From: Paenibacillus sp. Soil522
GTDB taxonomy: Bacteria > Bacillota > Bacilli > Paenibacillales > Paenibacillaceae
Length of the DNA: 64,000 nt
Assembly: GCF_001428245.1 (NCBI RefSeq)
Contig: NZ_LMRV01000055.1
Coordinates: 1-64,000, forward strand
Reading direction: 5' to 3'
Shown here: positions 1 to 64,000 of the stretch, piece by piece
Layout: each line of letters starts with the position of its first letter
Position numbering within the stretch: position 1 is the stretch's first letter
The notes under the pieces: generated by a model
Told to the model about the DNA's origin: nothing
The model's database searches: none
What the model saw: the letters and a program-made list of their open reading frames with translations, nothing else
Position numbers and translations under genes: made by a program

Positions 1-20
1 GATTACAGGCGAAATTAAAC

Positions 21-68
21 GGCCTCAGTCCGATGGAATTTAGGACTAAGGCCGCATAACTGGTTTTT
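21..68. terminator. Inverted repeat, possible terminator
   Basis: Arms GGCCTCAGTCC (21-31) and GGACTAAGGCC (43-53) pair with one G-U wobble around an 11-nt loop. On the + strand a TTTTT run begins about ten bases after the stem, so as a + strand terminator it is imperfect. It also lies downstream of the minus-strand nuclease gene, but that side has no clear T-run. The rest of 1-150 shows no gene. Confidence 0.4.
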
Positions 69-150
69 ATTATTTGTACTGTCTACTTGACGGGGCGCAG
101 TTCATAGGTACACCTCCGGCAGCCTTATTTTGTTATGGAAGGCATCTCGG

Positions 151-999
151 CTAATCATCTTCCCAGACGGCTACTAATTCGTTGTTTTCGTTGTAGAGCT
201 CAGCTGGATCCGATTCTTTGTTATTCCAAATATTCGCTGCACCCCATTGAAGCAGGTCAAAGTCCGAAGATATTGCCTGGTCTGCAGAGGTGATGACCAC
301 TTTTTGCTTCGCGTCCAAAACGTAGTGCTCAAACGGGTAGGTCTGGTTGCCGCGAACACTGATGAGCTTCCAGCCATTCATAGGGATCATTTCATTTGTC
401 GTATTGGCTATGGTGACAAGCTCAGCTTGTTTGTCTACCTCGATGAGAATACCGTTTCGATCCGCTTTCTTCACAGGGAAAACGATAGGATTGCTTTCGG
501 AGCTGCTGCTCCAAAGACCTTGCTTTGCTTGCTTGGCTTGCTGCTCAAGTTGTTTGTATGCGTTTTCCATCTTGACGTTTGGTTCAACAATTAATACTCT
601 CGCCAGACCTTGCTCCAACAGCAGCTCGTTTAATATCCGGCCGTCCTTAAGCTCGACGACCGCAAGCGTACGCTCGAAACGATCAGTCAGCTCCTTGTCG
701 AAGGATAGCCTGACCTCTTGTGATTCAGTCAACAGCTTCTCGGTAAAAGCGGATGCCTCAGGTCCGAACGCCTCCACCGGGTTATTAGGTTTCTTTGTTT
801 CCGGCGTATCTACATAAAGCAGCCGTATCGTCGTTTCATCGGAACCGGTTTTGATCTTAAAGGTGTCGCCGTCAATAAAGCCGGCTACCTGATACCATTG
901 GTTCGTTTGAATAACATTCGAGGAAATCTCAGAAATGGTCGAACAGCCGGCAAGCGGCATACAAATGAGCATGAGGAGAATGATTATAATTCTTTTCAT
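151..999 (-). CDS. Secreted lipoprotein nuclease (SNase domain plus lamin-tail-like domain)
   Basis: Predicted extracellular thermonuclease-type enzyme, 282 aa. A hydrophobic signal ends in a lipobox (LAGC, Cys at about 19), so it should be anchored as a lipoprotein. Residues 37-165 hold the staphylococcal-nuclease fold: DGDT (about 43-46), R59, the VDTPE calcium/catalytic segment (63-67), RFER followed by TLA (about 107-113) and the terminal GLW. Residues 175-282 resemble a lamin tail domain (ANTTNE, NGWKL, QWGAANIWNN, AELYN), a beta-sandwich often attached to secreted bacterial nucleases. The ATG at 999 is preferred over an upstream in-frame start because GGAGG precedes it by about 10 nt. 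It is transcribed divergently from the helicase operon. Likely role is scavenging or remodelling of extracellular DNA; that role is inferred. Confidence 0.85.
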   Translation of the reverse strand: MKRIIIILLMLICMPLAGCSTISEISSNVIQTNQWYQVAGFIDGDTFKIKTGSDETTIRLLYVDTPETKKPNNPVEAFGPEASAFTEKLLTESQEVRLSFDKELTDRFERTLAVVELKDGRILNELLLEQGLARVLIVEPNVKMENAYKQLEQQAKQAKQGLWSSSSESNPIVFPVKKADRNGILIEVDKQAELVTIANTTNEMIPMNGWKLISVRGNQTYPFEHYVLDAKQKVVITSADQAISSDFDLLQWGAANIWNNKESDPAELYNENNELVAVWEDD

Positions 1000-1151
1000 C
1001 GATGCGGTACCTCCAGCCCGGTTTACGGTCAAAATAGGAACTACTTATTACTATAACACATTTCGCATATGAAAATCGCGCAGAGCAATTTATAGCAGAG
1101 GCATAAAAAAGTGTTAAATTTTGCATACTGTCAGAAAGAAGAACTCTGTTT

Positions 1152-1226
1152 AGGCTTATGCTTTCGAAGTACGTTTGTTCCACAAACGTAAGCTTATGCT
1201 TTCGTAGCAGGTTTGTTCCACAAACT
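1152..1226 (+). repeat. Tandem hairpin leader repeats, family A (locus 1)
   Basis: Two tandem copies of a ~37-nt unit, 1152-1188 and 1190-1226. Each begins GCTTATGCTTTCG and ends in a small hairpin GTTTG-TTCCA-CAAAC (stems 1173-1187 and 1211-1225). The second copy runs directly into the AAGGAGG ribosome binding site of the helicase gene. A related tandem pair occurs at 5566-5637 in front of ylbG, and a degenerate single copy at 17952-17990. The constant position beside the Shine-Dalgarno suggests a regulatory leader or a repeat that favours this site; function unknown. Confidence 0.7.
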
Positions 1227-1242
1227 TTTAAGGAGGAGAAGG

Positions 1243-2946
1243 ATGCACGATCTTAATGAAAGGCCATTGATCGTTCAATCGGATTTAATGGTGCTGCTTG
1301 ATGAGAGCAAGCCTTTGGCACAGCAGGCAAGAGAGAAGCTCGTTCTCTTCATGGACGCCATAAGAAGAGCAGGCTCTATACATACTTATCGCATGACGCC
1401 ATTAACGCTTTGGAATGCGGCGGCTGCGGGAATCGCAGCGGACGATATTGTCGGGTGGCTGTCGGAATACGGACGGTATGAGCTGCCTTTTCAAGCGGAG
1501 GTAATGATACGGAGGCTGATTGGCAGATACAATAAGCTCTGGCTGACGACCGATTCGGATAAGCTGGTCCTGCATGGTGATTTGACTATAATGAATGAGC
1601 TGAAAGAGCAACCCTCCATTATGAGCTGTATTACAGCACCGCTGGAGGCCGCTGCTTGGGTGCTGAACGAAAGCTGCAGAGGAGCCCTGAAGCAGGAACT
1701 GACGCGTCTTGGATATCCTGTCATTGATATGGCGGGCTATCATTCCGGCGAAGCGCTTGCCCTGCAGCTAAAGGATCGTACGTCAAGCGGACGCAAATTC
1801 GAATTGAGGGACTATCAGCAGTCTGCGGTTGAGCTCTTTTATAAGGAGGGGACGGTGCAAGGAGGCAGCGGCGTAATCGTACTGCCATGCGGAGCGGGAA
1901 AAACGATCGTTGGAATTGCTGCACTGACTCGTTTAGGCAGAGCAACGCTTATTCTCACCTCCAATACGACCTCAGTCAAGCAGTGGAAGAACGAGCTGCT
2001 AGATAAAACGTCGCTGATGGATGCGGAGGTGGGTGAGTACTGCGGCACGTTGAAGCAGGTTCGACCGGTTACCATCGCCACCTACAACATTTTAACGCAT
2101 CGAAAGTCGAAGGAGGCTCCCTTTACTCATATGAAGCTGTTCTTTGAACGGGATTGGGGGCTCATTATATACGACGAGGTGCATCTGCTGCCAGCTCCGG
2201 TATTCCGGATGACTGCGGATATACAAGCAACCCGGCGGCTCGGCTTAACGGCCACATTGGTTCGGGAGGATGGCTGCGCCGAGGATGTTTATTCCTTGAT
2301 CGGCCCGAAGCAATTTGACATGCAGTGGAAGGCGGCGGAGGCCGGCTCTCATATTGCTGCTGTTTCGTGTACAGAAATAAGGGTGCCTCTCCATAAAAAT
2401 AAGGAGCTTGTGTACGCACAGGCCAGCGCTCGTTCAAAGCTCAGATTGGCAGCTGAAAATCCGGGTAAAATCCCGGTCGTCCAGAGGCTTTTGCGTGAGC
2501 ATACAGGCAAGCCGACCCTCATTATTGGGCAATATTTGAATCAGCTGCATGAGCTGTCCAAAACGCTGTCGGCCCCCGTGCTTACCGGAGAGGTGTCCCA
2601 GCAGGAGCGGCAGCAGCTGTATGACAGCTTTAAAGCAGGAGATCTATCGGTGCTGATCGTTTCGAAGGTAGCGAATTTTGCCGTTGATCTGCCTGATGCG
2701 GCAGTCGCAATCCAGCTCTCAGGCAGCTTTGGCTCGCGGCAGGAGGAAGCGCAGCGGATTGGAAGATTATTGAGACCGAAGGCCGGTAATAATTGTGCAT
2801 GGTTTTATACGATTGTGACGGATCAAACGAAGGAAACGGAATTTGCGATGAAGAGACAACTGTTTATGCTTGAGCAGGGCTACCATTATGAGAGACTAAG
2901 CTTACCGCATGATGATTCGGGGATTGAGGAGGCTGCGGCTTTATGA
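1243..2946 (+). CDS. XPB/Ssl2-like superfamily 2 DNA helicase
   Basis: 567-aa SF2 helicase of the XPB/Rad25 type found in some bacteria. Visible motifs: Walker A LPCGAGKT (about 213-220), Walker B variant DEVH (about 311), motif III TATL followed by the VRED sequence (the RED motif typical of XPB), and motif VI QRIGRLLRPK (about 505-514). The 200-residue N-terminal part before the motor domain fits the XPB damage-recognition region. The ATG at 1243 is chosen because AAGGAGG sits 7 nt upstream; an in-frame TTG at 1213 has no such site. It overlaps the next gene by 4 nt (ATGA), so the two are probably translationally coupled. Inferred role: DNA unwinding in repair. ComFA-like helicases are the main alternative, but no cysteine cluster is present. 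Confidence 0.85.
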   Translation: MHDLNERPLIVQSDLMVLLDESKPLAQQAREKLVLFMDAIRRAGSIHTYRMTPLTLWNAAAAGIAADDIVGWLSEYGRYELPFQAEVMIRRLIGRYNKLWLTTDSDKLVLHGDLTIMNELKEQPSIMSCITAPLEAAAWVLNESCRGALKQELTRLGYPVIDMAGYHSGEALALQLKDRTSSGRKFELRDYQQSAVELFYKEGTVQGGSGVIVLPCGAGKTIVGIAALTRLGRATLILTSNTTSVKQWKNELLDKTSLMDAEVGEYCGTLKQVRPVTIATYNILTHRKSKEAPFTHMKLFFERDWGLIIYDEVHLLPAPVFRMTADIQATRRLGLTATLVREDGCAEDVYSLIGPKQFDMQWKAAEAGSHIAAVSCTEIRVPLHKNKELVYAQASARSKLRLAAENPGKIPVVQRLLREHTGKPTLIIGQYLNQLHELSKTLSAPVLTGEVSQQERQQLYDSFKAGDLSVLIVSKVANFAVDLPDAAVAIQLSGSFGSRQEEAQRIGRLLRPKAGNNCAWFYTIVTDQTKETEFAMKRQLFMLEQGYHYERLSLPHDDSGIEEAAAL

Positions 2947-4973
2947 AAATGCAGCAGCTGGCAGCTAAGCTTTCCACAGAGCATATGGCGAGCTTTATGC
3001 AGGCGCCGGCATGGCATTCAGCCAGTCAAAAGGGGCTGACATGGGCTGAGGCGGCTGTAAAGGACGGGGCTATTAAAGAGGCTGCAGCTTTGCTGACGCC
3101 ATATGCAGCGGAGGTTTTCAAGGAGTTGCTTCGTCTCTTTGCGGCTATGCCCGTTGAAGGAGAGCGGCTCATTAAAGAATTGCGGAGGCACACCGGTCTA
3201 TCAGGTGCCGAATGCCAGCATGGAATAGCAGTGCTTGAGGAGGCAGGCATTTTGTTTTCCGTGCAAAAAGTATGGGGGGAGAATCTGTATTTTACGCCGT
3301 TGGAATGCTTCACCGGATGGCAGAGGGCATTATTCCCATGCACAGCCGAACCGATATCCGTTCATGAGAGGGAAAGACTAATGAATGGCGTCATGAGGCC
3401 TTATTGCAGACCGTTGGGAAGACAGCTGTTATCTGCCTTTTCTGCTTTGGGAAGATGCGGTTTAGGTCTTACGGTTAGCGGTACGCTTCCTAAAAAAACG
3501 GTGGCCAAGCTGATGCAGGCTGTCGATATCGATGAACGCTATCTAAAAACATTCGATTTAAAATGGTCTTATCCGGACGTTTATCCTTTGACCGTGGCCT
3601 TTATTCTGGAAGCTGCGTCTGCATTTGGCTTGCTTGATGCTGCGGAAGGATCACTGAAATGGAACGAAGTGATGCTAAGCGGCTGGCTTAAGCTTGAGGA
3701 AGCAGCAAGGGAGCGTCAATTAATGAATTGGTGCCTAGGATTGCTCCTTCCTTCCGGAGCGGGAAGCGCACATTTAGCGGGGGCATTGATTGGATTGCAG
3801 GCAGGGGAATGGTATTCGGAGCGGGATATGGAAAAATGGCTGCGTGAGGCTACTGGAATGGATATGCTGACTAATGAAGGCATTACGGAGCTTGGCTGGT
3901 TCGGATTATGGCATAGCATGGGATGGCTCGAGCTTGTGGATTGTCATCAATCCGATGATAAGGAGATGTTTTTCAGATGGAAGTCTTCCGCGCCTTTGTT
4001 AAATGACAGCCAAACAGGTATCCCGGAGTCTTCTCCTTTCATAGCTGTTCAGCCGAATGGAGAGGTGATGGTTCAGCCGGAATGTCCCTTCAAGATCAGG
4101 TGGGAGCTGGAGCTGCTGGCGGAACGGAAATCGGATGAGCAGATCGCAGTCTACCGGCTGGAAGCCGCCTCGATATCCCGCGCACTGGAGCTTGGCAGAA
4201 CACGGGCGGTCATTCAGGCTTTTCTTCAGCAGTCTTCGGGCGGAGCAGCCTTACCCCCTACGGTGGAGGCGTTGTTGGAAGTATGGACCAGCCGCGCATG
4301 CCGCACTGAATTTGCGGAGGTTGTGCTGCTGCGCTGCGATAACGAAGCGATGGCGGCGATCGTCCAGAATGATGCGGCCCTTGCTCCAATGCTCCTTCAA
4401 AAGCTTGGTTCCTTAGACTTCATTGTGAATAAGTCTCAAATCAATGAAATTAAAAGCATGCTGCAGAAAGCGGGCTATCCTGCACGCAAGGCGATACAAT
4501 CAGGCGCTCGGAACGAACAACCCGGTTATCCAATTATTCATTCAGGATGTGAAGACGAAAGAGTTCTGGAAATATGCGCAACAGAAAAGACTAAAACGAC
4601 TGCACCTTCTTATATTTATGAAGCTTTTCCGCTTCACCATTTTGAACTGAATAAATATGCTGCCAGGAAAAAGCTTCAAGCCTTTTCTCAATTGGAGCAA
4701 GTGCCTGCGATGTGGACGAAGCAGCTTCGCGCTTATCACCACTCTACGAGAAAGGAGCTTATTGAACAGGCGCTGCAATGGCAAACACCGGTGCAGCTGC
4801 GAATGGATCGCGAGCTTCGTTCATTTATTCCTGAGAAGCTCGAGCAGAAGGATGGCGGCTGGGCTGTCGTTGGGCTGCTGCGGGACGAACCGCAGCGCGA
4901 GTTGATCCGGCTTACACCGGATATGTGGGAGGAAATGCGGCTGGTCATTCCCGGTCAAGGAGCACCAATATAA
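2943..4973 (+). CDS. Helicase-associated protein (Helicase_C_3 type)
   Basis: 676-aa protein without its own Walker motifs. Its sequence style (winged-helix-like repeats in the first third, FIAVQPNGEVMVQPE around residue 365, then a long region ending in a compact C-terminal domain) matches the Helicase_C_3 / XPB-Ssl2-like N-terminal domain family that accompanies XPB helicases in Firmicutes and Actinobacteria. The start overlaps the helicase stop by 4 nt, implying stoichiometric production and physical partnership. I infer that it is an accessory or loading factor for the neighbouring helicase. Family assignment is from general resemblance and context, with no catalytic motif to confirm it. 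Confidence 0.7.
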   Translation: MKMQQLAAKLSTEHMASFMQAPAWHSASQKGLTWAEAAVKDGAIKEAAALLTPYAAEVFKELLRLFAAMPVEGERLIKELRRHTGLSGAECQHGIAVLEEAGILFSVQKVWGENLYFTPLECFTGWQRALFPCTAEPISVHERERLMNGVMRPYCRPLGRQLLSAFSALGRCGLGLTVSGTLPKKTVAKLMQAVDIDERYLKTFDLKWSYPDVYPLTVAFILEAASAFGLLDAAEGSLKWNEVMLSGWLKLEEAARERQLMNWCLGLLLPSGAGSAHLAGALIGLQAGEWYSERDMEKWLREATGMDMLTNEGITELGWFGLWHSMGWLELVDCHQSDDKEMFFRWKSSAPLLNDSQTGIPESSPFIAVQPNGEVMVQPECPFKIRWELELLAERKSDEQIAVYRLEAASISRALELGRTRAVIQAFLQQSSGGAALPPTVEALLEVWTSRACRTEFAEVVLLRCDNEAMAAIVQNDAALAPMLLQKLGSLDFIVNKSQINEIKSMLQKAGYPARKAIQSGARNEQPGYPIIHSGCEDERVLEICATEKTKTTAPSYIYEAFPLHHFELNKYAARKKLQAFSQLEQVPAMWTKQLRAYHHSTRKELIEQALQWQTPVQLRMDRELRSFIPEKLEQKDGGWAVVGLLRDEPQRELIRLTPDMWEEMRLVIPGQGAPI

Positions 4974-5043
4974 TTTCTAACTATTGGCTAAGCGAATATG
5001 ATATGATAATGTAGAAAAAAGCGAATTGAAATGAGGTGGATGA

Positions 5044-5538
5044 ATGCCAACGGCTGAAGGTTTAACGGCTGTTCAGTTGGAGCAATCGCAAGGCGGCGTT
5101 TCTTCTCTCGATATGGCGTCACTGCTGCTTTGTGCTTATGAATTAGGTGATTGGATCAATCAATCGGCTGAAGTTGCCGAATATTTATATTGGAAGTCGG
5201 CTGTGAATGAAGACGATGAAGTAAAGCAAATGTCGAAACGATTCGCGAAGGCAAAGGAGCTGTTTGCCGAATGCGAACGATTTGGCCGCTTTCACCCCGA
5301 TTACAACGAAGCGAAAGACAAGGTAAAGCAAATTGAACGAGAGCTGAGCGAAATCGAAAGCGTTCGCCGCTTCAAGTTCGCGGAACAGGTCGTAGATGAT
5401 ATGCTTTACGATGTATCTCGTACCATTGCGGAGTCTGTTTCGGACAATATTAAAGTGCCCGGCAACGAAAAGGCCGGCGGCGGGGGCAGCTGCGGCAGCG
5501 GCGGTTCATGCAGTTGCGGAAGCGGCGGCTGCGGCTAA
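5044..5538 (+). CDS. ylbF: YlbF family regulator with Cys-rich tail
   Basis: 164-aa helical protein of the YlbF/YmcA family. In B. subtilis, YlbF, YmcA and YaaT form a complex that acts with RNase Y in mRNA maturation and influences competence, sporulation and biofilm formation; the complex carries Fe-S clusters. Residues 17-140 contain the family helices (LLCAYELGDWI, RFAKAKELFAECERFGRFHPDYNEAKDKVKQIE). The C-terminus is a glycine/serine linker with four cysteines in SCGSGGSCSCGSGGCG, plausible cluster ligands. The start ATG at 5044 follows GAGGTGG. ylbG follows, as in Bacillus, supporting the assignment. Confidence 0.85.
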   Translation: MPTAEGLTAVQLEQSQGGVSSLDMASLLLCAYELGDWINQSAEVAEYLYWKSAVNEDDEVKQMSKRFAKAKELFAECERFGRFHPDYNEAKDKVKQIERELSEIESVRRFKFAEQVVDDMLYDVSRTIAESVSDNIKVPGNEKAGGGGSCGSGGSCSCGSGGCG

Positions 5539-5565
5539 TTTGATGCAGAACGCGGGCATTTGGTT

Positions 5566-5637
5566 TACGCTTATGAAGCAGGCTTGCGCGCAAACCTAAG
5601 CATATGCTACGAAGTAAGGTTTGCAGTGCAAACCTTT
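5566..5637 (+). repeat. Tandem hairpin leader repeats, family A (locus 2)
   Basis: Copy 1 at about 5566-5597 (GCTTATGAAGCAGGCTTG, then CGCGCAAACCT) and copy 2 at 5598-5637 (AAGCATATGCTACGAAGTAAGG...). Copy 2 has a perfect 8-bp stem AGGTTTGC-AGT-GCAAACCT (5617-5635) and leads straight into TTTTAGGAGGG, the ribosome binding site of ylbG. The arrangement copies locus 1 at 1152-1226 in unit order and in distance to the start codon (15-17 nt), although the loop bases and copy 1 have diverged. Confidence 0.65.
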
Positions 5638-5650
5638 TAGGAGGGAAAGG

Positions 5651-5914
5651 ATGCTACCGGATCGAACGGGATATATTGTATGGGTAAGTGATTTGAAAGC
5701 GGCTAGATCACTGGAAAGATTCGGGACGGTTCATTATATGTCGAGGAAGATGCATTACGTCGTCATGTACATGAATGCGGAGCGTTCTGATGAGGCTGTG
5801 CGGCAAATGGGGAAGCTTCCGTACGTTCGTAAGATTGAACGTTCTTACCGGAATGAAATTAAGACCGAATACAGTAAAGACAGTGAAGATAAAACGAGAT
5901 TTTACAGCTTATAG
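5651..5914 (+). CDS. ylbG: YlbG family protein (DUF2129)
   Basis: 87-aa protein from the ATG at 5651 (RBS GGAGGG 5640-5645). It shows the DUF2129/YlbG pattern: GYIVWVSDLKAARSLERFG near the start, a central MHYVVMYMN strand and a basic segment YVRKIERSYR. Its function is unknown even in B. subtilis, where it sits in the same order after ylbF and before ylbH (rsmD). Here rsmD-coaD-ylbJ lie about 55 kb away. Length is normal for the family. It is probably cotranscribed with ylbF, with a 112-nt gap holding the hairpin repeats, and is closed by the terminator at 6019. Confidence 0.85.
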   Translation: MLPDRTGYIVWVSDLKAARSLERFGTVHYMSRKMHYVVMYMNAERSDEAVRQMGKLPYVRKIERSYRNEIKTEYSKDSEDKTRFYSL

Positions 5915-6018
5915 AGAGCGTGAACGGTCAGCGCCGTTAATGACGGCGAAAGTTCATAGCGCTTAAATGATAAGCAGGTGCATGAATGAAAAATATAATC
6001 AATTATTTTCATAAAACG

Positions 6019-6057
6019 CACTTCTCAGTGACGAATAACGCTGAGAAGTGTTTTTTT
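6019..6057 (+). terminator. Rho-independent terminator after ylbG
   Basis: Perfect 10-bp stem CACTTCTCAG (6019-6028) / CTGAGAAGTG (6041-6050), 12-nt loop, then seven T. Confidence 0.95.
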
Positions 6058-6107
6058 ATGCACTTATATCCATTAACTTACAAAAATGGTCTGACTTCAA
6101 TTTATTG

Positions 6108-6135
6108 TTGTATTATCGGACAATCGTGGTAAAAT
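6108..6135 (+). promoter_or_regulatory. Candidate sigma-A promoter
   Basis: TTGTAT (6108-6113), 16-bp spacer, TAAAAT (6130-6135), about 55 bp before the TTG start of the following hypothetical gene. Confidence 0.45.
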
Positions 6136-6190
6136 GGAATTAAATTCATAGTATAAAAGCCCTGGTTCCTTGGAAGGAGTAGGTTGCGCA

Positions 6191-6628
6191 TTGAAAGATA
6201 AAATGACGAGAAGGTGGAGCACATACGAGTCGTTTTATATCGATCTAGGCGATAAGAAAGTAGCGGATATCGTCATTACGAACCATGCCAAGAGTCGGTG
6301 GTTAGACCGGATCGAAAGCGAGAAAACCGGTTTTGAAGACATTGCTGAATTTCTATGGGAATGTTTGAAGCAAGGGCGGATCGAGCCCTATTACCGCAAC
6401 GAACAGGATGTCTATTTAATTGACGATGATCTCGTATTTGTTGCTGAATTTGCTGAATCACTTACGGAAACGGATATTACCGGAATCCCTTTACATAAGA
6501 TGATCATCGTAACCTTCCTGGGGCGCATGTCAGAAACCATTGAGCTTAGGGATCTTAAGTCCTATTATTCATGGCTTCGTCATTCTCGGCGCATGACTCT
6601 TGTAAAGAGCAGCAGAAAACGAAAATAA
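6191..6628 (+). CDS. Hypothetical protein
   Basis: 145-aa protein if translation begins at the TTG at 6191, which has GGAAGGAG (6172-6179) upstream; an ATG at 6203 is the alternative. I do not recognise the family. It begins with a predicted beta-rich segment (IVITNHAKSRWLDRIES), an acidic middle (YRNEQDVYLIDDDLVFVAEF) and a basic C-terminus (MTLVKSSRKRK). No signal peptide or membrane segment. The NHAKSRWLDRI stretch resembles small toxin-like or antirestriction folds only superficially, so no function is claimed. It is a single-gene transcript bounded by terminators at 6019 and 6658. Confidence 0.65.
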   Translation: MKDKMTRRWSTYESFYIDLGDKKVADIVITNHAKSRWLDRIESEKTGFEDIAEFLWECLKQGRIEPYYRNEQDVYLIDDDLVFVAEFAESLTETDITGIPLHKMIIVTFLGRMSETIELRDLKSYYSWLRHSRRMTLVKSSRKRK

Positions 6629-6657
6629 ATTATTATTACTATACAATAATGAGCCGA

Positions 6658-6690
6658 GCGTGCAATCTGAATAAGATTGCACGCTTTTTT
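6658..6690 (+). terminator. Rho-independent terminator
   Basis: Stem GCGTGCAATCT (6658-6668) / AGATTGCACGC (6674-6684), 5-nt loop, six T. Ends the hypothetical gene before it. Confidence 0.95.
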
Positions 6691-6758
6691 GATACGGTTG
6701 TAAGATTCTGTACAAGCTTTGTAGTATAATAAGCACCAGAAGAAAGGATGATTGGTTC

Positions 6759-7670
6759 ATGGCGCTTAATTTTCATCAGCTGCACATATTTTGTACGGTT
6801 GCGGAACGCGGAAGTTTTTCAGCGGCGGCGCAATCATTACATATGACTCAGCCGGCCGTTACAATGCAAGTACAGTCACTGGAGGACTATTTCGGCACGA
6901 AGCTGCTGCAGCGCTCTACGAAACGGATTGAGCTGACGGAAGCTGGAAGGGCGCTTATGCCTTACGCTCAGCGCAGCATCGATTTAATTCGCGATACGGA
7001 CCAGGCGATGTCCGCTTTCACGAAGCAGTTGAAGGGAAGACTTCAGCTCGGCTCGAGCTTAACGATAGGCGAATACATTTTGCCGCGCTTGCTCGGTCCG
7101 TTCGGTCAGGAGTATCCGCATATCTCAATAAGCATGAAAGTAATGAACACCTCGCAAATCATGGAAGATATTTTAACTCATCAGCTAAATTTTGGTTTGA
7201 TCGAAGCTCCGGTTAATCATCCGGATATGCATATGGAAGCGGTTATGAGTGACGAGCTTAGATTGATTGTTTCCAAATCGCATCCGTTAGCTGAGCGTTC
7301 TTCCGTCACTTTAGAGGAAGTTATGAAATTTCCCTTCGTGCTCCGTGAGCAGGGCTCGGGGACTAGACTTGTTATGGAAGAGCAGCTGAGGAGGAAAAAT
7401 ATCGATCCCGCTTCGATGAAAATCGTAATGGAGCTGGGAAGCACGGGCGCTGTGAAATCGGCTGTTGAGGCTGGCTTAGGCATTTCCTTCGTCTCTTCCT
7501 CATCCGTAAAGCATGAGGTGGCGCTCGATTTAATCCGGATGATCAAAGTGTCGGATTCCAAGTTTCAGCGACAGTTTTATTCCATTTATTTGAAATCGGC
7601 TATATTGCCGATATCAGCCGTAACCTTCCTAACCTTTCTGAGAGAGAGGGATTTACAGCAATGGCTCTAA
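6759..7670 (+). CDS. LysR family transcriptional regulator
   Basis: 303-aa LysR-type regulator. The N-terminal winged helix-turn-helix covers about 1-65 (FHQLHIFCTVAERGSFSAAA, MTQPAVTMQVQSLE, GTKLLQRSTKRIELTEAG). The periplasmic-binding-like effector domain follows from about 90 to 300 (RLQLGSSLTIGEYILPRLL, FVLREQGSGTR, AGLGISFVS). It is closest in feel to the CysB/CbbR/YeiE group, but the effector cannot be read from sequence. A TATAAT box lies at 6725-6730. Its last 10 nt overlap the start of the PHP gene, so the two are cotranscribed; LysR proteins often control neighbours, but control of the PHP gene is only a guess. Confidence 0.9.
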   Translation: MALNFHQLHIFCTVAERGSFSAAAQSLHMTQPAVTMQVQSLEDYFGTKLLQRSTKRIELTEAGRALMPYAQRSIDLIRDTDQAMSAFTKQLKGRLQLGSSLTIGEYILPRLLGPFGQEYPHISISMKVMNTSQIMEDILTHQLNFGLIEAPVNHPDMHMEAVMSDELRLIVSKSHPLAERSSVTLEEVMKFPFVLREQGSGTRLVMEEQLRRKNIDPASMKIVMELGSTGAVKSAVEAGLGISFVSSSSVKHEVALDLIRMIKVSDSKFQRQFYSIYLKSAILPISAVTFLTFLRERDLQQWL

Positions 7671-8548
7671 TGAATGGTCGTGCTGATTTGCACACGCATA
7701 CAACGGCTTCAGATGGCATGCAATCTCCGGCAGAGAACGTCCGATTGGCTAAAGCGGCGGGACTTTCGGCGGTCGCCATCACGGATCATGATACGGTCGC
7801 GGGCGTAGCGGAAGCGATGCTGGAGGGGGAGCGCCTCGGCATAACGGTTGTACCGGGTGTTGAGATGAGCACGGTTGCAAACGGGACGGATATTCATATT
7901 CTTGGTTATTACACGAATAATGATGATGTAAAGTGGCTGACGCGTCTCGCAAGCCTGCGCGGAATAAGAGATCAACGGAATGAGATGATCGTAAATAAGC
8001 TGCGGGAGCTCGGCATTGCTCTAACAATGGATGAGGTCATAGCTGCCGCACATGGAGAAAGTGCGATGGAATCGCAGAAAGCAGCTGACGCCAGCATCGG
8101 TCGCCCGCATATTGCTGCGGCGCTAATCCGCAAGGGTATCGTCTCTAATATGAAGGAAGCGTTCGATCGTTATTTAAAGACAGGTGCAGCGGCTTATGTC
8201 AATCCTCCAAGGCTGAATCCGTTTGAGGCCATTGATTGGATACGGGAGGCCGGCGGCACAAGCGTTATTGCGCATCCCGGCTTATACGGCAATGATTCAT
8301 TAGTAGAGGAGATCATTCGTTACGGCGTTCAGGGGATCGAAGTGCTCCATTCTGACCATGGGCCCGAAGAAGAGCGGCGCTATGCTGGGCTCGCAGCGAG
8401 TTATCATTTGATTGCTACGGGCGGCTCGGATTTTCATGGTTCGCGTTCGGGAGTCGTTTTTCATGGTGCCATAGGCAGTCGTACAGTTCATGCAAATGTG
8501 CTGCAGCAGCTGGAGCCTTCTTGGAGAAGACAGCAATATGACGCGTAA
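7661..8548 (+). CDS. PHP-domain phosphoesterase (RNase AM/YciV-like)
   Basis: 295-aa PHP metal-dependent phosphoesterase. Metal ligands are visible in HTHTTASDG (about 8-16), ITDHDTV (about 38-44), PGVEMST (about 62-68), IAHPGLYG (about 205-212) and the C-terminal GGSDFHG (about 250-256). The layout matches the YciV/TrpH group, whose E. coli member removes nucleotides from 5' ends and hydrolyses 3',5'-nucleoside bisphosphates. The start ATG at 7661 lies inside the last codons of the LysR gene, giving translational coupling. A bidirectional terminator follows at 8621. Confidence 0.85.
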   Translation: MALMNGRADLHTHTTASDGMQSPAENVRLAKAAGLSAVAITDHDTVAGVAEAMLEGERLGITVVPGVEMSTVANGTDIHILGYYTNNDDVKWLTRLASLRGIRDQRNEMIVNKLRELGIALTMDEVIAAAHGESAMESQKAADASIGRPHIAAALIRKGIVSNMKEAFDRYLKTGAAAYVNPPRLNPFEAIDWIREAGGTSVIAHPGLYGNDSLVEEIIRYGVQGIEVLHSDHGPEEERRYAGLAASYHLIATGGSDFHGSRSGVVFHGAIGSRTVHANVLQQLEPSWRRQQYDA

Positions 8549-8620
8549 ATCCAATTCGATTTATGAAGCAGCGATACGCGGAGCATTGTTTCCTGATTGC
8601 GGAAATGGCAAGAGCTGCAT

Positions 8621-8676
8621 AAAAAAATCAAAAACACGGCTTCTTATTCCAGGTGAATGAGAGACCGTGTTTTTTG
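8621..8676. terminator. Bidirectional terminator between PHP gene and rqcH
   Basis: AAAAACACGG (8630-8639) pairs with CCGTGTTTTTT (8665-8675); part of the loop (CTTATTC/GAATGAG) also pairs. A-tract on one side and T-tract on the other let it serve both convergent genes. Confidence 0.9.
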
Positions 8677-8763
8677 ATGTTTAAGCTCGTATGAGCTGCT
8701 GGCTATTACATAAGATTGTTGAACGCATTTTTTATTTTTGGCATAAGTTTAAACTTCGGCCGT

Positions 8764-10533
8764 TTACTTTAATTCACATGCCAGCGATTTAATGCGCTGC
8801 TCGTCCGGTGTTATAAACAGCGTTTTTTGGTTGTCGTAAATGACGAAGCCTGGCTTCGCGCCGTTTGGCTTCCGTACATGCCGAATGAACGTGTAATCAA
8901 CCGGAATCGAGCTGGAGTCGCGAGCTTGACTATAATGCGCTGAAAGCATTGCCGCCTCCTCAAGCGTTGCATTGCCGAAGTCGCCGCCTCTGATGACGAC
9001 ATGCGAGCCGGGAATATCCTTCGTATGAAGCCATGTATCGGATGGCGAGGCGAGCCGGTTCGTTAAATATTCGTTTTGCGTATTGTTTTTGCCTACATAC
9101 ATTGTTACACCTTCGGAGGAGGTGTAGCAATGCAAGGTTGGCTTAAGCGCTTTTTTCTTTTTCGGTCCGCGCCGGCCGCGCTCCTTCATATAGCCCTGTT
9201 CCACGAGCTCGTCGCGAATTTCGCCTATATCGCCAAGCGAGGCGTTATCGACCTGCTGCAGCAGCGCTTCAAAATATTGAATTTCGGTACGGGCGATCTC
9301 CATTTGCTCTGCGACGATGGATAAGCTGTTCTTATGCTTCGTGTACCGCCGGAAATAACGCTGCGCGTTGTCAGAAGGCGAGAGCTGAGGATCAAGCTCA
9401 ATCGTGACCGTGGCTTGATCCTCATCATAAAAGTTAATGAGCTCTATTGAAGTATCGCCGCGTTTCATTTGATGCATATAAGCCGTAAGCAGTTCGCCTA
9501 ATACTCTATATTTCTCTGCAGCGTTCGCCTCGACGAGCGTTTCTTCCAGCTTTTTAATTTTTGTGATGTTTTTTGCTTTTTCATTTTGGACGAAACGGAT
9601 GAGGTCCGCGGCACGCTGCTTAACGGTGTCCCGTTCGGCCTTGTTGCCGTAGAAGCCCTCAAGACAAGCGCTAACGTCAGGGAAAACCGCGGCTTCTCCG
9701 TCAATATGCGTGAGCTCCGTGATCGAGAAAAATGATTTTCCGGTATCCGTATTTGTTATGATAGTAGGCTTGTATTGATCCTTCTTTACCAGCTGGATAA
9801 AGCTTGCGAAGCTGCTCCATATTTCGCTTATGGTCGGCTGCGATGCGCCTTCTGCATTCGGAAGCTTGTCTGCGTCAGGCTGCGCGCGATACACGAGCTC
9901 CTTGGCGAGCAAGGGGCTGAAGCCGCTAAGCTTATCTACCAGCCTTTTATAAAGTGGTGCAGTCTCATCGGTGTCGCTTAGCGCTTCCGAAAATTGCTGC
10001 TCGTCTGCAATCGTTAAAGGATCGAGCTTGCCCTGCTCAGGCGGAGAGGTGTAAATACTGCCCGGCAATACAATACGATGGCTGCTAATTGCAGGAGTGA
10101 CATGATGTATGCCGTCATGAATAATGCCCGTTGATGGATCCATCAAAATAATGTTGCTGTGACGTCCCATGATTTCGATAATAATCGTTTTGTTCGATAA
10201 ATCGCCGAGCTCGTCGCGATGCTTCACTTCGATATGAATGATGCGCTCGCGCCCGATTTGACGAATGGATTCAATGACGCCCCCCTCGCAATGCTTCCGT
10301 AGCAGCATGCAAAACATAGGCGCTTCCATAGGGTTGACGTATGTGCCTGTCGTCCAGTGCACGCGAGGATAGGTCGGATTGGCGGACACAAGCAGCTTGC
10401 CCTGCATACCCGCGCCGCGAATGCTGAATACTAGCTCGTGGTCGGTAGGCTGGTGAATTTTATATATACGCGCGCCGACGCAGCGCTGAAGGTCATGCGT
10501 GATCGCATGGGTGACGATGCCGTCTAATGCCAT
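8764..10533 (-). CDS. rqcH: RqcH/Rqc2 ribosome quality control factor (NFACT protein)
   Basis: 589-aa NFACT family protein, long annotated as fibronectin-binding protein (FbpA/YloA). In B. subtilis, RqcH binds obstructed 50S subunits carrying peptidyl-tRNA and directs C-terminal alanine tailing of stalled chains for degradation. Visible: NFACT-N domain (1-270; MALDGIVTHAITHDL, GRERIIHIEV, IIIEIMGRHSNIIL), a coiled-coil middle (about 290-440; RFVQNEKAKNITKIKKLEE) and NFACT-R (about 470-585; WLHTKDIPGSHVVIRGGD, AAMLSAHYSQAR). Length is normal. It is divergent from the Ca2+ ATPase gene, as in the yloA-yloB pair of Bacillus, though there the two are codirectional. Confidence 0.93.
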   Translation of the reverse strand: MALDGIVTHAITHDLQRCVGARIYKIHQPTDHELVFSIRGAGMQGKLLVSANPTYPRVHWTTGTYVNPMEAPMFCMLLRKHCEGGVIESIRQIGRERIIHIEVKHRDELGDLSNKTIIIEIMGRHSNIILMDPSTGIIHDGIHHVTPAISSHRIVLPGSIYTSPPEQGKLDPLTIADEQQFSEALSDTDETAPLYKRLVDKLSGFSPLLAKELVYRAQPDADKLPNAEGASQPTISEIWSSFASFIQLVKKDQYKPTIITNTDTGKSFFSITELTHIDGEAAVFPDVSACLEGFYGNKAERDTVKQRAADLIRFVQNEKAKNITKIKKLEETLVEANAAEKYRVLGELLTAYMHQMKRGDTSIELINFYDEDQATVTIELDPQLSPSDNAQRYFRRYTKHKNSLSIVAEQMEIARTEIQYFEALLQQVDNASLGDIGEIRDELVEQGYMKERGRRGPKKKKALKPTLHCYTSSEGVTMYVGKNNTQNEYLTNRLASPSDTWLHTKDIPGSHVVIRGGDFGNATLEEAAMLSAHYSQARDSSSIPVDYTFIRHVRKPNGAKPGFVIYDNQKTLFITPDEQRIKSLACELK

Positions 10534-10622
10534 GGTGTATGGTTCCTCGCTTCCTTGGTTAGTCTTTCTCTATCATGCCATAGATGAGACAAAAACTTAA
10601 GTCCTTCATGGGATATTTTGTG

Positions 10623-10661
10623 GGCTGTCCGAATACATTTACCCTATAAAGGCTGTCCGAA
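10623..10661 (+). repeat. Direct repeats flanking a possible promoter
   Basis: GGCTGTCCGAA occurs at 10623-10633 and again at 10651-10661, 28 bp apart, flanking TATAAA (10645-10650), upstream of the Ca2+ ATPase gene. The spacing of nearly three helical turns and the position suggest an operator. Chance duplication is possible. Confidence 0.35.
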
Positions 10662-10713
10662 GGGCCGGCGCCGTTGCTGCTTGGCTCGGTATATTACGGG
10701 AGGGAGTTATACC

Positions 10714-13497
10714 ATGGAACAAATGAAATGGCATCAAATGGGGATAAGTGAGTTGGTTGACGCGTTAGTCAGCTCCCCGGATCAAGGGCTGACGACGTCG
10801 GAAGCGGCGCAGCGGCTGGAAAAACACGGACGAAATGAATTGAGGGAGGGCAAGCGCGTCTCGCCGATCTTATTGTTCCTCAATCAATTTAAAGATTTTA
10901 TGGTGCTTGTATTGATGGGAGCGACATTAATTTCCGGCTTGCTGGGAGAATATTTAGACGCGATTACGATTGTCGCTATTATTGTAATTAACGCGGTACT
11001 TGGCTTCGTTCAGGAATTTCGGGCGGAACGCTCGCTGCGGGCGCTAAAGGAATTGTCTGCCCCGACGGCCAAAGTTATTCGCGGAGGAGAATTGCTGACC
11101 GTCCCTGCTAAGGAGCTCGTTGCAGGTGATCTTATTTACCTGGAGAGCGGAGACCGGATTCCGGCTGACGTGCGTCTGCTCGAAGCGAACAGCTGCTATG
11201 TAGAGGAATCTGCTTTGACGGGAGAATCGGTGCCGGTCGGGAAGCATGCTGCGGCTATCTGCGATGATGATCTGCCTTTAGGTGATCAGCGAAACATTGG
11301 ATTCATGGGCACGATGCTCACGCGGGGCACGGCAAAAGCGGTTGTCATTCGTACGGGCATGGGTACGGAAATGGGTAAAATCGCGGGTCTTATCGAGCAG
11401 ACGGAATCGATGGAGACGCCGCTGCAGCATCGGCTGGAGCAGCTTGGCAAAATTTTAATCGTCGTTGCGATAGGATTGACGATCATGGTTGTCGCAGCAG
11501 GTATTTTGCACGGCCAGCCAGCATACGGCATGTTTCTGGCCGGTGTTAGCTTGGCGGTTGCGGCCATTCCGGAGGGACTGCCGGCTATCGTGACAATCGC
11601 GCTCGCGCTGGGCGTACAGCGGATGATCAAACGGAAGGCAATCGTACGCAAGCTGCCGTCTGTCGAGACGCTCGGCTGCGCATCGGTTATTTGCTCGGAC
11701 AAAACGGGGACGCTGACTCAAAATAAAATGACGGTTACGCATGTATGGATAAGCGGGAGGCAGCTTGAAGTAAGCGGTGAAGGATATGATCCGACAGGCG
11801 CTATTTATGAAGATGGCAACGCGCTTGATATCAAGCATGATTTATCCGTTAAACGTCTTCTCCAGGTGAGTGCCTTATGCAATAATGCTCAGCTGGTGAA
11901 GGTGGAACCGGCGGATAAGGGCAAACGGAAAAATAAGGAAGTGCAGGAGGAATGGCTGCTTAAGGGAGATCCGACAGAGGGTGCGCTAGCGGTGCTGTCA
12001 GCCAAGCTGGGCTCCTCCGCCAAATCGCTGGAGCAGCTTTACAGACGGGAGAAGGAGTTTCCCTTTGATTCGGAGCGGAAGCGGATGTCAGTCGTGGTTT
12101 CTCATCAAGGCGGACGTCTCATCTGTACGAAGGGAGCTCCTGATTTGCTGATGGATCATTGCTCCTATGTTCTCTGGGAGGGAAAGGTTGTGCCTTTCAC
12201 GGCGACGCTTAAACGCAAATGCGCGGAAGCGGGCGAGCTTATGGCACAATCCGCGCTTCGGGTGCTCGGCCTTGCCTACCGTGATTTACGCGTCAGCGAT
12301 GCTTGCGAGACGGAAAGCGATGCGGAATGCCAGCTTGTATTCGTAGGTCTGACCGGCATGATCGATCCGCCGCGCCGCGAAGTGAAGGAAGCGATCGCCA
12401 CTTGCAGACGCGCGGGCATTAAGACGGTTATGATAACCGGCGATCATCAACTGACGGCCGAAGCGATTGCCGGGCAGCTTGGCATTATGCCGCGCGGCGG
12501 CATCGCAACGAGCGGCAGACAGCTGGAGGCGATGAGCGACGAGCAGCTTGACCGGCTGGTGGATAACATTTACGTTTACGCACGCGTCTCGCCAGAGCAT
12601 AAATTGCGGATCGTTAAGTCGCTTCAGCGCCAAGGGCATGTCGTTGCGATGACCGGCGACGGCGTTAATGACGCTCCGGCGATTAAAGCGGCTGATATCG
12701 GCATCGCAATGGGCATTACCGGAACGGATGTATCGAAGGAAGCCTCAGCGCTCGTGCTGAGCGACGACAACTTCTCGACGATAGTAGCCGCTATTGAGGA
12801 AGGGCGGGGCATTTACGAAAATATTCGCAAATTTATCCGTTATTTATTAGCATCCAACGTCGGAGAAATACTCGTAATGTTTCTCGCGATGATGGCGGGG
12901 CTGCCGCTGCCGCTGGTGCCTATCCAAATTCTTTGGGTCAACCTGGTTACGGACGGCTTGCCGGCGATGGCGCTCGGCGTCGATCAGGCGGAGAAGGATT
13001 TGATGCAGCAAAAGCCGCGTTCGGCCAAAGAAAGTATTTTCTCCCGCAGGCTCGGCTGGAAAATCATTAGCCGAGGAATATTGATCGGGGTGTGTACGCT
13101 AGGTGCTTTCTGGATTTCATTGCATGACGCGCCCAGCAGCGCAGCGCAGCTGATGAAGGCACAGACGGTAGCATTCGCAACACTCGTCATGGCGCAGCTC
13201 ATTCACGTATTCGACTGCAGAAGCTCGCGTTCTATTTTTCACCGCAATCCGTTTCAGAATAAATATTTGGTGCTCGCCGTGTTCTCATCGCTGCTGCTTA
13301 TGATTGGCGTGCTTTATATCGAGGCGCTGCAGCCCATTTTCAAAACCGTTCCGCTTAATTTCCGCGAATGGTGTCTCGTATTTGTAGCCGCAGGAATTCC
13401 TACTTTCGTAATGGGAATTGGCAGCGTGCTGGGCACCTCGAAGAAAACGAAGACCAAAACAAAATGGCCGATCGGACCGCAAACCGCGGCAAGATAA
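10714..13497 (+). CDS. Calcium-translocating P-type ATPase (SERCA type, YloB-like)
   Basis: 927-aa P2A-type ATPase predicted to pump Ca2+ out of the cytoplasm. Family landmarks in order: N-terminal cation ATPase domain, actuator loop [10 protein letters not shown]4 motif [15 protein letters not shown] (ion-binding), phosphorylation motif [11 protein letters not shown], nucleotide-binding domain KGAPDLLM, hinge [22 protein letters not shown], and C-terminal membrane helices with [13 protein letters not shown]. The ATG at 10714 follows GGGAGGG; an in-frame upstream GTG/TTG region lacks a ribosome binding site. In B. subtilis, yloB is linked to sporulation calcium handling. Length and motifs are complete. 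Confidence 0.93.
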
Positions 13498-13618
13498 CAA
13501 AAAAATGCAAATGATGATACAAATTATGAATAGCCTTTCTTCTTGCTTTGCGGTATGCTATTAGGAATAAATAATAGCTTTATTATACCTAGAGATGCGG
13601 CAAGGAGAGGGCAAACAG

Positions 13619-14449
13619 ATGAATTTCACAAAAATGCACGGTTTAGGAAATGACTTTGTCGTTATAGCAGGCGAGCAGCAGCTTCCTGATCATGTGGCGG
13701 ATTTGGCAATCCGGCTTTGCAATCGATTTTTTGGCATCGGCGCTGATGGACTTGTCTATATTTTACCTTCGGAGATCGCAGATTTCCGTATGCGCATTAT
13801 TAATTCCGATGGTTCAGAGGCAGAGCAATGCGGCAATGCCATCCGCTGCGTAGCTAAATATGTTTACGATAATGGCTTAACCGATAAAGAAGTAATTACG
13901 ATCGAAACGTTAGGCGCCGGCGCCCAGAAGGTGCAGCTCACTGTTTCGGATGGCGAAGTATCATCTGTACGTGTTGATATGGGAGAGCCGATTTTGAATG
14001 GCCTTCAGGTGCCGACTACAATCGATGCCGAACAGGTTATCGAGCATCCGATCGAGGTGGATGGACATGAATTCCGTTTCACCGCCGTATCGATGGGTAA
14101 CCCGCACTGCGTCATTTACGTAGACGATGCTGTACACTTTGATCTGAGCACATGGGGACCGAAGCTTGAAACGCATCCGTTATTTCCCCGCAAAATCAAT
14201 GTTGAGTTTGTGACGGTTAACTCCCGTACGCATACCGATATGCGCGTATGGGAACGCGGCGCGGGCCCTACGCTAGCTTGCGGCACCGGCGCATGCGCAA
14301 CGCTTGTCGCTTCGGTGTTGACCGGCGCGACAGACCGGACCGCTACCGTATCGCTCAAAGGCGGCGATCTTCTCATTGAGTGGAATGAGTCCGATAATCA
14401 TGTTTATATGACTGGTCCGGCTGCGGTATCGTTCCGCGGCACGCTTTAA
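13619..14449 (+). CDS. dapF: Diaminopimelate epimerase
   Basis: 276-aa DapF converting LL- to meso-diaminopimelate, the last shared step of lysine and peptidoglycan precursor synthesis. The two catalytic cysteines sit in EQCGNAIRC (about residues 69-77) and ACGTGACAT (about 222-230). The N-terminus MNFTKMHGLGNDFVV is canonical. The ATG at 13619 has AAGGAGAGGG 9 nt upstream, so a longer reading from 13595 is rejected. It is 30 nt ahead of the homocysteine methyltransferase/MTHFR gene and probably cotranscribed with it, grouping amino acid biosynthesis inside the ylo block. Confidence 0.95.
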   Translation: MNFTKMHGLGNDFVVIAGEQQLPDHVADLAIRLCNRFFGIGADGLVYILPSEIADFRMRIINSDGSEAEQCGNAIRCVAKYVYDNGLTDKEVITIETLGAGAQKVQLTVSDGEVSSVRVDMGEPILNGLQVPTTIDAEQVIEHPIEVDGHEFRFTAVSMGNPHCVIYVDDAVHFDLSTWGPKLETHPLFPRKINVEFVTVNSRTHTDMRVWERGAGPTLACGTGACATLVASVLTGATDRTATVSLKGGDLLIEWNESDNHVYMTGPAAVSFRGTL

Positions 14450-14479
14450 GAGCAACGTAAGATGGGTGGAATGAATATA

Positions 14480-16354
14480 ATGAAACCGGATTTGCGGGAA
14501 GCGCTCCAGCAGCGTATCTTGACCGGGGACGGCGCGATGGGAACCTATCTGTATCAGATGGGGTTCCCTGTCGGCGTTTCTTATGAGGAATTTAATACAC
14601 TGCGTCCCGATGTGATCGAGAACATTCATCGCCGCTACTACGAAGCCGGGGCGCGTGTAATCGAGACGAATACGTTTTCGGCCAATTTTGAGAAGCTTTC
14701 GAAATATGGCTTAGAGGGCGAGATGGATGCTATTAACCGTGCCGGCGTGCGCGCAGCCCGTGCTGCGATCGGTGATGATGCCTACGTCGTAGGAGCGGTT
14801 GGCTCCATTCGCGATGGTAAATTAAAAAATTTGCGAACGGCAAAAGTAATCGAAGCTTATCAGCGTCAAATGCATGCGCTTCTTGATGAGGGCGTGGACG
14901 GCATTTTGCTTGAAACGTTCTATGATCTCGATGAGATGCTCCTTGCGCTTCGGATTGCAAGAGCTGCTTCCGACGTTCCTGTTATTTGCCAGTTTGCGGT
15001 TGAGGATGTCGGCCGCACGCAGGACGGGAACGGGATGAAGGGAGCCTTTGATCAGCTTCAGGAAGCCGGTGCTGACGTGGTCGGTTTTAATTGCCGCAGC
15101 GGCCCTACCGGCATTATGAGGGCGATCGATTCGATAGCGGGACCAGTCGGTTTACCGTTATCGGTATATCCGAACGCAGGTATACCGGACTATATAGACG
15201 GCAAATATACGTATTCCGCGGGCCCTGAGTATTTTGCGGAGACAGCCCAGCGCTTCGCCGACCGCGGCGCACGCCTAATCGGCGGCTGCTGCGGAACGAC
15301 GCCGGAGCATATTAAGGCAATTGCTGCGGCGCTTGATGGCTATATCCCTCAAATCGGACAACCTGCGGCAGCTGTGGCAGCGGTAGAGAAGATTGTCATA
15401 AAGCCGAATGAGAAGCCGGCTGCAGAAGACAAGGCACCGCAAAAGCTTGCTGTACAGGAGCCGTCAATCGTTGATCTGGTGCAGAAACGCCATACCGTCA
15501 TTGTTGAGCTGGATCCGCCTCGTGATCTGGATATCCGCAAGTTTATGGACGGCGCTGCCGCGTTGAAGGAAGCGAAGGCGGATGCGGTTACGATGGCTGA
15601 CAATTCGCTTGCGGTTACGCGCATGAGCAACATTGCGCTTGCAGCGCTTGTACAGGAGAAGGTAGGCATACGACCGCTCGTTCATATCGCATGCCGCGAC
15701 CGCAACTTGATCGGGACGCAGTCTCATATGATGGGGTTGGACGCGCTCGATATCGACCACGTACTGGCTGTAACCGGAGACCCTGCACGGTTCGGCGACT
15801 TGCCGGATTCAAGCTCGGTATACGATCTTACCTCTTTCGAAATGATCCGGATGATTAAGCAGCTGAATGACGGAACGGCCTTCTCGGGCAAGCCGCTCAA
15901 GCAAAAGGCGAAGTTCGTCGTAGGTGCTGCGTTTAATCCGAACGTCAAGTATTTGGATAAGGCTGTACAGCGTCTTGAACGCAAAATATCGTCAGGTGCG
16001 GACTATATTATGACGCAGCCCATTTATGATCCGGACCTTATTGAACGAGTCGCGGAAGCGACGAAGCACCTATCCGTGCCTGTATTTATCGGTATTATGC
16101 CGCTTGCCAGCGGACGTAACGCTGAATATTTGCATAACGAGGTGCCGGGCATTCAGCTATCCGATGAGGTTCGGCAGCGGATGTCGGGTCTCGAAGGGGA
16201 AGCGGGCCGGGCGGAAGGCGTGCAGATCGCGAAGGAGCTGCTTGATGCCGCTTTGCCGTATTTTAAAGGGATCTATTTAATTACGCCGTTTATGTTCTAT
16301 GAAATGGGTGTTCAGCTCACGGAATATGTGTGGCGGAAGACAGAGCGTATGTAG
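14480..16354 (+). CDS. Bifunctional homocysteine S-methyltransferase / methylenetetrahydrofolate reductase
   Basis: About 624-aa YitJ-type fusion. The N-terminal half (1-290) is a zinc-dependent homocysteine S-methyltransferase: GDGAMGTYL, zinc ligands in GFNCRSG and IGGCCGTTPEHI. The C-terminal half (about 335-620) is a MetF-type flavin TIM barrel: HTVIVELDPPRDLD, HIACRDRN, LAVTGDPARFGD, YIMTQPIYD. Together they can reduce methylene-THF and make methionine. Start is uncertain: the ATG at 14480 has GGTGGA 9 nt upstream; in-frame ATGs lie at 14462 and 14471. No S-box or T-box leader is visible, unlike B. subtilis yitJ, consistent with a location behind dapF. Confidence 0.92.
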   Translation: MKPDLREALQQRILTGDGAMGTYLYQMGFPVGVSYEEFNTLRPDVIENIHRRYYEAGARVIETNTFSANFEKLSKYGLEGEMDAINRAGVRAARAAIGDDAYVVGAVGSIRDGKLKNLRTAKVIEAYQRQMHALLDEGVDGILLETFYDLDEMLLALRIARAASDVPVICQFAVEDVGRTQDGNGMKGAFDQLQEAGADVVGFNCRSGPTGIMRAIDSIAGPVGLPLSVYPNAGIPDYIDGKYTYSAGPEYFAETAQRFADRGARLIGGCCGTTPEHIKAIAAALDGYIPQIGQPAAAVAAVEKIVIKPNEKPAAEDKAPQKLAVQEPSIVDLVQKRHTVIVELDPPRDLDIRKFMDGAAALKEAKADAVTMADNSLAVTRMSNIALAALVQEKVGIRPLVHIACRDRNLIGTQSHMMGLDALDIDHVLAVTGDPARFGDLPDSSSVYDLTSFEMIRMIKQLNDGTAFSGKPLKQKAKFVVGAAFNPNVKYLDKAVQRLERKISSGADYIMTQPIYDPDLIERVAEATKHLSVPVFIGIMPLASGRNAEYLHNEVPGIQLSDEVRQRMSGLEGEAGRAEGVQIAKELLDAALPYFKGIYLITPFMFYEMGVQLTEYVWRKTERM

Positions 16355-16371
16355 CTAAATACGATAGAATG

Positions 16372-16412
16372 AATGCGAAAAACAGCCTTTTTGGCCTGTT
16401 TTCGCATTTTCG
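16372..16412 (+). terminator. Rho-independent terminator
   Basis: AATGCGAAAAACAGCC pairs with GGCCTGTTTTCGCATT with one small bulge; downstream TTTCGCTTG. Closes the dapF-MTHFR transcript. Confidence 0.85.
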
Positions 16413-16602
16413 CTTGTTCGTTTGTGAAAAATCAATTAATATGAAGCATAGATACAGTTGCCACATATATGCAGCATGGCAAGGACAGACTGCCCAAATG
16501 CAGCTGCGGCATATGCCGATGCATGCCCCGGGACGTATGTCCGGCACTTTTTTCGTCAACAATAGTGCAGTAGTTCTGTCGGTATTTGGCAAGAACGCAA
16601 AC
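16413..16602. other. Gene-free gap upstream of remA
   Basis: About 280 bases lie between the terminator and remA. In B. subtilis this slot carries yloC (YicC family endoribonuclease); no such reading frame exists here. Palindromes GGCATATGCC and GGAC-GTAT-GTCC (about 16506-16545) are followed by TTTTTT, possibly a second weak terminator. Confidence 0.5.
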
Positions 16603-16630
16603 TTGTCGTATTCACATTTATAAATATAAT
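16603..16630 (+). promoter_or_regulatory. Sigma-A promoter for remA-gmk-rpoZ
   Basis: TTGTCG (16603-16608), 16-bp spacer, consensus TATAAT (16625-16630), 64 bp before the remA start. Confidence 0.65.
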
Positions 16631-16694
16631 AGGGTATTTGATCATTTGAAGGCAGATGCACAAGGGAAGGCCGTAGGCGAAGGAGGAACCAGGC

Positions 16695-16955
16695 TTGGCT
16701 ATCAAACTAATTAATATCGGATTCGGGAACATTGTATCAGCAAACCGCATTATTTCAATCGTAAGCCCGGAATCAGCTCCGATTAAGAGAATCATTCAAG
16801 AGGCGCGCGACCGGCATATGCTCATTGATGCGACATACGGACGCCGCACGCGCGCTGTTATTATTACAGATAGCGATCATGTGATTTTATCGGCTGTTCA
16901 GCCGGAGACGGTTGCGCACCGGTTGTCCACTAAGGACGACGATAACGACGAATAG
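16695..16955 (+). CDS. remA: Extracellular matrix regulator RemA
   Basis: 86-aa DUF370/RemA protein. In B. subtilis, RemA is a ring-forming DNA-binding activator of biofilm matrix operons and osmoprotection genes. The sequence matches the family along its length: [21 protein letters not shown] at the N-terminus and [23 protein letters not shown] in the middle. Translation begins at TTG 16695 with AGGAGG 8 nt upstream; no ATG is available. It is the first gene of a remA-gmk-rpoZ operon, 13 nt before gmk, matching ylzA-gmk-rpoZ in Bacillus. Confidence 0.93.
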
Positions 16956-16968
16956 TACGGGGAGTAAT

Positions 16969-17586
16969 ATGGATAAGGGATTGCTAATTGTATTGTCCGG
17001 CCCTTCGGGGGTTGGCAAGGGGACGGTTTGTTCGGTTCTTCGTAATAAGGTTCCTGAGCTGGTGTATTCTGTGTCGGCAACGACCAGGCTGCCGCGTCAG
17101 GGTGAAGTAGACGGCGTCAATTATTTTTTCAAAAGCAAAGAGCAGTTCCAGGACATGATCGCGCGAGACGCGCTGCTGGAGCATGCCGAATATGTTGGTA
17201 ATTACTACGGAACACCGCGTGAATTCGTAGAACGCACATTAGCGAGCGGCAAGGATGTTATTTTGGAGATCGAAGTGCAGGGAGCGCTTAAGGTGAAACA
17301 AAAGTTTCCCGAAGGCATTTTCGTATTTCTATTGCCTCCGTCCTTGGATGAGTTAAAGCAGCGAATTACCGGCCGTGGCACGGAATCATTGGATACGATC
17401 AATAATCGTATGTCTGTCGCCGTTGATGAGATGAATTTGCTCGGTCACTACGACTATGCGGTATTGAATGATGAGATAGATGCTGCCTGCGATCGTATTC
17501 GAAGCATCATGATTGCAGAGCATTGCCGCAGAGACAGATATTTGCCCTACGTTTCGGGAATGGTTGCTGCAATTGAGAAAGCATGA
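16969..17586 (+). CDS. gmk: Guanylate kinase
   Basis: 205-aa GMP kinase (ATP + GMP to ADP + GDP), essential for guanine nucleotide supply. P-loop [12 protein letters not shown] (about 7-18), GMP-binding [19 protein letters not shown] (about 37-55), and [15 protein letters not shown] are canonical. The ATG at 16969 is preceded by GGGGAG; longer in-frame readings overlap remA and lack a ribosome site. It lies between remA and rpoZ in the standard order. Confidence 0.96.
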
Positions 17587-17602
17587 GTGAGGAGAATGTA
17601 CG

Positions 17603-17812
17603 ATGTTATATCCGTCCATTGACGAAATGGTGAAAAAAGTTGACAGTAAATACACGCTTGTCGTAGCAGCTTCCAGACGTGCCCGCATGCTTCGCAACGG
17701 AGACAAGTCGGAGCTTAGAAACCCGCGCTCCCGCAAGTTTGTGGGTGTTGCGCTTGAAGAAATTTACGGCGATATTCTCCAAGTGGAAAACCTCTCAACA
17801 AAAGAGGATTAA
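17603..17812 (+). CDS. rpoZ: DNA-directed RNA polymerase omega subunit
   Basis: 69-aa omega subunit, which stabilises beta' in RNA polymerase. MLYPSIDEMVKKVDSKYTLVVAASRRARML is the typical N-terminus for Bacilli, followed by LRNPRSRKFVGVALEEIYGD. It begins 16 nt after gmk with GTGAGGAG as RBS and ends at a terminator (17837). Confidence 0.95.
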   Translation: MLYPSIDEMVKKVDSKYTLVVAASRRARMLRNGDKSELRNPRSRKFVGVALEEIYGDILQVENLSTKED

Positions 17813-17836
17813 TCGATTACCGATCATAGCAAAGAA

Positions 17837-17883
17837 ACAACGGGGTGCATACTGGCGACAGTATTGCGCTCCGTTTTCTTTTC
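17837..17883 (+). terminator. Terminator after rpoZ
   Basis: AACGGGGTGCATACT pairs with AGTATTGCGCTCCGTT (mismatched near the middle), followed by TTCTTTTC. Confidence 0.8.
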
Positions 17884-17951
17884 CCGAGCAATAAGGGATA
17901 CAAAAGGCGCTTGCCATTTGGTAAACTATTTGAGGTGGAAAGGGGCGGCTT

Positions 17952-17990
17952 GCTTACGAAGCTGCTTTCTTTCGGAAACCTGGGAGGAGG
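17952..17990 (+). repeat. Degenerate hairpin leader, family A (locus 3)
   Basis: GCTTACGAAG ... AAACCT ... AGGAGG matches the family A frame seen at 5598-5645 (GCTACGAAG ... AAACCT ... AGGAGG) with nearly the same spacing. The stem is weaker here (TTTC/GAAA). It again abuts the ribosome binding site of the next gene. Confidence 0.4.
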
Positions 17991-17996
17991 GGGAAT

Positions 17997-18179
17997 ATGG
18001 ACCCTATATTGTTTGGGATTATTTTTTTGGTCATTTCCATGCTTTTGCTGTCGTTCGTTATACGGGGTGCTATTGACTCATCCAAATTGACTAAACAGAT
18101 GGAGACGCTAAATAGTGAGTTTCAAATGCTCAGAAAAGAAATAAGTGAAAATAAACATATCGTTGACAAAAGGGTGTAA
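17997..18179 (+). CDS. Small single-pass membrane protein
   Basis: 60 aa from the ATG at 17997 (RBS GGGAGGAGG). Residues 3-24 (PILFGIIFLVISMLLLSFVI) form one transmembrane segment; the cytoplasmic tail (SSKLTKQMETLNSEFQMLRKEISEN) looks like a short coiled coil. No family recognised. It may be a membrane anchor or scaffold peptide. The base composition is more AT-rich than in the genes around it. A coding-like stretch in another frame follows (18205-18300). Confidence 0.7.
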   Translation: MDPILFGIIFLVISMLLLSFVIRGAIDSSKLTKQMETLNSEFQMLRKEISENKHIVDKRV

Positions 18180-18204
18180 TGCACGGATTAGAAGAGCGAA
18201 GTGA

Positions 18205-18300
18205 GGTTGGCCCCTTGCAAATGAACAGGAGCTTTATGAAATAAAGGAATCATTAAGCAAAGTCATACCGTTCATAGGTCAACAATCAATTAACAAATAA
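18205..18300 (+). other. Coding-like stretch without a start
   Basis: Open from about 18205 to the TAA at 18298; the last part reads EQELYEIKESLSKVIPFIGQ, which looks like protein. It has no start codon or RBS, and lies in a different frame from the 60-aa membrane protein just upstream. It may be the frameshifted tail of that gene or an unrelated remnant. Confidence 0.3.
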
Positions 18301-18321
18301 ATAAAAAGGAAGTCTGCACGA

Positions 18322-18876
18322 ATGAACAGAGAATTAGAAGCGTATCCTGCTCTATCAAAGGGCATTGTAATGGGATTTGTTGAAAATTGCTTTTCACTCG
18401 ATTATGAGGTGGATGAAGGGCTGGTCAGCAATATAAGCATCATTCCTACAGTAGGCGAGCAATATGTGGTGATGAAGCTCGATAACGGAAGATGGGAGCT
18501 TGCCGGAGGGACGCTGGAGCCGCAGGAGCACCATATGGATGCACTCGTGCGTGAGGTGAAGGAGGAGCTTGGCGCTGAGCTTGTTTCGTACACGCTGTTC
18601 GGATGCTTTAAATGCCGATCGTTCGCGTCCGAACCTTATAGGCCGCACATTCCGCATCCAAAGTTCGTTAGACTTGTCGGATATGGGGAGGTTCGTCTCG
18701 TTGGAGCTCCGCTTAATCCGCCTGATGGCGAGCAGGTCATTGCCGTTGAAGCCGTGGATATTGACGAGGCTGTGAAACGGTTCGAGGAGATTGGCCGGTT
18801 CGACATTGCCGAGCTTTACAAGCTGGCTCATGAGCTAAGAAGCGAAGCTCGCAATTATTTGCAGAATCAAGTATAA
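18322..18876 (+). CDS. NUDIX hydrolase
   Basis: 184-aa NUDIX hydrolase. The diagnostic box is intact at about residues 62-84: G(TLEPQ)E(HHMDALV)REVKEELGAE fits GX5EX7REUXEEXGU. NUDIX enzymes cleave nucleoside diphosphates linked to another moiety; the substrate cannot be read from sequence. The N-terminal 60 residues and CFKCRSFASEPYRPHIPHP segment are not diagnostic. RBS AAAGGAAG before the ATG at 18322. It stands alone between the small membrane protein and the DinB-like gene. Confidence 0.9.
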   Translation: MNRELEAYPALSKGIVMGFVENCFSLDYEVDEGLVSNISIIPTVGEQYVVMKLDNGRWELAGGTLEPQEHHMDALVREVKEELGAELVSYTLFGCFKCRSFASEPYRPHIPHPKFVRLVGYGEVRLVGAPLNPPDGEQVIAVEAVDIDEAVKRFEEIGRFDIAELYKLAHELRSEARNYLQNQV

Positions 18877-18980
18877 TTGACCGCTCGAAATGTGAATGGT
18901 CTGGTTAGATTTTGCACCAGCATATGGTATGATAGAAGATGTGATTGAAGTTGCAGGACGATTGAACAGGAGGGAACGGA

Positions 18981-19505
18981 ATGGACAAATTACGTTATCC
19001 GATTGGCAGGTACTCGTTCGATGGAATGACTGTTAAGCATCGTGAGCAGTGGATTGCAGATATAGAGAAGCTGCCTGCGCAGCTGAGAGCGGCGCTGGCG
19101 GATTTGGATGCGGAGCAGTTAGATACGTCTTACCGGAGCGGCGGCTGGACCTTGCGCCAGGTTGCGCATCATCTCGCGGATGCTTCAATGAATTGTTTCT
19201 CACGCTTCAAGCTTGCGCTCACGGAGTCCAATCCGACGATCAAGCCTTTTAACGAAGAGCGCTGGGCGGAGACGGCGGACAGTCTGCAAGCTTCTCCAGA
19301 CATCAGTTTAGCGATCGTAGAGGGCATTTATGCGCGATGGGTATTGCTGCTTCGTTCGATGCAGCTTTCTGATTTTGATAAAATGTTCTATCATCCGGAG
19401 AAGGGCAGTCAGATTGGCCTAGCTTATTTTCTAGGATTTGTAGCGTGGCATGGCAAACATCATGTTGCCCAAATTACGAGCTTAAGGGAACGCAAGGATT
19501 GGTAG
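18981..19505 (+). CDS. DinB/YfiT family protein (bacillithiol transferase-like)
   Basis: 174-aa four-helix-bundle protein of the YfiT/BstA group in the DinB superfamily. The N-terminal LRYPIGRYSF is typical of BstA. Metal-binding histidines are visible in RQVAHHLADA (about 54-63) and AWHGKHHVAQI (about 155-165). Members transfer bacillithiol to electrophiles in low-GC Gram-positives; the reaction here is inferred from the family. RBS AGGAGGG before the ATG at 18981. It appears monocistronic and precedes the coaBC leader. Confidence 0.85.
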   Translation: MDKLRYPIGRYSFDGMTVKHREQWIADIEKLPAQLRAALADLDAEQLDTSYRSGGWTLRQVAHHLADASMNCFSRFKLALTESNPTIKPFNEERWAETADSLQASPDISLAIVEGIYARWVLLLRSMQLSDFDKMFYHPEKGSQIGLAYFLGFVAWHGKHHVAQITSLRERKDW

Positions 19506-19605
19506 CTTAAGCAGAGGATTTGGCGGGTGGATGAAAACAGCAGCCTATGTGAAAATATAAGAAATGACAAGCTTGCTGTTCATGATGCGGCTTATTATTT
19601 CATCG

Positions 19606-19652
19606 CGAAACGGGCTGTCGCCGCTATAGGACGGCAACAGCCGTTTACGCTC
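19606..19652 (+). repeat. Long hairpin leader, family B (upstream of coaBC)
   Basis: Outer arms AAACGG(G)CTGT (19608-19618) and ACAGCCGTTT (19637-19646), inner arms GCCG (19620-19623) and CGGC (19632-19635). The whole block CGAAACGGGCT...GCCGTTTACGCT recurs at 46861-46907. The hairpin ends 22 nt before the coaBC start codon; the other copy ends 23 nt before its start. No T-run follows, so it is not a terminator. Likely an mRNA leader element of unknown function. Confidence 0.7.
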
Positions 19653-19668
19653 GACAGGGAGAATCACC

Positions 19669-20883
19669 ATGTTAAAAGGGAAATCGATTATACTCGGCAT
19701 TACAGGCGGAATTGCAGCTTATAAAGGCGCAGCGCTATGCAGCAAGCTGGTGCAGGCGGGCGCGATTGTGCACATTATTATGACGGAATCGGCGACGAGA
19801 TTTATAACGCCGTTGACTTTGCAAACGTTATCGCGAAACCCGGTCTATATCGATACGTTCGATGAGAGAGATCCTGCGGTCGTATCGCATATTCATTTGG
19901 CCGATCATGCGGATTTGATCGTTATCGCTCCGGCAACCGCTAATGCGATTGCAAAGCTTGCCGGAGGCCATGCCGATGATATGCTCAGCACGACGCTGCT
20001 TGCGGCAACTTGTCCGGTATTGGTCGCTCCGGCGATGAATGTACATATGTATGAGCATCCTGCTGTTGTTAATAATCTGGAGCTGCTTGCAGCGCGCGGT
20101 GTTATGTTCGTGGAGCCTGGAACGGGCCAGTTAGCCTGCGGTTATGTCGCTAAGGGACGGCTAGCGGAGCCTGAAGATATCGTACTTGCGATCGAGTCAT
20201 GGTTTGGCAGAGGCGGCAAGCTGAAAGGGAAACGGGTGCTCGTAACCGCAGGAGGTACGATGGAGCGGCTGGATCCGGTAAGATATTTGACGAATGATTC
20301 ATCCGGCAAAATGGGCTTTGCGATAGCGGAGGCGGCACTGTTAATGGGAGCCGATGTAACTTTGGTTGCCGGCCGTACCTCGGTGGCGCCTCCTGCGGGC
20401 GTTAAAGTCATTCGGGTAGAGTCCGCTGAGCAAATGCTGGAAGCAGTGACGGGCATCTATGACGATATGGACATTGTCGTGAAATCGGCCGCTGTTGCAG
20501 ACTATCGGGCTGTGCAGATCAGCGGCCAGAAGCTGAAAAAAAGCGGCGAGAAGCTTGTGCTGGAGCTTGAGCGTACGACGGATATTTTAGAGACGCTTGG
20601 GCAGCGGAAGCAAAATCAATTTCTCGTTGGCTTTGCTGCAGAAACAGAGGATATCGATCATTACGCGATGGACAAGCTGCGCAGGAAGCATTGCGACCTT
20701 ATCGTAGCAAACGATGTAAGCTTGGATGGGGCGGGCTTTAACGGAGATACGAACATCGTTCAAATATTTGGTTCGGAAGGGCTCGTGGAAGCTATGCCGC
20801 TTTTATCCAAGCGCGAGGTTGCGGTTCACTTGCTGGAATTGATTGCAGGAAGGCTTGCCTATTCCGGAGGGAACGGCAAATGA
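19669..20883 (+). CDS. coaBC: Bifunctional phosphopantothenoylcysteine decarboxylase / phosphopantothenate-cysteine ligase
   Basis: 404-aa CoaBC (Dfp) performing steps two and three of coenzyme A synthesis. CoaC half: GITGGIAAYK flavin site, catalytic His in SHIHLADHAD, APATANAIAKL (PASANT variant), APAMNVHMYEHP substrate clamp and the cysteine in GQLACGYVAKGRL. CoaB half from about 185: RVLVTAGGTMERLDPVRYLTND with the family Asn, and the lysines in GQKLKKSGEKL. Start ATG at 19669, RBS AGGGAG. Its stop overlaps the priA start by 4 nt. The coaBC-priA-def-fmt order is standard for Firmicutes. Confidence 0.95.
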   Translation: MLKGKSIILGITGGIAAYKGAALCSKLVQAGAIVHIIMTESATRFITPLTLQTLSRNPVYIDTFDERDPAVVSHIHLADHADLIVIAPATANAIAKLAGGHADDMLSTTLLAATCPVLVAPAMNVHMYEHPAVVNNLELLAARGVMFVEPGTGQLACGYVAKGRLAEPEDIVLAIESWFGRGGKLKGKRVLVTAGGTMERLDPVRYLTNDSSGKMGFAIAEAALLMGADVTLVAGRTSVAPPAGVKVIRVESAEQMLEAVTGIYDDMDIVVKSAAVADYRAVQISGQKLKKSGEKLVLELERTTDILETLGQRKQNQFLVGFAAETEDIDHYAMDKLRRKHCDLIVANDVSLDGAGFNGDTNIVQIFGSEGLVEAMPLLSKREVAVHLLELIAGRLAYSGGNGK

Positions 20884-23372
20884 TTGCTAAAGTAATTGTA
20901 GACGTGCCGAGCCGCCAGACGGATCGGCCGTTTGATTATAAGGTGCCTGCTGGATTTGAAGAATGGATCGAGGTGGGAAGCCGCGTCGGCGTTCCTTTCG
21001 GTGGCCGTGTGCTGCAGGGCTTCGTGACGCAGCTTACTGATACGACGGACATTGACGTCAAGCGGCTCAAGCCCATTTCGGAGCTGCTGGATCACGTTCC
21101 GCCGCTGCTGCCCGATCTTATCGAGCTGGCAAAATGGATGAGCGAGAAATATTGCTGCTCGTGGACGATGGCGCTGCAGGCGATGATACCGGCAGCCTTG
21201 AAGGGGAAGGCCGAGCGGCTTGTCGGCATTCAGGACGAAGAAGCGGCAAGGGAGGATCTTCCTGCGGCAATGACCGAATGGATGGGAACGAGCGGACAGC
21301 TGGTTAAGCTGGAGGTGCTGCTGGAGCGTTTTCCGGAGTATGCGAAGGCAGTGAAGTCCGCTCTTCGCGAAGGTGTGCTGGTCGAGCAAACCTCGATACG
21401 CGACCGTCTTGCTGTACGCAAAGTGCTGACCGTGTTCGTTCCTGAAGACGCGGAGGGCGTTCGCGCCCAAATGGACGCTTTGCCGCCTAGAGCTGCGAAG
21501 CAGCGCGAGGTGCTTGCTTACATGCTGGAGCATGGCGGACCGCTGCCGCTTGGACAGCTGCTCGCTCAGGCGGGCGGCTCAGCGGCCAGCGTTCGCTCGT
21601 TAGCGGAGAAAGGACTGATTGAGCTGCGCGAGGTGGAGCAGCAGCGCGATCCTTATGCGGGCCGGGAGTTCGAAAGAACGACTCCTCTCGAGCTGACTGA
21701 AGGCCAGAGGGATGTATATGCCCGGATCTCCAAGGCTGTTGATGCAGGCGAGCCGCAGACGATGCTGCTGCACGGGGTAACGGGAAGCGGCAAAACGGAG
21801 GTTTATTTGCAATCGATCCAATTTTGCCTGGAGCAGGAGAAGCAAGCGATCGTGCTCGTTCCTGAAATTTCGCTCACGCCTCAAATGGTTGAACGCTTTA
21901 AAGGACGGTTCGGAGATGCGGTTGCGGTGCTGCACAGCAGGCTGTCGAACGGAGAGCGTTACGACGAGTGGCGCAAAATCCGCAGCCGCCAGGTACAGGT
22001 AGCCATTGGAGCGCGTTCGGCTATTTTTGCACCGTTTGAACGTATTGGACTTATTATAATTGATGAAGAGCATGAATCTTCTTATAAACAGGAGGAAAGC
22101 CCAAAGTATCATGCGCGCGATGTGGCGGTAAGAAGAGCGAAGCAGCATGGGGCGGCGGTAGTGCTTGGTTCGGCAACGCCGTCACTGGAGTCCTTCGCGG
22201 CAGCAACCCGTCCGCTCTCGGCACGTGACCAAGGCCGTGAGCCGGCGCTGCTGCCGATGCCGGATCGCGCCCTCGGCAGACCGCTCCCGCCTGTAGCCGT
22301 CATCGATATGCGGGAGGAGCTGAAGGAAGGCAACCGCAGCATGTTCAGCCGCCTGCTGCACAGCTCGCTCGCGGAGCGGCTGGAGCGCGGTGAGCAGTCG
22401 GTGCTGCTGCTAAATCGCCGGGGCTACTCGACCTTCGTCATGTGCCGCTCCTGCGGGTATACGGCCGCTTGCCCGCACTGCGATATCTCGCTTACTTATC
22501 ATCAGAAATCGCGTGCGCTGCGCTGCCACTATTGCGGGCATGCCGAGCAAGCGCCAACTGTGTGCCCGTCCTGCCAAAGCGAGCACATCCGTTATTTCGG
22601 CACCGGCACGCAGCGGGTCGAGGAGGAGCTCTCGAAGCTGTTTCCGGGCATTCGGGTGATCCGAATGGATGTCGATACGACCACGGAGAAAAACTCGCAT
22701 GAGAAGCTGCTCAAGCAGTTCGGAGAACGGAAAGCGGATGTGCTGCTTGGCACTCAAATGGTAGCGAAGGGCCTCGATTTCCCATTCGTTACATTAGTTG
22801 GGGTGATCGCGGCGGACACATCGCTTAATTTGCCTGATTTTCGCGCTGCCGAACGAACGTTTCAACTGCTTACGCAGGTCGCTGGGCGCGCCGGCAGGCA
22901 TCATTTGCCGGGTGAGGTTGTCATACAGACCTATGCGCCCGAGCACTATGCGGTCGTAACGGCGCAGCAGCATGATTACGCTGCTTTCGTCAGCGAAGAG
23001 CTCCGCCATCGCAGTACGATGGGCTATCCGCCGTATTGCAGGCTGATTCTCGTCACGATGTCGCATGAGCAGCTGCCCTTGCTTTCCTCTATCAGCGAGC
23101 AGTTCACTTCAGACCTGCGCGAGCTGGCCGAGAATGATGGTGTATTGCTGCCGCTTAACAGTGGGTTTAGCAGAGCGCTTGAGGTGCTTGGACCAGTCGC
23201 ATCGCCGATTTCGAGAATGAAGGATCGCTACCGTTTTCAATGTGTGATAAAATATCGTGGGAACATCGATGCTTCATCCTTCGTTCGAAAGGCGCTCATT
23301 CCTTATACAGACGGGCCGCCGCAGCGTCAGGTGCAGTTCAGTATTGACGTAGATCCACAAGTTATATTATAA
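20880..23372 (+). CDS. priA: Primosomal protein N' (replication restart helicase PriA)
   Basis: 830-aa 3'-5' helicase that reloads the replisome at stalled forks. The N-terminal 3'BD domain begins with KVIVDVPSRQTDRPFDYKVP. Walker A is LLHGVTGSGKTEVYL (about 296-310), Walker B IIIDEEHESSYKQEESP, and the zinc cysteines are in MCRSCGYTAACPHC, LRCHYCGH and CPSC (about 520-565). Motif V/VI: GTQMVAKGLDFP and QVAGRAGR. Start overlaps the coaBC stop (ATGA). Slightly long for the family because of a loop (TRPLSARDQGREPALLPMPDRALGRPLPP) after motif III. Confidence 0.96.
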   Translation: MIAKVIVDVPSRQTDRPFDYKVPAGFEEWIEVGSRVGVPFGGRVLQGFVTQLTDTTDIDVKRLKPISELLDHVPPLLPDLIELAKWMSEKYCCSWTMALQAMIPAALKGKAERLVGIQDEEAAREDLPAAMTEWMGTSGQLVKLEVLLERFPEYAKAVKSALREGVLVEQTSIRDRLAVRKVLTVFVPEDAEGVRAQMDALPPRAAKQREVLAYMLEHGGPLPLGQLLAQAGGSAASVRSLAEKGLIELREVEQQRDPYAGREFERTTPLELTEGQRDVYARISKAVDAGEPQTMLLHGVTGSGKTEVYLQSIQFCLEQEKQAIVLVPEISLTPQMVERFKGRFGDAVAVLHSRLSNGERYDEWRKIRSRQVQVAIGARSAIFAPFERIGLIIIDEEHESSYKQEESPKYHARDVAVRRAKQHGAAVVLGSATPSLESFAAATRPLSARDQGREPALLPMPDRALGRPLPPVAVIDMREELKEGNRSMFSRLLHSSLAERLERGEQSVLLLNRRGYSTFVMCRSCGYTAACPHCDISLTYHQKSRALRCHYCGHAEQAPTVCPSCQSEHIRYFGTGTQRVEEELSKLFPGIRVIRMDVDTTTEKNSHEKLLKQFGERKADVLLGTQMVAKGLDFPFVTLVGVIAADTSLNLPDFRAAERTFQLLTQVAGRAGRHHLPGEVVIQTYAPEHYAVVTAQQHDYAAFVSEELRHRSTMGYPPYCRLILVTMSHEQLPLLSSISEQFTSDLRELAENDGVLLPLNSGFSRALEVLGPVASPISRMKDRYRFQCVIKYRGNIDASSFVRKALIPYTDGPPQRQVQFSIDVDPQVIL

Positions 23373-23414
23373 ATAGCTATTACTATTTTAATGATCGCAA
23401 AGGAAGGGAATACT

Positions 23415-23900
23415 ATGAGTATCCGTATTATTGTGAAAGAGCCAGATCCGGTATTGCGGGAAGTGGCTAAGGAAGTAACGAAGTTTAATGCAAATTTGCA
23501 AAAGCTGCTTAAAGATATGGCTGATACGATGTATGACGCTGAGGGAGTAGGGCTTGCAGCGCCTCAAATCGGCATTTCAAAGCGGGTTATCGTCGTTGAT
23601 GTAGGCGATGAGAACGGCTTGGTCGAAATGGTTAATCCGGTCATCGTGGAGCAGGAGGGCGAGCAGCTTGGTCCTGAGGGCTGCTTGAGCATTCCTAACC
23701 TGAACGGAGACGTTCTACGCGCAGACCGCATCGTCGTTACAGGCCAAGACAGCAGCGGACAGACGTTTACGGTCGAAGCGAAGGGCTACTTCGCACGTGC
23801 GTTCCAGCATGAGGTTGACCATTTGAACGGCATCTTGTTTACCGATTTGGCGGAGAGCGTCTACGACATTTCGGAAAGAGTCAGAAAAGGCGGCGAATAG
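23415..23900 (+). CDS. def: Peptide deformylase
   Basis: 161-aa metalloenzyme that removes the formyl group from nascent proteins. The three motifs are intact: GVGLAAPQIGI, EGCLSIPN (metal Cys) and HEVDHLNGILF (HEXXH). The ATG at 23415 is chosen since AAGGAAGGG lies 7 nt upstream; an in-frame ATG at 23391 has none. It is 4 nt ahead of fmt, its functional opposite, giving a compact def-fmt-rsmB run. Confidence 0.96.
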   Translation: MSIRIIVKEPDPVLREVAKEVTKFNANLQKLLKDMADTMYDAEGVGLAAPQIGISKRVIVVDVGDENGLVEMVNPVIVEQEGEQLGPEGCLSIPNLNGDVLRADRIVVTGQDSSGQTFTVEAKGYFARAFQHEVDHLNGILFTDLAESVYDISERVRKGGE

Positions 23901-23904
23901 CTTC

Positions 23905-24861
23905 ATGCGTATCGTATTTATGGGAACGCCGGATTTTGCCGTTCCCTCTTTGAAGCTGCTCTTGGAGCAGCATTACAATGTTGTCACTGTCGTAACGCAG
24001 CCAGACCGGCCGAAGGGCCGCAAAAAAACGTTGACGCCGCCGCCTGTAAAGGAAGCGGCGTTGTCGTTCGGGCTGCCTGTGCTGCAGCCTGAGCGGATGC
24101 GCAGCGCAGAAGCCGTTGCAGCGGTTGCAGAGCTGAAGCCGGATCTTATCGTAACGGCTGCTTACGGACAAATTTTGCCGAAAGCGCTGCTTGAGATTCC
24201 GCGTCTTGGCTGCATTAATGTGCATGGCTCCTTGCTGCCGAAATATCGCGGCGGCGCTCCTATACAACGCTCTATCATGAACGGAGAGAGCTCTACAGGC
24301 GTGACGATTATGTATATGGCGGAAGGATTGGACACGGGCGATATGATTAGTGTCGTGGAGCTTCCGATTACTGACGAGGATACGTCGGGAACAATGTTTG
24401 AGAAGCTAAGCAACGCCGGCGCGGAGCTGTTAGGCAAGACATTGCCGGCTATCATTGCCGGCGAGGCGAAAGCAGTGCCGCAGCAAAATGAACATGCGAC
24501 CTATGCGCCAAATTTGACCCGCGAAGACGAGCGTATCGATTGGATGAAGTCTGCGCGTGCTATATTCAATCAGGTGCGGGGCTTGTCTCCAATGGCTGGA
24601 GCCTTCACCTTTCTGAATGGAGAAGTATTTAAGGTATGGCAGTGCGCGGTTCCTTCCGATGCTGCTCCGAAACCGGCTGCGTCAGTGCCTGGAACAGTCA
24701 TAGCGGCAGATCATAACGGCATTCATGTACAGACCGGCGCGGGCGTGCTTGTTCTGCAGGAAATTCAGCCTGCCGGCAAGCGGACGATGAATGCGGCGGA
24801 ATGGCTCAAGGGTGCGCGTCTTGAAATAGGCACGCAGCTCGGTGACGGAGGTGCAGGATGA
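23905..24861 (+). CDS. fmt: Methionyl-tRNA formyltransferase
   Basis: 318-aa enzyme that formylates initiator Met-tRNA using 10-formyl-THF. N-terminal RIVFMGTPDFAVPSL, the THF-binding/catalytic region INVHGSLLPKYRGGAPIQRSIMNGE (Asn-His plus SLLPxxRG) and GVTIMYMAEGLDTGDM (catalytic Asp) are canonical. C-terminal OB-fold domain from about 205. Starts 4 nt after def and overlaps rsmB by 4 nt (ATGA). Confidence 0.96.
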   Translation: MRIVFMGTPDFAVPSLKLLLEQHYNVVTVVTQPDRPKGRKKTLTPPPVKEAALSFGLPVLQPERMRSAEAVAAVAELKPDLIVTAAYGQILPKALLEIPRLGCINVHGSLLPKYRGGAPIQRSIMNGESSTGVTIMYMAEGLDTGDMISVVELPITDEDTSGTMFEKLSNAGAELLGKTLPAIIAGEAKAVPQQNEHATYAPNLTREDERIDWMKSARAIFNQVRGLSPMAGAFTFLNGEVFKVWQCAVPSDAAPKPAASVPGTVIAADHNGIHVQTGAGVLVLQEIQPAGKRTMNAAEWLKGARLEIGTQLGDGGAG

Positions 24862-26387
24862 CGGAAGGCAATCGTAAGCCAAGCGGCAATAGCGGCAATG
24901 GCGGCAATGGCATGAAGAGCAAGCCTAAAGCCCGGCACGGGCATAAACGCCCTGCTAACGGCGGCGGCAAGCCTGCCCAGACTGCCCAGACTGGTCAGCA
25001 GCAACCGGGAACACGCAAGGCCAAATCTCCGCGCGAGCTGGCGATGGATACATTGGTAAAGGTCGCCGGGACCGGCGCTTACAGCAATTTGCAGCTTAAT
25101 CGCACGCTGCAGGATGCAGGTCTGCAGCGCGCGGACGCAGGGCTTGTAACCGAGCTCGTGTACGGTACGATCCAGCGGCAAGCTACGCTTGATTATTGGC
25201 TAAGCCGGTTTGTTTCCAAAGGGTTACATAAGCTAGAGCCTTGGGTTCATCAGCTTCTCAGAATGAGCGCTTACCAGCTGCTCTACTTGGATCGCATCCC
25301 TCCGCATGCAGCGGTGAATGAAGCGGTAACGATCGCGAAGAAGCGCGGACATTCCGGCATTTCCGGCATGGTGAACGGCGTGCTGCGCAGCATCGACCGC
25401 GGCCGCGGAGAGCTGCAGGCTTCCGATATAAAAAATGCCGATCCAATCGTGCAAATCGCGCTGCGTCATTCCTACCCGGAATGGCTCGTAGGCCGCTGGG
25501 TTGCGGCTTACGGCGCGGAGACGGCAGAGGCCATCTGCGCAGCAGGCAACGAGCACCCGCATTCCAGCGTTCGCGTAAATACGCTTAGGGGCAGCCGCGA
25601 GGAGATAATCGGCCTTCTGAAAGCAGCGGGCTACGATGCTGTACCTTCTTTTATCGCGCCCGCCGGCATTGCGATAGACCGTGGAGGCAATCTGGCCGAT
25701 ACGGACGGATTCCGCGAAGGCTTGTGGTCGGTGCAGGATGAGAGCTCTATGTTGGTCGCAGAGGTCGTAGCTCCGAAAGCGGGCATGCAGGTATTGGATT
25801 GCTGCGCGGCACCGGGAGGCAAGAGCACGCATTTGGCCGAGCTGATGGGCGGCAAGGGGAAGGTATGGGCCAATGATTTGCATGCGCACAAGCGCGATTT
25901 GATCGTGACGCAGACCGAGCGTTTGAAGCTTCGCAACGTTGAAGCGATCACCGAGGATGCGCTTAAGCTGGCTGAACGCTTCAAACCGCAATCGATGGAT
26001 GCCGTCCTGCTCGATGCGCCGTGCTCCGGATTCGGCGTTATTAGACGGAAGCCGGAAATCAAATGGACGAAGACAGCGGGTGATGTGTCGGATATTGCAG
26101 CGGTGCAGCAGCAATTGTTAAACGCAGTGTGCGGACTGGTTCGTCCGGGCGGCGTGCTTGTTTACAGCACATGCACAATTGAGAAGGACGAGAATGAGCA
26201 GCAGGTAGCAAGGTTTCTGCAGGAGCATCCTGAATTTGAGCTGGATCGCAATTGGCCGGAGGCCATTGCCTCACAGCTAAGGCAAGCGGGCGTTATCGGC
26301 GAGCATTTTGACGGTCAAGCGCAGCTGCTCCCGCAGCATTTTGACAGCGACGGCTTCTACATTGCTCGGATGGTAAAACGGCCTTAA
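24858..26387 (+). CDS. rsmB: 16S rRNA (cytosine-967-C5)-methyltransferase RsmB
   Basis: 509-aa RsmB/Sun methyltransferase. Residues about 55-190 are the NusB-like RNA-binding domain ([39 protein letters not shown]). The SAM domain has motif [17 protein letters not shown], motif [21 protein letters not shown] with the catalytic PCSG cysteine, and motif [15 protein letters not shown] with the release cysteine. The first 50 residues are a low-complexity Gly/Asn/Lys-rich tail ([22 protein letters not shown]) not usual in RsmB, explaining the length above the usual 430-450. Start overlaps the fmt stop (ATGA). Confidence 0.94.
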
Positions 26388-26487
26388 TCTGCCGTTATGG
26401 CTGAACATGGGCGTTTGTGGTAAAATAAATCGATGGCGGCGAACGAAATGCATTAGCCGCCCTACTTTAAGATACAGGTGTGATGAA

Positions 26488-27534
26488 ATGAAAACATGTA
26501 TATATGACTATACGCTCGAGCAGCTTCAGCAATGGCTGAAAGATAACGGCGAGCCGGCTTTTCGCGGCGGCCAGCTGTTTGATTGGCTGTATGTGAAGCG
26601 GGTAAAGAGCTTTGAAGATATGTCCAACCTCCCGAAGGCGCTGCGCGAGAAGCTGGATGAGCATTTTCAGATTATAACGCTAAGTGAGATTACGAAGTTT
26701 GAATCGAAGGACGGAACCGTTAAGTTTCTGTTCGGCCTTCATGACGCGCATGCGATCGAGACGGTTATTATGCGCCATAACTACGGCAACAGTATTTGCG
26801 TGACGACTCAGGTCGGCTGCCGGATCGGCTGTACGTTTTGCGCTTCGACGCTCGGCGGCTTGAAGCGGAATCTGACTGCGGGCGAGATCGTTGCACAAGT
26901 CGTGACTGCACAGCAGTTGCTCGACGCTACTGGTGAGCGCGTTTCCAGTATCGTTATTATGGGATCGGGCGAGCCTTTCGAGAACTACGACGCAACGATG
27001 ACATTCCTTCGCATCATGATTCATGAGAAGGGGCTGAATATCGGGCAGCGTCACATTACCGTTTCGACGAGCGGCATCGTGCCAAGCATGTATAAGTTCG
27101 CGGAGGAAAACACGCAAATTAACTTGGCCCTGTCGATCCACGCGCCGAATGACGCGCTTCGCTCGAAGCTGATGCCGGTTAACCGCCGGTTCCCATTCGA
27201 TGATGTCATTGCAGCTTGCCATAACTATATCGCGAAGACCGGCCGGAGAATTACGTTTGAGTACGCATTGATCGGCGGAGTGAATGATCAGGTAGAGCAT
27301 GCGCAAGAGCTGGCAGACGTGCTTTCAGGCATGCTGTGCCACGTCAATTTAATTCCTGTAAACCATGTTCCTGAACGGAATTATGTCCGGACACCTCGTG
27401 AAGACATCTTTGAATTTCAACGCGTATTGGAGCGTAATAAAGTGAGCGTAACGATTCGTAGGGAGCAAGGCCATGACATAGCGGCTGCCTGCGGCCAATT
27501 AAGAGCGAAACATATGGATTCTCAGGCGAGGTGA
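26488..27534 (+). CDS. rlmN: Dual-specificity 23S rRNA/tRNA adenine-C2 methyltransferase RlmN
   Basis: 348-aa radical SAM enzyme that methylates A2503 of 23S rRNA and A37 of tRNAs. [14 protein letters not shown] carries the CxxxCxxC Fe-S cluster ligands; the N-terminal accessory domain ([26 protein letters not shown]) and C-terminal methyl-carrier cysteine (AACGQL) are present. Start set at the ATG at 26488 (MKTCIYDY), which aligns with family starts; the RBS is weak (AGGTGTGATG). A longer frame from 26407 is rejected for lack of RBS. It sits upstream of prpC as in Bacillus yloN-prpC. Confidence 0.95.
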
Positions 27535-27541
27535 TGACTGA

Positions 27542-28303
27542 TTGTTAACGGCAAACCGCAGTGATATCGGACGGGTTCGTCAGGTTAATGAAGACCAGTC
27601 TTGGGTTAGTCAATTAAATAACGGGATAACGCTCGCCATCGTAGCCGATGGCATGGGCGGGCATCAGGCCGGGGACGTTGCAAGCAAGAAGGCAGTGGAC
27701 GCCTTCCGCAGCATGCTGGAGCAAAGCGCTGTGAAAACAGATTTGTCCCTGCAGGAAGGCAAAATGCTTATCCGGCAAGCAATTACTCAGGCGAATGAGG
27801 CTGTGTTTGAGCTGGCCTCCCGTAACGAGCATTATCATAACATGGGCACTACGATTGTGGCTGCGTTAGTTAAACAAGATAATGCGATTATCGGACATGT
27901 CGGTGACAGCCGCGCTTACAAGATTACCGCAGGCGTCATTACGCAAATAACGACTGATCATACACTCGTAAATGAATTGGTCAAATCCGGACAGCTTAGC
28001 ATGGAAGAGGCCGCTCACCATCCGCGCCGCAACGTGCTTACTCGTGCCGTAGGCACGGATTCGCATGTTGATATCGACGTTCAATCGGTGGAGTGGTCCC
28101 CTCAGGATGTGCTGCTGCTGTGCAGCGATGGGTTATCGAACATGGTGAGTGAGCAGCAAATGCTGCAAACGGTCACTACTGAGCAGCTGGAGCTGGAAGC
28201 TAAAGCTGATCATCTCATTCAGCTTGCGCTGCATGCTGGCGGAGACGACAATATTACGGTCGTTCTCCTGCAAGAAGCAGCTGGTACGAATCGAGAGGGG
28301 TGA
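27542..28303 (+). CDS. prpC: PP2C-type Ser/Thr protein phosphatase PrpC/Stp
   Basis: 253-aa metal-dependent phosphatase that reverses PrkC phosphorylation. Family motifs: SDIGRVRQVNED, VADGMGGHQAGD (metal ligands), MGTTIVAAL, GHVGDSRAY, CSDGLSNMV and GGDDNITVVLL. Translation starts at TTG 27542, with GAGGTGATG upstream. It overlaps the prkC region by a few bases and forms the usual phosphatase-kinase pair. Confidence 0.95.
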   Translation: MLTANRSDIGRVRQVNEDQSWVSQLNNGITLAIVADGMGGHQAGDVASKKAVDAFRSMLEQSAVKTDLSLQEGKMLIRQAITQANEAVFELASRNEHYHNMGTTIVAALVKQDNAIIGHVGDSRAYKITAGVITQITTDHTLVNELVKSGQLSMEEAAHHPRRNVLTRAVGTDSHVDIDVQSVEWSPQDVLLLCSDGLSNMVSEQQMLQTVTTEQLELEAKADHLIQLALHAGGDDNITVVLLQEAAGTNREG

Positions 28304-28308
28304 CAAGG

Positions 28309-30408
28309 ATGATCGGACAGGACTTAGGCGGACGTTATGAAATATTGACTCGTATTGGCGGCGGTGGAATGGCGCTTGTATATAAAGCGCATGATGTGCT
28401 GCTGAACAGAAAGGTCGCGGTGAAGGTGCTGCGGCAGCAATTTGTACATGACGAGGAATTTATTCGCCGTTTCCGTCGTGAGGCACAGTCAGCAGCTGCG
28501 CTATCTCATCCGAATGTCGTCAGTATTTATGATGTAGGACAAGAAGAGGATACGCATTATATTGTGATGGAATATATCGAAGGCCACAATTTGAATGAAA
28601 TTATAAAAGAGAGTGCGCCGCTGCAAACAGATGAATCGGTGCGCATTGCCATGCAAATTGCCGACGCGCTTGATCATGCGCATCAGAATCATATTATTCA
28701 TCGCGATATTAAGCCTCATAATATATTAATAGGAAAAAACGGTCGTGTGAAGGTTACCGACTTTGGCATCGCGCGTGCGGTTACGTCATCGACCATTACT
28801 CAGACCGGCTCGCTCATCGGCTCGGTACATTATTTTTCACCCGAGCATGCGAAAGGGATCAATACCGGAGAAAAGTCGGATTTATATTCACTCGGCATTG
28901 TGCTCTATCAAATGCTGACCGCACAGCTGCCGTTTCTCGGTGAAAGCCCGATTAGCGTAGCTTTGAAGCATTTGCAGGAAAACTTCGACGAGCCGCGTAC
29001 AGTCAATCCGCATATTCCGCAAAGCGTCGAGAACGTCATTCTTAAAGCGATGCGCAAAAATCCGGGTGAACGTTACAGCTCGGCGCATGAAATGCTGCTG
29101 GATCTGGATACCTGCTTGCGCCCTGAGCGGTTGAAGGAGCCTAAAGTATCGTTTACGAGCATAAACGATTTCGACGAGACGCGCGTGATGCCTGCTATTC
29201 GCGGCGATATTCGGCCAGCAGCTCAGGCAGAGCGTGAGCAGCCGGTTAATCCAAACGCGAGTGAGGATAAGCATTGGGACGAGAAGGACATGGCGCCGAA
29301 GTCAAAGGGGTGGAAAAAACCGCTTACCGTCGTCGGCGTGACGCTGCTTTTGCTGGGGTTAATCATTTGGGGCTTTATTTGGCTCCTTGGCGTACTGGAC
29401 GTCGCGGAAGTAGACGTGCCTTACGTCGTTGGCAAAACGGAAACGGAAGCGCGGCAGCTGATCGAGGCTGCGGGGCTTAAGATTGAAGAACCGGTCATTC
29501 ACGAGCATAATCAGGAAATTCCGAAGGATCAGGTATTCAGTCAGACGAAGATGAATATGCGAGTCAAGGAAGGCTCCTTTATTCAAATATCTGTCAGTGA
29601 TGGCCCGGAGCTGGAAGAGCTCGGCAACTATATCGGGAAATCACTGCAGACCGCGATTGATGAGCTGGGCGCATTAGGCATAACGGAGGAACAAATCATT
29701 ATTGAACCCGTGTTCAGCGAGGAAGCTGTAGATACGATTATTCAACAGTCTCCAAAGCCGGGCGAGCAATATAATCCCGAATCGGCTGAATTCAATTTCA
29801 TGGTCAGCAAAGGCCGAGAAACCGTACCGATGCCGAATTTAATTGGCAAGCGGCTGGACGAAGCGAAGGATCTGATCAAGGCAAACGAGCTGACGCTCGA
29901 TGAGCCGGATATTTTATACGAGCCTAGTTATTTGCATCAGAAGGACTTTGTCATCAGTCAGGACCCGTACAAACCGAAGGATCTTGTATCCAAAGGGGCT
30001 AAAATATCGATCCGCGTAAGCTCAGGCCCGCCGGCCGATGCGAAGGAGCATCAATTCAATATTAATATTTCTCCGGCTGAAGCTGGAAAGACAAGTGAAA
30101 TCCGAATTGTCTATTCCGATGCGCGCGGTGAAAACATTGAATGGGATAAAAGGCAAATTACGAGTACGCAAACCTTCCCTGTTACGGTGATTGTAGCGCC
30201 GGATACGGAAGCTAGAGTGACGGTTTATCGCGACAATCAGTTTATCGATACCAGAACGATAACGTATGATGAATTAATGAAGGGTACAAATTCATCCACC
30301 TTGACCATTCCGGGTGAAGAAGTGCAGGCGACAGAAGAGCCGGCACAAGCGGAGGTTACCGAAAGCAATGATGAGCCAATTGAAGAAGAGCAACAGCAGC
30401 AGCCATAA
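28309..30408 (+). CDS. prkC: Ser/Thr protein kinase PrkC with PASTA domains
   Basis: 699-aa membrane kinase. Cytoplasmic kinase domain (10-270): glycine loop IGGGGMALVYKAHD, VAVKVL lysine, catalytic IIHRDIKPHNIL, VTDFGIARA (DFG) and activation-loop threonines SSTITQTGSLIGS. One transmembrane helix at about 335-360 (VVGVTLLLLGLIIWGFIWLL). Outside are three PASTA repeats (starting near VDVPYVVGKT, LGNYIGKS and VPMPNLIGKR), which bind muropeptides or lipid II, then an Ig-like C-terminal domain and a Glu/Gln-rich tail. PrkC links cell-wall signals to germination and growth. ATG 28309 has GAGAGGGG upstream; a GTG at 28300 is the alternative. Confidence 0.95.
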   Translation: MIGQDLGGRYEILTRIGGGGMALVYKAHDVLLNRKVAVKVLRQQFVHDEEFIRRFRREAQSAAALSHPNVVSIYDVGQEEDTHYIVMEYIEGHNLNEIIKESAPLQTDESVRIAMQIADALDHAHQNHIIHRDIKPHNILIGKNGRVKVTDFGIARAVTSSTITQTGSLIGSVHYFSPEHAKGINTGEKSDLYSLGIVLYQMLTAQLPFLGESPISVALKHLQENFDEPRTVNPHIPQSVENVILKAMRKNPGERYSSAHEMLLDLDTCLRPERLKEPKVSFTSINDFDETRVMPAIRGDIRPAAQAEREQPVNPNASEDKHWDEKDMAPKSKGWKKPLTVVGVTLLLLGLIIWGFIWLLGVLDVAEVDVPYVVGKTETEARQLIEAAGLKIEEPVIHEHNQEIPKDQVFSQTKMNMRVKEGSFIQISVSDGPELEELGNYIGKSLQTAIDELGALGITEEQIIIEPVFSEEAVDTIIQQSPKPGEQYNPESAEFNFMVSKGRETVPMPNLIGKRLDEAKDLIKANELTLDEPDILYEPSYLHQKDFVISQDPYKPKDLVSKGAKISIRVSSGPPADAKEHQFNINISPAEAGKTSEIRIVYSDARGENIEWDKRQITSTQTFPVTVIVAPDTEARVTVYRDNQFIDTRTITYDELMKGTNSSTLTIPGEEVQATEEPAQAEVTESNDEPIEEEQQQQP

Positions 30409-31333
30409 TAGCAAAGCCGGTCATCTCAAAGGCACGATAGTAAAAGCGCTCAGCGGTTACTACTATGTGCGGGCGGAGAATGCGGCATCGGACTCGATCA
30501 CGATCCAATGCCGCGCTCGGGGCGTCTTTAAAAATAAGGGACTTATGCCGCTTGTTGGCGATGTGGTCATGTACAGCCTAACGGAGAACGGAGAGGGCAC
30601 CGTCGAAGAGCTATTACCCCGTTCATCAGAGCTTATTCGCCCGCCGGTTGCTAATATCGATCTTGCGATTCTCGTCTTTTCCGTGACGGAGCCTGCACTT
30701 AATTTGCAGCTGCTGGATAAGTTTCTTGTGCATATCGAGCATGTAGGCATACCTGTGGTTCTGTGCTTAAGCAAGCAGGATTTAGAGAATGACGGTTTGG
30801 AAACGGAGGAGGCGCGCGCTGCGGCTGCCTCCGTTAATCGTATATACCGGGCACTCGGCTATGAAGTGTACGGGACAAGCTCGCGCCTTGGCGAAGGGAT
30901 CACTCCGTTTCAAGAAAGGCTGAAAGGCCATTTGGCGGTTTTCGCCGGACAATCGGGCGTAGGCAAATCGTCGCTGCTTAATGCGATCGTTCCCGGTCTA
31001 GAACTTGAGACAAATGTAATCAGCAACAGACTTGGACGAGGCAAGCATACGACTAGACATGTTGAGCTGATTGAAATTGGCGGCGGTTTAGTCGCGGACA
31101 CGCCTGGATTTAGCCAGCTGGATTTTCACGAGCTGGGTATAGAGGATTTAGGCTATTGCTTTATCGAGATGCGCAAGCTGTCCCCTGATTGCAAATTTAG
31201 AGGCTGCACTCATGTGCATGAGCCAGGCTGCGCCGTCCTCGCCGCGGTTGAGAGCGGTGAGATCGAGAAAAGCAGATATGATCACTACTTACTGTTTCTA
31301 GAAGAGATGAAAGAGAAAAAACGGAGGTACTAA
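30368..31333 (+). CDS. rsgA: Ribosome small subunit-dependent GTPase RsgA
   Basis: About 321-aa circularly permuted GTPase for 30S maturation. OB-fold first ([13 protein letters not shown]), then G4 LSKQDLE, G1 [14 protein letters not shown] and G3 [10 protein letters not shown] out of the usual order, and the zinc site [14 protein letters not shown] at the C-terminus. The start is uncertain. ATG 30368 has GGAGG 12 nt upstream but would overlap the last 41 nt of prkC in another frame; no start with a good RBS exists after the prkC stop. Order prpC-prkC-rsgA-rpe is standard. Confidence 0.93.
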
Positions 31334-31338
31334 CAACT

Positions 31339-31983
31339 ATGACAATTATCGCCCCTTCCATACTATCAGCTAATTTCGCAAAACTTGGAGAGGAAATTGC
31401 GGCCGTGGAAGCGGCAGGAGCGGATTGGATTCACGTTGACGTGATGGACGGGCATTTTGTTCCCAATCTGACTTTTGGTCCGCCGGTTATATCTGCTGTA
31501 CGCTCAGCGACTACGCTGCCATTTGATGTTCATTTGATGATTGAACGTCCGGAGTTGTCGATTGCAGACTATATAGCGGCAGGAGCTGACCGGATTACGG
31601 TACACGCCGAAGCCTGCGTGCATTTGCATAGAACGGTACATTATATTAAAGAAAAGGGGCTTCCGGTTGGCGTAGCGATCAATCCGGCAACGCCTGTTAC
31701 CGTGCTGGAGCCTATTTTGCATGATCTCGACCTTGTGCTTATTATGACGGTTAATCCAGGATTCGGGGGACAAAAGTTCATTCCATATTCACTCGTGAAA
31801 TTGCGTCAGCTCCGCACGATGCTGGAAGAGCAGGGCCTTGATGAGGTGCATGTTCAGGTTGACGGCGGCGTAAATCAATCAACGGCTGCAGTTATCCGCG
31901 AGGCCGGTGCTAATGTGCTTGTGGCGGGGAATGCCGTGTTCGGCGAAAAAGACCGTGCTGCGGCAATCGCAGTATTGCGTTAG
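31339..31983 (+). CDS. rpe: Ribulose-phosphate 3-epimerase
   Basis: 214-aa TIM-barrel enzyme interconverting ribulose-5-P and xylulose-5-P in the pentose phosphate pathway. [33 protein letters not shown] (metal His/Asp), [24 protein letters not shown] and VDGGVN match the family. ATG 31339 with CGGAGG upstream, 5 nt after rsgA. Confidence 0.96.
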
Positions 31984-31994
31984 CGGCTAGAGCG

Positions 31995-32270
31995 ATGAAT
32001 GAGCGGTTAAAAACGACATTTTGGCTACTCGGCTATACGGTTCTTGCAGGTCTAATGCTGGCGATTTTCTCGATGATAACGGAATTTTACCGGTATCTCT
32101 TTTCGTTGTTGGCATTATACATAGGGATACGCTTTTTCCGGAGATTTGAGACGCTTGGACTGCGGATTACCTTCTTCGTCTTGTCGATTGTATTTTATTT
32201 GCTTATCACCGTAATTGTAGCCGCAGTTATCTATATAAGGGGTAATTTAGACACAATAACGGGCTTGTAA
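31995..32270 (+). CDS. Small three-helix membrane protein
   Basis: 91-aa hydrophobic protein with three likely membrane spans (about 7-25, 29-48 and 55-80: TTFWLLGYTVLAGLMLAIF, RYLFSLLALYIGIRFF, LRITFFVLSIVFYLLITVIV). Not recognised. It occupies the position held by the thiamine pyrophosphokinase gene (thiN/yloS) in B. subtilis, between rpe and spoVM. RBS is weak, suggesting coupling to rpe, 11 nt upstream. Confidence 0.7.
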   Translation: MNERLKTTFWLLGYTVLAGLMLAIFSMITEFYRYLFSLLALYIGIRFFRRFETLGLRITFFVLSIVFYLLITVIVAAVIYIRGNLDTITGL

Positions 32271-32391
32271 GGCGCTTTCCTCCGCGGTTCACGATGGAAT
32301 AGGACGAACTGACAACGCATAGGATGGTTACATGAGCGTAGGAATTTTGTCACGGATTAATTCGATGAGCGTGTCTGAGGAGGGATGAGGC

Positions 32392-32472
32392 ATGAAATTT
32401 TATACAATAAAACTGCCTAAATTTTTGGGCGGGTTCGTAAAGGCGATTTTGAATACCTTCCAAAAAAATTAG
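32392..32472 (+). CDS. spoVM: Stage V sporulation protein SpoVM
   Basis: 26-aa amphipathic peptide, nearly identical in its first half to B. subtilis SpoVM (MKFYTIKLPKFLGGFVKA...). SpoVM recognises the positively curved forespore membrane and anchors the SpoIVA coat basement layer; it also antagonises FtsH. RBS GAGGAGGGATGAGG is strong. A sigma-E-like arrangement GAATAG (32297-32302), 15 bp, CATAGGAT (32318-32325) lies upstream but is only approximate. The position between rpe and rpmB is the conserved one. Confidence 0.95.
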   Translation: MKFYTIKLPKFLGGFVKAILNTFQKN

Positions 32473-32521
32473 GTCAGATGCTGCAGGACACCCTTCGGCC
32501 GTGATCGTAGAAATGTAAAAG

Positions 32522-32549
32522 AAAAGCACCTGAGCGCTCAGGTGCTTTT
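32522..32549. terminator. Bidirectional terminator between spoVM and rpmB
   Basis: Perfect palindrome AAAAGCACCTGAGCGCTCAGGTGCTTTT, with A- and T-tracts serving both convergent genes. Confidence 0.95.
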
Positions 32550-32571
32550 GTCTATGGCCAAAGAGCCATCA

Positions 32572-32760
32572 TTATACGCGGGTAACTTTACCGGATTTCA
32601 GTGCGCGAGTGCTGACATAAACACGTTTCGGTTTACCGTCAACCAGGATGCGAACCTTCTGCACGTTTACGCCCCAAGAACGACGAGTTTTGTTGTTTGC
32701 GTGGGAAACGTTGTTACCTGTACCAGGTGCTTTACCTGTAAGAAAACATTTGCGGGACAT
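32572..32760 (-). CDS. rpmB: 50S ribosomal protein L28
   Basis: 62-aa L28 ([20 protein letters not shown] start, then [14 protein letters not shown]). It is on the minus strand, opposite to its neighbours, as in B. subtilis. Start ATG at 32760 with AAAGGAGGTG 7 nt upstream; a longer frame to 32868 is not supported. Region 32761-33000 upstream holds only its leader and the divergent promoter area of the Asp23-like gene. Confidence 0.96.
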
Positions 32761-33054
32761 GACTACACCTCCTTTAAATCTTGCGTGTGCAAAACTGATT
32801 CCATAAGCTATGGCTTCGTTATGCGTGAGGAAAACTTCATTCGAAAGCGAAATAACATTTAAACACACTTGAATATCGTATCATAAACATCGGTTCTGTT
32901 CAACCTAAATATATGGCCAGGTATGTTCTTGATTGAAGAGAAAGCTTGCAATGGCGTAGAAAGATTGGATTTGTCGAACAGACTTCAATAAAGAAGCCGT
33001 TTATAGTACAATGGTATATAGTCCATAATGTATAGAGTAAGGGAGTGTATTTCC

Positions 33055-33414
33055 ATGCCACTGCAGCTTAGCACCGAATTAGGTTCCATACAGGTCTCAG
33101 ACCATTGCATAGCCATTATTGCCGGCTCTGCGGCTATGGATTGTTATGGACTTGTTGGAATGGCGTCACGCAAACAACTGAAGGACGGAATTGCCGAGCT
33201 GCTCGGACGGGATAATTTGACTCGCGGCGTTGAAGTTAGACGTGAAAATGAAAAGCTTCATATTGACCTCTACATCATGGTGAGCTATGGAACGAAAATT
33301 TCCGAAGTCGCGCATAACATTCAATCCAAGGTGAAATATGTGCTGAATGACGTAATCGGTCTACAAGTGGAAGCAGTCCATATAATTGTGCAGGATGTCA
33401 GGGTACTTAAGTAA
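33055..33414 (+). CDS. Asp23/Gls24 family envelope stress protein (YloU-like)
   Basis: 119-aa Asp23 family protein (TELGSIQVSDHCIAIIAGSAAMDCYGLVGM ... AHNIQSKVKYVLNDVIGLQVEAVHIIVQDVRV). Members coat the inner face of the membrane and are linked to cell envelope stress. ATG 33055 with AAGGGAG upstream; a frame from 33028 lacks an RBS. It precedes the DAK2 kinase gene by 17 nt, matching yloU-yloV in B. subtilis, so the two are probably cotranscribed. Confidence 0.92.
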   Translation: MPLQLSTELGSIQVSDHCIAIIAGSAAMDCYGLVGMASRKQLKDGIAELLGRDNLTRGVEVRRENEKLHIDLYIMVSYGTKISEVAHNIQSKVKYVLNDVIGLQVEAVHIIVQDVRVLK

Positions 33415-33431
33415 CAGGGAGGGAAATTTCG

Positions 33432-35198
33432 TTGAGTAAGCGCTTTATAAACGGATCTGATTTTGCTGCAATGGCACTGCTCGGCGCGGACTATCTACAA
33501 CGTAACGCAGAGCACGTTAACGCATTAAATGTGTTCCCGGTGCCGGATGGTGACACGGGTACAAACATGAACTTAACGATGTCCTCAGGCGTTCGTGAGC
33601 TCCGCAGCAAGCCGTCAAGCAGCATTGGAAAAGCGACAGAAGCAATGTCGAAGGGGCTGCTGATGGGCGCGCGGGGTAACTCTGGCGTTATTTTGTCACA
33701 GCTGTTCGGAGGCTTCTCCAAATCGCTTGCCGGACTTGACGAAGCAGGAACAGCGCAGTTGGCCGCTGCTTTGCAAAACGGTGTTGACCTCGCTTATAAA
33801 GCTGTTGTAAAGCCTGTAGAAGGAACAATACTTACCGTTGCTAAGGAAGCTGCCAAGCACGCCGTTCAATATGCACGCAGAACAAATGACGTAGCTGATT
33901 TGATGCGCGAAGTGCATCAGAAGGCATATGAAGTTTTGCAGCGCACCCCTGATTTATTGCCTGTTCTGAAGCAGGTCGGCGTAGTCGATTCAGGCGGACA
34001 AGGTCTGGTGTTTATTTACGAGGGCTTCGTACGCAGCCTTTTGGAGCTAGACGGCCATATGGATTCGAGCGCGATGCCATCAGAAGCAGCTCCGCCTGAA
34101 GAGGTAGCTGTTCCGACAATCGCTCCTGCGATTCGGGTGCAAGAGCGGATATCGGCGCAATCGCGCTTATCAACGGAAGCGATCGAGTTTTTATACGATA
34201 TGGAATTTTTTATAAATCGCAAGCTAAGCGGGAAAGCAGGAGTGTTTTTTAATGAATCCGCTTACAAGCGGGCGCTTGGAAAAGACGGCGATTCTATACT
34301 GGTCATAACAGAAGACGATATTATTAAGGTCCATGTACACACGCGTAAACCGGGTGACGTGCTTAATCTATCGCTTCCTTACGGCGAATTAACCGATATT
34401 CATATCCTTAACATGCGCGAGCAGCATCGTGATCTGCTTGAGCACGAGCAAGACGATTCAAGCGTCGCAGACTTTTCCGCGGCTGAGCTGCTCGCAGGGC
34501 AGAACGTTCAAGGCATACCTCCAGGGCAGGTATTCGAATGGGCGCCGTATGGCATCATTGCGGTCGCAATAGGCGAGGGTATCGCAAACATCTTTTTGGA
34601 AAATGATGTGGATACGGTATTGTCCGGCGGCCAGACGATGAACCCTAGCACGGAGGATTTCGTGAAAGCGATCGAAGCGTTGTCTGCGGAGCATATTTAT
34701 CTTCTCCCGAATAACGGAAACATTATTTTGGCGGCTGAGCAGGCAGCCGAGCTTAGCGAGCGCAGTGTTACTGTCATTCCGACCCGCACCATTCCGCAGG
34801 GCTTAGCGGCTGTCCTTGCTTTCAAGGAAGAAGAAACGGTCGAGCGCAATAGCGCATGGATGAAAAATGCGGCAGAACAGGTTCTCTCCGGACAAGTAAC
34901 AAGGGCCGTACGAGATACTGCGATTGAAGGCGTAGACATTCGACAGGGCCATTATATCGGCATCAAGGAAAAAACGATCGTCGTTTCAGATGAGAGCTTG
35001 GAGTCGGCCTGCCAAACGCTTATCGTCAGTATGCTGGAATCAGGCGGTGATTTGTTAACGATTCTTACCGGCGTGGATGCTGAAGCAGCCGGGACTGCAT
35101 CGCTTTGTGAATGGATTGGGGAACATTATCCTGAGCTGGAGCTGGAAGTGCAAAAGGGCGGACAACCGCTTTATCCTTACGTTTTTGCTTTAGAGTAA
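33432..35198 (+). CDS. DAK2 domain fatty acid kinase subunit (FakA/YloV-like)
   Basis: 588-aa protein. The N-terminal 200 residues form the DAK2 (DhaL-like) ATP-binding domain: LNVFPVPDGDTGTNM (Mg-binding aspartates), KGLLMGARGNSGVILSQLFGGF and DSGGQGLVFIYEGF. The remainder is the FakA middle and C-terminal domain (YDMEFFINRKLSGKAG, HVHTRKPGDVL). FakA phosphorylates fatty acids held by a DegV-type FakB. A DegV gene follows immediately, supporting this role. Starts at TTG 33432 with CAGGGAGGG upstream; no ATG fits. Confidence 0.9.
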   Translation: MSKRFINGSDFAAMALLGADYLQRNAEHVNALNVFPVPDGDTGTNMNLTMSSGVRELRSKPSSSIGKATEAMSKGLLMGARGNSGVILSQLFGGFSKSLAGLDEAGTAQLAAALQNGVDLAYKAVVKPVEGTILTVAKEAAKHAVQYARRTNDVADLMREVHQKAYEVLQRTPDLLPVLKQVGVVDSGGQGLVFIYEGFVRSLLELDGHMDSSAMPSEAAPPEEVAVPTIAPAIRVQERISAQSRLSTEAIEFLYDMEFFINRKLSGKAGVFFNESAYKRALGKDGDSILVITEDDIIKVHVHTRKPGDVLNLSLPYGELTDIHILNMREQHRDLLEHEQDDSSVADFSAAELLAGQNVQGIPPGQVFEWAPYGIIAVAIGEGIANIFLENDVDTVLSGGQTMNPSTEDFVKAIEALSAEHIYLLPNNGNIILAAEQAAELSERSVTVIPTRTIPQGLAAVLAFKEEETVERNSAWMKNAAEQVLSGQVTRAVRDTAIEGVDIRQGHYIGIKEKTIVVSDESLESACQTLIVSMLESGGDLLTILTGVDAEAAGTASLCEWIGEHYPELELEVQKGGQPLYPYVFALE

Positions 35199-35231
35199 GA
35201 TGCATTGTTTAAACGCGGGGAGGGGAATACG

Positions 35232-36086
35232 GTGGGAAAGGTTCGAATAGTAACGGATAGTACGGCTGACATTCCGGATGAGGTCAGGGAGCGATTGGGG
35301 ATAAACATCATTCCTCTTAAGGTTCACTTTGGCGAGGAGACGTTTCTGGACGCCGTAACGATTAAGTCCGAGCAGTTCTACGAGAAGCTTGCACAGGCTT
35401 CTGCGCCTCCAACGACGTCGCAGCCGTCTCCGATAGAGTTCTCAGATGTATACCAGCGGTTGCTCGCTGAAGATGCGGACTCGCCGATTATTTCGCTGCA
35501 TGTGTCAGCTGCGCTCAGCGGCACGTTTCAGTCGGCTAAAATTGCTTATTCCATGCTTGAGAATGATGCTGATGTTACGATAATGGATTCGAGATCAGCT
35601 TCTTACGGCTTCGGAATGCGTGTCGTGATGGCGGCTGAAATGGCGCAGGCAGGTGAATCGAAGGAACGGATTATCGAGGAAATCGATCGGCTGGAGCGAA
35701 ATACGAATTTATATTTTCTAGTGGACACACTCGAGTATCTGCAAAAGGGCGGACGGATCGGGAAGGCATCGGCGTTGATCGGTTCGATTCTAAACATAAA
35801 GCCGATCCTGTCATTAGATCAGGATGGAGTCGTTACGGCGGTGGACAAGGTGCGCGGCTCGAAGAAAGCGATGACTCGTATCGCCGAGCTGTTAAAGGAT
35901 ACGTACGGAGACGAGCCTGTCGGGATTACTATGGCTTATTCTTTTCGCAAGGATTCGGCAGAGGAGTTATACGAGCTTCTCAAGAGCCGGTTCAATGTGC
36001 GGTCGGTTGGCTGGACAACGATAGGCGCAGTTATCGGGACGCATACTGGACCCGGCACATCGGCTGTGTTCATGTACAGGATGTGA
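35232..36086 (+). CDS. DegV family fatty-acid-binding protein (FakB-like)
   Basis: 284-aa DegV protein binding one fatty acid molecule, partner of the kinase encoded upstream. Motifs: VRIVTDSTADIPDE, PTTSQPSPIEF (lipid headgroup Thr-Ser), SLHVSAALSGTFQSA, DSRSASYGFG, and VDTLEYLQKGGRIGK. GTG 35232 has GGGGAGGGG 6 nt upstream; the longer frame from 35205 has no RBS. B. subtilis has serine dehydratase genes (sdaAB-sdaAA) at this place, so the FakA-FakB neighbourhood differs here. Confidence 0.92.
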   Translation: MGKVRIVTDSTADIPDEVRERLGINIIPLKVHFGEETFLDAVTIKSEQFYEKLAQASAPPTTSQPSPIEFSDVYQRLLAEDADSPIISLHVSAALSGTFQSAKIAYSMLENDADVTIMDSRSASYGFGMRVVMAAEMAQAGESKERIIEEIDRLERNTNLYFLVDTLEYLQKGGRIGKASALIGSILNIKPILSLDQDGVVTAVDKVRGSKKAMTRIAELLKDTYGDEPVGITMAYSFRKDSAEELYELLKSRFNVRSVGWTTIGAVIGTHTGPGTSAVFMYRM

Positions 36087-36090
36087 TAGG

Positions 36091-38145
36091 ATGATGACGC
36101 TGGATCAAATTTCTGTTCGGCAAATCAAAGGCGTGAGTGCTCCTAAGGAACAGGAGCTTCACGCCTTTGGCGTGAGAACAGTTGCGGATATACTGGACTA
36201 TTTTCCATTTCGCTACGAGGATTACCGCATTCGCGAGCTCACCGACGTGAAGGAAGGCGAGAAGGTGACGGTGCTCGGACATGTTAGAGGCATCCCTGTC
36301 CTGCAGCGTTACGGCAAGAGCAAATCGAGACTAACGTGCAAGGTTGAAGTCGGACAATGGCTGGTCACGGCGGTATGGTTCAATCGTCATTTTCTGCAGG
36401 ATCAGCTTGTAACCGGCCGGGAAATTATGCTTACGGGCAAATGGGAACAACAGCGCCTTCAAATTACGGTATCGGACTCGGAATTTCCAGGCAGCGGCGG
36501 GCCGGCTAAATCCGGAACGCTGCAGCCGGTTTATTCGGTTGGCGGAAGCATAACGCAGCCGTGGATGCGGAAGACGGTGCGCCAAGCGTTGACGCAGTAT
36601 GGAACGATGATCGAAGAAATGCTTCCACATGAGCTTGTCTGCCAGCATGATCTGATGGCGAGGCGCGATGCTGTGCAGCGCATCCATTTGCCGGATGATA
36701 CGAAGGAAGGACAGGCAGCCCGCAGAAGGCTGGTATATGAGGAGCTGTTTCTGTTCCAGTTAAAGCTTCAAGCATACCGGGCGCTTAATCGCAAACGTAA
36801 TGACGGCATTGCACATCGGATCGAAAGCGAGACGATTCGCCAGTTTGCTGCGATTCTCCCTTTCGAGCTGACCGATGCGCAGAAGAAGGTCGTCAATGAA
36901 ATTTGCGTGGACATGAGAAGGCCGTCTTGTATGAATCGGTTGCTGCAGGGTGATGTTGGCTCCGGTAAAACGGTTGTTGCGGCGATTGCGTTATACGTTG
37001 CAGTCAAGTCAGGCCATCAAGGCGCACTGATGGTGCCGACCGAAATACTGGCGGACCAGCATATGCGCTCGCTCTCGAGAATGTTTGCAGATTTGGGCAT
37101 AGAGGTCGCTTTGCTGACGGGGAGCGTCACGGAGCGCAAACGAAGGGACGTGCTCGCCGGTCTTCAGATGGGACTGATCGATATCGTTGTCGGGACGCAT
37201 GCGCTTATTCAGGACGATGTTTTTTTTCGGAGCCTCGGGCTCATTGTTGTCGATGAACAGCATCGTTTCGGCGTGAATCAGCGGAGCGTGCTGCGCCGCA
37301 AAGGGATGAATCCCGACGTGCTTACGATGACTGCGACACCTATCCCAAGAACGATGGCGATTACGGCGTTCGGAGATATGGATGTGTCGACGATTCGCGA
37401 GCGGCCGCATGGGCGTAAGCCGATTAAGACGTATTGGGTGAAGCATAGTATGATGGAGCGCGTGCTTGCCTTTATTCGGAAAGAGGCGGATAAAGGGCGG
37501 CAAGCTTACATTATTTGTCCGTTGATCGAAGAGTCGGAAAAGCTCGATGTGCAAAATGCGATTGACCTATACGTGCAAACGCAGCAATCGTTTCCGGATT
37601 TGCGGGTCGGCTTGCTGCACGGACGGCTTTCAGCTGCGGAGAAGGAAGGCGTCATGGGCGCTTTCAGCACAAATGAAACGCATGTGCTAGTCGCTACGAC
37701 GGTCGTCGAGGTAGGCGTGGACGTGCCTAATGCGACGCTTATGATCATTATGGACGCCGAGCGGTTCGGCTTGTCCCAGCTGCATCAATTGCGGGGGCGG
37801 GTAGGACGAGGCGAGCATCAATCGCATTGCATATTGGTAGCCGACCCGAAATCGGAAACCGGACGAGAGCGGATGAAAGTAATGACGGATACGGACGACG
37901 GCTTCGAGGTATCGCGGCGCGATCTTGAGATTCGAGGGCCGGGTGATTTTTTTGGCACGAAGCAGAGCGGTCTGCCGGAGTTCCGATTGGCGGACATGGT
38001 GGCCGATTATGAGGTGCTGGAGCTTGCCCGGGACGATGCCGCTGAATTAACGGGGCGTGACGATTTTTGGTCGAATGAGTCCTATGCCAGAGTTCGCAGC
38101 GTGCTGCAGAAGGATCCATTTTTTCAAGGGGAACAGCTGGACTAG
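36091..38145 (+). CDS. recG: ATP-dependent DNA helicase RecG
   Basis: 684-aa branch-migration helicase for fork regression and recombination intermediates. N-terminal wedge/OB region (YRIRELTDVKEGEKVTVLGHV), Walker A GDVGSGKTVVAAIAL, DEQH box VVDEQHRFGVNQR, TATPIPRTMAITAFGDMD, and motif VI QLRGRVGRGEHQSHCIL followed by the TRG motif region GPGDFFGTKQSGLPEF. Starts 4 nt after degV. Complete and of normal length. Confidence 0.96.
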   Translation: MMTLDQISVRQIKGVSAPKEQELHAFGVRTVADILDYFPFRYEDYRIRELTDVKEGEKVTVLGHVRGIPVLQRYGKSKSRLTCKVEVGQWLVTAVWFNRHFLQDQLVTGREIMLTGKWEQQRLQITVSDSEFPGSGGPAKSGTLQPVYSVGGSITQPWMRKTVRQALTQYGTMIEEMLPHELVCQHDLMARRDAVQRIHLPDDTKEGQAARRRLVYEELFLFQLKLQAYRALNRKRNDGIAHRIESETIRQFAAILPFELTDAQKKVVNEICVDMRRPSCMNRLLQGDVGSGKTVVAAIALYVAVKSGHQGALMVPTEILADQHMRSLSRMFADLGIEVALLTGSVTERKRRDVLAGLQMGLIDIVVGTHALIQDDVFFRSLGLIVVDEQHRFGVNQRSVLRRKGMNPDVLTMTATPIPRTMAITAFGDMDVSTIRERPHGRKPIKTYWVKHSMMERVLAFIRKEADKGRQAYIICPLIEESEKLDVQNAIDLYVQTQQSFPDLRVGLLHGRLSAAEKEGVMGAFSTNETHVLVATTVVEVGVDVPNATLMIIMDAERFGLSQLHQLRGRVGRGEHQSHCILVADPKSETGRERMKVMTDTDDGFEVSRRDLEIRGPGDFFGTKQSGLPEFRLADMVADYEVLELARDDAAELTGRDDFWSNESYARVRSVLQKDPFFQGEQLD

Positions 38146-38215
38146 GCAATATTTACCTCCAGGCGGCATATAGTTTAACGATGTGATTGGATTGCCGGAT
38201 GGAGGTGTCAGGGCA

Positions 38216-38503
38216 GTGAGTTACCAAAACTATGGAATTCGGCCGCAGCTGGTCGAGCGCGTTAAATACAAGATGAAAAACCCTGTCGTGAAGGATCGAA
38301 TCAGGCAGCTGCTGGGCAATGTGACGAAGTACGATTTGCAGGACCGGCCAAAGGTGAGGAAGCTTGTGAAAGCGGCGGCCGTTATTTTGCAGGAGCAGCT
38401 TACGGATACGCAGGAGGACCAGCTCGTTGCCTTCGTCATGGGGCAAAAAATCGATCCCAACAACACGTTTCATTTGTTGAAGCTGTGGGGGATGTTTCGC
38501 TGA
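38216..38503 (+). CDS. spoVIF: Stage VI sporulation protein SpoVIF
   Basis: 95-aa helical protein resembling SpoVIF, a mother-cell protein needed for spore coat assembly and stability in B. subtilis. Visible: VKDRIRQLLGNVTKYDLQD, then a helix KLVKAAAVILQEQLTDTQEDQLVAFVMGQKIDPNN. GTG 38216 has GGAGGTG 8 nt upstream; the longer frame from 38183 lacks an RBS. Its stop codon lies inside the terminator stem. Assignment is by recalled pattern, so moderate certainty. Confidence 0.75.
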   Translation: MSYQNYGIRPQLVERVKYKMKNPVVKDRIRQLLGNVTKYDLQDRPKVRKLVKAAAVILQEQLTDTQEDQLVAFVMGQKIDPNNTFHLLKLWGMFR

Positions 38504-38528
38504 CCGCTTGGGGTCAGCGATTTTTTTT
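38498..38528 (+). terminator. Terminator overlapping spoVIF stop
   Basis: CGCTGACC (38498-38505) pairs with GGTCAGCG (38512-38519), followed by ATTTTTTTT. The spoVIF TGA is part of the 5' arm. Confidence 0.9.
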
Positions 38529-38551
38529 GCTTATACGGGCAGCCCTGGCCA

Positions 38552-39247
38552 CTACCACAGCTCTAGCTGCTCGTCCGTCCAATAGGGCTCGATTAACGCA
38601 GGCTCGTCGTTGCGGACGTTTCCGACAGCTGCGGAGACAGGATATGCTTCGAGTTCATTCGCCGGGTATGGCTGCAGGAGCGGAGCAATCGCAGTGACGT
38701 CCGTTACGACGCGGTTCAGCCAGAGCTGTTCATCCTCGGGGCGCAAAATGACCGGCATGCGGTCGTGAATGGGGGCAACGAGCTCGTTCGGCGTCGTGGT
38801 CAAAATGGTGCAGCTATTTATTTTTGTTCCTTCGGGTGAGAGCCATGTTTCATACAAACCGGCCATACTGAATAAGGCTCTGCTCTTCAGCACGATCCGC
38901 ATAGGCTGCTTGCCTTGTGCCGTCGTTTTCCACTCATAAAAGCCATCGGCTGGGATCAGGCAGCGTTTGCGTCTCAGCGGCGCCCTAAAGGCTGGCTTAC
39001 CGGCTGCCGTCTCTGAGCGTGCGTTAAGCATCTGGAAGCCGATCTTCGGATTGTCAGCCCATGGGGGTATAAGTCCCCATTTCAGCTCTCCTAGCCGGTT
39101 GCTATTCCCGTCGTTTAAGATCGTTAGCACCAGCTGGCTGGGAGCTACATTATATTTCGGGCGGTGAAACGGCACCATCGTTTCTCCGATCATATATCTG
39201 ACCATCAGCTCCTCCAGCGTGACGGTGAGCGTATATCTCCCGCACAT
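38552..39247 (-). CDS. SRAP domain protein (HMCES/YedK family abasic-site peptidase)
   Basis: 231-aa SOS response-associated peptidase. Cys2 of MCGRYTL is the catalytic residue that forms a thiazolidine crosslink with abasic sites in single-stranded DNA; other family residues are in YNVAPSQ, NARSETAAGKPAF, RCLIPADGFYEW (Glu) and PIHDRMPVIL (His). The ATG at 39247 is required to place Cys at position 2; AAAGGGG lies upstream. Convergent with spoVIF. No LexA box is obvious in its promoter. Confidence 0.93.
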   Translation of the reverse strand: MCGRYTLTVTLEELMVRYMIGETMVPFHRPKYNVAPSQLVLTILNDGNSNRLGELKWGLIPPWADNPKIGFQMLNARSETAAGKPAFRAPLRRKRCLIPADGFYEWKTTAQGKQPMRIVLKSRALFSMAGLYETWLSPEGTKINSCTILTTTPNELVAPIHDRMPVILRPEDEQLWLNRVVTDVTAIAPLLQPYPANELEAYPVSAAVGNVRNDEPALIEPYWTDEQLELW

Positions 39248-39420
39248 GACTCTCATCCCCTTTCTATACGTTTCCCCCTATTATACATTGCGGCTGGCTG
39301 AAGCGCATATGTTGCTAAGATGGTATGACTAACCGCACGGTGGATGATACTGGATCATATAGACTTATAGCGATGCATCACTCCTGCATAGGCAATGACG
39401 TTGAATAAGGAGCGCTGACG

Positions 39421-40713
39421 ATGGGCAAAAAGAATGAATCACGGACATATAGCCGTTCATTCGGCTACTGGCTGCGGGAGCTGCTCGCGCTGCCAGGTGC
39501 GGCGTTCGACTATGCCGTTGGAAAATGGGTGGCGATGACCGCAGCGCACACGATGATGGCCGAGGCGATACCACTGCAGCTGTCGGCTCCCGCTGTAGCA
39601 AAGCTGATGTATGCGTGGTCAAAGCCCGGCGCAGCGCTTGAGGCTGGGGCAACTTGCGGATGGACCGGAGAGGAGCTCGCGCTCATTGAACGAATCCGCA
39701 CAGAGACGGCTGCTTGCAACCGCAATAATGTCACGCGGACAGAGGCCTACCGCAGCGTATATTTCCGCACGTCCGAGCTGCACTGGGCGCTGCTTGCCCA
39801 TATGGTATCGCGCAATGGCGGCTGGAACATGACAGATTTGCAGGGGGAGTGGCTTCCTTGGCTGCTCAGCGCGGAGAAGCGGGAGGCGGTGTTCCGGTTT
39901 TTGGAGCAGGCGAACGCGTTGATCTTTCAGGATGCTTATCCGCAGCTGCTATTGTATGAATGGAGCCGGCGTGAGGGCAGGAGCTTGTTCCATCTGCTGC
40001 CGGCTTTTGGCGTATCGACGTTCATGATGCCGGTCTGGAAGCAGTTTTGGCGGGATCGCGATTCGGTGCCGCTGACGATTGCGCTGATCGTCAACGAGCA
40101 GCATTATATCGAGCAGCGCGTCGTGCAGCATCCTTATTTTCGCGAAAAGGTGCTTCATACGTTATTTTTTGGACTGCAGTCTCTGCTTCAGCTGAACGGC
40201 GTTATTTTTCCGTACGGGAATGGAAAAGAAAAAGGCGATGGAGCTGCCGTGCTGAAGCTCTCCGGGCTTATTATGGAGCGATTCGAAAATTTGCAGGAGC
40301 GGATTGAATTCGGCAAGCGGCTTTACGCGATGCTGTTTGGCATTCCGCGCGTATATGAGGGCGCCAAATGTTTTGCCGGGGCGGTTAAGCATACCGGCTC
40401 GCGCGCGGACTATGCACCGCATATGTTCGCGCGAGTGCGCAAGCAGCCTCCAAAACGCGTTTATGTTGAACGTCTGCTTGGCGGACGGCTGAAGCCGGGG
40501 GCCGAGCCGCTCTACAGTCCGGAGCTTCACACAGCTTGGGGCGATCAGCCGCTTGAAGCTTCAGATGGCGGCGACTGGTTTAAGTCGGCAGCTGACGTAG
40601 CGCCTTTTTTTCAAAAGCTGCCGCTGCCGCATACCTTTGAAATTACGAATGAATACGGACTCATACTGAGCAAGATCGAGCTGGCGGTACTTGCGATGCA
40701 GCGCGGGAAGTAA
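39421..40713 (+). CDS. DUF2515 family protein (YppC-like)
   Basis: 430-aa protein of the DUF2515 family found in Bacilli (B. subtilis YppC). The most recognisable part is FRTSELHWALLAHMVSRNGG, WNMTDLQGEWLP and FLEQANALIFQDAYPQLLLYE (about 120-190). Function unknown; an all-alpha soluble protein is likely. RBS AAGGAGC before the ATG at 39421. Monocistronic; convergent with the YolD-like gene. GC content is somewhat above its surroundings. Confidence 0.8.
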   Translation: MGKKNESRTYSRSFGYWLRELLALPGAAFDYAVGKWVAMTAAHTMMAEAIPLQLSAPAVAKLMYAWSKPGAALEAGATCGWTGEELALIERIRTETAACNRNNVTRTEAYRSVYFRTSELHWALLAHMVSRNGGWNMTDLQGEWLPWLLSAEKREAVFRFLEQANALIFQDAYPQLLLYEWSRREGRSLFHLLPAFGVSTFMMPVWKQFWRDRDSVPLTIALIVNEQHYIEQRVVQHPYFREKVLHTLFFGLQSLLQLNGVIFPYGNGKEKGDGAAVLKLSGLIMERFENLQERIEFGKRLYAMLFGIPRVYEGAKCFAGAVKHTGSRADYAPHMFARVRKQPPKRVYVERLLGGRLKPGAEPLYSPELHTAWGDQPLEASDGGDWFKSAADVAPFFQKLPLPHTFEITNEYGLILSKIELAVLAMQRGK

Positions 40714-40767
40714 ATCTGTATGGATCCCCCATTGCCCTGTAGTACATATGCTCAGTAGAATGACAGG

Positions 40768-41094
40768 CTATTGGTCTGTTACCGCTCCTTCAATATCTTT
40801 GATGGCAAACCACTCGCCATCGACCATAAAACGGCCTTTCAGCTGATCGATCCGATCCACGATGCCGATGACGGTAAGCTCCTCGAACGGGTGGAACAGA
40901 CGGAGCGTAACGGGCTGCCGCTGCTGCAGCGAATCGGTCACGGAGCGGGCTACATTCTCCCACTCCTGTTCATCGAGCTCAATGCGCTGCCGCTGCCGCA
41001 ATGCCTTCTCCTGCTCATTAATCGCTACCTTGTGCTCGGGCAGCATCATGCGGCTCGATTCCCAAAGCCCGTTTCCTTCAAGCTTCTTTCTCAT
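40768..41094 (-). CDS. YolD-like family protein
   Basis: 108-aa YolD-like (YqjX-type) protein with KLEGNGLWESSRMMLPEHK near the start and a beta-rich C-terminus (PVTLRLFHPFEELTVIGIVDRIDQLKGRFMV). These small proteins accompany Y-family polymerases of the UvrX/YqjW type and are SOS-induced. Its ATG overlaps the polymerase stop by 4 nt. Role as accessory to the polymerase is inferred. Confidence 0.85.
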   Translation of the reverse strand: MRKKLEGNGLWESSRMMLPEHKVAINEQEKALRQRQRIELDEQEWENVARSVTDSLQQRQPVTLRLFHPFEELTVIGIVDRIDQLKGRFMVDGEWFAIKDIEGAVTDQ

Positions 41095-42356
41095 TTGTAA
41101 TGTCCTCCAATCTTCTCAGAGCGGTGCAGCGCCTGCCCGGCGGGAGTAATGGAAGCCGCTCTTAAAATAGCAGCGTCCCCGTACTTTTGTTTGAGTGCAT
41201 CGGTCGCCCGTTCAAGCGCCATCGTCTTCTCGCGGTGCGGGTCAAACAAGGAAAGCTGGTACTCATCATCCTGCGAAAATGACGATAGGCTTACGCCGAC
41301 CTTTCTCACCGGATAGCCGTCCCAGTGCCGCAGCACCAGCTCAATGGCGGTGCGGTAAACCTGATTGGTGACGTTGGTCTGATCGTCCATTTTCATTTGG
41401 CGGCTAAAGCCGGTTGGCCGGTCATAATCGGCCCCCATTAAGCCGACCGAAACGACCTGCCCCATATAACCTTTGCCCCGGCAGCGCTGGCAAACGAGCT
41501 CCGTCAGCTCAAGCAGCACGACCTTGATCTCCTCGAGCTTTCCATAGTCGCGCGGCAGCGTCATCATATGTCCCACCGTCTTCGGAGCAACCTGATGTGT
41601 ACCCGGCGTAACGGGACTATCATCGATTCCATTCGCAATGCGCCAGTACAGCTCGGCGTTAATATCGGAGTTTTTGCCGAATTTGCGGCGCATCATCAGC
41701 TTTAGCTTCTCGAGCGGCGTTTCGGCTAATTGACCGATCGTCTCCAGCCCCATCGCATTAAAATGCCGCGTCATTCTGCTGCCGACCATGAACATTTTGG
41801 AGATGGGCAAGGTCCAAAGCGTTTCCTGGAGCTTATCCTTCGATAAAATATAAATGCCGGAGTCGTTTTTCTTCGCGTAGTTGTCGCAGGCCGTCTTCGC
41901 CAAAATTTTATTTTCCGCAATGCCGAAGCGGGTATACACCCCGAGCTCTGCTTGAATGCGGGTTTGGATGTGATGCGCCAGCTCCTCCGGCGATCCGTAC
42001 AAATGCAGCGAGCCGCTCACATCGAGAAACTGCTCATCGATCGAATAGGGCTCGACGAGGTCGGTATAGGACTGATAAATACGCGTAATAATCATGGAAA
42101 TATCGATATACAGCTGCATTCGCGGTCTAATGATCACTAGATCCGGACACTTCGCAAGCGAGTCGCCGAGCCTCTCGGCAGTCGTTACCCCGAAGGACTT
42201 GGCGATCGGACAAGCGGCGAGGATGATGCCGGATCTGCGTTCGGGATCGCCCGCAACGACAACCGGCAAATCGCGATATTCGGGATGCTCCGCCTTCTCC
42301 ACTGAAGCATAAAACGATTGGCAATCCACAAGCATAATTACTTTGTCAAGAGACAT
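41091..42356 (-). CDS. Y-family DNA polymerase (UvrX/YqjW type)
   Basis: 421-aa translesion polymerase. The palm active site is visible: MLVDCQSFYASVEK (first Asp plus steric gate region) and PYSIDEQFLDVSG (catalytic Asp-Glu), with YARK-like AGDPERRSGIILAACP fingers, HhH region (LETIGQLAETPLEKLK) and a little-finger domain. Close to B. subtilis YqjW/UvrX rather than DinB, judged by the YolD partner and the MTLPRDYGKLEEIKVVL region. Middle gene of an SOS operon; overlaps both neighbours. Confidence 0.92.
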   Translation of the reverse strand: MSLDKVIMLVDCQSFYASVEKAEHPEYRDLPVVVAGDPERRSGIILAACPIAKSFGVTTAERLGDSLAKCPDLVIIRPRMQLYIDISMIITRIYQSYTDLVEPYSIDEQFLDVSGSLHLYGSPEELAHHIQTRIQAELGVYTRFGIAENKILAKTACDNYAKKNDSGIYILSKDKLQETLWTLPISKMFMVGSRMTRHFNAMGLETIGQLAETPLEKLKLMMRRKFGKNSDINAELYWRIANGIDDSPVTPGTHQVAPKTVGHMMTLPRDYGKLEEIKVVLLELTELVCQRCRGKGYMGQVVSVGLMGADYDRPTGFSRQMKMDDQTNVTNQVYRTAIELVLRHWDGYPVRKVGVSLSSFSQDDEYQLSLFDPHREKTMALERATDALKQKYGDAAILRAASITPAGQALHRSEKIGGHYK

Positions 42357-42555
42357 GTCGGCTCACCAGCTCTGCCGCTAATACATTTGCCGCCAGAAAG
42401 ACGCGCTGTGCGCTCGAGTCTATGCAGAAGGCTCTGACGTAACCGTCTCTCACGGATATGACCCGAATCCTTCGTTTCGTAAACTTGCCTTTTTGACTCA
42501 TATAAATAACATCAACGACACAACCGATTGCGCTGAACCATTTTTCCAATGTCAT
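42346..42555 (-). CDS. Small WYL-like protein in SOS operon
   Basis: 69-aa protein from the ATG at 42555 (RBS GGAGGGA). MTLEKWFSAIGCVVDVIYM, then KFTKRRIRVISVRDGYVRAFCID and a C-terminal helix. The beta-strand pattern and RAFCI/RRIR placement resemble a minimal WYL domain, a ligand or nucleic-acid sensor. It overlaps the polymerase gene by 11 nt and lies directly behind two LexA boxes. Function unknown; a regulatory or DNA-binding accessory role is plausible. Confidence 0.6.
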   Translation of the reverse strand: MTLEKWFSAIGCVVDVIYMSQKGKFTKRRIRVISVRDGYVRAFCIDSSAQRVFLAANVLAAELVSRHVS

Positions 42556-42576
42556 GATGCTATCCCTCCACAGCAA

Positions 42577-42612
42577 GAACGTTTGTTCTTATTATATACA
42601 GAACATGCGTTC
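42577..42612 (-). promoter_or_regulatory. Tandem LexA (SOS) boxes
   Basis: GAACGTTTGTTC (42577-42588) and GAACATGCGTTC (42601-42612) both match the Gram-positive SOS box GAAC-N4-GTTC perfectly, 12 bp apart, 22-57 bp before the WYL-like gene start. TATAAT on the minus strand lies between them, so LexA would cover the promoter. Confidence 0.9.
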
Positions 42613-42858
42613 TTATACCACAGGATTTTTGTGGTTATTTTTGACAAGGTTTGTCGAGGCCCGCTGCGGAGACTTCTGAGCGGCAGTTCCGTGAGATTTT
42701 AATGACAAAGCAAGAGGGTGGTCCGGCATGGGGACTGCCCTCTTAGACGTGCAGGCAGCTCTTCGCCGGCGCAATTATGCAAATACGAGAGAGCAGCGTA
42801 CATATTTACATCCATAATGCGCCAAAATAGAAGCAACATGGAAACGAAAGGTGCCGCT

Positions 42859-44406
42859 ATGAACAAAAAAAACGCAGGAAGGCTAACGCCGTTCAGTCCA
42901 TCGCTGCATGCGAACCTCGAAATGCTTCGCGATCGTTTCGGCAGAAGCTCGGATATCGTTATTCGGATGTTTCGCAGCGACGCGGCTCCAGATCGCGAGA
43001 TCGCGATTATTTATGTGGATGGAATCGTGGACACGGAGACGATTAATGAAAGCGTCATGGAGCCGTTAATGTCGATGAAGCTGCCGCAGCACGCGTACGT
43101 CAAGGGCGGAAAGCTGCTGGAGGCGCTTCGCAGCTGCGTCGTTTCAATCGGATCGGTGCAGGATGTAAATACAGTGGAACAAGCTCTCCAATATATGACG
43201 AACGGGCTTTGCGTTATTTTGGCGGACGGGAGCGCTGCGGCATTGACCGCGGATGTGGGCGGAGGCGAGCAGCGCAGCGTTACGATACCTCAGACCCAAA
43301 CGGTCATCCGGGGACCGCAGCACGGATTTGTAGAAAGCGTCCGAACCAACATTAGCTTGATCCGGCGCATTATCCGCTCCTCCGACCTTCATGTGCAAGT
43401 GCACAAGATCGGTCAGCAAACGCATACCAACGTAGCCGTGCTGTTTTTGCGCGGGGTAGCGGACGAAGGGATCGTGAAGGAGGTTTACCGCAGACTGGCG
43501 GCAATCGAAATAGACGGCGTGCTCGAGAGCGGATATGTAGAGGAATTTATTCAAGACGAGACCTTTACATTGTTTCCGACGCTATTGAATTCAGAGAGGC
43601 CGGATACTGTGGCAGCTGCGCTGCTTGAGGGTAGAGTAGCGGTCATGGTCGACGGGTCGCCTATGGCCCTAATGGCTCCGACAACTTTTTTTACCTTTTT
43701 TCAATCCCCGGAGGATTATTATCAACGGTTCGATATTGCGACATTCGTACGCATCATTCGTTACGCCGCGTATGTGGTCTCGATTTTGCTGCCTGCCTTA
43801 TACATCGCTGTTACTACCTATCATCAAGAGATGCTTCCGACTACACTGCTTATTAGTCTAGCGGCGCAGCGGGAAGGCATCCCGTTCCCGGGGCTGGTCG
43901 AAGCGCTTCTGATGGAGATCACATTCGAGGTGCTGCGCGAGGCGGGGTTACGAATGCCGCGGGCGATCGGGCCCGCGATTTCGATCGTCGGCGCTCTCGT
44001 ATTAGGGCAGTCTGCCGTGCAGGCGGGCATTGTGTCTGCGGGTATGGTTATCGTTGTATCCTTCACAGCCATATCTAACTTTGTTATGCCGGAATTTAAT
44101 ATGGCGGCAACCTCTCGCATTATCCGCTTCCTCTTTATGATCATGGCGGGTATTTTCGGGTTTTTCGGCATTTTTATTTCGGTGCTGTTTATGTTGATCC
44201 ATCTAACGTCGCTGCGCTCCTTCGGCGTGCCGTACATGTCTCCGATGGCGCCGGGTCCGACAAAGCAAGGGATATGGAGAGATACGTTCATAAGGCTGCC
44301 ATGGTGGGCGATTGTTCTTCGGCCGCTTGATTTGAATCTGCGTAATCCAAAACGGCGGCCGAACGGAAAAAAACCGCCGGCACAGCGCCATACCCGTAAG
44401 CCGTAA
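42859..44406 (+). CDS. Spore germination protein, GerA family A subunit
   Basis: 515-aa GerAA/GerKA-type protein, part of the inner-membrane germinant receptor. The long soluble N-domain (1-290; RSSDIVIRMFRSDAAPDREIAIIYVDGIVD, HVQVHKIGQQTHTNVAVLFLRGVAD) is followed by ETFTLFPTLLNSERPD and MVDGSPMALMAPTTFFTFFQSPEDYYQRF, then four to five membrane spans and a basic tail. ATG 42859 has AAAGGTG upstream; longer readings to 42718 are unlikely. First gene of an A-C-B operon. The germinant cannot be predicted. Confidence 0.92.
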   Translation: MNKKNAGRLTPFSPSLHANLEMLRDRFGRSSDIVIRMFRSDAAPDREIAIIYVDGIVDTETINESVMEPLMSMKLPQHAYVKGGKLLEALRSCVVSIGSVQDVNTVEQALQYMTNGLCVILADGSAAALTADVGGGEQRSVTIPQTQTVIRGPQHGFVESVRTNISLIRRIIRSSDLHVQVHKIGQQTHTNVAVLFLRGVADEGIVKEVYRRLAAIEIDGVLESGYVEEFIQDETFTLFPTLLNSERPDTVAAALLEGRVAVMVDGSPMALMAPTTFFTFFQSPEDYYQRFDIATFVRIIRYAAYVVSILLPALYIAVTTYHQEMLPTTLLISLAAQREGIPFPGLVEALLMEITFEVLREAGLRMPRAIGPAISIVGALVLGQSAVQAGIVSAGMVIVVSFTAISNFVMPEFNMAATSRIIRFLFMIMAGIFGFFGIFISVLFMLIHLTSLRSFGVPYMSPMAPGPTKQGIWRDTFIRLPWWAIVLRPLDLNLRNPKRRPNGKKPPAQRHTRKP

Positions 44407-44424
44407 CGAAAGGGAGGAACGGCA

Positions 44425-45627
44425 ATGAATAAATGGAGGCTAATGCTTCCGCTGCTTGTTTGTTTGCTTATTAGCGGCTGCTGGAACCGCGTAGAGCTGA
44501 ACGATATTGCCGTTATTTCCGCAACCGGCGTTGATTGGAAAGATGGAAAATGGGTGTTATCGTATCAGGTGGTTATTCCGCAAGCGATTTCCAGTCAGAG
44601 CGCTACCAGCAGCTCAGCGGCGGTCAATGTCTTTTCCACGAAGGGCGAGAGCTACCGGAGCGCGGTCAGCAAGGCGAGCCAGGAGACATCGCGGCGTCTC
44701 TACTTCTCGCATACGCAAATCGTCATCATCGGCCAGGAGGCTGCCCGCAAAGGGCTGGGTCCGCTGCTTGACACTTATTTGCGCAATCATGATTCCCGTG
44801 AGACGGTCAGCGTCTACCTGTCGAAGGGCAGCGCGCGCCGAATGCTGGAGCAGCTGATCCCGCTGGAGAAAATTCCAGCCGCAGCGATTCAACGCATGAT
44901 CACCAATGAAGAATTGAACAGCTCTATATTTCGTCAAATGACGATTCATCAGGTGCTGCTGGATTTGCTGGGCACGACACATGCTACCGGCATTCCGGGC
45001 CTCGTTATGGCAGGAACGAATGAGAATATGGATAAGGCCGAGAAACTGACCCGTACGAATACGCCCTCCAAGGTTAGATTATTTGATTTGGGGCTAATTG
45101 CCGGCGATAAGCTGGTAGGCTGGATTAACAATGAAGAGAGCCAAGGCATCATGTGGCTTGCGAATCATGTGAAGAGAACGACGATCTCCTTTGCATGCTC
45201 GGAGGGCGGGGAAGGGCGAAAGAGCTCATCTATCCGAATTACGTTTGCGAAAACCAAGCTGCGTCCCGAGCCTTCAAGCGGCAAATGGATTATGCATGTG
45301 AATGCGGACGCGGAGGGGACGCTGATGGAATACAATTGCGAGGGCGATCTTTCGGAGCCGAATGAGGTGGAGAAGGTCGAGAAGCTCATTGAAGGCGAGA
45401 TTGCCTCCATTATGGAGAAAGGCTGGAAGGCCGTACGCAGGCATAAGGTCGATGTGATCGGCTTCGGCACCGCGATCCACAAAAAATATCCGAAGCAGTG
45501 GTCGGAGGCGGAAGAAAGCTGGATGGAGCTGTTGCCAAGCACGGAAGTGAAGATCGCGGTAAAGGTGAAAGTATATTCAACAGGGATGAGCGGAAGCGGA
45601 TTTAAGAAGGAACAGAAGAAGGAATAG
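44425..45627 (+). CDS. Spore germination lipoprotein, Ger(x)C family
   Basis: 400-aa GerAC/GerKC-type lipoprotein. Signal with lipobox LISGC (Cys19), then the characteristic WNRVELNDIAVISATGVDW. Later segments TEQLIPLEKIPAAAIQR-like helix, GLIAGDKLVGWINNEESQGIMW and C-terminal VKVKVYSTG match the family. It forms the outer-face subunit of the germinant receptor. Starts 19 nt after the A subunit gene with AAAGGGAGG. Confidence 0.93.
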   Translation: MNKWRLMLPLLVCLLISGCWNRVELNDIAVISATGVDWKDGKWVLSYQVVIPQAISSQSATSSSAAVNVFSTKGESYRSAVSKASQETSRRLYFSHTQIVIIGQEAARKGLGPLLDTYLRNHDSRETVSVYLSKGSARRMLEQLIPLEKIPAAAIQRMITNEELNSSIFRQMTIHQVLLDLLGTTHATGIPGLVMAGTNENMDKAEKLTRTNTPSKVRLFDLGLIAGDKLVGWINNEESQGIMWLANHVKRTTISFACSEGGEGRKSSSIRITFAKTKLRPEPSSGKWIMHVNADAEGTLMEYNCEGDLSEPNEVEKVEKLIEGEIASIMEKGWKAVRRHKVDVIGFGTAIHKKYPKQWSEAEESWMELLPSTEVKIAVKVKVYSTGMSGSGFKKEQKKE

Positions 45628-45661
45628 AAGAAGGGCAGCTCATAAACGGAAAGGAGATACT

Positions 45662-46744
45662 ATGCAGCAGATCGGGAAAAATCAGCTTTCTATTTTGATC
45701 ATCGTTTTTTTGATCGGCAGCACGCCTTTATTCGAACTCGGCATAAAGGCTAAGCAAGACGCATGGATCGCAATGACGCTCGCTGCGTTTGCCGGCCTGC
45801 TGCTAACTGTCATGTATGTCCGCATACAAAAACGTTCTCCTGAATCGGAGCTGGCCGAGCTTTACATCATGCATTTCGGACGGTGGATCGGCGGCTTAGT
45901 AGGATTTCTCCATGCTTTGTGGTTTGCGTACGAATCGATGCGCAATGTACGGGATGTAGGCGAGCTTACGATGATGGCGCTGCTTACCTTAACTCCAAAG
46001 TGGATTGTTATGCTGCTTATTATCAGCGCGGCGGCATACACCGTCAGCAGGGGCCTTGAAGTATTTGTCCGCGTCGTGCAGCTGTTGTTTCCGATTGTAG
46101 CGCTTAGCTACACTGCCATTGTTTTATTTCTGTTTATTGCCAGATTGCCGAAGCTAACGCATTTGCTGCCTCTTTTGGAGAATGGGATGCTCCCCGTTGT
46201 GAAGGCTGCATTCCCGGACTTATTGTCCTTTCCATTTGGTCAAATCGTTGTTTTCCTCGTATTTTGGAAGCATGTCAGCGAGAAAGAAATTATCGGACGC
46301 GTCTCCTATTGGTCTTTTATCGGGGCATCCGTTTTTCTTATCCTTATGAATTCGATCACGATGTGCGTACTAGGACCGGAGATGGCTGCGATTACAGCTC
46401 TGCCGCTGCTTGAGGTCGTTCAGCTGATTAGGCTGGCTAACTTTCTGGAGCGGCTTGATGTTATCGTGACGCTGCTGCTGTTTATCGGTCTCTATGTAAA
46501 AATAACCGCGCTGTATATGGCCTCGGTATTCACGTTTAATGCGGTTACCGGCATAGCATACCGTTATTGCGTGCTGCCGATCGGTCTCATCATCTATGCA
46601 GCGTCGTTTTTGGAACCGAATAATACGTATCACATGTGGATCGGACTTAATATTACGCTGAAGATCGTTCCGTTATTTCAAGTCGTGCTGCCGCTGCTTA
46701 TGCTTATGGTCGGCATACGGAAGAAGTATAAAACAGCAGGATAG
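45662..46744 (+). CDS. Spore germination protein, GerB family (endospore germination permease)
   Basis: 360-aa GerAB/GerKB-type membrane protein of the APC transporter fold with about ten spans. Hallmarks: GKNQLSILIIVFLIGSTPLF at the start, SYTAIVLFLF, PDLLSFPFGQIVVFLVFWKHV and a C-terminal PLLMLMVGIRKK. It is thought to hold the germinant-binding pocket. RBS AAAGGAG before the ATG at 45662. Last gene of the operon; no strong terminator follows. Confidence 0.92.
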   Translation: MQQIGKNQLSILIIVFLIGSTPLFELGIKAKQDAWIAMTLAAFAGLLLTVMYVRIQKRSPESELAELYIMHFGRWIGGLVGFLHALWFAYESMRNVRDVGELTMMALLTLTPKWIVMLLIISAAAYTVSRGLEVFVRVVQLLFPIVALSYTAIVLFLFIARLPKLTHLLPLLENGMLPVVKAAFPDLLSFPFGQIVVFLVFWKHVSEKEIIGRVSYWSFIGASVFLILMNSITMCVLGPEMAAITALPLLEVVQLIRLANFLERLDVIVTLLLFIGLYVKITALYMASVFTFNAVTGIAYRYCVLPIGLIIYAASFLEPNNTYHMWIGLNITLKIVPLFQVVLPLLMLMVGIRKKYKTAG

Positions 46745-46860
46745 ACCGATAGTTGTTATGCACGCCTCACCGAAACGGCTGCGTCGACATATTTTATGGG
46801 TACAGCATGAAATATAAGATTTTATAAAGTTCACTGTTATAACCTGTCTATATTTCCTAG

Positions 46861-46907
46861 CGAAACGGGCTTTTGCCGCCAAAGGACTGCGTAAGCCGTT
46901 TACGCTT
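46861..46907 (+). repeat. Long hairpin leader, family B (upstream of GT-MT-MT gene)
   Basis: Same block as at 19606-19652: CGAAACGGGCT ... GCCGCCAAAGGACTGC ... AAGCCGTTTACGCTT. Arms AAACGG(G)CTT (46863-46872) and AAGCCGTTT (46893-46901). It ends 23 nt before the GTG start. No T-run follows. Confidence 0.7.
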
Positions 46908-46924
46908 GCTTGAGGGGGATACGC

Positions 46925-49228
46925 GTGAGCGATGCCAATGGGTGCGTGACAAGCATTATTCTCGTTACCTACAATAAGCTTGATTACACGAAGCAATGCG
47001 TGGAGAGCATTCGGCGGCATACGCAGCGGAGCTGCTATGAGCTGATTATTGTAGATAACGGTTCGACGGATGGCACGGCAGAGTGGGCAAAAAACGAATG
47101 CGGCATCATTGTAATCGCCAATGGCTGCAATGAAGGATTTCCTAAGGGCAGTAATCAAGGGATGGCTGCGGCTTCGGGGGATCTTCTTATGATGCTTAAT
47201 AACGATACGATCGTAACGCCGGGCTGGCTTGACGGATTGAAGCGCGGCTTGCTCAGCGATGACCGGATCGGGGCAGTCGGCCCCGTCACGAACTCGGCTT
47301 CATATTGGACGAATATTCCGGTCACGTATAAGACGATAGAGGAAATGGAGCTGTTCGCTTCCGCACTTCATGCCATCCCCGACAAAACGAAATGGGAGGA
47401 GCGCGTAAAGCTGGTCGGCTATTGCCTGCTCATGCGGCGGGAGGCGTGGGAGAAGGCCGGACCGCTTGACGAGCGATTCGGCATCGGCAACTTTGAGGAT
47501 GACGACTATGGCTTGAGGCTGCGGCTGGCAGGCTACAGGCTATTGTTGTGCGGAGATACGTTTATTCATCATCATGGCAGCGTCTCTTTTAATTCCGATC
47601 CGGAGCTGTTTCAACAAACCTTGAGGAACAATGCACAAGTTTTTATGGAAAAATGGGGCTTTCATCCGGGAGATCTGGCGCAAATACGAATGGATTTCAG
47701 CACGGTCATTCAGCGGGAATCTCATGAATACAAACGCGATGATTGCTCGTTCATGGAAATCGGCTGCGGCTGCGGAGCGACAATTTTGCATATGAAGAAA
47801 CAATTCCCGTATGCCAAATGGTACGGTGTCGAGCGTAACGAGCTGGCGGCGAGAGTTGCCGAGGCGTCGGGAATTACCGTATTCCGCTCGGGAGAGCAGG
47901 AGAATTGGGCTCTGCCTGCCGAAGGATTGGACGGAATAATGATCGGAGATGCCCATGCCTACGGGACGCCGCAAGCCATGAAGCGGCTTGTCAGTCTGCT
48001 GAAGCCCGGAGGCTGGATAATCGGCTGCTTTGCGAATCGATTTTATTTTGAGAATGTACGGCAATATTTGGATCCGGCGAATGTGAGGGCGAAGCGCCAA
48101 GCGGCTATCCAATATACGCTGCAGCAGGTTAATCAGCTGTACGTACAGTCCGGTTTTTCTTATGTGAAGGTTACGCTCGCCGAGCATAAACCGCAGGAGC
48201 AGCTTGATTATATTCGCCTCCTTGAGCAGCTAACGGATGAAGCGATTACGGATCAGCTTACAGCCGCTTATTTACTTGTGTACGGACGCGTCCCGTTTGC
48301 GGTCCAGCGGGAGGAAGCAGACAAAAACGGCGAGCCGGCTGAACTTGGAGGAAATGGAGAAGAAGGGGAAGAATCGTCGGCTCAGGCCTATATTCAGGAG
48401 ACTGCGCAAGCAGAACAGACGAACGAAGCAAAGCAGTTATCGCCTCGAGAAGATGAATCGGACCAGCTCGCGGAGCAAAACGATGTGCGGTTTACAGGCG
48501 AGCGGCTGGTTGTAAATCAAACGGTCAAGCAAAGCTATAGCAGCGTCTATCATGAGCATATGAGCCGTTATGAATTTGCCGGTCCGCTGGTGAAGGGAAT
48601 GCGCGTGCTGGATGCCGCGTGCGGAGCGGGTTATGGAAGCGCCATGCTAAAGCGGGCGGGAGCGGCTGAGGTGGTGGGTATCGACGTTGATAAACGATCG
48701 CTCGAGCTGGCCGAGCGGGACTACGGCAGCAGCGGCGTCTCGTTTGCGGAAGGAGATGTGCTGCGGCTGCCCTTTAAGGATGAATCGTTTGATGCTGTCG
48801 TTTCTTTCGAAACGATCGAGCATGTCACCGCGGGAGCGGATTGGATAAGGGAATCGGCTCGCGTGCTGAAGGATGGAGGCTTGTTTATCGTATCGACGCC
48901 GAATCGCACCGTTACGAATTCGCATATTTATTTTGAGGAGCAGCCCTTTAACCAGCATCACCGCTTTGAATACCGTACGGCTGAGCTGATAGGAGAGCTT
49001 GTGATGCACTACGCAGTCGAGGCCGTATATGGTCAGAATGCGTTCGATGATTCGAGGTTTCCTGCGATGCGCTGGCTGCGCCAAATGAACGCCATCGCAC
49101 CGGATCGAGGCGAGGTGCATATGCGTACTTGGACGCCGCACATGCTGATCCCGCTCCACGAGCTTAAGAGCGCCGAGCCGATGTATGTCGTGGCGGTGTG
49201 CCGGAAGACGAAGCAAAATAAGGCTTGA
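46925..49228 (+). CDS. Three-domain glycosyltransferase-methyltransferase-methyltransferase
   Basis: 767-aa cytosolic fusion. Residues 9-235 are a GT-A family 2 glycosyltransferase (SIILVTYNKLDYTKQCV, IVDNGSTDGT, MLNNDTIVTPGWLD as DxD-like site, GNFEDDDYGLRLRLAGY). Residues about 277-400 are a SAM methyltransferase (FMEIGCGCGATIL, YGVERNE, GGWIIGCF). A 60-residue acidic Gln/Glu linker (462-521) follows, then RFTGERLVV and a second methyltransferase (about 555-680; RVLDAACGAGYGSAML, VVGIDVDKRS, FDAVVSFETIEHV). Likely builds and methylates a surface glycan or glycoprotein; substrate unknown. GTG 46925 has GAGGGGG upstream. No glycan cluster surrounds it. Confidence 0.88.
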   Translation: MSDANGCVTSIILVTYNKLDYTKQCVESIRRHTQRSCYELIIVDNGSTDGTAEWAKNECGIIVIANGCNEGFPKGSNQGMAAASGDLLMMLNNDTIVTPGWLDGLKRGLLSDDRIGAVGPVTNSASYWTNIPVTYKTIEEMELFASALHAIPDKTKWEERVKLVGYCLLMRREAWEKAGPLDERFGIGNFEDDDYGLRLRLAGYRLLLCGDTFIHHHGSVSFNSDPELFQQTLRNNAQVFMEKWGFHPGDLAQIRMDFSTVIQRESHEYKRDDCSFMEIGCGCGATILHMKKQFPYAKWYGVERNELAARVAEASGITVFRSGEQENWALPAEGLDGIMIGDAHAYGTPQAMKRLVSLLKPGGWIIGCFANRFYFENVRQYLDPANVRAKRQAAIQYTLQQVNQLYVQSGFSYVKVTLAEHKPQEQLDYIRLLEQLTDEAITDQLTAAYLLVYGRVPFAVQREEADKNGEPAELGGNGEEGEESSAQAYIQETAQAEQTNEAKQLSPREDESDQLAEQNDVRFTGERLVVNQTVKQSYSSVYHEHMSRYEFAGPLVKGMRVLDAACGAGYGSAMLKRAGAAEVVGIDVDKRSLELAERDYGSSGVSFAEGDVLRLPFKDESFDAVVSFETIEHVTAGADWIRESARVLKDGGLFIVSTPNRTVTNSHIYFEEQPFNQHHRFEYRTAELIGELVMHYAVEAVYGQNAFDDSRFPAMRWLRQMNAIAPDRGEVHMRTWTPHMLIPLHELKSAEPMYVVAVCRKTKQNKA

Positions 49229-49306
49229 TGATAATCGTTTTAGAGAAAAACTAGCATAATGTGCGGGTTTTGCTATACAATTGATGGTGTTGACGAACCG
49301 AATATG

Positions 49307-49402
49307 TTCCGGGGAGCTGCTAAAGCCGGCTGAGAGGGAATTATCTGTACAATTCCGACCCGTTAAAACCTGATCTGGATAATGCCAGTGTAGGGACAGA
49401 AG
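49307..49402 (+). ncRNA. TPP riboswitch (THI element)
   Basis: Conserved THI-box sequences are present in order: GGGGAGCTGC, GGCTGAGAGG (49328-49337), then GACCCGTTAAAACCTGATCTGGATAATGCCAGTGTAGGGA (49357-49396; split here only for description). It binds thiamine pyrophosphate and normally shuts off thiamine synthesis or uptake genes. The expression platform is the terminator at 49477-49504. The genes it should control are broken (see the pseudogenes at 49503-49801), so only the tatD-like gene downstream remains. Confidence 0.93.
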
Positions 49403-49476
49403 CTTTGTTTGCTTGCCAGGCTCGTTCGGAGCGATTCGGCCTTTGCCGGTACAAACAGCTACAGTCGATTGTAGGG

Positions 49477-49504
49477 CGTCCTCCGGATAAGGGGGACGTT
49501 TTTT
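49477..49504 (+). terminator. Riboswitch expression-platform terminator
   Basis: CGTCCTCC (49477-49484) pairs with GGGGGACG (49491-49498), then TTTTTT. A short hairpin CTACA/TGTAG sits just upstream (49460-49475) and may compete in the antiterminated state. Confidence 0.85.
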
Positions 49505-49652
49505 GCTTCCATCGCCTAATTCAATCGTGCAGGAGGCCATCCGGATTTGGCCGCGGCTAATGACACATACGGAAGCGACGGTGCAGCTGACGCTGCTCGG
49601 CTTCGCGGGAGGATCGGCGGTGGGCTTCGTGCTCCCGCTTTGCTGTATTTAA
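49503..49652 (+). pseudogene. Remnant of ABC permease (thiamine-precursor type)
   Basis: A 49-codon open stretch reading LLPSPNSIVQEAIRIWPRLM, then THTEATVQLTLLGFAGGSAVGF and a stop after LPLCCI. This is the N-terminal third of a ThiX/SsuC-type permease (usual form: LPSP..VV.E....W..L..H...T+..+L.GF..G...G). The start codon and first residues are missing, because the coding sense begins inside the T-run of the riboswitch terminator, and everything after the first membrane helix is deleted. Same frame continues into the ATPase remnant, so one deletion joins the two. Confidence 0.85.
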
Positions 49653-49801
49653 TTCCCGGCGTATGAGCGGGATTCCTATCCGCATGTGCTGTCCGGAGGT
49701 ATGCTGCAGCGGGTTTCTTTCCTTCGGGCAGCATCGAGGAGGCGCTGTTTCTATCCGATCGGATTATGCTTATGATCAGCGCGAAGGAAGGGAGCGGATA
49801 G
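49653..49801 (+). pseudogene. Remnant of ABC transporter ATPase
   Basis: Reads YERDSYPHVLSGGMLQRVS in the same frame as the permease remnant, containing the ABC signature LSGGMxQR. Then a second piece in another frame (49730-49801) reads SIEEALFLSDRIMLMIS and ends at TAG; this is the usual segment after the H-loop (D.EEAL.LSDRI). Walker A, Walker B and about 55 residues between signature and H-loop region are lost. Cannot encode a functional ATPase. Confidence 0.85.
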
Positions 49802-49804
49802 AAG

Positions 49805-50668
49805 GTGAACGAAATCGAAGATGGCCAGCTTGAGGGAGCATTAAGCCCGGAGTCCGCCTTGCCCGCAGGCCCATGCATAGATGCGCATCTTCACATTGAT
49901 TTGTATGCTGCAGAGGAGCGGGAGCCGCTGCTGGAAAAGGCTTTCGCTGAAGGCGTCGCTGCGGTGGTTACCGTCTCGATGCATCTGCAATCCTCGGTAG
50001 TGAACCGCGAAATTGCCCTTCGTTACGTTGGACGGGTGCATCCGGCTTACGGTTTTCATCCGGAGCAGCCTATTCCTGCTGAAGCGGAGCTCGATGAGCT
50101 GTTCGCATGGATTCGTTTGCGCCATGCAGCGGGCGAGAGGTTTGCAATTGGAGAGGTCGGGCTTCCGTATTATACGCGGACGGAGGCGGAAGAAGCGCGA
50201 GTGGGCGTGTCATTTGACGAGAAGCCTTATTTGGAGCTGCTTGAGCGATTCGCCGCACTGGCCGCTGAGCTGGATCGTCCGATTGTGCTGCATGCGGTAT
50301 ATGAGGATGCAGATAAGGCATGCGACATTCTGGAGAAGCATGGCGTTCGCAAAGTACATTTCCATTGGTTCAATGGCAGTGCTAACACGGTACGCCGGAT
50401 GGCTGCCAGCGGCTACATGGTATCGGTTACGCCGGATATTGCTTACGAGGAGGAAATTCAGCGGCTTGTGGAGCAGTATCCTTTAGATCAGCTGATGGTG
50501 GAGACGGACGGGCCATGGCCGTTCGAAGGGCCGTATGCCTCTCAGCCGACCCGGCCCGCGATGGCTGCCGATGCGGCGGGGCATATTGCGGCCATAAAGG
50601 AGCAGCCCGCCCGGCGAGTTGCGGAAATACTTCTTGCCAATACTCTTCGCTTTTACGGAATCATATAG
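49805..50668 (+). CDS. TatD family metal-dependent hydrolase
   Basis: 287-aa TIM-barrel hydrolase. CIDAHLHIDLY gives the HxH metal motif (about 24-34), AIGEVGLPYY the Glu, IVLHAVYEDAD and VHFHWFNGS the histidines, and MVETDGPWPFEG the catalytic Asp. TatD enzymes are DNases or related deacylases. This divergent member probably belonged to the thiamine operon, since it begins 4 nt after the ATPase remnant's stop and TatD-like genes often close such operons (inference). It starts at GTG 49805 with GGAG 10 nt upstream. It may still be under TPP riboswitch control. Confidence 0.85.
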   Translation: MNEIEDGQLEGALSPESALPAGPCIDAHLHIDLYAAEEREPLLEKAFAEGVAAVVTVSMHLQSSVVNREIALRYVGRVHPAYGFHPEQPIPAEAELDELFAWIRLRHAAGERFAIGEVGLPYYTRTEAEEARVGVSFDEKPYLELLERFAALAAELDRPIVLHAVYEDADKACDILEKHGVRKVHFHWFNGSANTVRRMAASGYMVSVTPDIAYEEEIQRLVEQYPLDQLMVETDGPWPFEGPYASQPTRPAMAADAAGHIAAIKEQPARRVAEILLANTLRFYGII

Positions 50669-50691
50669 GAGTTTATAAATGAGGATAAAGG

Positions 50692-50732
50692 CCGACCCCT
50701 GAGGATGAACGATTCTTACAGGGCGGTCTTTT
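50692..50732 (+). terminator. Terminator after tatD-like gene
   Basis: GACCCCTG pairs with CAGGG(C)GGTC with one bulged base, followed by TTTTCG. Confidence 0.7.
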
Positions 50733-50849
50733 CGTTTGGTTGCACGTATCGTACGCAATTGTCAGTTGCCGTTGGTCCTGCCGCTGCATACAAAGATAAG
50801 GACAGGGTTAGATTACGGGCCACATAGCGCGGCAGAAAGGAGTAAAACG

Positions 50850-51623
50850 ATGGCACAGCTGACTAGGATTCAATTTATTGCGGTGTTGGCACCAACGGTA
50901 TTACGGGTTAAGCGGGAAGGGTCTGCGATGTTTCCTTCCGTGAGGTTAGCGCAAAACTTGCTCGAAACCGGAGGCGTGATTCACGAATGGTACAACTTAG
51001 GGGGCATCAAGGTTGGCAGCGGTCAGACGAATGCTTTCTGGCATGGAGAAGCAGTCGTTAAGGGCACATGGGAAGTTGTTGATGGGCGAAGCATGAATAC
51101 GCGAGCTGCTTTCCGCGCCTACAAGAGCATCTATCACTTTTATAAGGATTTGGATTTGCTGCTGGCAGCTCCGCGGTATGAACGGGTGCGTAAAGCAATG
51201 ACGCCTGAACGTCAAGCAGACATGCTATTTGCTTGCGGCTATGCGACTGATCCGGCTTATCCGAGCAAATTAAAAGTGATTATCGAGCAGTATGGATTAA
51301 AAAAATATGATGCGCTAGGCAGCAAGCAATTTCCGAAGCCGGAGAAGCTGAAGGATGCGGAGCTCATTGTTGTTTTGTACAAGGGGCAGGCCACTTCGGA
51401 CGGCTACTTGATTGGAGGAGTGACCTGGGTGCCGGCCAGGCTGCTTGGCGAAGCTTTGGGAGCGGAAATCGGTTGGAGGGGATCGAAGGTAACCGTTAAC
51501 GGAAAGGAGCTCGAATCCATTTTATCCGAAGCAACGGGCTATGTTCAAATTCGGGATCTGGCAGCAGAGCTTGGGCTTGCCGCCAGCTGGGATTCGGCAG
51601 CGAGAGTCATATTGCTGGCGTAG
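50850..51623 (+). CDS. Glucosaminidase (GH73) with copper-amine-oxidase-type N-domain tail
   Basis: 257-aa cell wall hydrolase. Residues about 5-150 form a glucosaminidase domain (SVRLAQNLLETGG, WYNLGGIKVGSG, catalytic Glu likely in LLETGG, FRAYKSIYHFYKDL, YATDPAYPSKLKVIIEQY). Residues about 180-257 resemble a CuAO N1-type stalk (VTWVPARLLGEALGAEIGW, VQIRDLAAELGLAASWDS). No classical signal peptide is visible, which is odd for a wall enzyme; it may leave by lysis or act as a phage-like endolysin. ATG 50850 with AAAGGAG 7 nt upstream. Confidence 0.87.
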   Translation: MAQLTRIQFIAVLAPTVLRVKREGSAMFPSVRLAQNLLETGGVIHEWYNLGGIKVGSGQTNAFWHGEAVVKGTWEVVDGRSMNTRAAFRAYKSIYHFYKDLDLLLAAPRYERVRKAMTPERQADMLFACGYATDPAYPSKLKVIIEQYGLKKYDALGSKQFPKPEKLKDAELIVVLYKGQATSDGYLIGGVTWVPARLLGEALGAEIGWRGSKVTVNGKELESILSEATGYVQIRDLAAELGLAASWDSAARVILLA

Positions 51624-51630
51624 GCTGCAA

Positions 51631-51680
51631 GCAAACAAACCGGCGTCCGGCCATATGCGACCGGACGCCGGTTTGTTTGC
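51631..51680. terminator. Strong bidirectional terminator
   Basis: Perfect 20-bp inverted repeat 51631-51650 / 51661-51680 with a 10-nt loop (core GGCGTCCGG / CCGGACGCC), lying between convergent genes. Confidence 0.9.
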
Positions 51681-51699
51681 CGTGCTTAAAATAAGCAGC

Positions 51700-51858
51700 T
51701 CATTTGCCTTTCCTGGATGCGGCCCAAAAGGCAAGTATAATAAGGGGAATAAGGATGTACCACGGGATTGTAATCGTGCCTCCAACGATAAAAGCCAGCG
51801 CCATCACGATAATGACGCCGAGGATAATGTAAAGACAGCCTCTGCCGAATGTTTCCAT
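51700..51858 (-). CDS. Small two-helix membrane peptide
   Basis: 52-aa protein on the minus strand: METFGRGCLYIILGVIIVMA, then a second hydrophobic run WYILIPLIILAFWAAS and a basic end RKGK. Two membrane helices are predicted. RBS AGGAGG (complement of 51866-51871) sits about 8 nt before the ATG. Similar short peptides are common in Paenibacillaceae, function unknown. It lies back to back with the RNase J region and is terminated by the 51631 hairpin. Confidence 0.75.
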   Translation of the reverse strand: METFGRGCLYIILGVIIVMALAFIVGGTITIPWYILIPLIILAFWAASRKGK

Positions 51859-52118
51859 CGTCAATCGCCTCCTAAAACCCTCTATGCAAGCAGCTACTTC
51901 CTGAAAGTATATTCGATTATAACGTTTTTATGGGCTATAGGGTTGCAAAAATTAAAATGGACAGAGGTCGAAGCGACATAATTAAAGCTACTCGCTATGA
52001 CAGGAACTTCCATGGATGCCTACTATTGCAGAGTTAATAATACAAATGTGATAAGCTATGCGACAGCGCCTAACTATCGTCAGTCTTATAAATTCGCGAA
52101 GCAGGAGGCCACCTTAAT

Positions 52119-53810
52119 ATGCAGGCTGCAAATAAGGAAAATATGAAAAATACGCTTTCGATTTTTGCATTAGGGGGTGTTCATGAAATTGGGAAAAACA
52201 TGTACGTGATTCAATATGACGAAGATATCGTCGTGATTGACTGCGGATCCAAATTTCCCGACGAAAGCTTACCGGGGATCGATCTGATTGTTCCCGATAT
52301 CACTTACCTGAAGGAAAATAAAGATAAGGTTCGGGCCATCATTTTCACCCATGGACATGAAGATCATATTGGGGGTATACCCTATATACTGAAGCAAATG
52401 AATATACCTATTTACGGGTCGCAGTTAACACTCGGATTAATAAAAAGAAAATTAAAAGAAAACAATCTTCTAAGAGATACGGAGCTCCATGAAATCAACT
52501 CGGACTCGGTTATTGAATTGGGTACGTTAAAGCTGGATTTTTTTAAAACGAATCACAGTATTCCCGACTGTCTCGGCGTCGTCTTCCATACACCTGAAGG
52601 CACAGTCGTACATACGGGCGATTTCAAGTTCGACTTAACGCCTGTTAATAAGGAGTATCCGGATATTCATAAAATGGCCAGCATAGGCGCTAACGGAGTA
52701 CTCGCCTTGCTCTCTGAAAGCACAAATTCAGAACGGCCAGGCTTCACGCCTTCTGAAAGGCTTGTCGGCGAGCATATTGCGGATGCTTTCAAAAAAGCGG
52801 AGCATAAAGTATTTGTTTCAACTTTCGCTTCGAATGTTCACCGTCTCCAGCATGTTATTGATGCGGCACAGCAAACGAACCGGAAGCTGCTATTGCTGGG
52901 ACGAAGCATGGTGAATGTCGTATCGGTAGCGGAGGAGCTTGGCCATTTGAATATTCCGGAAGGAATGCTGGTCGAGGTGAAAGAAGCAAGTGAGATGCCA
53001 CGGGATAGAATTGCCGTGCTCTGTACGGGTAGTCAAGGGGAGCCAATGGCTGCACTTTCTCGTCTCGCAAGCTCGAGCTACCGTCAGGTGGAAATACAGT
53101 CCGGCGATACCGTAATCTTTGCTGCTTCTCCGATACCCGGAAATGAGCGGAACGTATCCCAGATCGTGGATAATTTATATCTTTTAGGCGCAAACGTCAT
53201 TTATGGCTCAGGTACAGTGACAGGCATGCATGTATCCGGACATGCCAGTCAGGAAGAGCTTAAATTAATGTTAACGCTAATGAAACCGAAGTATTTTATC
53301 CCTATTCACGGCGAGTACCGTATGCTGTTTCAACATCGTTTATTAGCGGAAGCAGTCGGAGTGGAAAGAGACAATATATTTATTGTCAACAATGGCGATG
53401 TCGTTGATTTTAAAGATCAGGCCGCCGTCCAAAGCCGGAAAATACCAGCAGGGAATACACTTGTTGACGGGTGGGGGATAGGCGACGTCGGAAATGCCGT
53501 ATTACGGGACCGGAAACACCTTGCCGAGGATGGCATTCTCGTTGTGGTCGTTACATTAAGCAAAGAAGAAGGCAACTTATTGTCCGGGCCGGATATGATC
53601 AGCCGAGGATTCATTTATGTTCGGGAATCGGAGGTTTTAATGGAGAAAATAAACGATTTGGTTATACAGGAAATTAAAGAATTGCAAAGTAGCGGTAATT
53701 TTATAAAATGGACGATTCTGAAGCACAAAATAAAAGAATCAGTTGGAAAGTATATTTACACACAAACCAAAAGAAGGCCAATGATTCTTCCCATTGTTAT
53801 AGAAGTGTAA
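52119..53810 (+). CDS. Ribonuclease J (RnjA/RnjB type)
   Basis: 563-aa beta-CASP metallo-beta-lactamase RNase J. FALGGVHEIGKNMY at the N-terminus, metal motif THGHEDHIGG (HxHxDH), HTGDFKFDLTPV, the beta-CASP region STFASNVHRLQ and MHVSGHASQEELK, and C-terminal SVGKYIYTQTKRRPMILPI. RNase J acts as 5'-3' exonuclease and endonuclease in mRNA decay and rRNA maturation. RBS CAGGAGG 11 nt before the ATG at 52119. Noticeably more AT-rich in coding than adjacent housekeeping genes, so it may be an extra paralogue acquired separately from the main rnjA. Confidence 0.93.
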   Translation: MQAANKENMKNTLSIFALGGVHEIGKNMYVIQYDEDIVVIDCGSKFPDESLPGIDLIVPDITYLKENKDKVRAIIFTHGHEDHIGGIPYILKQMNIPIYGSQLTLGLIKRKLKENNLLRDTELHEINSDSVIELGTLKLDFFKTNHSIPDCLGVVFHTPEGTVVHTGDFKFDLTPVNKEYPDIHKMASIGANGVLALLSESTNSERPGFTPSERLVGEHIADAFKKAEHKVFVSTFASNVHRLQHVIDAAQQTNRKLLLLGRSMVNVVSVAEELGHLNIPEGMLVEVKEASEMPRDRIAVLCTGSQGEPMAALSRLASSSYRQVEIQSGDTVIFAASPIPGNERNVSQIVDNLYLLGANVIYGSGTVTGMHVSGHASQEELKLMLTLMKPKYFIPIHGEYRMLFQHRLLAEAVGVERDNIFIVNNGDVVDFKDQAAVQSRKIPAGNTLVDGWGIGDVGNAVLRDRKHLAEDGILVVVVTLSKEEGNLLSGPDMISRGFIYVRESEVLMEKINDLVIQEIKELQSSGNFIKWTILKHKIKESVGKYIYTQTKRRPMILPIVIEV

Positions 53811-53891
53811 TTTGGTTCCCGGTTTCCGTATAGTTTTTTGAGGTTGAGACAAAATAAGCCCGAACGAAAAAACTGATAAGGGGACGAGTAA

Positions 53892-54248
53892 ATGAAAAAG
53901 TTTTGGTCCATTTTTTGTGTGATTTCATGTTTGGCTTTTGTACTTGCTGTACCTGCTTTTGCAGATCATTCGAGGACGGGCACGATGGAAAATTACACCA
54001 ACAGAAGTATGGGCAATGCCGTTCCGGATACAGGTTTGCGCTCTGATACCAGAATAGGCATTGATAATACGACTCGCGCACTCGATGTAGACAACGATAC
54101 AAGACTGAATACGAACGCGAACATGAACACGAACGCTTACAGAACGAACGCAGCAGACAATGACAATGATTTCAATTGGAGCTGGCTTGGGCTGTTCGGT
54201 CTGCTAGGCTTAATGGGTTTAAGAAACCGCAACCGTGAGCGTACCTGA
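53892..54248 (+). CDS. Secreted WGxxGxxG-type small protein
   Basis: 118 aa. Signal peptide with cleavage near AFA-DHS (MKKFWSIFCVISCLAFVLAVPAFA). The mature part is an Asn/Asp/Thr-rich low-complexity stretch with MNTNAYRTNAADNDND, ending in WSWLGLFGLLGLMGLRNRNRER. That tail has the tryptophan-glycine repeat helix followed by arginines of the WGxxGxxG family found in Paenibacillaceae, probably a membrane-embedded sorting tail. Function unknown. RBS GGGGACGAG (weak). Followed by a strong terminator. Confidence 0.8.
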   Translation: MKKFWSIFCVISCLAFVLAVPAFADHSRTGTMENYTNRSMGNAVPDTGLRSDTRIGIDNTTRALDVDNDTRLNTNANMNTNAYRTNAADNDNDFNWSWLGLFGLLGLMGLRNRNRERT

Positions 54249-54263
54249 TAGTGGATGAAGCTC

Positions 54264-54316
54264 GTTAAACAACATAAAAACCCTGCTGTTACAGCAGGGT
54301 TTTTATGTTGTTAAAC
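54264..54316. terminator. Bidirectional terminator
   Basis: 25-bp arms (one mismatch) with core ACCCTGCTG-TTA-CAGCAGGGT, A- and T-tracts on the two sides; serves the secreted protein gene and the metallo-hydrolase. Confidence 0.92.
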
Positions 54317-54323
54317 GTCGTTT

Positions 54324-55160
54324 CTAATGGACAAACCGTCCTTGCTCCGGCACAGCGATTTCTTTAAATTTTTTCGTTAGAAGCGTTAGGTTATCTTTTA
54401 GGGATTCACCGAACATGGGCTCCCCATGTCCCGTAATCGCTTAATAAGGATTAAGGGCAGCAAGCTTCTTAACGGATTTTTCCGCCGCATCCCAATCTGT
54501 CGTAAAATATTTTGGCGGACCGCTTATTTCCTGCTCCTGAGTTATGACTTTGTAAAGTGATTCCTGCTTGACCGTCACAAACGCATCACCGGCAATCAGG
54601 GTGCCATCCTCTTCACGGAACAGTGAGATATGGCCTGGCGTATGACCCGGCGTATGAATGTATTTCCAATCAGGCAGTCCCGGTATAATTCCATTCGCAG
54701 GCAGCGGCTTTACAAGGTCGTCCAGATCAATTCCATCATGGGGAAAGAAGGGGGACATTTCCGATACGAGTCCGCCATTTACGGTAGGATCTGCAGGCGG
54801 ATAATCAGACTCGCCGGTTAAATAAGGGAGCTCCAGCTTATGCGCGTATACGGGAACATTCCACCGTTCAATCAATTCAATAATGGCACCGACATGGTCA
54901 AAATGACCGTGTGTTAAAATAATCGCTTTAGGCGCAGAATTGAAACGTTCCTCCGCCTCATTAATGATTTTTTTCGCGGATCTTGGCATACCGGCATCAA
55001 CGAGAACCCAGCCCTCTTGCTCTTTATTCGGGTCTCCGATAAGACAAACATTTACGATTTGGATAGGGAGACAATAAATATCTGGCCGGTAAGCAAGACC
55101 CTCTCCGCTAGCAAAAGTCGTAATTGGCATAAAAGATTGCTCGAATGAGCTTTCCAACAC
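54324..55160 (-). pseudogene. MBL-fold metallo-hydrolase interrupted by an in-frame stop
   Basis: The open part (54441-55160, 239 aa, GTG start with AGGAGG) is an MBL-fold hydrolase: LVDAGMP, LTHGHFDHVG (HxHxDH), HTPGHTPGHISLF and LIAGDAF. It ends at a TAA after AALNPY, yet the same frame stays open for 38 more codons, AITGHGEPMFGESLKDNLTL and so on, to a TAG at 54324. That segment is the normal C-terminus of this family including the conserved TGHG. A single base change therefore removes the last helix. Either a recent nonsense mutation, or a sequencing error; the shortened protein may still fold. Confidence 0.85.
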
Positions 55161-55214
55161 TAAGCGCCTCCTTTGTCATCACTCTCCTCTATAAACTGTC
55201 CAAATGTTTTCTGC

Positions 55215-55436
55215 TTATTCCAGCCTCCGCGCAGTTGGATCGCATGGCGGGGATGGGATCTCTCCGCTCTCCGAAAGCTTCAACAAATAATAGCATTCCT
55301 CCCTGTACATATGATCAGGAACCAGCGGATTTATTCGGCTTAACAGCTCGGCACTTAAACCCAGCTCTTCAATTTCCTTTAAAAAACCCATAAAAACGCT
55401 CATCTCTAAGTTCACATCCGCATGGAACTTAGCCAT
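55215..55436 (-). pseudogene. DUF2935 gene fragment
   Basis: 73 codons ending in INPLVPDHMYREECYYLLKLSE, which is the C-terminal signature of the DUF2935 family (normally about 260 aa with two similar halves). A stop codon lies in frame about ten codons upstream of the first ATG, and no ribosome site precedes it, so the N-terminal three quarters are gone. It is codirectional with the broken metallo-hydrolase downstream. Confidence 0.75.
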
Positions 55437-55500
55437 AGCTAAGAATGCAATGTTATCAATAACCGGCTATCGCAAATGGGGAATAACGAATGGCAGCGTA

Positions 55501-55554
55501 AAAACAAATCACCCCCTTGCTAAATGGAGAAAAGCAAGAGGGTGATTTGTTTTT
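55501..55554 (-). terminator. Terminator after Gln-rich gene
   Basis: AAAACAAATCACCCCCTTGCT pairs with AGCAAGAGGGTGATTTGTTTT; read on the minus strand it ends in a T-run. Confidence 0.88.
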
Positions 55555-55568
55555 ACTGACCTATTTAT

Positions 55569-55889
55569 TTAGTGTTGAGCGTAGTTGGAATATTGGCCCG
55601 CATTGCTTTGATTACTCATGTAGCTTGGTGTTAAGGATGCAGTGCTCGACAGCTGATTGCACATGCTATTGATTTGCTGCAGCTGCTGCATAGCCGTTTG
55701 GTGGCCTTGCAGTGCGGTGTGAATAATTTGAGCCGCTTGATGCTCGCGCTGCGCAATTTGCTCAAGCTGCATGGCGTTCATTTCTTCCTGTTTAAGTAAT
55801 TGTTGATACTGCATGGATGCTTGCTCTGTTTGCCGCATTAATTGATTGACGAGCTGGGAAATTTGCTGTGTTTGCGTAATTTGATTCAA
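55569..55889 (-). CDS. Gln-rich coiled-coil hypothetical protein
   Basis: 106 aa from a TTG start at 55889 (AGGAGG 7 nt upstream). Almost wholly helical and rich in Gln, Met and Ala (LNQITQTQQISQLVNQLMRQ, MNAMQLEQIAQREHQAAQII, HQTAMQQLQQINSMCNQL), ending in a Ser/Asn/Tyr tail. Composition and its location beside two YjcZ-like peptides and a LysM protein suggest a spore-coat associated role, which is inference. A longer reading to 56036 has no start support. Confidence 0.7.
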   Translation of the reverse strand: MNQITQTQQISQLVNQLMRQTEQASMQYQQLLKQEEMNAMQLEQIAQREHQAAQIIHTALQGHQTAMQQLQQINSMCNQLSSTASLTPSYMSNQSNAGQYSNYAQH

Positions 55890-56072
55890 AATAACGCCTC
55901 CTAAATGGATTGGAATTACTCGAATATTATGGATTGAAGCGTTCGTTTTTATTCCGGTTTTCGATTTGAAATTATTAATTTTATGTAAGGAGCGGCAATA
56001 AAGTTGTTGTAAAATATAAAAACACAAAAGACCCATGAAATGGGCCTTTTGAACAAATATTCAAAGGGGATA

Positions 56073-56198
56073 TTAGTAACCTTTGCCATAACCGCCGACG
56101 CCGAAGATACCACAGCTACAAGCGATAATTACTAATAAAATGAAAAGGACAAGTATCGTTCCAGTATTATTGAAAACACCGCCTACATGACCAGACAT
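56073..56198 (-). CDS. YjcZ-like sporulation peptide, copy 1
   Basis: 41-aa peptide: MSGHVGGVFNNTGTILVLFI, then LLVIIACSCGIFGVGG and a GYGKGY end. One hydrophobic helix flanked by glycines is typical of the YjcZ family of sporulation peptides. RBS AAGGAGGTG lies 11 nt before the start ATG. The promoter region is shared in sequence with copy 2 at 56369. Confidence 0.85.
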   Translation of the reverse strand: MSGHVGGVFNNTGTILVLFILLVIIACSCGIFGVGGYGKGY

Positions 56199-56233
56199 TT
56201 ATCATTGCACCTCCTTAAGTGTTGAGTACACTT

Positions 56234-56272
56234 TAAATTATGCGTGGTTTTAACGTTTTGATTGGGTGTTTG
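56234..56272 (-). promoter_or_regulatory. Candidate late-sporulation promoter, copy 1
   Basis: On the minus strand CAAACACCCAATC (complement of 56260-56272), exactly 17 bp, then CATAATTTA (complement of 56234-56242). The -10 fits the sigma-K pattern CATAnnnTA; the -35 AATC is a partial HMAC match. Same blocks with the same spacing occur upstream of copy 2. Confidence 0.6.
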
Positions 56273-56368
56273 CCTCGGAGACATTTTATAAATGTCATTA
56301 GCCTGTAAAAAATATTTTGGAAGGTATTATGGCAATTTGAGTGCTTGAAGCATAAGTCTTAGACTTCT

Positions 56369-56494
56369 TTAGCAGCATTTATTAAAGCCGCCAACGAAAC
56401 CTCCTACACAGCTGCATGCGATAATCACCAATAAAATGAAAAGGACCAGAATGGTACCAGTATTCGAAAAAGCACCACCAACGAATCCGGACAT
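56369..56494 (-). CDS. YjcZ-like sporulation peptide, copy 2
   Basis: 41-aa paralogue: MSGFVGGAFSNTGTILVLFI, then LLVIIACSCVGGFVGGFNKCC. Identical to copy 1 from NTGTILVLFILLVIIACSC; it differs at both ends and finishes with two cysteines. RBS AAGGAGGTG is the same. Gene plus promoter were duplicated as a unit. Confidence 0.85.
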   Translation of the reverse strand: MSGFVGGAFSNTGTILVLFILLVIIACSCVGGFVGGFNKCC

Positions 56495-56529
56495 TGTTCA
56501 TAACACCTCCTTGTTTCTTGAGTACTCTG

Positions 56530-56568
56530 TAGATTATGTATCGTTGCCGCATTCTGATTGGGTGTTTG
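56530..56568 (-). promoter_or_regulatory. Candidate late-sporulation promoter, copy 2
   Basis: CAAACACCCAATC (complement of 56556-56568), 17 bp, CATAATCTA (complement of 56530-56538); see copy 1. Confidence 0.6.
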
Positions 56569-56627
56569 TGACGGAGATGCTTTTTCCGTGTCACCCGCCT
56601 ATAAATTGGCAGAATAACAGATGCTCA

Positions 56628-56670
56628 AAAAAGCCTATCGAGGCTAAAGACCATTTCTCGATAGGCTTTG
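56628..56670 (-). terminator. Terminator after LysM gene
   Basis: AAAGCCTATCGAG and CTCGATAGGCTTT form the stem; on the minus strand it is followed by six T. Confidence 0.92.
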
Positions 56671-56709
56671 ATGCTTCATGTGTTTGAATCAGCTGATGAT
56701 GTAATCGGA

Positions 56710-57138
56710 CTACATGTTATAAGGTGCTCCCGGATACCGCATATTTTGTCCGAGCGGCGTAGTGGACGGCGCTTCCACTTCTCTTTCGATGTACGTCTTG
56801 TTACAGTGCATATTAGAAATACGCGGGATATAGACCGATGAGCCCGGTTGGATTTCTTTAGGATTAGCAATGTGCGGGTTTGCTTCCTCAAGAATGACGC
56901 TAGGTATGTTATACATATGGGAGACCTTTTCTAGTGTATCTCCGGCTAATGTCTGGTGGACAGCGAAGTACATATCATTTCTTGCATCTTCACCGTCCTC
57001 CCGGAAAAAAGGAAAGAAAAAAAACGGGGAAAAGAAGAAAAAGGGAAACAGAAAACGGCGTGGAAAAAAGGGATGAGGAAAAGGCCGGAAGGGCGAATGG
57101 AATCCTGGTCCGCCAAATGGTATAAATGCTCGATTCAT
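56710..57138 (-). CDS. LysM domain protein with Phe/Pro-rich N-terminus
   Basis: 142 aa. Residues 1-47 are extremely rich in Phe and Pro (PFRPFPHPFFPRRFLFPFFF), likely a membrane- or coat-associated anchor rather than a signal peptide. Residues about 55-105 form a LysM peptidoglycan-binding module (HQTLAGDTLEKVSHMYNIP, NPHIANPKEIQPGSSVYIP). The layout resembles spore-cortex or coat LysM proteins of Bacilli. RBS GGAGG before the ATG. An exact palindrome sits just upstream (57159). Confidence 0.82.
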   Translation of the reverse strand: MNRAFIPFGGPGFHSPFRPFPHPFFPRRFLFPFFFFSPFFFFPFFREDGEDARNDMYFAVHQTLAGDTLEKVSHMYNIPSVILEEANPHIANPKEIQPGSSVYIPRISNMHCNKTYIEREVEAPSTTPLGQNMRYPGAPYNM

Positions 57139-57158
57139 TTTAAAACCTCCAAAGACAG

Positions 57159-57176
57159 TATAGTCAAATGACTATA
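57159..57176. promoter_or_regulatory. Palindrome, possible operator
   Basis: TATAGTCA-AA-TGACTATA, perfect 8-bp arms, 21-38 bases before the LysM start codon and upstream of its RBS. May be an operator overlapping the promoter. Confidence 0.45.
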
Positions 57177-57308
57177 TAACATATGAACTTGAAAACAAAT
57201 GGTTCCAATCAACCCTTGGATTAGGCTTGTTTCTTGGTTGTGCCGGAAATTGTTGACGCTATTTTTTATCAAAGCTATTATAGATTGAACAAATCCGTAA
57301 AGAGGAGA

Positions 57309-59285
57309 ATGATCGTGCCGGATTGGTCGTATCAGACCTTGTTTCGCCCTTTATTATTTAAATTTCCTGCAAGACTGAGCAGATCTGTAACGCTGACAGC
57401 CATCGGCAAGCTGGGCAGATTGCCTGGCGGCTCATTCGCCATTCGAACGCTTGGACATATGAAGCCGTCGCCGTTACTGGCGCGGGATATGGCGGGCATC
57501 GCCGTCAACAGCCCTGTGGGCTTGTCCGGCGGCGTAGACCCGGAAGGCGCCGCACAAAAAGCATTGGCGCAATTTGGCTTCGGTTTTATTGAGCATGGGC
57601 CTGTCACGGTTCAACCTATCCGAAGCGATCAGCCGATAGAGAATCATATCGCTGCTGAAACCGTACGTTATCCAACCTATTACGAGAATGATGGCTTAGA
57701 CGTTGTTGCCGCACGCCTTGCAAAGCCTGGACATCAATTGCCGCAGCTTGCCCGCATCACTCCGATGCCGCATGCTTTGCCTGATCAGGCGATTGTAGAG
57801 CTTGGCAGAATGATGGAGAAACTCCATGCCTCGGGAGCAGCAGGGTTCTATGTAGATGTGCTGCAAGCGGCAAGAAGCTTTGCGGATTCACAAGCTGTTC
57901 TAAACCGTTTGCCGGAGCTTGCGGCTGCCAATCATTATGCCGATAAACCTCTGTATTTGTATGTCCCGCCGGATTATCCGAATGAGAGGCTTATTGCTAT
58001 ATTAAGCAATCCGAAATCGATTATATGGAGCGGGGTGGTCATCGGTGAGGCTGTCCGTGATGGCGGAAGCGTTGGCGATGAAGGCGGTGGCGAAGCCATA
58101 CGCGTGGGAAGAGAAGGTAAAGCTCTTGCCCTGGATAAAATAAAGCTGCTCCGCAGCGTGTGCGGACCCTCCCTGGTGATTAAAGCGGGAGGCGGAGTGC
58201 ATGAGCCGCAGGATGCGCTCGATCTCCTGAAGGCGGGCGCGGACGGCATCATGCTGCATAGCGGCTTAGTGTATGCCGGTCCAGGCCTGCCGAAACGAAT
58301 AAATGAAGCTATTGTTTATGAACAGGTTTGCAAGCTTCCCGTACCCCAAACACCCTCCTTCTGGAAGCATTGGGGGTGGATGTGCCTGCTGGGCATCGGG
58401 ATGATGATTGGAGGTATTTTTTCCTGGATTATCGCTGCTACTTCCGTGCTGCTGCCTTATGATTTAGACTTTATAGGCATGTCGCTAGAGGAGCTGCGCC
58501 ATATCAACCCTAATCTTCTTCATTTCATGTCACATGACCGGGTTACGCTGGCGGGAACGATGATTTCGATTGGCATTTTGTATTATCAGTTGGCTAAGCA
58601 TGGAATAAGAGAAGGCATGGACTGGGCTAGAACGGCTTTGCTGACGTCGGGGGTTGTTGGTTTTTTAAGCTTTTTTTTATACTTGGGCTATGGTTATTTT
58701 GATCCGTTTCATGCACTGGCCTCGGCTATCCTGCTTCCGATGTTTTTTCTTTCGATGCGAAGCAATCCGGAGCAGCCCTATCGCCTTCCTGTCAACCTCC
58801 GCAACGACCGCGTATGGCGGCTTGCCATGTGGGGACAGCTTTGCTTTGTCGTGTTAGGTTTTGCGCTGGCTGCCGGCGGATTAACAATCGCTCTGGTTGG
58901 GGTTACAAACGTTTTCGTGAAGACCGATCTTGCTTATTTGTACGCCAGCTTTGCTGCTCTAAAAGAAGTAAACGCGAAGCTAATTCCGCTTATTGCCCAT
59001 GACCGGGCCGGTTTTGGCGGCGCGCTGCTGTGCGATGCCTTAGCGATTCTCATCACAGCGCTATGGGGCAGCCGGCAAGGCGCCCGTTGGTTATGGTGGA
59101 CGCTTCTGTTTGGCGGTGCGCCGGGTTTCTACGCTGGATTTAGCGTGCATTTTTCAATTGGATATACCGATTTCTGGCATCTTTCACCGGCTATATTTGC
59201 TTTGCTGCTCTATGTTTTCGGACTTATTTTGCTATACCCTTATTTGATGAAAAAGGCGCCGCTTACAAGTTTAACGTACAAATGA
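57309..59285 (+). CDS. Degenerate dihydroorotate-dehydrogenase-like domain fused to a duplicated membrane module
   Basis: About 658 aa. Residues 1-345 follow class 2 PyrD: SPVGLSGGVDPEGAAQKAL, FGFIEHGPVTVQP, VIKAGGGVHEPQDALDLLKAG and IMLHSGLVYAGPGLPKRI for FMN phosphate. The NxSSPNT segment with the catalytic serine is absent, replaced by AGFYVDVLQAARSF. Residues about 356-658 carry about eight membrane spans in two similar halves, each with an HDR (MSHDRVTLAG and IAHDRAGFGG) and a later GY.D..H motif. Probably not a pyrimidine enzyme; may bind flavin and act in the membrane. Start uncertain: ATG 57309 or GTG 57315 (AGGAG 7 nt upstream). Confidence 0.8.
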   Translation: MIVPDWSYQTLFRPLLFKFPARLSRSVTLTAIGKLGRLPGGSFAIRTLGHMKPSPLLARDMAGIAVNSPVGLSGGVDPEGAAQKALAQFGFGFIEHGPVTVQPIRSDQPIENHIAAETVRYPTYYENDGLDVVAARLAKPGHQLPQLARITPMPHALPDQAIVELGRMMEKLHASGAAGFYVDVLQAARSFADSQAVLNRLPELAAANHYADKPLYLYVPPDYPNERLIAILSNPKSIIWSGVVIGEAVRDGGSVGDEGGGEAIRVGREGKALALDKIKLLRSVCGPSLVIKAGGGVHEPQDALDLLKAGADGIMLHSGLVYAGPGLPKRINEAIVYEQVCKLPVPQTPSFWKHWGWMCLLGIGMMIGGIFSWIIAATSVLLPYDLDFIGMSLEELRHINPNLLHFMSHDRVTLAGTMISIGILYYQLAKHGIREGMDWARTALLTSGVVGFLSFFLYLGYGYFDPFHALASAILLPMFFLSMRSNPEQPYRLPVNLRNDRVWRLAMWGQLCFVVLGFALAAGGLTIALVGVTNVFVKTDLAYLYASFAALKEVNAKLIPLIAHDRAGFGGALLCDALAILITALWGSRQGARWLWWTLLFGGAPGFYAGFSVHFSIGYTDFWHLSPAIFALLLYVFGLILLYPYLMKKAPLTSLTYK

Positions 59286-59344
59286 AAGCGGTAAGAAGGA
59301 AGATGTCTGCTTTTGTCGAAATGATAACGAGGGAGGTGATTAGC

Positions 59345-59722
59345 TTGGACTTGAAAGTGCCTGAAATCATGTTGCCTCAATTTAAAATGCCTAACTTGTC
59401 CGAACCGGTAAATACGCCAGGACAGAATTTAGCGAGCGAGTTTTACAAGAAAATAATCCGTATGATTAAAAATTTTGATGCGAGACTGGATGCTACCGAG
59501 CAGGTAGGCGTTAGGCTCGTTACATTTGGCAAGTCTGTAACTTTTCAAATAACCGATGTTGGATATGATGATCCCAGCTTGATCATGTTCACTGGAAATT
59601 TAGATGACGGAAGTCCTGTTACATTAATCCAGCATGTATCGCAAATCAGTTTCTTATTGATGGCTGTTAAAAGACAAAATCCAGAGGAGCCTAAAAGACC
59701 TATTGGGTTTCAAAGCCAATAA
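59345..59722 (+). CDS. DUF6173-like protein
   Basis: 125 aa from TTG 59345 (GGGAGGTGAT upstream). Core: ASEFYKKIIRMIKNFDARLD, EQVGVRLVTFGKSVTFQITD, GYDDPSLIMFTGNLDDGSP and LIQHVSQISFLLMAVKR. This resembles the DUF6173 family of small Bacillales proteins of unknown function; the assignment rests on memory of the LIQHVSQISFLLMA pattern. Upstream overlap of 4 nt with the membrane fusion is in a longer reading only. Confidence 0.65.
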   Translation: MDLKVPEIMLPQFKMPNLSEPVNTPGQNLASEFYKKIIRMIKNFDARLDATEQVGVRLVTFGKSVTFQITDVGYDDPSLIMFTGNLDDGSPVTLIQHVSQISFLLMAVKRQNPEEPKRPIGFQSQ

Positions 59723-59734
59723 TTTTATAGCTTG

Positions 59735-59785
59735 AAAAAAATCGGGCGTCCCTTGCAGGACGTCCTTTTCACGGGAGGGGAGAGA
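59735..59785 (+). terminator. Terminator, copy 1 of a ~50-bp repeat
   Basis: AAAAAAATCGGGCGTCCCTT..., stem GGGCGTCC / GGACGTCC, then TTTTC and GGGAGGGGAGA. The same sequence with compensated stem changes recurs at 60585-60633. Confidence 0.85.
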
Positions 59786-59786
59786 G

Positions 59787-59966
59787 AGTTACAGGATATA
59801 TGCTAACTCTGGGTTTATAGGAGACGGGGATGACATCGTAAAGCAAGCCATAGATTCAACGGAAGGATTTACGATTGTTCTTTGCGGACTAAAGGCGCTC
59901 CTAGAGCATGGCATCGTCCTGAATCTCGTGTACGATAAGGCTCCTGAAGCCCATGTTAAACGTTAA
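59787..59966 (+). pseudogene. Coding-like remnant without start
   Basis: An open stretch reading SGFIGDGDDIVKQAIDSTEG, FTIVLCGLKALLEHGIVLNL and VYDKAPEAHVKR to a TAA at 59964. It has protein-like composition but no start codon in frame, and I do not recognise it. Likely a decayed gene in the remnant zone 59.7-60.8 kb. Confidence 0.4.
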
Positions 59967-60009
59967 GAAGAGCCCTCAAATTGAGCTTTGCAAAAATAGC
60001 TAAAAACCA

Positions 60010-60046
60010 AAACGGCAGCCAAACCCTGGGGTTAGGACTGCCGTTT
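60010..60046 (-). terminator. Minus-strand terminator
   Basis: AAACGGCAG / CTGCCGTTT with inner CC-AACCC / GGGTT-GG; minus-strand T-rich tail (TTTTGGTTTTT). Directly follows the small minus-strand reading frame ending at 60045. Confidence 0.75.
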
Positions 60047-60191
60047 ATTCATAATTGCTGGATTTGTTTGGACAAGTGTTTGTCCAACAAGTCATTACTT
60101 CGCCTACATGTAAGGGCGGTTTTGGTTCATCATCAATGAATGTTTTCATTACATCCTTGACTGCTTCAAATACACTTGTCAAATCATTCAC
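60045..60191 (-). pseudogene. Small or truncated minus-strand gene
   Basis: 48 codons from GTG 60191: NDLTSVFEAVKDVMKTFIDD, then EPKPPLHVGEVMTCW and an unrelated tail to TAA. The first part resembles the N-terminus of longer Bacillales helical proteins of unknown function (pattern PPLHVGE..NLW), so a frameshift or deletion after MTCW may have cut it. The frame stays open upstream to about 60226. It is directly followed by a terminator, so it was once a transcription unit. Confidence 0.45.
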
Positions 60192-60307
60192 TTCTTTCGT
60201 TTTTTTTAGTGTGTATAATGTCCCGAATAACTATGCACTTGTCTCTTAATGAATTGTGAAGAACATAACCCACTTATAAAAACAAATAATAAGGAAGAGA
60301 TTGGAAG

Positions 60308-60385
60308 ATGAATAATAAAGGGAATGTAATTGATCTGCAGTCACTGGTAAATGCAGCCGATGGCAGAAGCACACGAGGATGGTAA
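60308..60385 (+). CDS. Possible 25-aa peptide
   Basis: ATG at 60308, preceded by GGAAGAGATTGGAAG: MNNKGNVIDLQSLVNAADGR, then STRGW and stop. No family recognised. It may be a small peptide or the start of a lost gene. No plus-strand terminator follows it. Confidence 0.3.
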   Translation: MNNKGNVIDLQSLVNAADGRSTRGW

Positions 60386-60416
60386 TACCTAGGAAAGCAC
60401 CTTCAATAAGAAAAAG

Positions 60417-60454
60417 GCTCCTCTAGAGCGGATCTCCAACCGCTTTAGAGGAGC
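60417..60454 (-). terminator. Hairpin, minus-strand terminator-like
   Basis: GCTCCTCTAGAGCGG (60417-60431) pairs with CCGCTTTAGAGGAGC (60440-60454) with one mismatch. The minus strand continues CTTTTTCTTATT. No gene ends at it on that strand. Confidence 0.6.
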
Positions 60455-60873
60455 AGAAAAAAAGGTTATATACGTATGGTAAACAATTAGCGCGCGTAAT
60501 TCCAATTAGAAAAAATTAAGGTGGATTAGAATAAATTCATTATGTTTCATCTAAATAGCATATTGATGCAATAAGGCTTTAAACAAAAAATCGGGCGTCC
60601 CTTTCGGGACGCCCTTTTCATGGGAGAGGAGAAACCGGACGAAGAGCTTATGGGGAAACGTAAGTCTTCTCCGCGGTTGTCTACGGCATCTTGCGACGCC
60701 GATAAATGTATCTTGTCCGGTTTAAGAGGAAATATACATGATTAGGGTGAGAAATATTTTTGTGCACAGTTGGACGGGTCCTCTGCTCCGTAATTTTCGA
60801 CATGCTTCTGCTTTATTAAGAAAGGGATTCTATGGTACGATAGGCGGGAATGAGATAGAAGGGGGCAATTGCA
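60455..60873. other. Gene-free stretch before rsmD, with terminator repeat copy 2
   Basis: No supported gene. Contains the second copy of the ~50-bp terminator repeat at 60585-60633 (stem GGGCGTCCC / GGGACGCCC, TTTT, GGGAGAGGAGA). The rest, 60634-60873, is probably the rsmD-coaD promoter region; no clear promoter boxes seen. Confidence 0.6.
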
Positions 60874-61473
60874 GTGAGAGTCATTGCGGGCGAGGCCAAG
60901 GGCCGCACGCTGAAGGCTGTGCCTGGCATGAACACGAGGCCGACAACGGATAAGGTAAAGGAAGCTATTTTCAGCATGATCGGGCCTTACTTCGACGGTG
61001 GAACGGCGCTGGATCTGTTTGCAGGTACGGGCGGTTTGGGCATTGAGGCCTGGAGCAGAGGTGTAGAGCGTACCGTCTTTATTGATCGGGAGAAAATAAG
61101 CGTAGAGATTATTCGGCAAAATGTACAAACGGCGAATATGGGCAGCGCCGCTGAAATTTATAGGAATGATGCGGAGCGTGCATTGAAAGCGCTAGCGAAG
61201 CGGGGACAGAAGTTCCGGCTTGTTTTTCTTGATCCGCCATACAAAATGATAACGATGGACAGTTTGATGGCGCAGCTCGCAGTGAATCAGCTGCTGGAGC
61301 CGGAGGCGATTATTGTAGTCGAGCATGATGCAGCACACCGGTATCCGGAGCAGCTGGAGCATTTTGAACAACTGAAGCACGCGAAATACGGGGATACCGC
61401 CGTGTCCATATTCCAATATATCAGCTCAGACAGTCACGACGGAAGTGAGGTCAATGTCAATGTCAATGAATAA
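60874..61473 (+). CDS. rsmD: 16S rRNA (guanine-966-N2)-methyltransferase RsmD
   Basis: 199-aa RsmD (YlbH in B. subtilis). [18 protein letters not shown] is the family start; SAM motif [17 protein letters not shown] (about 48-64), FIDREK, and catalytic DPPYKM (about 127-132). GTG 60874 has GAAGGGGG upstream. The C-terminal [11 protein letters not shown] is encoded by hexanucleotide repeats that also contain the coaD starts. Order rsmD-coaD is conserved. Confidence 0.95.
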
Positions 61474-61963
61474 ACAAGAGCGTGTAGCCGTATACCCGGG
61501 AACCTTTGATCCTGTTACTTATGGACATCTGGATATTATTCGCAGATCCGCTAAGCAATTCGATAGGCTTATTGTAGCCGTTTTAAATAATTCCAGCAAA
61601 AATCCGATGTTCAGCGTTGAGGAGCGCAAGGCGCTGCTTGCCGAAGTCACGCGAGATATTCCGAATGTAGAGATCGACAGCTTCCGGGATTTGCTCGTCC
61701 GATTTATGAAGTCGCGGCAGGCTAACGTAATTATAAGAGGAATTCGATCGGTAACCGATTTTGAGTATGAGCTTCAGCTCGCTTCGACGAACCATTTGCT
61801 TGATGATGAGATCGATACGATGTTTATGATGACAAACCCTAAGTATTCCTATTTGAGCTCCAGCATTGTCAAGGAAATCGCACAGTTCAACGGGGCTGTT
61901 CATGAGCTGGTGCCGCCTGTTGTGGAGAAGCAATTGCGGGAGAAATATAAACCAAAGAGCTAA
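61460..61963 (+). CDS. coaD: Phosphopantetheine adenylyltransferase
   Basis: About 167-aa CoaD, fourth step of coenzyme A synthesis. [19 protein letters not shown] holds the TxGH nucleotidyl-transfer motif; [42 protein letters not shown] complete the family pattern. The start lies in a TCAATG triplicate: in-frame ATGs at 61454, 61460 and 61466. 61460 is best placed relative to GTGAGG (9 nt). It overlaps the end of rsmD. Confidence 0.95.
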
Positions 61964-62001
61964 ACGGATTTTCACCTAAGCCATTATTCGTCTTATAGCG
62001 A

Positions 62002-63231
62002 TTATAGCGGTCTGCCAGCTCGGCGAAACGGCAGCAGCATAATAGAAATACCGAGTCCGAGGAGCGCAAGCAGAGCGCAGGCCGACAGGGAAAACTGCCA
62101 TAATAACGGTAAATCACCGGCTCTCAAGGCAACAGCAACGGCTTTATCCGGCGAGAATGATTCGACTGGCGCAAATGCCGGTGCGGCTGCTGGTACGAGT
62201 AGAGGGTGCAGCAGGGACGTGGCCGGCTTCCAGAGCAGCAGCATGAATAGGAGGGCATGCAGCGCATGTGCGACTCTCCATGCAACGAACGGTAGAAGCT
62301 TAAGGTCCGTTCCGGTAATGGAATAGCCTGCTTGTAAAATGCCGCTGAGCCCGCTCCATGCGAGCACGGCTGCGATCGCAGCGGCGTTGCCAAGTGTTCC
62401 GGCTCCCGGCGCATCCCAGACAGCAGCTGCATAGGTACCCAAGTGGCCTTCAAAAAAGGCTTTGCTGATGAAGCTTAGTCCGGCTTTGTCCAGAAGAGAT
62501 GAGAGAAGCGGCTCTGACAATTTGGCAAGAACAGCTGCGAAAATCATAAAACCGCCGATCAGCATCAGCTTCTGAACGCCGGCAGCAACGGCATCGCCAA
62601 GCGCTTTGCCGAAGCTGCGGCCATCCTGCTCCCTGCCGAGGCGGAGCGCTTCGGATGCTCGCTGAAGCATGCCAAGGCCTCGCTCCGTATCTTTAGCTGC
62701 AGTAGATTGCATATCCGATGCTTGGCCGCTTTGACTGAACAGCGTCATGAGAAGCATCAGCCATAGAGCAGACAGCCATACGATAACTGCAATGATCACT
62801 CCGACAATAGGTTTGTGCAGAAAGCCTGCGCCAATGACGACGAGCATGAACAACGGGTTAGGCATATGGGCAAAGGCAAGCAGCCGCTGGCCTTGCTGCT
62901 TGGTAACGAGACTTTTTTTGCGCAAAGAAGCAACCGCCTCCGCTCCTCCGGGATAGCCTCCCATCCAGCCTAGTACGAGCGCAAGCGCCGCTTCTCCCGG
63001 CAGCTTGAACAAGCGGTTCATTAATGGCTGCAGCAGTGAACCGATGGCATGCGCAAGGCCGAAGGCGGTAATTAGTTCAAATAATACGAGAAACGGCAGC
63101 AGGCCGGGAAATACGATGTTCCACCATACGGTTAGCCCTTGCAGCGAGGATTGAAATGCAGCATCCGGCTGAAGAATAATGGCAACGACAAGCAAGATGG
63201 ACAGGAACGCAAGCAAAACCGTTTTAGCCAA
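62002..63231 (-). CDS. ylbJ: Sporulation integral membrane protein YlbJ
   Basis: 409-aa membrane protein with about ten spans, nucleoside-transporter-gate-like (GATE domain) segments: WWNIVFPGLLPFLVLFELI, LVLGWMGGYPGGAEAVASL, AFAHMPNPLFMLVVIGAGF, LMLIGGFMIFAAVL and GILQAGYSITG. In B. subtilis, YlbJ is a sigma-E-dependent protein needed for heat-resistant spores. TTG 63231 start with AAAGGAG 10 nt upstream. Convergent with coaD, whereas ylbI-ylbJ neighbours in Bacillus are also oppositely oriented. Confidence 0.93.
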   Translation of the reverse strand: MAKTVLLAFLSILLVVAIILQPDAAFQSSLQGLTVWWNIVFPGLLPFLVLFELITAFGLAHAIGSLLQPLMNRLFKLPGEAALALVLGWMGGYPGGAEAVASLRKKSLVTKQQGQRLLAFAHMPNPLFMLVVIGAGFLHKPIVGVIIAVIVWLSALWLMLLMTLFSQSGQASDMQSTAAKDTERGLGMLQRASEALRLGREQDGRSFGKALGDAVAAGVQKLMLIGGFMIFAAVLAKLSEPLLSSLLDKAGLSFISKAFFEGHLGTYAAAVWDAPGAGTLGNAAAIAAVLAWSGLSGILQAGYSITGTDLKLLPFVAWRVAHALHALLFMLLLWKPATSLLHPLLVPAAAPAFAPVESFSPDKAVAVALRAGDLPLLWQFSLSACALLALLGLGISIMLLPFRRAGRPL

Positions 63232-63442
63232 TGCTGCTCAACTCCTTTATTTCGCTGGGGAATATGAATGATAGGGCAGGCTGGTAAGCAGATTGAAGAC
63301 ATGAAGAATTGGACAATCGTATACGTTAAATAGTACGCATGCCGGGTGCCGGATAGACCACATGCGATCGCTAGTCCAGCAGTCGAAAAGCGATTTCGGC
63401 ATGTCTGATAGGGAAAACGGAAGTTTGAATGGGGGGTGACAG
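63232..63442. other. Divergent intergenic region ylbJ / sepM
   Basis: 211 bases with no supported gene. In B. subtilis a patatin-like gene (ylbK) occupies this position; it is missing here. Presumably holds both promoters; no clear boxes identified. Confidence 0.5.
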
Positions 63443-64000
63443 GTGCAAAAGCAACGTGCTGGTTTACGCAGAATGGCGATGATTGGTTTATCGACCGCAG
63501 CATTCATGTGGGTGATATTGTACGCTCCAACGCCCTATGTTGTTTATGAGCCTGGAATTGCCGTTCCCGTTAAGTCGATGGTATTGATGGAAGAAGGCGA
63601 TCGTCTGGGCGGCGGCGATTTTTTGCTTACTGCCGTAAAATTGACGGAGCCGAATTTTTTGCACACATTTCAGTCGATGTGGAATTCGAACATGGAGGTG
63701 CATCTCAAGCGGGATGTGCTTCGAGGCTATTCGAAGGAGCAATACGCAGACAGATTGAATGTTATTATGCAGGGGGCGCAAAATAATGCAATCGAAGCGG
63801 CTTATCGTTACGCTGGTTTTCCTTATGAGAGCAGAACGAACGGCATTGTCATATCCGATGTGCTTGTGAAGAAGAATACCGGGTCCAGCTCATTTAAGGC
63901 GGGGGATAAGCTTCTTGGAATTAACGGCGTTAAGCCGATCGGCAGTATGTCGGAATGGCTTGATAAACTGCAAAAGATAAGCAAGGACAAGCCGGTTCAA
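63443..64000 (+). CDS. SepM/YlbL-type PDZ Lon-like protease, N-terminal part
   Basis: Cut by the window end; 186 codons visible from GTG 63443 (GGGGGTGA upstream). One N-terminal membrane helix (MAMIGLSTAAFMWVILYAP), then TPYVVYEPGIAVPVKSMVL and the start of a PDZ domain near SSFKAGDKLLGINGVKPIGS. The catalytic Ser-Lys Lon domain should lie beyond the edge. SepM/YlbL proteases cleave membrane or secreted peptides, in streptococci the competence pheromone. Position after ylbJ matches B. subtilis ylbL. Confidence 0.88.
   Translation, partial: MQKQRAGLRRMAMIGLSTAAFMWVILYAPTPYVVYEPGIAVPVKSMVLMEEGDRLGGGDFLLTAVKLTEPNFLHTFQSMWNSNMEVHLKRDVLRGYSKEQYADRLNVIMQGAQNNAIEAAYRYAGFPYESRTNGIVISDVLVKKNTGSSSFKAGDKLLGINGVKPIGSMSEWLDKLQKISKDKPVQ

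Follow-up and report, generated by a model that had tools for sequence, protein, structure and literature searches.

Several described systems resemble, each in part, the element that we report here. REP/RAYT repeats (GTAG- and CGTC-tagged) are likewise short palindromes of 20-40 bp, present in many copies, mostly intergenic and single or grouped, and they too have a tag ahead of the stem, which in our units is GTAG/GAAG-like. Short dispersed repeats such as REPs are usually encountered close to gene 3' ends. For REPs, PMC3733652 describes a place close to the 3' end of the gene upstream and a variable distance to the gene downstream. The units described here are not mainly near 3' ends but stand mostly 12-22 nt ahead of a start codon, and their tag is not fixed (GAAG, GATG or GTAG, ~1-3 nt from the stem by eye). 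MITE-like repeats are non-coding, dispersed sequences, often beside genes and co-transcribed, with terminal inverted repeats of 15-30 bp (PMC3733652). Such repeats, among them bcr1 of Bacillus cereus, RUP, NEMIS and ERIC, share with our units a non-coding nature, dispersal and a frequent place next to genes; in contrast, the unit here consists of a single hairpin that has a linker on one side and often recurs in tandem, and no terminal inverted repeats were noticed in it by eye.

In Bacillus, the aprE, gsiB and erm leaders carry stabilising 5' hairpins next to strong ribosome-binding sites (RBSs). The likeness to our units lies in structure close to the RBS, which in those leaders alters mRNA life or translation, but they are single leaders, whereas the unit belongs to a dispersed, homologous, tandem family. 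The ribosomal-protein leaders and riboswitches of Rfam are likewise structured leader RNAs ahead of genes, and features of such cis-regulatory leaders are present here, namely sense placement 5' of genes and covarying structure (relatedness not controlled). At gathering level, Rfam 15 finds in the window, that is, in the whole stretch of 64,000 nucleotides from Paenibacillus sp. Soil522 analysed here, only a ylbH leader and a TPP riboswitch, both away from the units; at 16 loci (14 of the long form described below, plus L092 and L226), a search up to E 5 returns five matches, none of which comes near gathering level. The first-pass annotation of this DNA knew of no named family that fits, and these searches agree with it; nor did searches of open-access literature list a title or abstract that deals with such an element (subscription papers lie outside that scope). 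Overall, the sequence looks like a leader element dispersed in many copies through the Paenibacillaceae, a hairpin unit of ~40 bases, often head to tail, that has no name.

Architecture and copies of the unit

The unit spans ~38-42 nt. A conserved linker, AAGCnnATGCTTACGAAGYn, leads into a hairpin of ~7-9 bp, exemplified by AGTTTTGC-nnn-GCAAAACT, and in the consensus of the leader units a few T or A and then AGGAGG follow, with the 3' foot of the hairpin a few nt 5' of the Shine-Dalgarno sequence (SD). The SD letters adjoining the unit differ among copies. A micro-ORF in the linker (ATG CTT ACG AAG TAG) was considered and set aside, its ATG and TAG not being kept among copies.

Copies were sought in the source genome (G000; 6.4 Mb in 120 contigs) with two models from which the SD was left out: R1, seeded with 5 units, of which the window supplied three, and R2, seeded with 14 units, all from outside it. 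Because the R1 seed holds three window units, R2 is the fair test of the window sites. R1 gave 70 rows at E 10 and R2 gave 75 at E 3; 57 rows of the two lists clustered into 51 loci, 34 strong and 17 weak, with further array units, opposite-strand palindrome shadows and weak rows (E > ~1.5) left out of the clusters. Most copies read in G000 are of this short form. Units occur there singly or in tandem (2 or 3 units each at 16 of the 30 loci with well-scored units), and longer arrays occur elsewhere, with up to six units listed in G019. Tandem units are 87% alike within a locus and 72% alike between loci, and in only 9 of the 16 arrays do the units resemble one another more closely than they resemble the best unit of any other locus.

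Within the window (Table 1), the independent R2 recovers sites 1 and 2, and dozens more copies stand in the genome and its relatives; the two sites are real members of a family, as the first-pass annotation had supposed. It had also put the end of the hairpin 15-17 nt ahead of the start codon, and the measured distances are 15 nt at site 1, within that range, and 14 nt at site 2, close to it. The third copy that it had listed fares worse: the exact core 11-mer TGCTTACGAAG is there with an SD behind it, but the stem is broken, R1 gives E 2.3 over the window, the R2 list for the window lacks the site, and R2, run on the site by itself with filters off, scores it at 8.8 bits. At best, it is a decayed copy.

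Table 1. Positions in the window of the leader units and of neighbouring or otherwise named features
Feature	Position	Strand	Remarks
Site 1, upstream tandem unit	1152..1189	+	Linker GGCTTATGCTTTCGAAG and hairpin ACGTTTG-TTCCA-CAAACGT; R2 E 1.3e-6, not in R2 seed
Site 1, SD-proximal unit	1190..1228	+	R2 E 1e-6; R1 E 3.3e-11, R1 seed member
Site 1, proximal stem	1209-1216 with 1220-1227	+	Loop 1217-1219; pairing by eye
SD (AGGAGG) of XPB-like helicase gene	1231..1236	+	Start codon 1243, ORF to 2946
ORF ahead of ylbG	5044-5538		Presumably ylbF-like, from its place
Site 2, upstream degenerate unit	5561..5597	+	R2 E 0.006
Site 2, SD-proximal unit	5598..5637	+	R2 E 4.7e-8, not in R2 seed; R1 E 5.3e-9 (to 5636), R1 seed member
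Site 2, proximal stem	5616-5624 with 5628-5636	+	Loop 5625-5627; pairing by eye
SD (AGGAGG) of ylbG	5639..5644	+	Start codon 5651; product matches DUF2129
69-aa ORF upstream of possible decayed copy	17603-17812		Taken by us to be rpoZ-like
Possible decayed single copy	17951..17982	+	Ahead of 60-aa ORF 17997-18179
TPP riboswitch (RF00059)	49300-49413		Rfam; ordinary
ylbH leader (RF00516)	60583-60676		Rfam; ~55 kb away from ylbG

The first 400 aa of the XPB-like helicase score 531 bits against repair_heli_XPB, under the cut-off of 610. The frame ahead of ylbG ends in a Cys/Gly-rich tail (GGGGSCGSGGSCSCGSGGCG), and similar coding letters precede ylbG in many of the relatives read; metal binding by this tail is a possible role.

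Placement and turnover at ribosome-binding sites

Where do the units stand with respect to genes? A same-strand SD and start codon lie within the 90 nt examined at 47 of the 51 clusters in G000, and within 25 nt at 43 of them (32 of the 34 strong loci and 11 of the 17 weak ones); a comparable test applied to random positions of the window succeeds at 424 of 4000. The enrichment ahead of starts that the first-pass annotation had put forward as a test is evident. Over the 47 loci, the median distance from the unit end to the start codon is 15 nt. At one strong exception, C24:163375, a truncated further unit stands between; at the other, C101:5901, no gene start follows, and the copy resembles the non-leader repeats described below. 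By a mechanical count, a same-strand open frame of at least 90 codons ends no more than 60 nt upstream at 21 of the 47 loci, which speaks against these copies acting as promoters. In both G000 and Paenibacillus prosopidis, a copy stands between ribE and the gene before it, which from context we take to be ribD.

The genes behind the copies had been called unrelated, and the domain matches, from scans that covered part of the G000 targets, are indeed of diverse kinds. NCBIfam models match riboflavin synthase, biotin ligase, RuvC, L27, FxsA, YqfC, PRPP synthetase (a second gene for which sits elsewhere in G000), a ParB-family protein, RapZ, L25, methionyl aminopeptidase, PhoU, NirD and an S1-domain protein, with a PspA/LiaH-like protein below cut-offs; Pfam models match COX1, an M16 peptidase, DUF2129/YlbG, ArsB, a histone-deacetylase domain, a YugN-like protein, methionine gamma-lyase and a laccase-like protein; and one further target is presumably gltX, named from its N-terminus only. 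The functions range over recombination, translation, respiration, sporulation and transport, with no evident theme. In other genera, the recurrent targets include housekeeping genes that we take, from their N-termini, to be pgk, atpD, atpG, fba, sdhA, rpmJ and gltX, and a target in G019, of the source genus, is by the same assumption HU; such recurrence would fit a tuning of output. Some genes carry a unit in more than one genus, among them prs, gltX, the M16 peptidase gene, sdhA, atpG and rpmJ. The 48 leaders from other genera in which a start was read include three that stand ahead of orthologues of G000 targets (prs, gltX and the M16 peptidase gene), a number that seems higher than expected from random placement.

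At any one gene, the copies come and go between close species. Leaders were read in 30 genomes for rapZ, in 30 for ylbG, and in 14 of the 30 genomes searched for the prs paralogue, a set that includes some leaders of the other paralogue. Ahead of prs, G000 has a unit and G007, G020 and G183 have none, with proteins 88-91% identical; ahead of rapZ, G000 and G183 have a unit and G007 and G020 have none; and ahead of ylbG there are two units in G000 and two by eye (one scored) in G007, while G020 has four scored units and G183 lacks the element. A joined query of 44 N-termini brought in 126 orthologous leaders from G007, G020 and G183, which were scored with both models, and one gene without comparable orthologues was dropped to leave 43 loci. 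Filled leaders number 22 of 43 in G020, 10 of 42 in G007 and 6 of 41 in G183, with weak ones numbering 1, 3 and 1, respectively, and at 15 of the 43 loci no copy was detected in any of the three; "empty" here means not detected and covers decayed copies too. This patchy presence rules out strict orthologous conservation of the copies.

Thirteen of the 83 empty cells, from 9 loci (six of them strong hits; the weak ones are C1_202872, C28_110879 and C55_157369), align with flanks at least 60% identical. In 12 of these 13 alignments, a gap of 39-82 nt ends within ~20 nt 5' of an SD common to both alleles, and a filled allele is longer than its empty counterpart by about one to two units. Window site 1, for example, reads CTCTGTTT, two units and AAGGAGG, compared with CTGTTTGAGGAGG in G183, and the prs paralogue provides another such pair; in the thirteenth alignment, that of C66_128692 in G183, the upstream unit alone is missing. 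Target-site duplications, looked for by eye in the 13 alignments, are not consistently seen, and divergence is too great to exclude one of 2-4 nt. A different kind of change is found ahead of rapZ in G021 (L152), where the loop of the SD-proximal stem AAGTTTTGC/GCAAAACTT is interrupted by ~100 nt of other sequence while both arms persist, the 3' arm beside the SD.

What might move such a sequence? The TTAC and the GAAG/GTAG before the hairpin suggested RAYT/IS200-IS605 mobilisation, a candidate that we reject for these genomes, since Y1_Tnp (PF01797) has no match in seven of eight genomes, the source included, and several of those seven hold tens of copies; G145 alone has the family. In that genome, two Y1 transposase matches stand at L198 and L199, one of them with two in-frame stops. 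A phage or plasmid origin likewise found no match at the sensitivity used, either in viral contigs (two exact unit patterns) or in plasmids and phages (one 47-nt query each, E 0.01).

Could the units then be purely selfish short repeats, inserted at the SD or at some co-located feature, of no benefit to the gene, so that their position would reflect targeting alone? Filled and empty alleles that differ by a unit or two shortly 5' of a shared SD, the high turnover between species whose proteins are ~90% identical, the likeness of tandem units and the presence of a related core in the non-leader repeats are all what such a repeat would give. However, the SD letters vary and point to no single target word, and some genes carry the unit in more than one genus; the Y1 transposase is absent in 7 of 8 genomes, and the viral contigs, plasmids and phages give no match, in searches that would miss diverged copies. 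The stem, to which we now turn, also counts against selfishness alone, and we regard this alternative as unlikely, although it has to be taken seriously.

Constraint on the hairpin and a proposed mechanism

In 33 of the 38 filled orthologous pairs (five weak-stem loci were left out), the two stem arms are identical at 240/272 and 244/272 positions (0.88 and 0.90), compared with 507/660 (0.77) in the linker, 90/120 (0.75) in the loop and 806/1155 (0.70) in the flank; the corresponding values are 0.84 for the tail plus SD and 0.90 for the first 15 coding bases. These figures are inflated, in that both orthologues had to pass a model holding linker and stem. Among 263 stem pairs, 226 are unchanged. 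Both bases differ yet still pair in 11, and both differ without pairing in 3; a change on one side preserves pairing in 6 and breaks it in 13, and 4 pairs are gapped. The prs stem is GGTTTGC/GCAAACC in G000 and GAATTGC/GCAATTC in G058.

For covariation, 111 leaders (43 from G000 itself, 38 filled orthologues and 30 chosen elsewhere) were reduced to 76 distinct copies by dropping 29 without the linker core, 4 without the T/A-run anchors and 2 duplicates. The second pair outside the T-run, which is A-T in 37 copies, G-C in 22, G-T in 4 and T-A in 3, is paired in 66 of the 76, against a shuffle mean of 48.9, and none of 5000 shuffles, which ignore relatedness, reaches 66. The first pair also stands above its shuffles (2 of 5000 as high), whereas the third shows no covariation in the 76 copies (683 of 5000). 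The 14 units of the R2 seed alone give weaker signs, with 2 pairs changed on both sides. The first-pass annotation had read compensated stem changes from the window; inside the window there is little support for them, but the genome-wide comparison bears them out, and the covariation check that it had proposed comes out in favour of the stem, in the second pair as in the 11 compensated against 3 uncompensated changes. Since the arms outlast the linker, loop and flank and also covary, it seems to be the hairpin, rather than the linker, that is retained, presumably as RNA. Folding energy is unexceptional, with z from -0.16 to -1.75 in the five leaders tested.

Based on these observations, we propose that the unit is a proliferating, tandem-expanding leader hairpin that is kept as RNA and would tune mRNA decay or translation, a reading to which we assign a probability of about 0.5. 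The earlier description of a mobile or selected 5'-UTR element suits the same data: gain and loss, sense placement 5' of the SD and covarying stems all fit it. In this model, new units are added shortly 5' of an existing SD, as the filled and empty sites show, by some copying process, and arrays would then grow locally after arrival, to judge from the likeness of neighbouring units. Once a unit has landed, selection would keep the hairpin as RNA, a step that arm conservation and covariation support, as the linker drifts towards background. Most likely, the hairpin would serve as a mark just 5' of the RBS and influence mRNA decay or the loading of 30S subunits, perhaps by impeding nucleases that attack the leader, such that the protein level is tuned and the length of the array acts as a dial on output. 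A related idea, that the hairpin insulates the SD by keeping it unpaired, is not supported: over 32 loci, the predicted SD accessibility is 0.41 for the native leader, 0.39 with the unit shuffled and 0.47 with the unit deleted (p 0.51 and 0.22), and is thus not raised.

Spread across the family and what the element may mean

The model search of the full genome and its relatives that had been suggested yields, beyond the 51 loci of G000, matches at E 0.001 in 25 of the 25 genomes searched in the genus, source included, and in 2 of 15 genomes of the same order; with stricter filters and capped counts, a match at E 1e-4 occurs in 147 of 197 Paenibacillaceae genomes and 16 of 19 genera. An SD-free model finds copies across genera down to E 2.5e-13, and an exact pattern taken from the unit matches one contig each in the relatives P. 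prosopidis and P. harenae. We read 70 loci in other genomes, comprising 50 from the search lists and 20 picked copies with an enlarged loop (51-68 nt span) and leaving out further units of arrays already represented. At 53 of the 70, an SD and start lie within 32 nt. The 17 others are 12 non-leader repeats, two upstream array units (L353 and L373) and three remaining loci (L071, L083 and L085), of which L083 is followed by TAGGAGG.

The non-leader repeats (L079, L070, L081, L089, L090, L074, L076, L075, L084, L087, L345 and L349) share the 40-nt core, made up of TATGCTTACGAAG and a stem of the GTTTTC/GAAAAC type, and they are embedded in longer stretches that can fold and are not followed by a gene start; L084 lies within a 558-codon open frame and may be intragenic. 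Since G172 has 22 matches at E 0.001, of which three were read, the class may be larger than seen. The leader unit may have arisen from these repeats or given rise to them, and their presence in g19, g20 and g26 counts against a purely leader-bound family. The first-pass annotation had held that copies found equally in intergenic 3' regions, or in random orientation relative to genes, would speak against its reading; in G000, position and orientation are far from random, whereas the 12 non-leader loci of g19, g20 and g26 go some way towards such a pattern.

A long form measures 65-68 nt in 20 aligned copies and up to 71 nt elsewhere (L356-L374 and L226; G069, G128, G177, G145, G019 and G007), and a longer-loop form is also found in G183 and at a few weak G000 loci. 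Inside the long form, the letters are partly conserved, and its loop may contain an inner helix. Three helices drawn by hand on the same 20-copy alignment pair in 90.4% of cells, with a covariation score above all 500 shuffles; the inner helix pairs in 73.4% of cells only, and RNAalifold does not predict it from these copies. Possibly, the long form is the full structured RNA and the short unit a reduced form of it. Does this make the element a cis-regulatory RNA that answers a protein or ligand, with the genes behind it as a regulon and the long form as the full receptor? The partly conserved inner letters in six genomes and the well-paired, covarying drawn structure point that way, as do the tandem units, given that tandem binding sites are common in leader systems that answer ligands or proteins. 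We nonetheless consider it improbable: the target genes have no evident theme, presence at any single gene is patchy, the inner helix is the weak part of the structure, and most copies read in G000 are short.

Much less probable still is a transcription attenuator or weak terminator ahead of the genes. A short T run does lie between stem and SD at the window sites, but the stems are A/T-rich, the T tails are short and the SD follows within a few nt; with a terminator defined as a stem with at least 3 G-C pairs and then at least 5 T in 8, no intrinsic terminator is called at site 1 or site 2, where shuffles expect 0.4 and 0.6. Chance or convergent hairpins ahead of SDs, with no common origin, are next to negligible as an explanation, for although hairpins of 7-9 bp are common and the five leaders fold no better than shuffles, the ~20-nt linker outside the stem is common to copies across genera and already contradicts it.

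We return to the proposal of a spreading leader hairpin that is kept as RNA. In its boldest version, which we offer tentatively and hold to be possible rather than probable, the unit would be a mobile non-coding element of a new kind, addressed to translation starts throughout the family with no recognised transposase, and its hosts would keep the hairpins as interchangeable expression-tuning parts whose unit number varies by species. Such a family-wide repeat would raise a further question: how does a non-coding sequence find SDs? The filled and empty orthologue pairs are suited to direct tests of SD-side hairpins in Gram-positive bacteria, and the units may supply leader parts for use in Paenibacillus. 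More generally, a repeat that is added to RBSs, with its stem kept and its unit number varying among closely related species, would naturally give rise to changes in gene expression.
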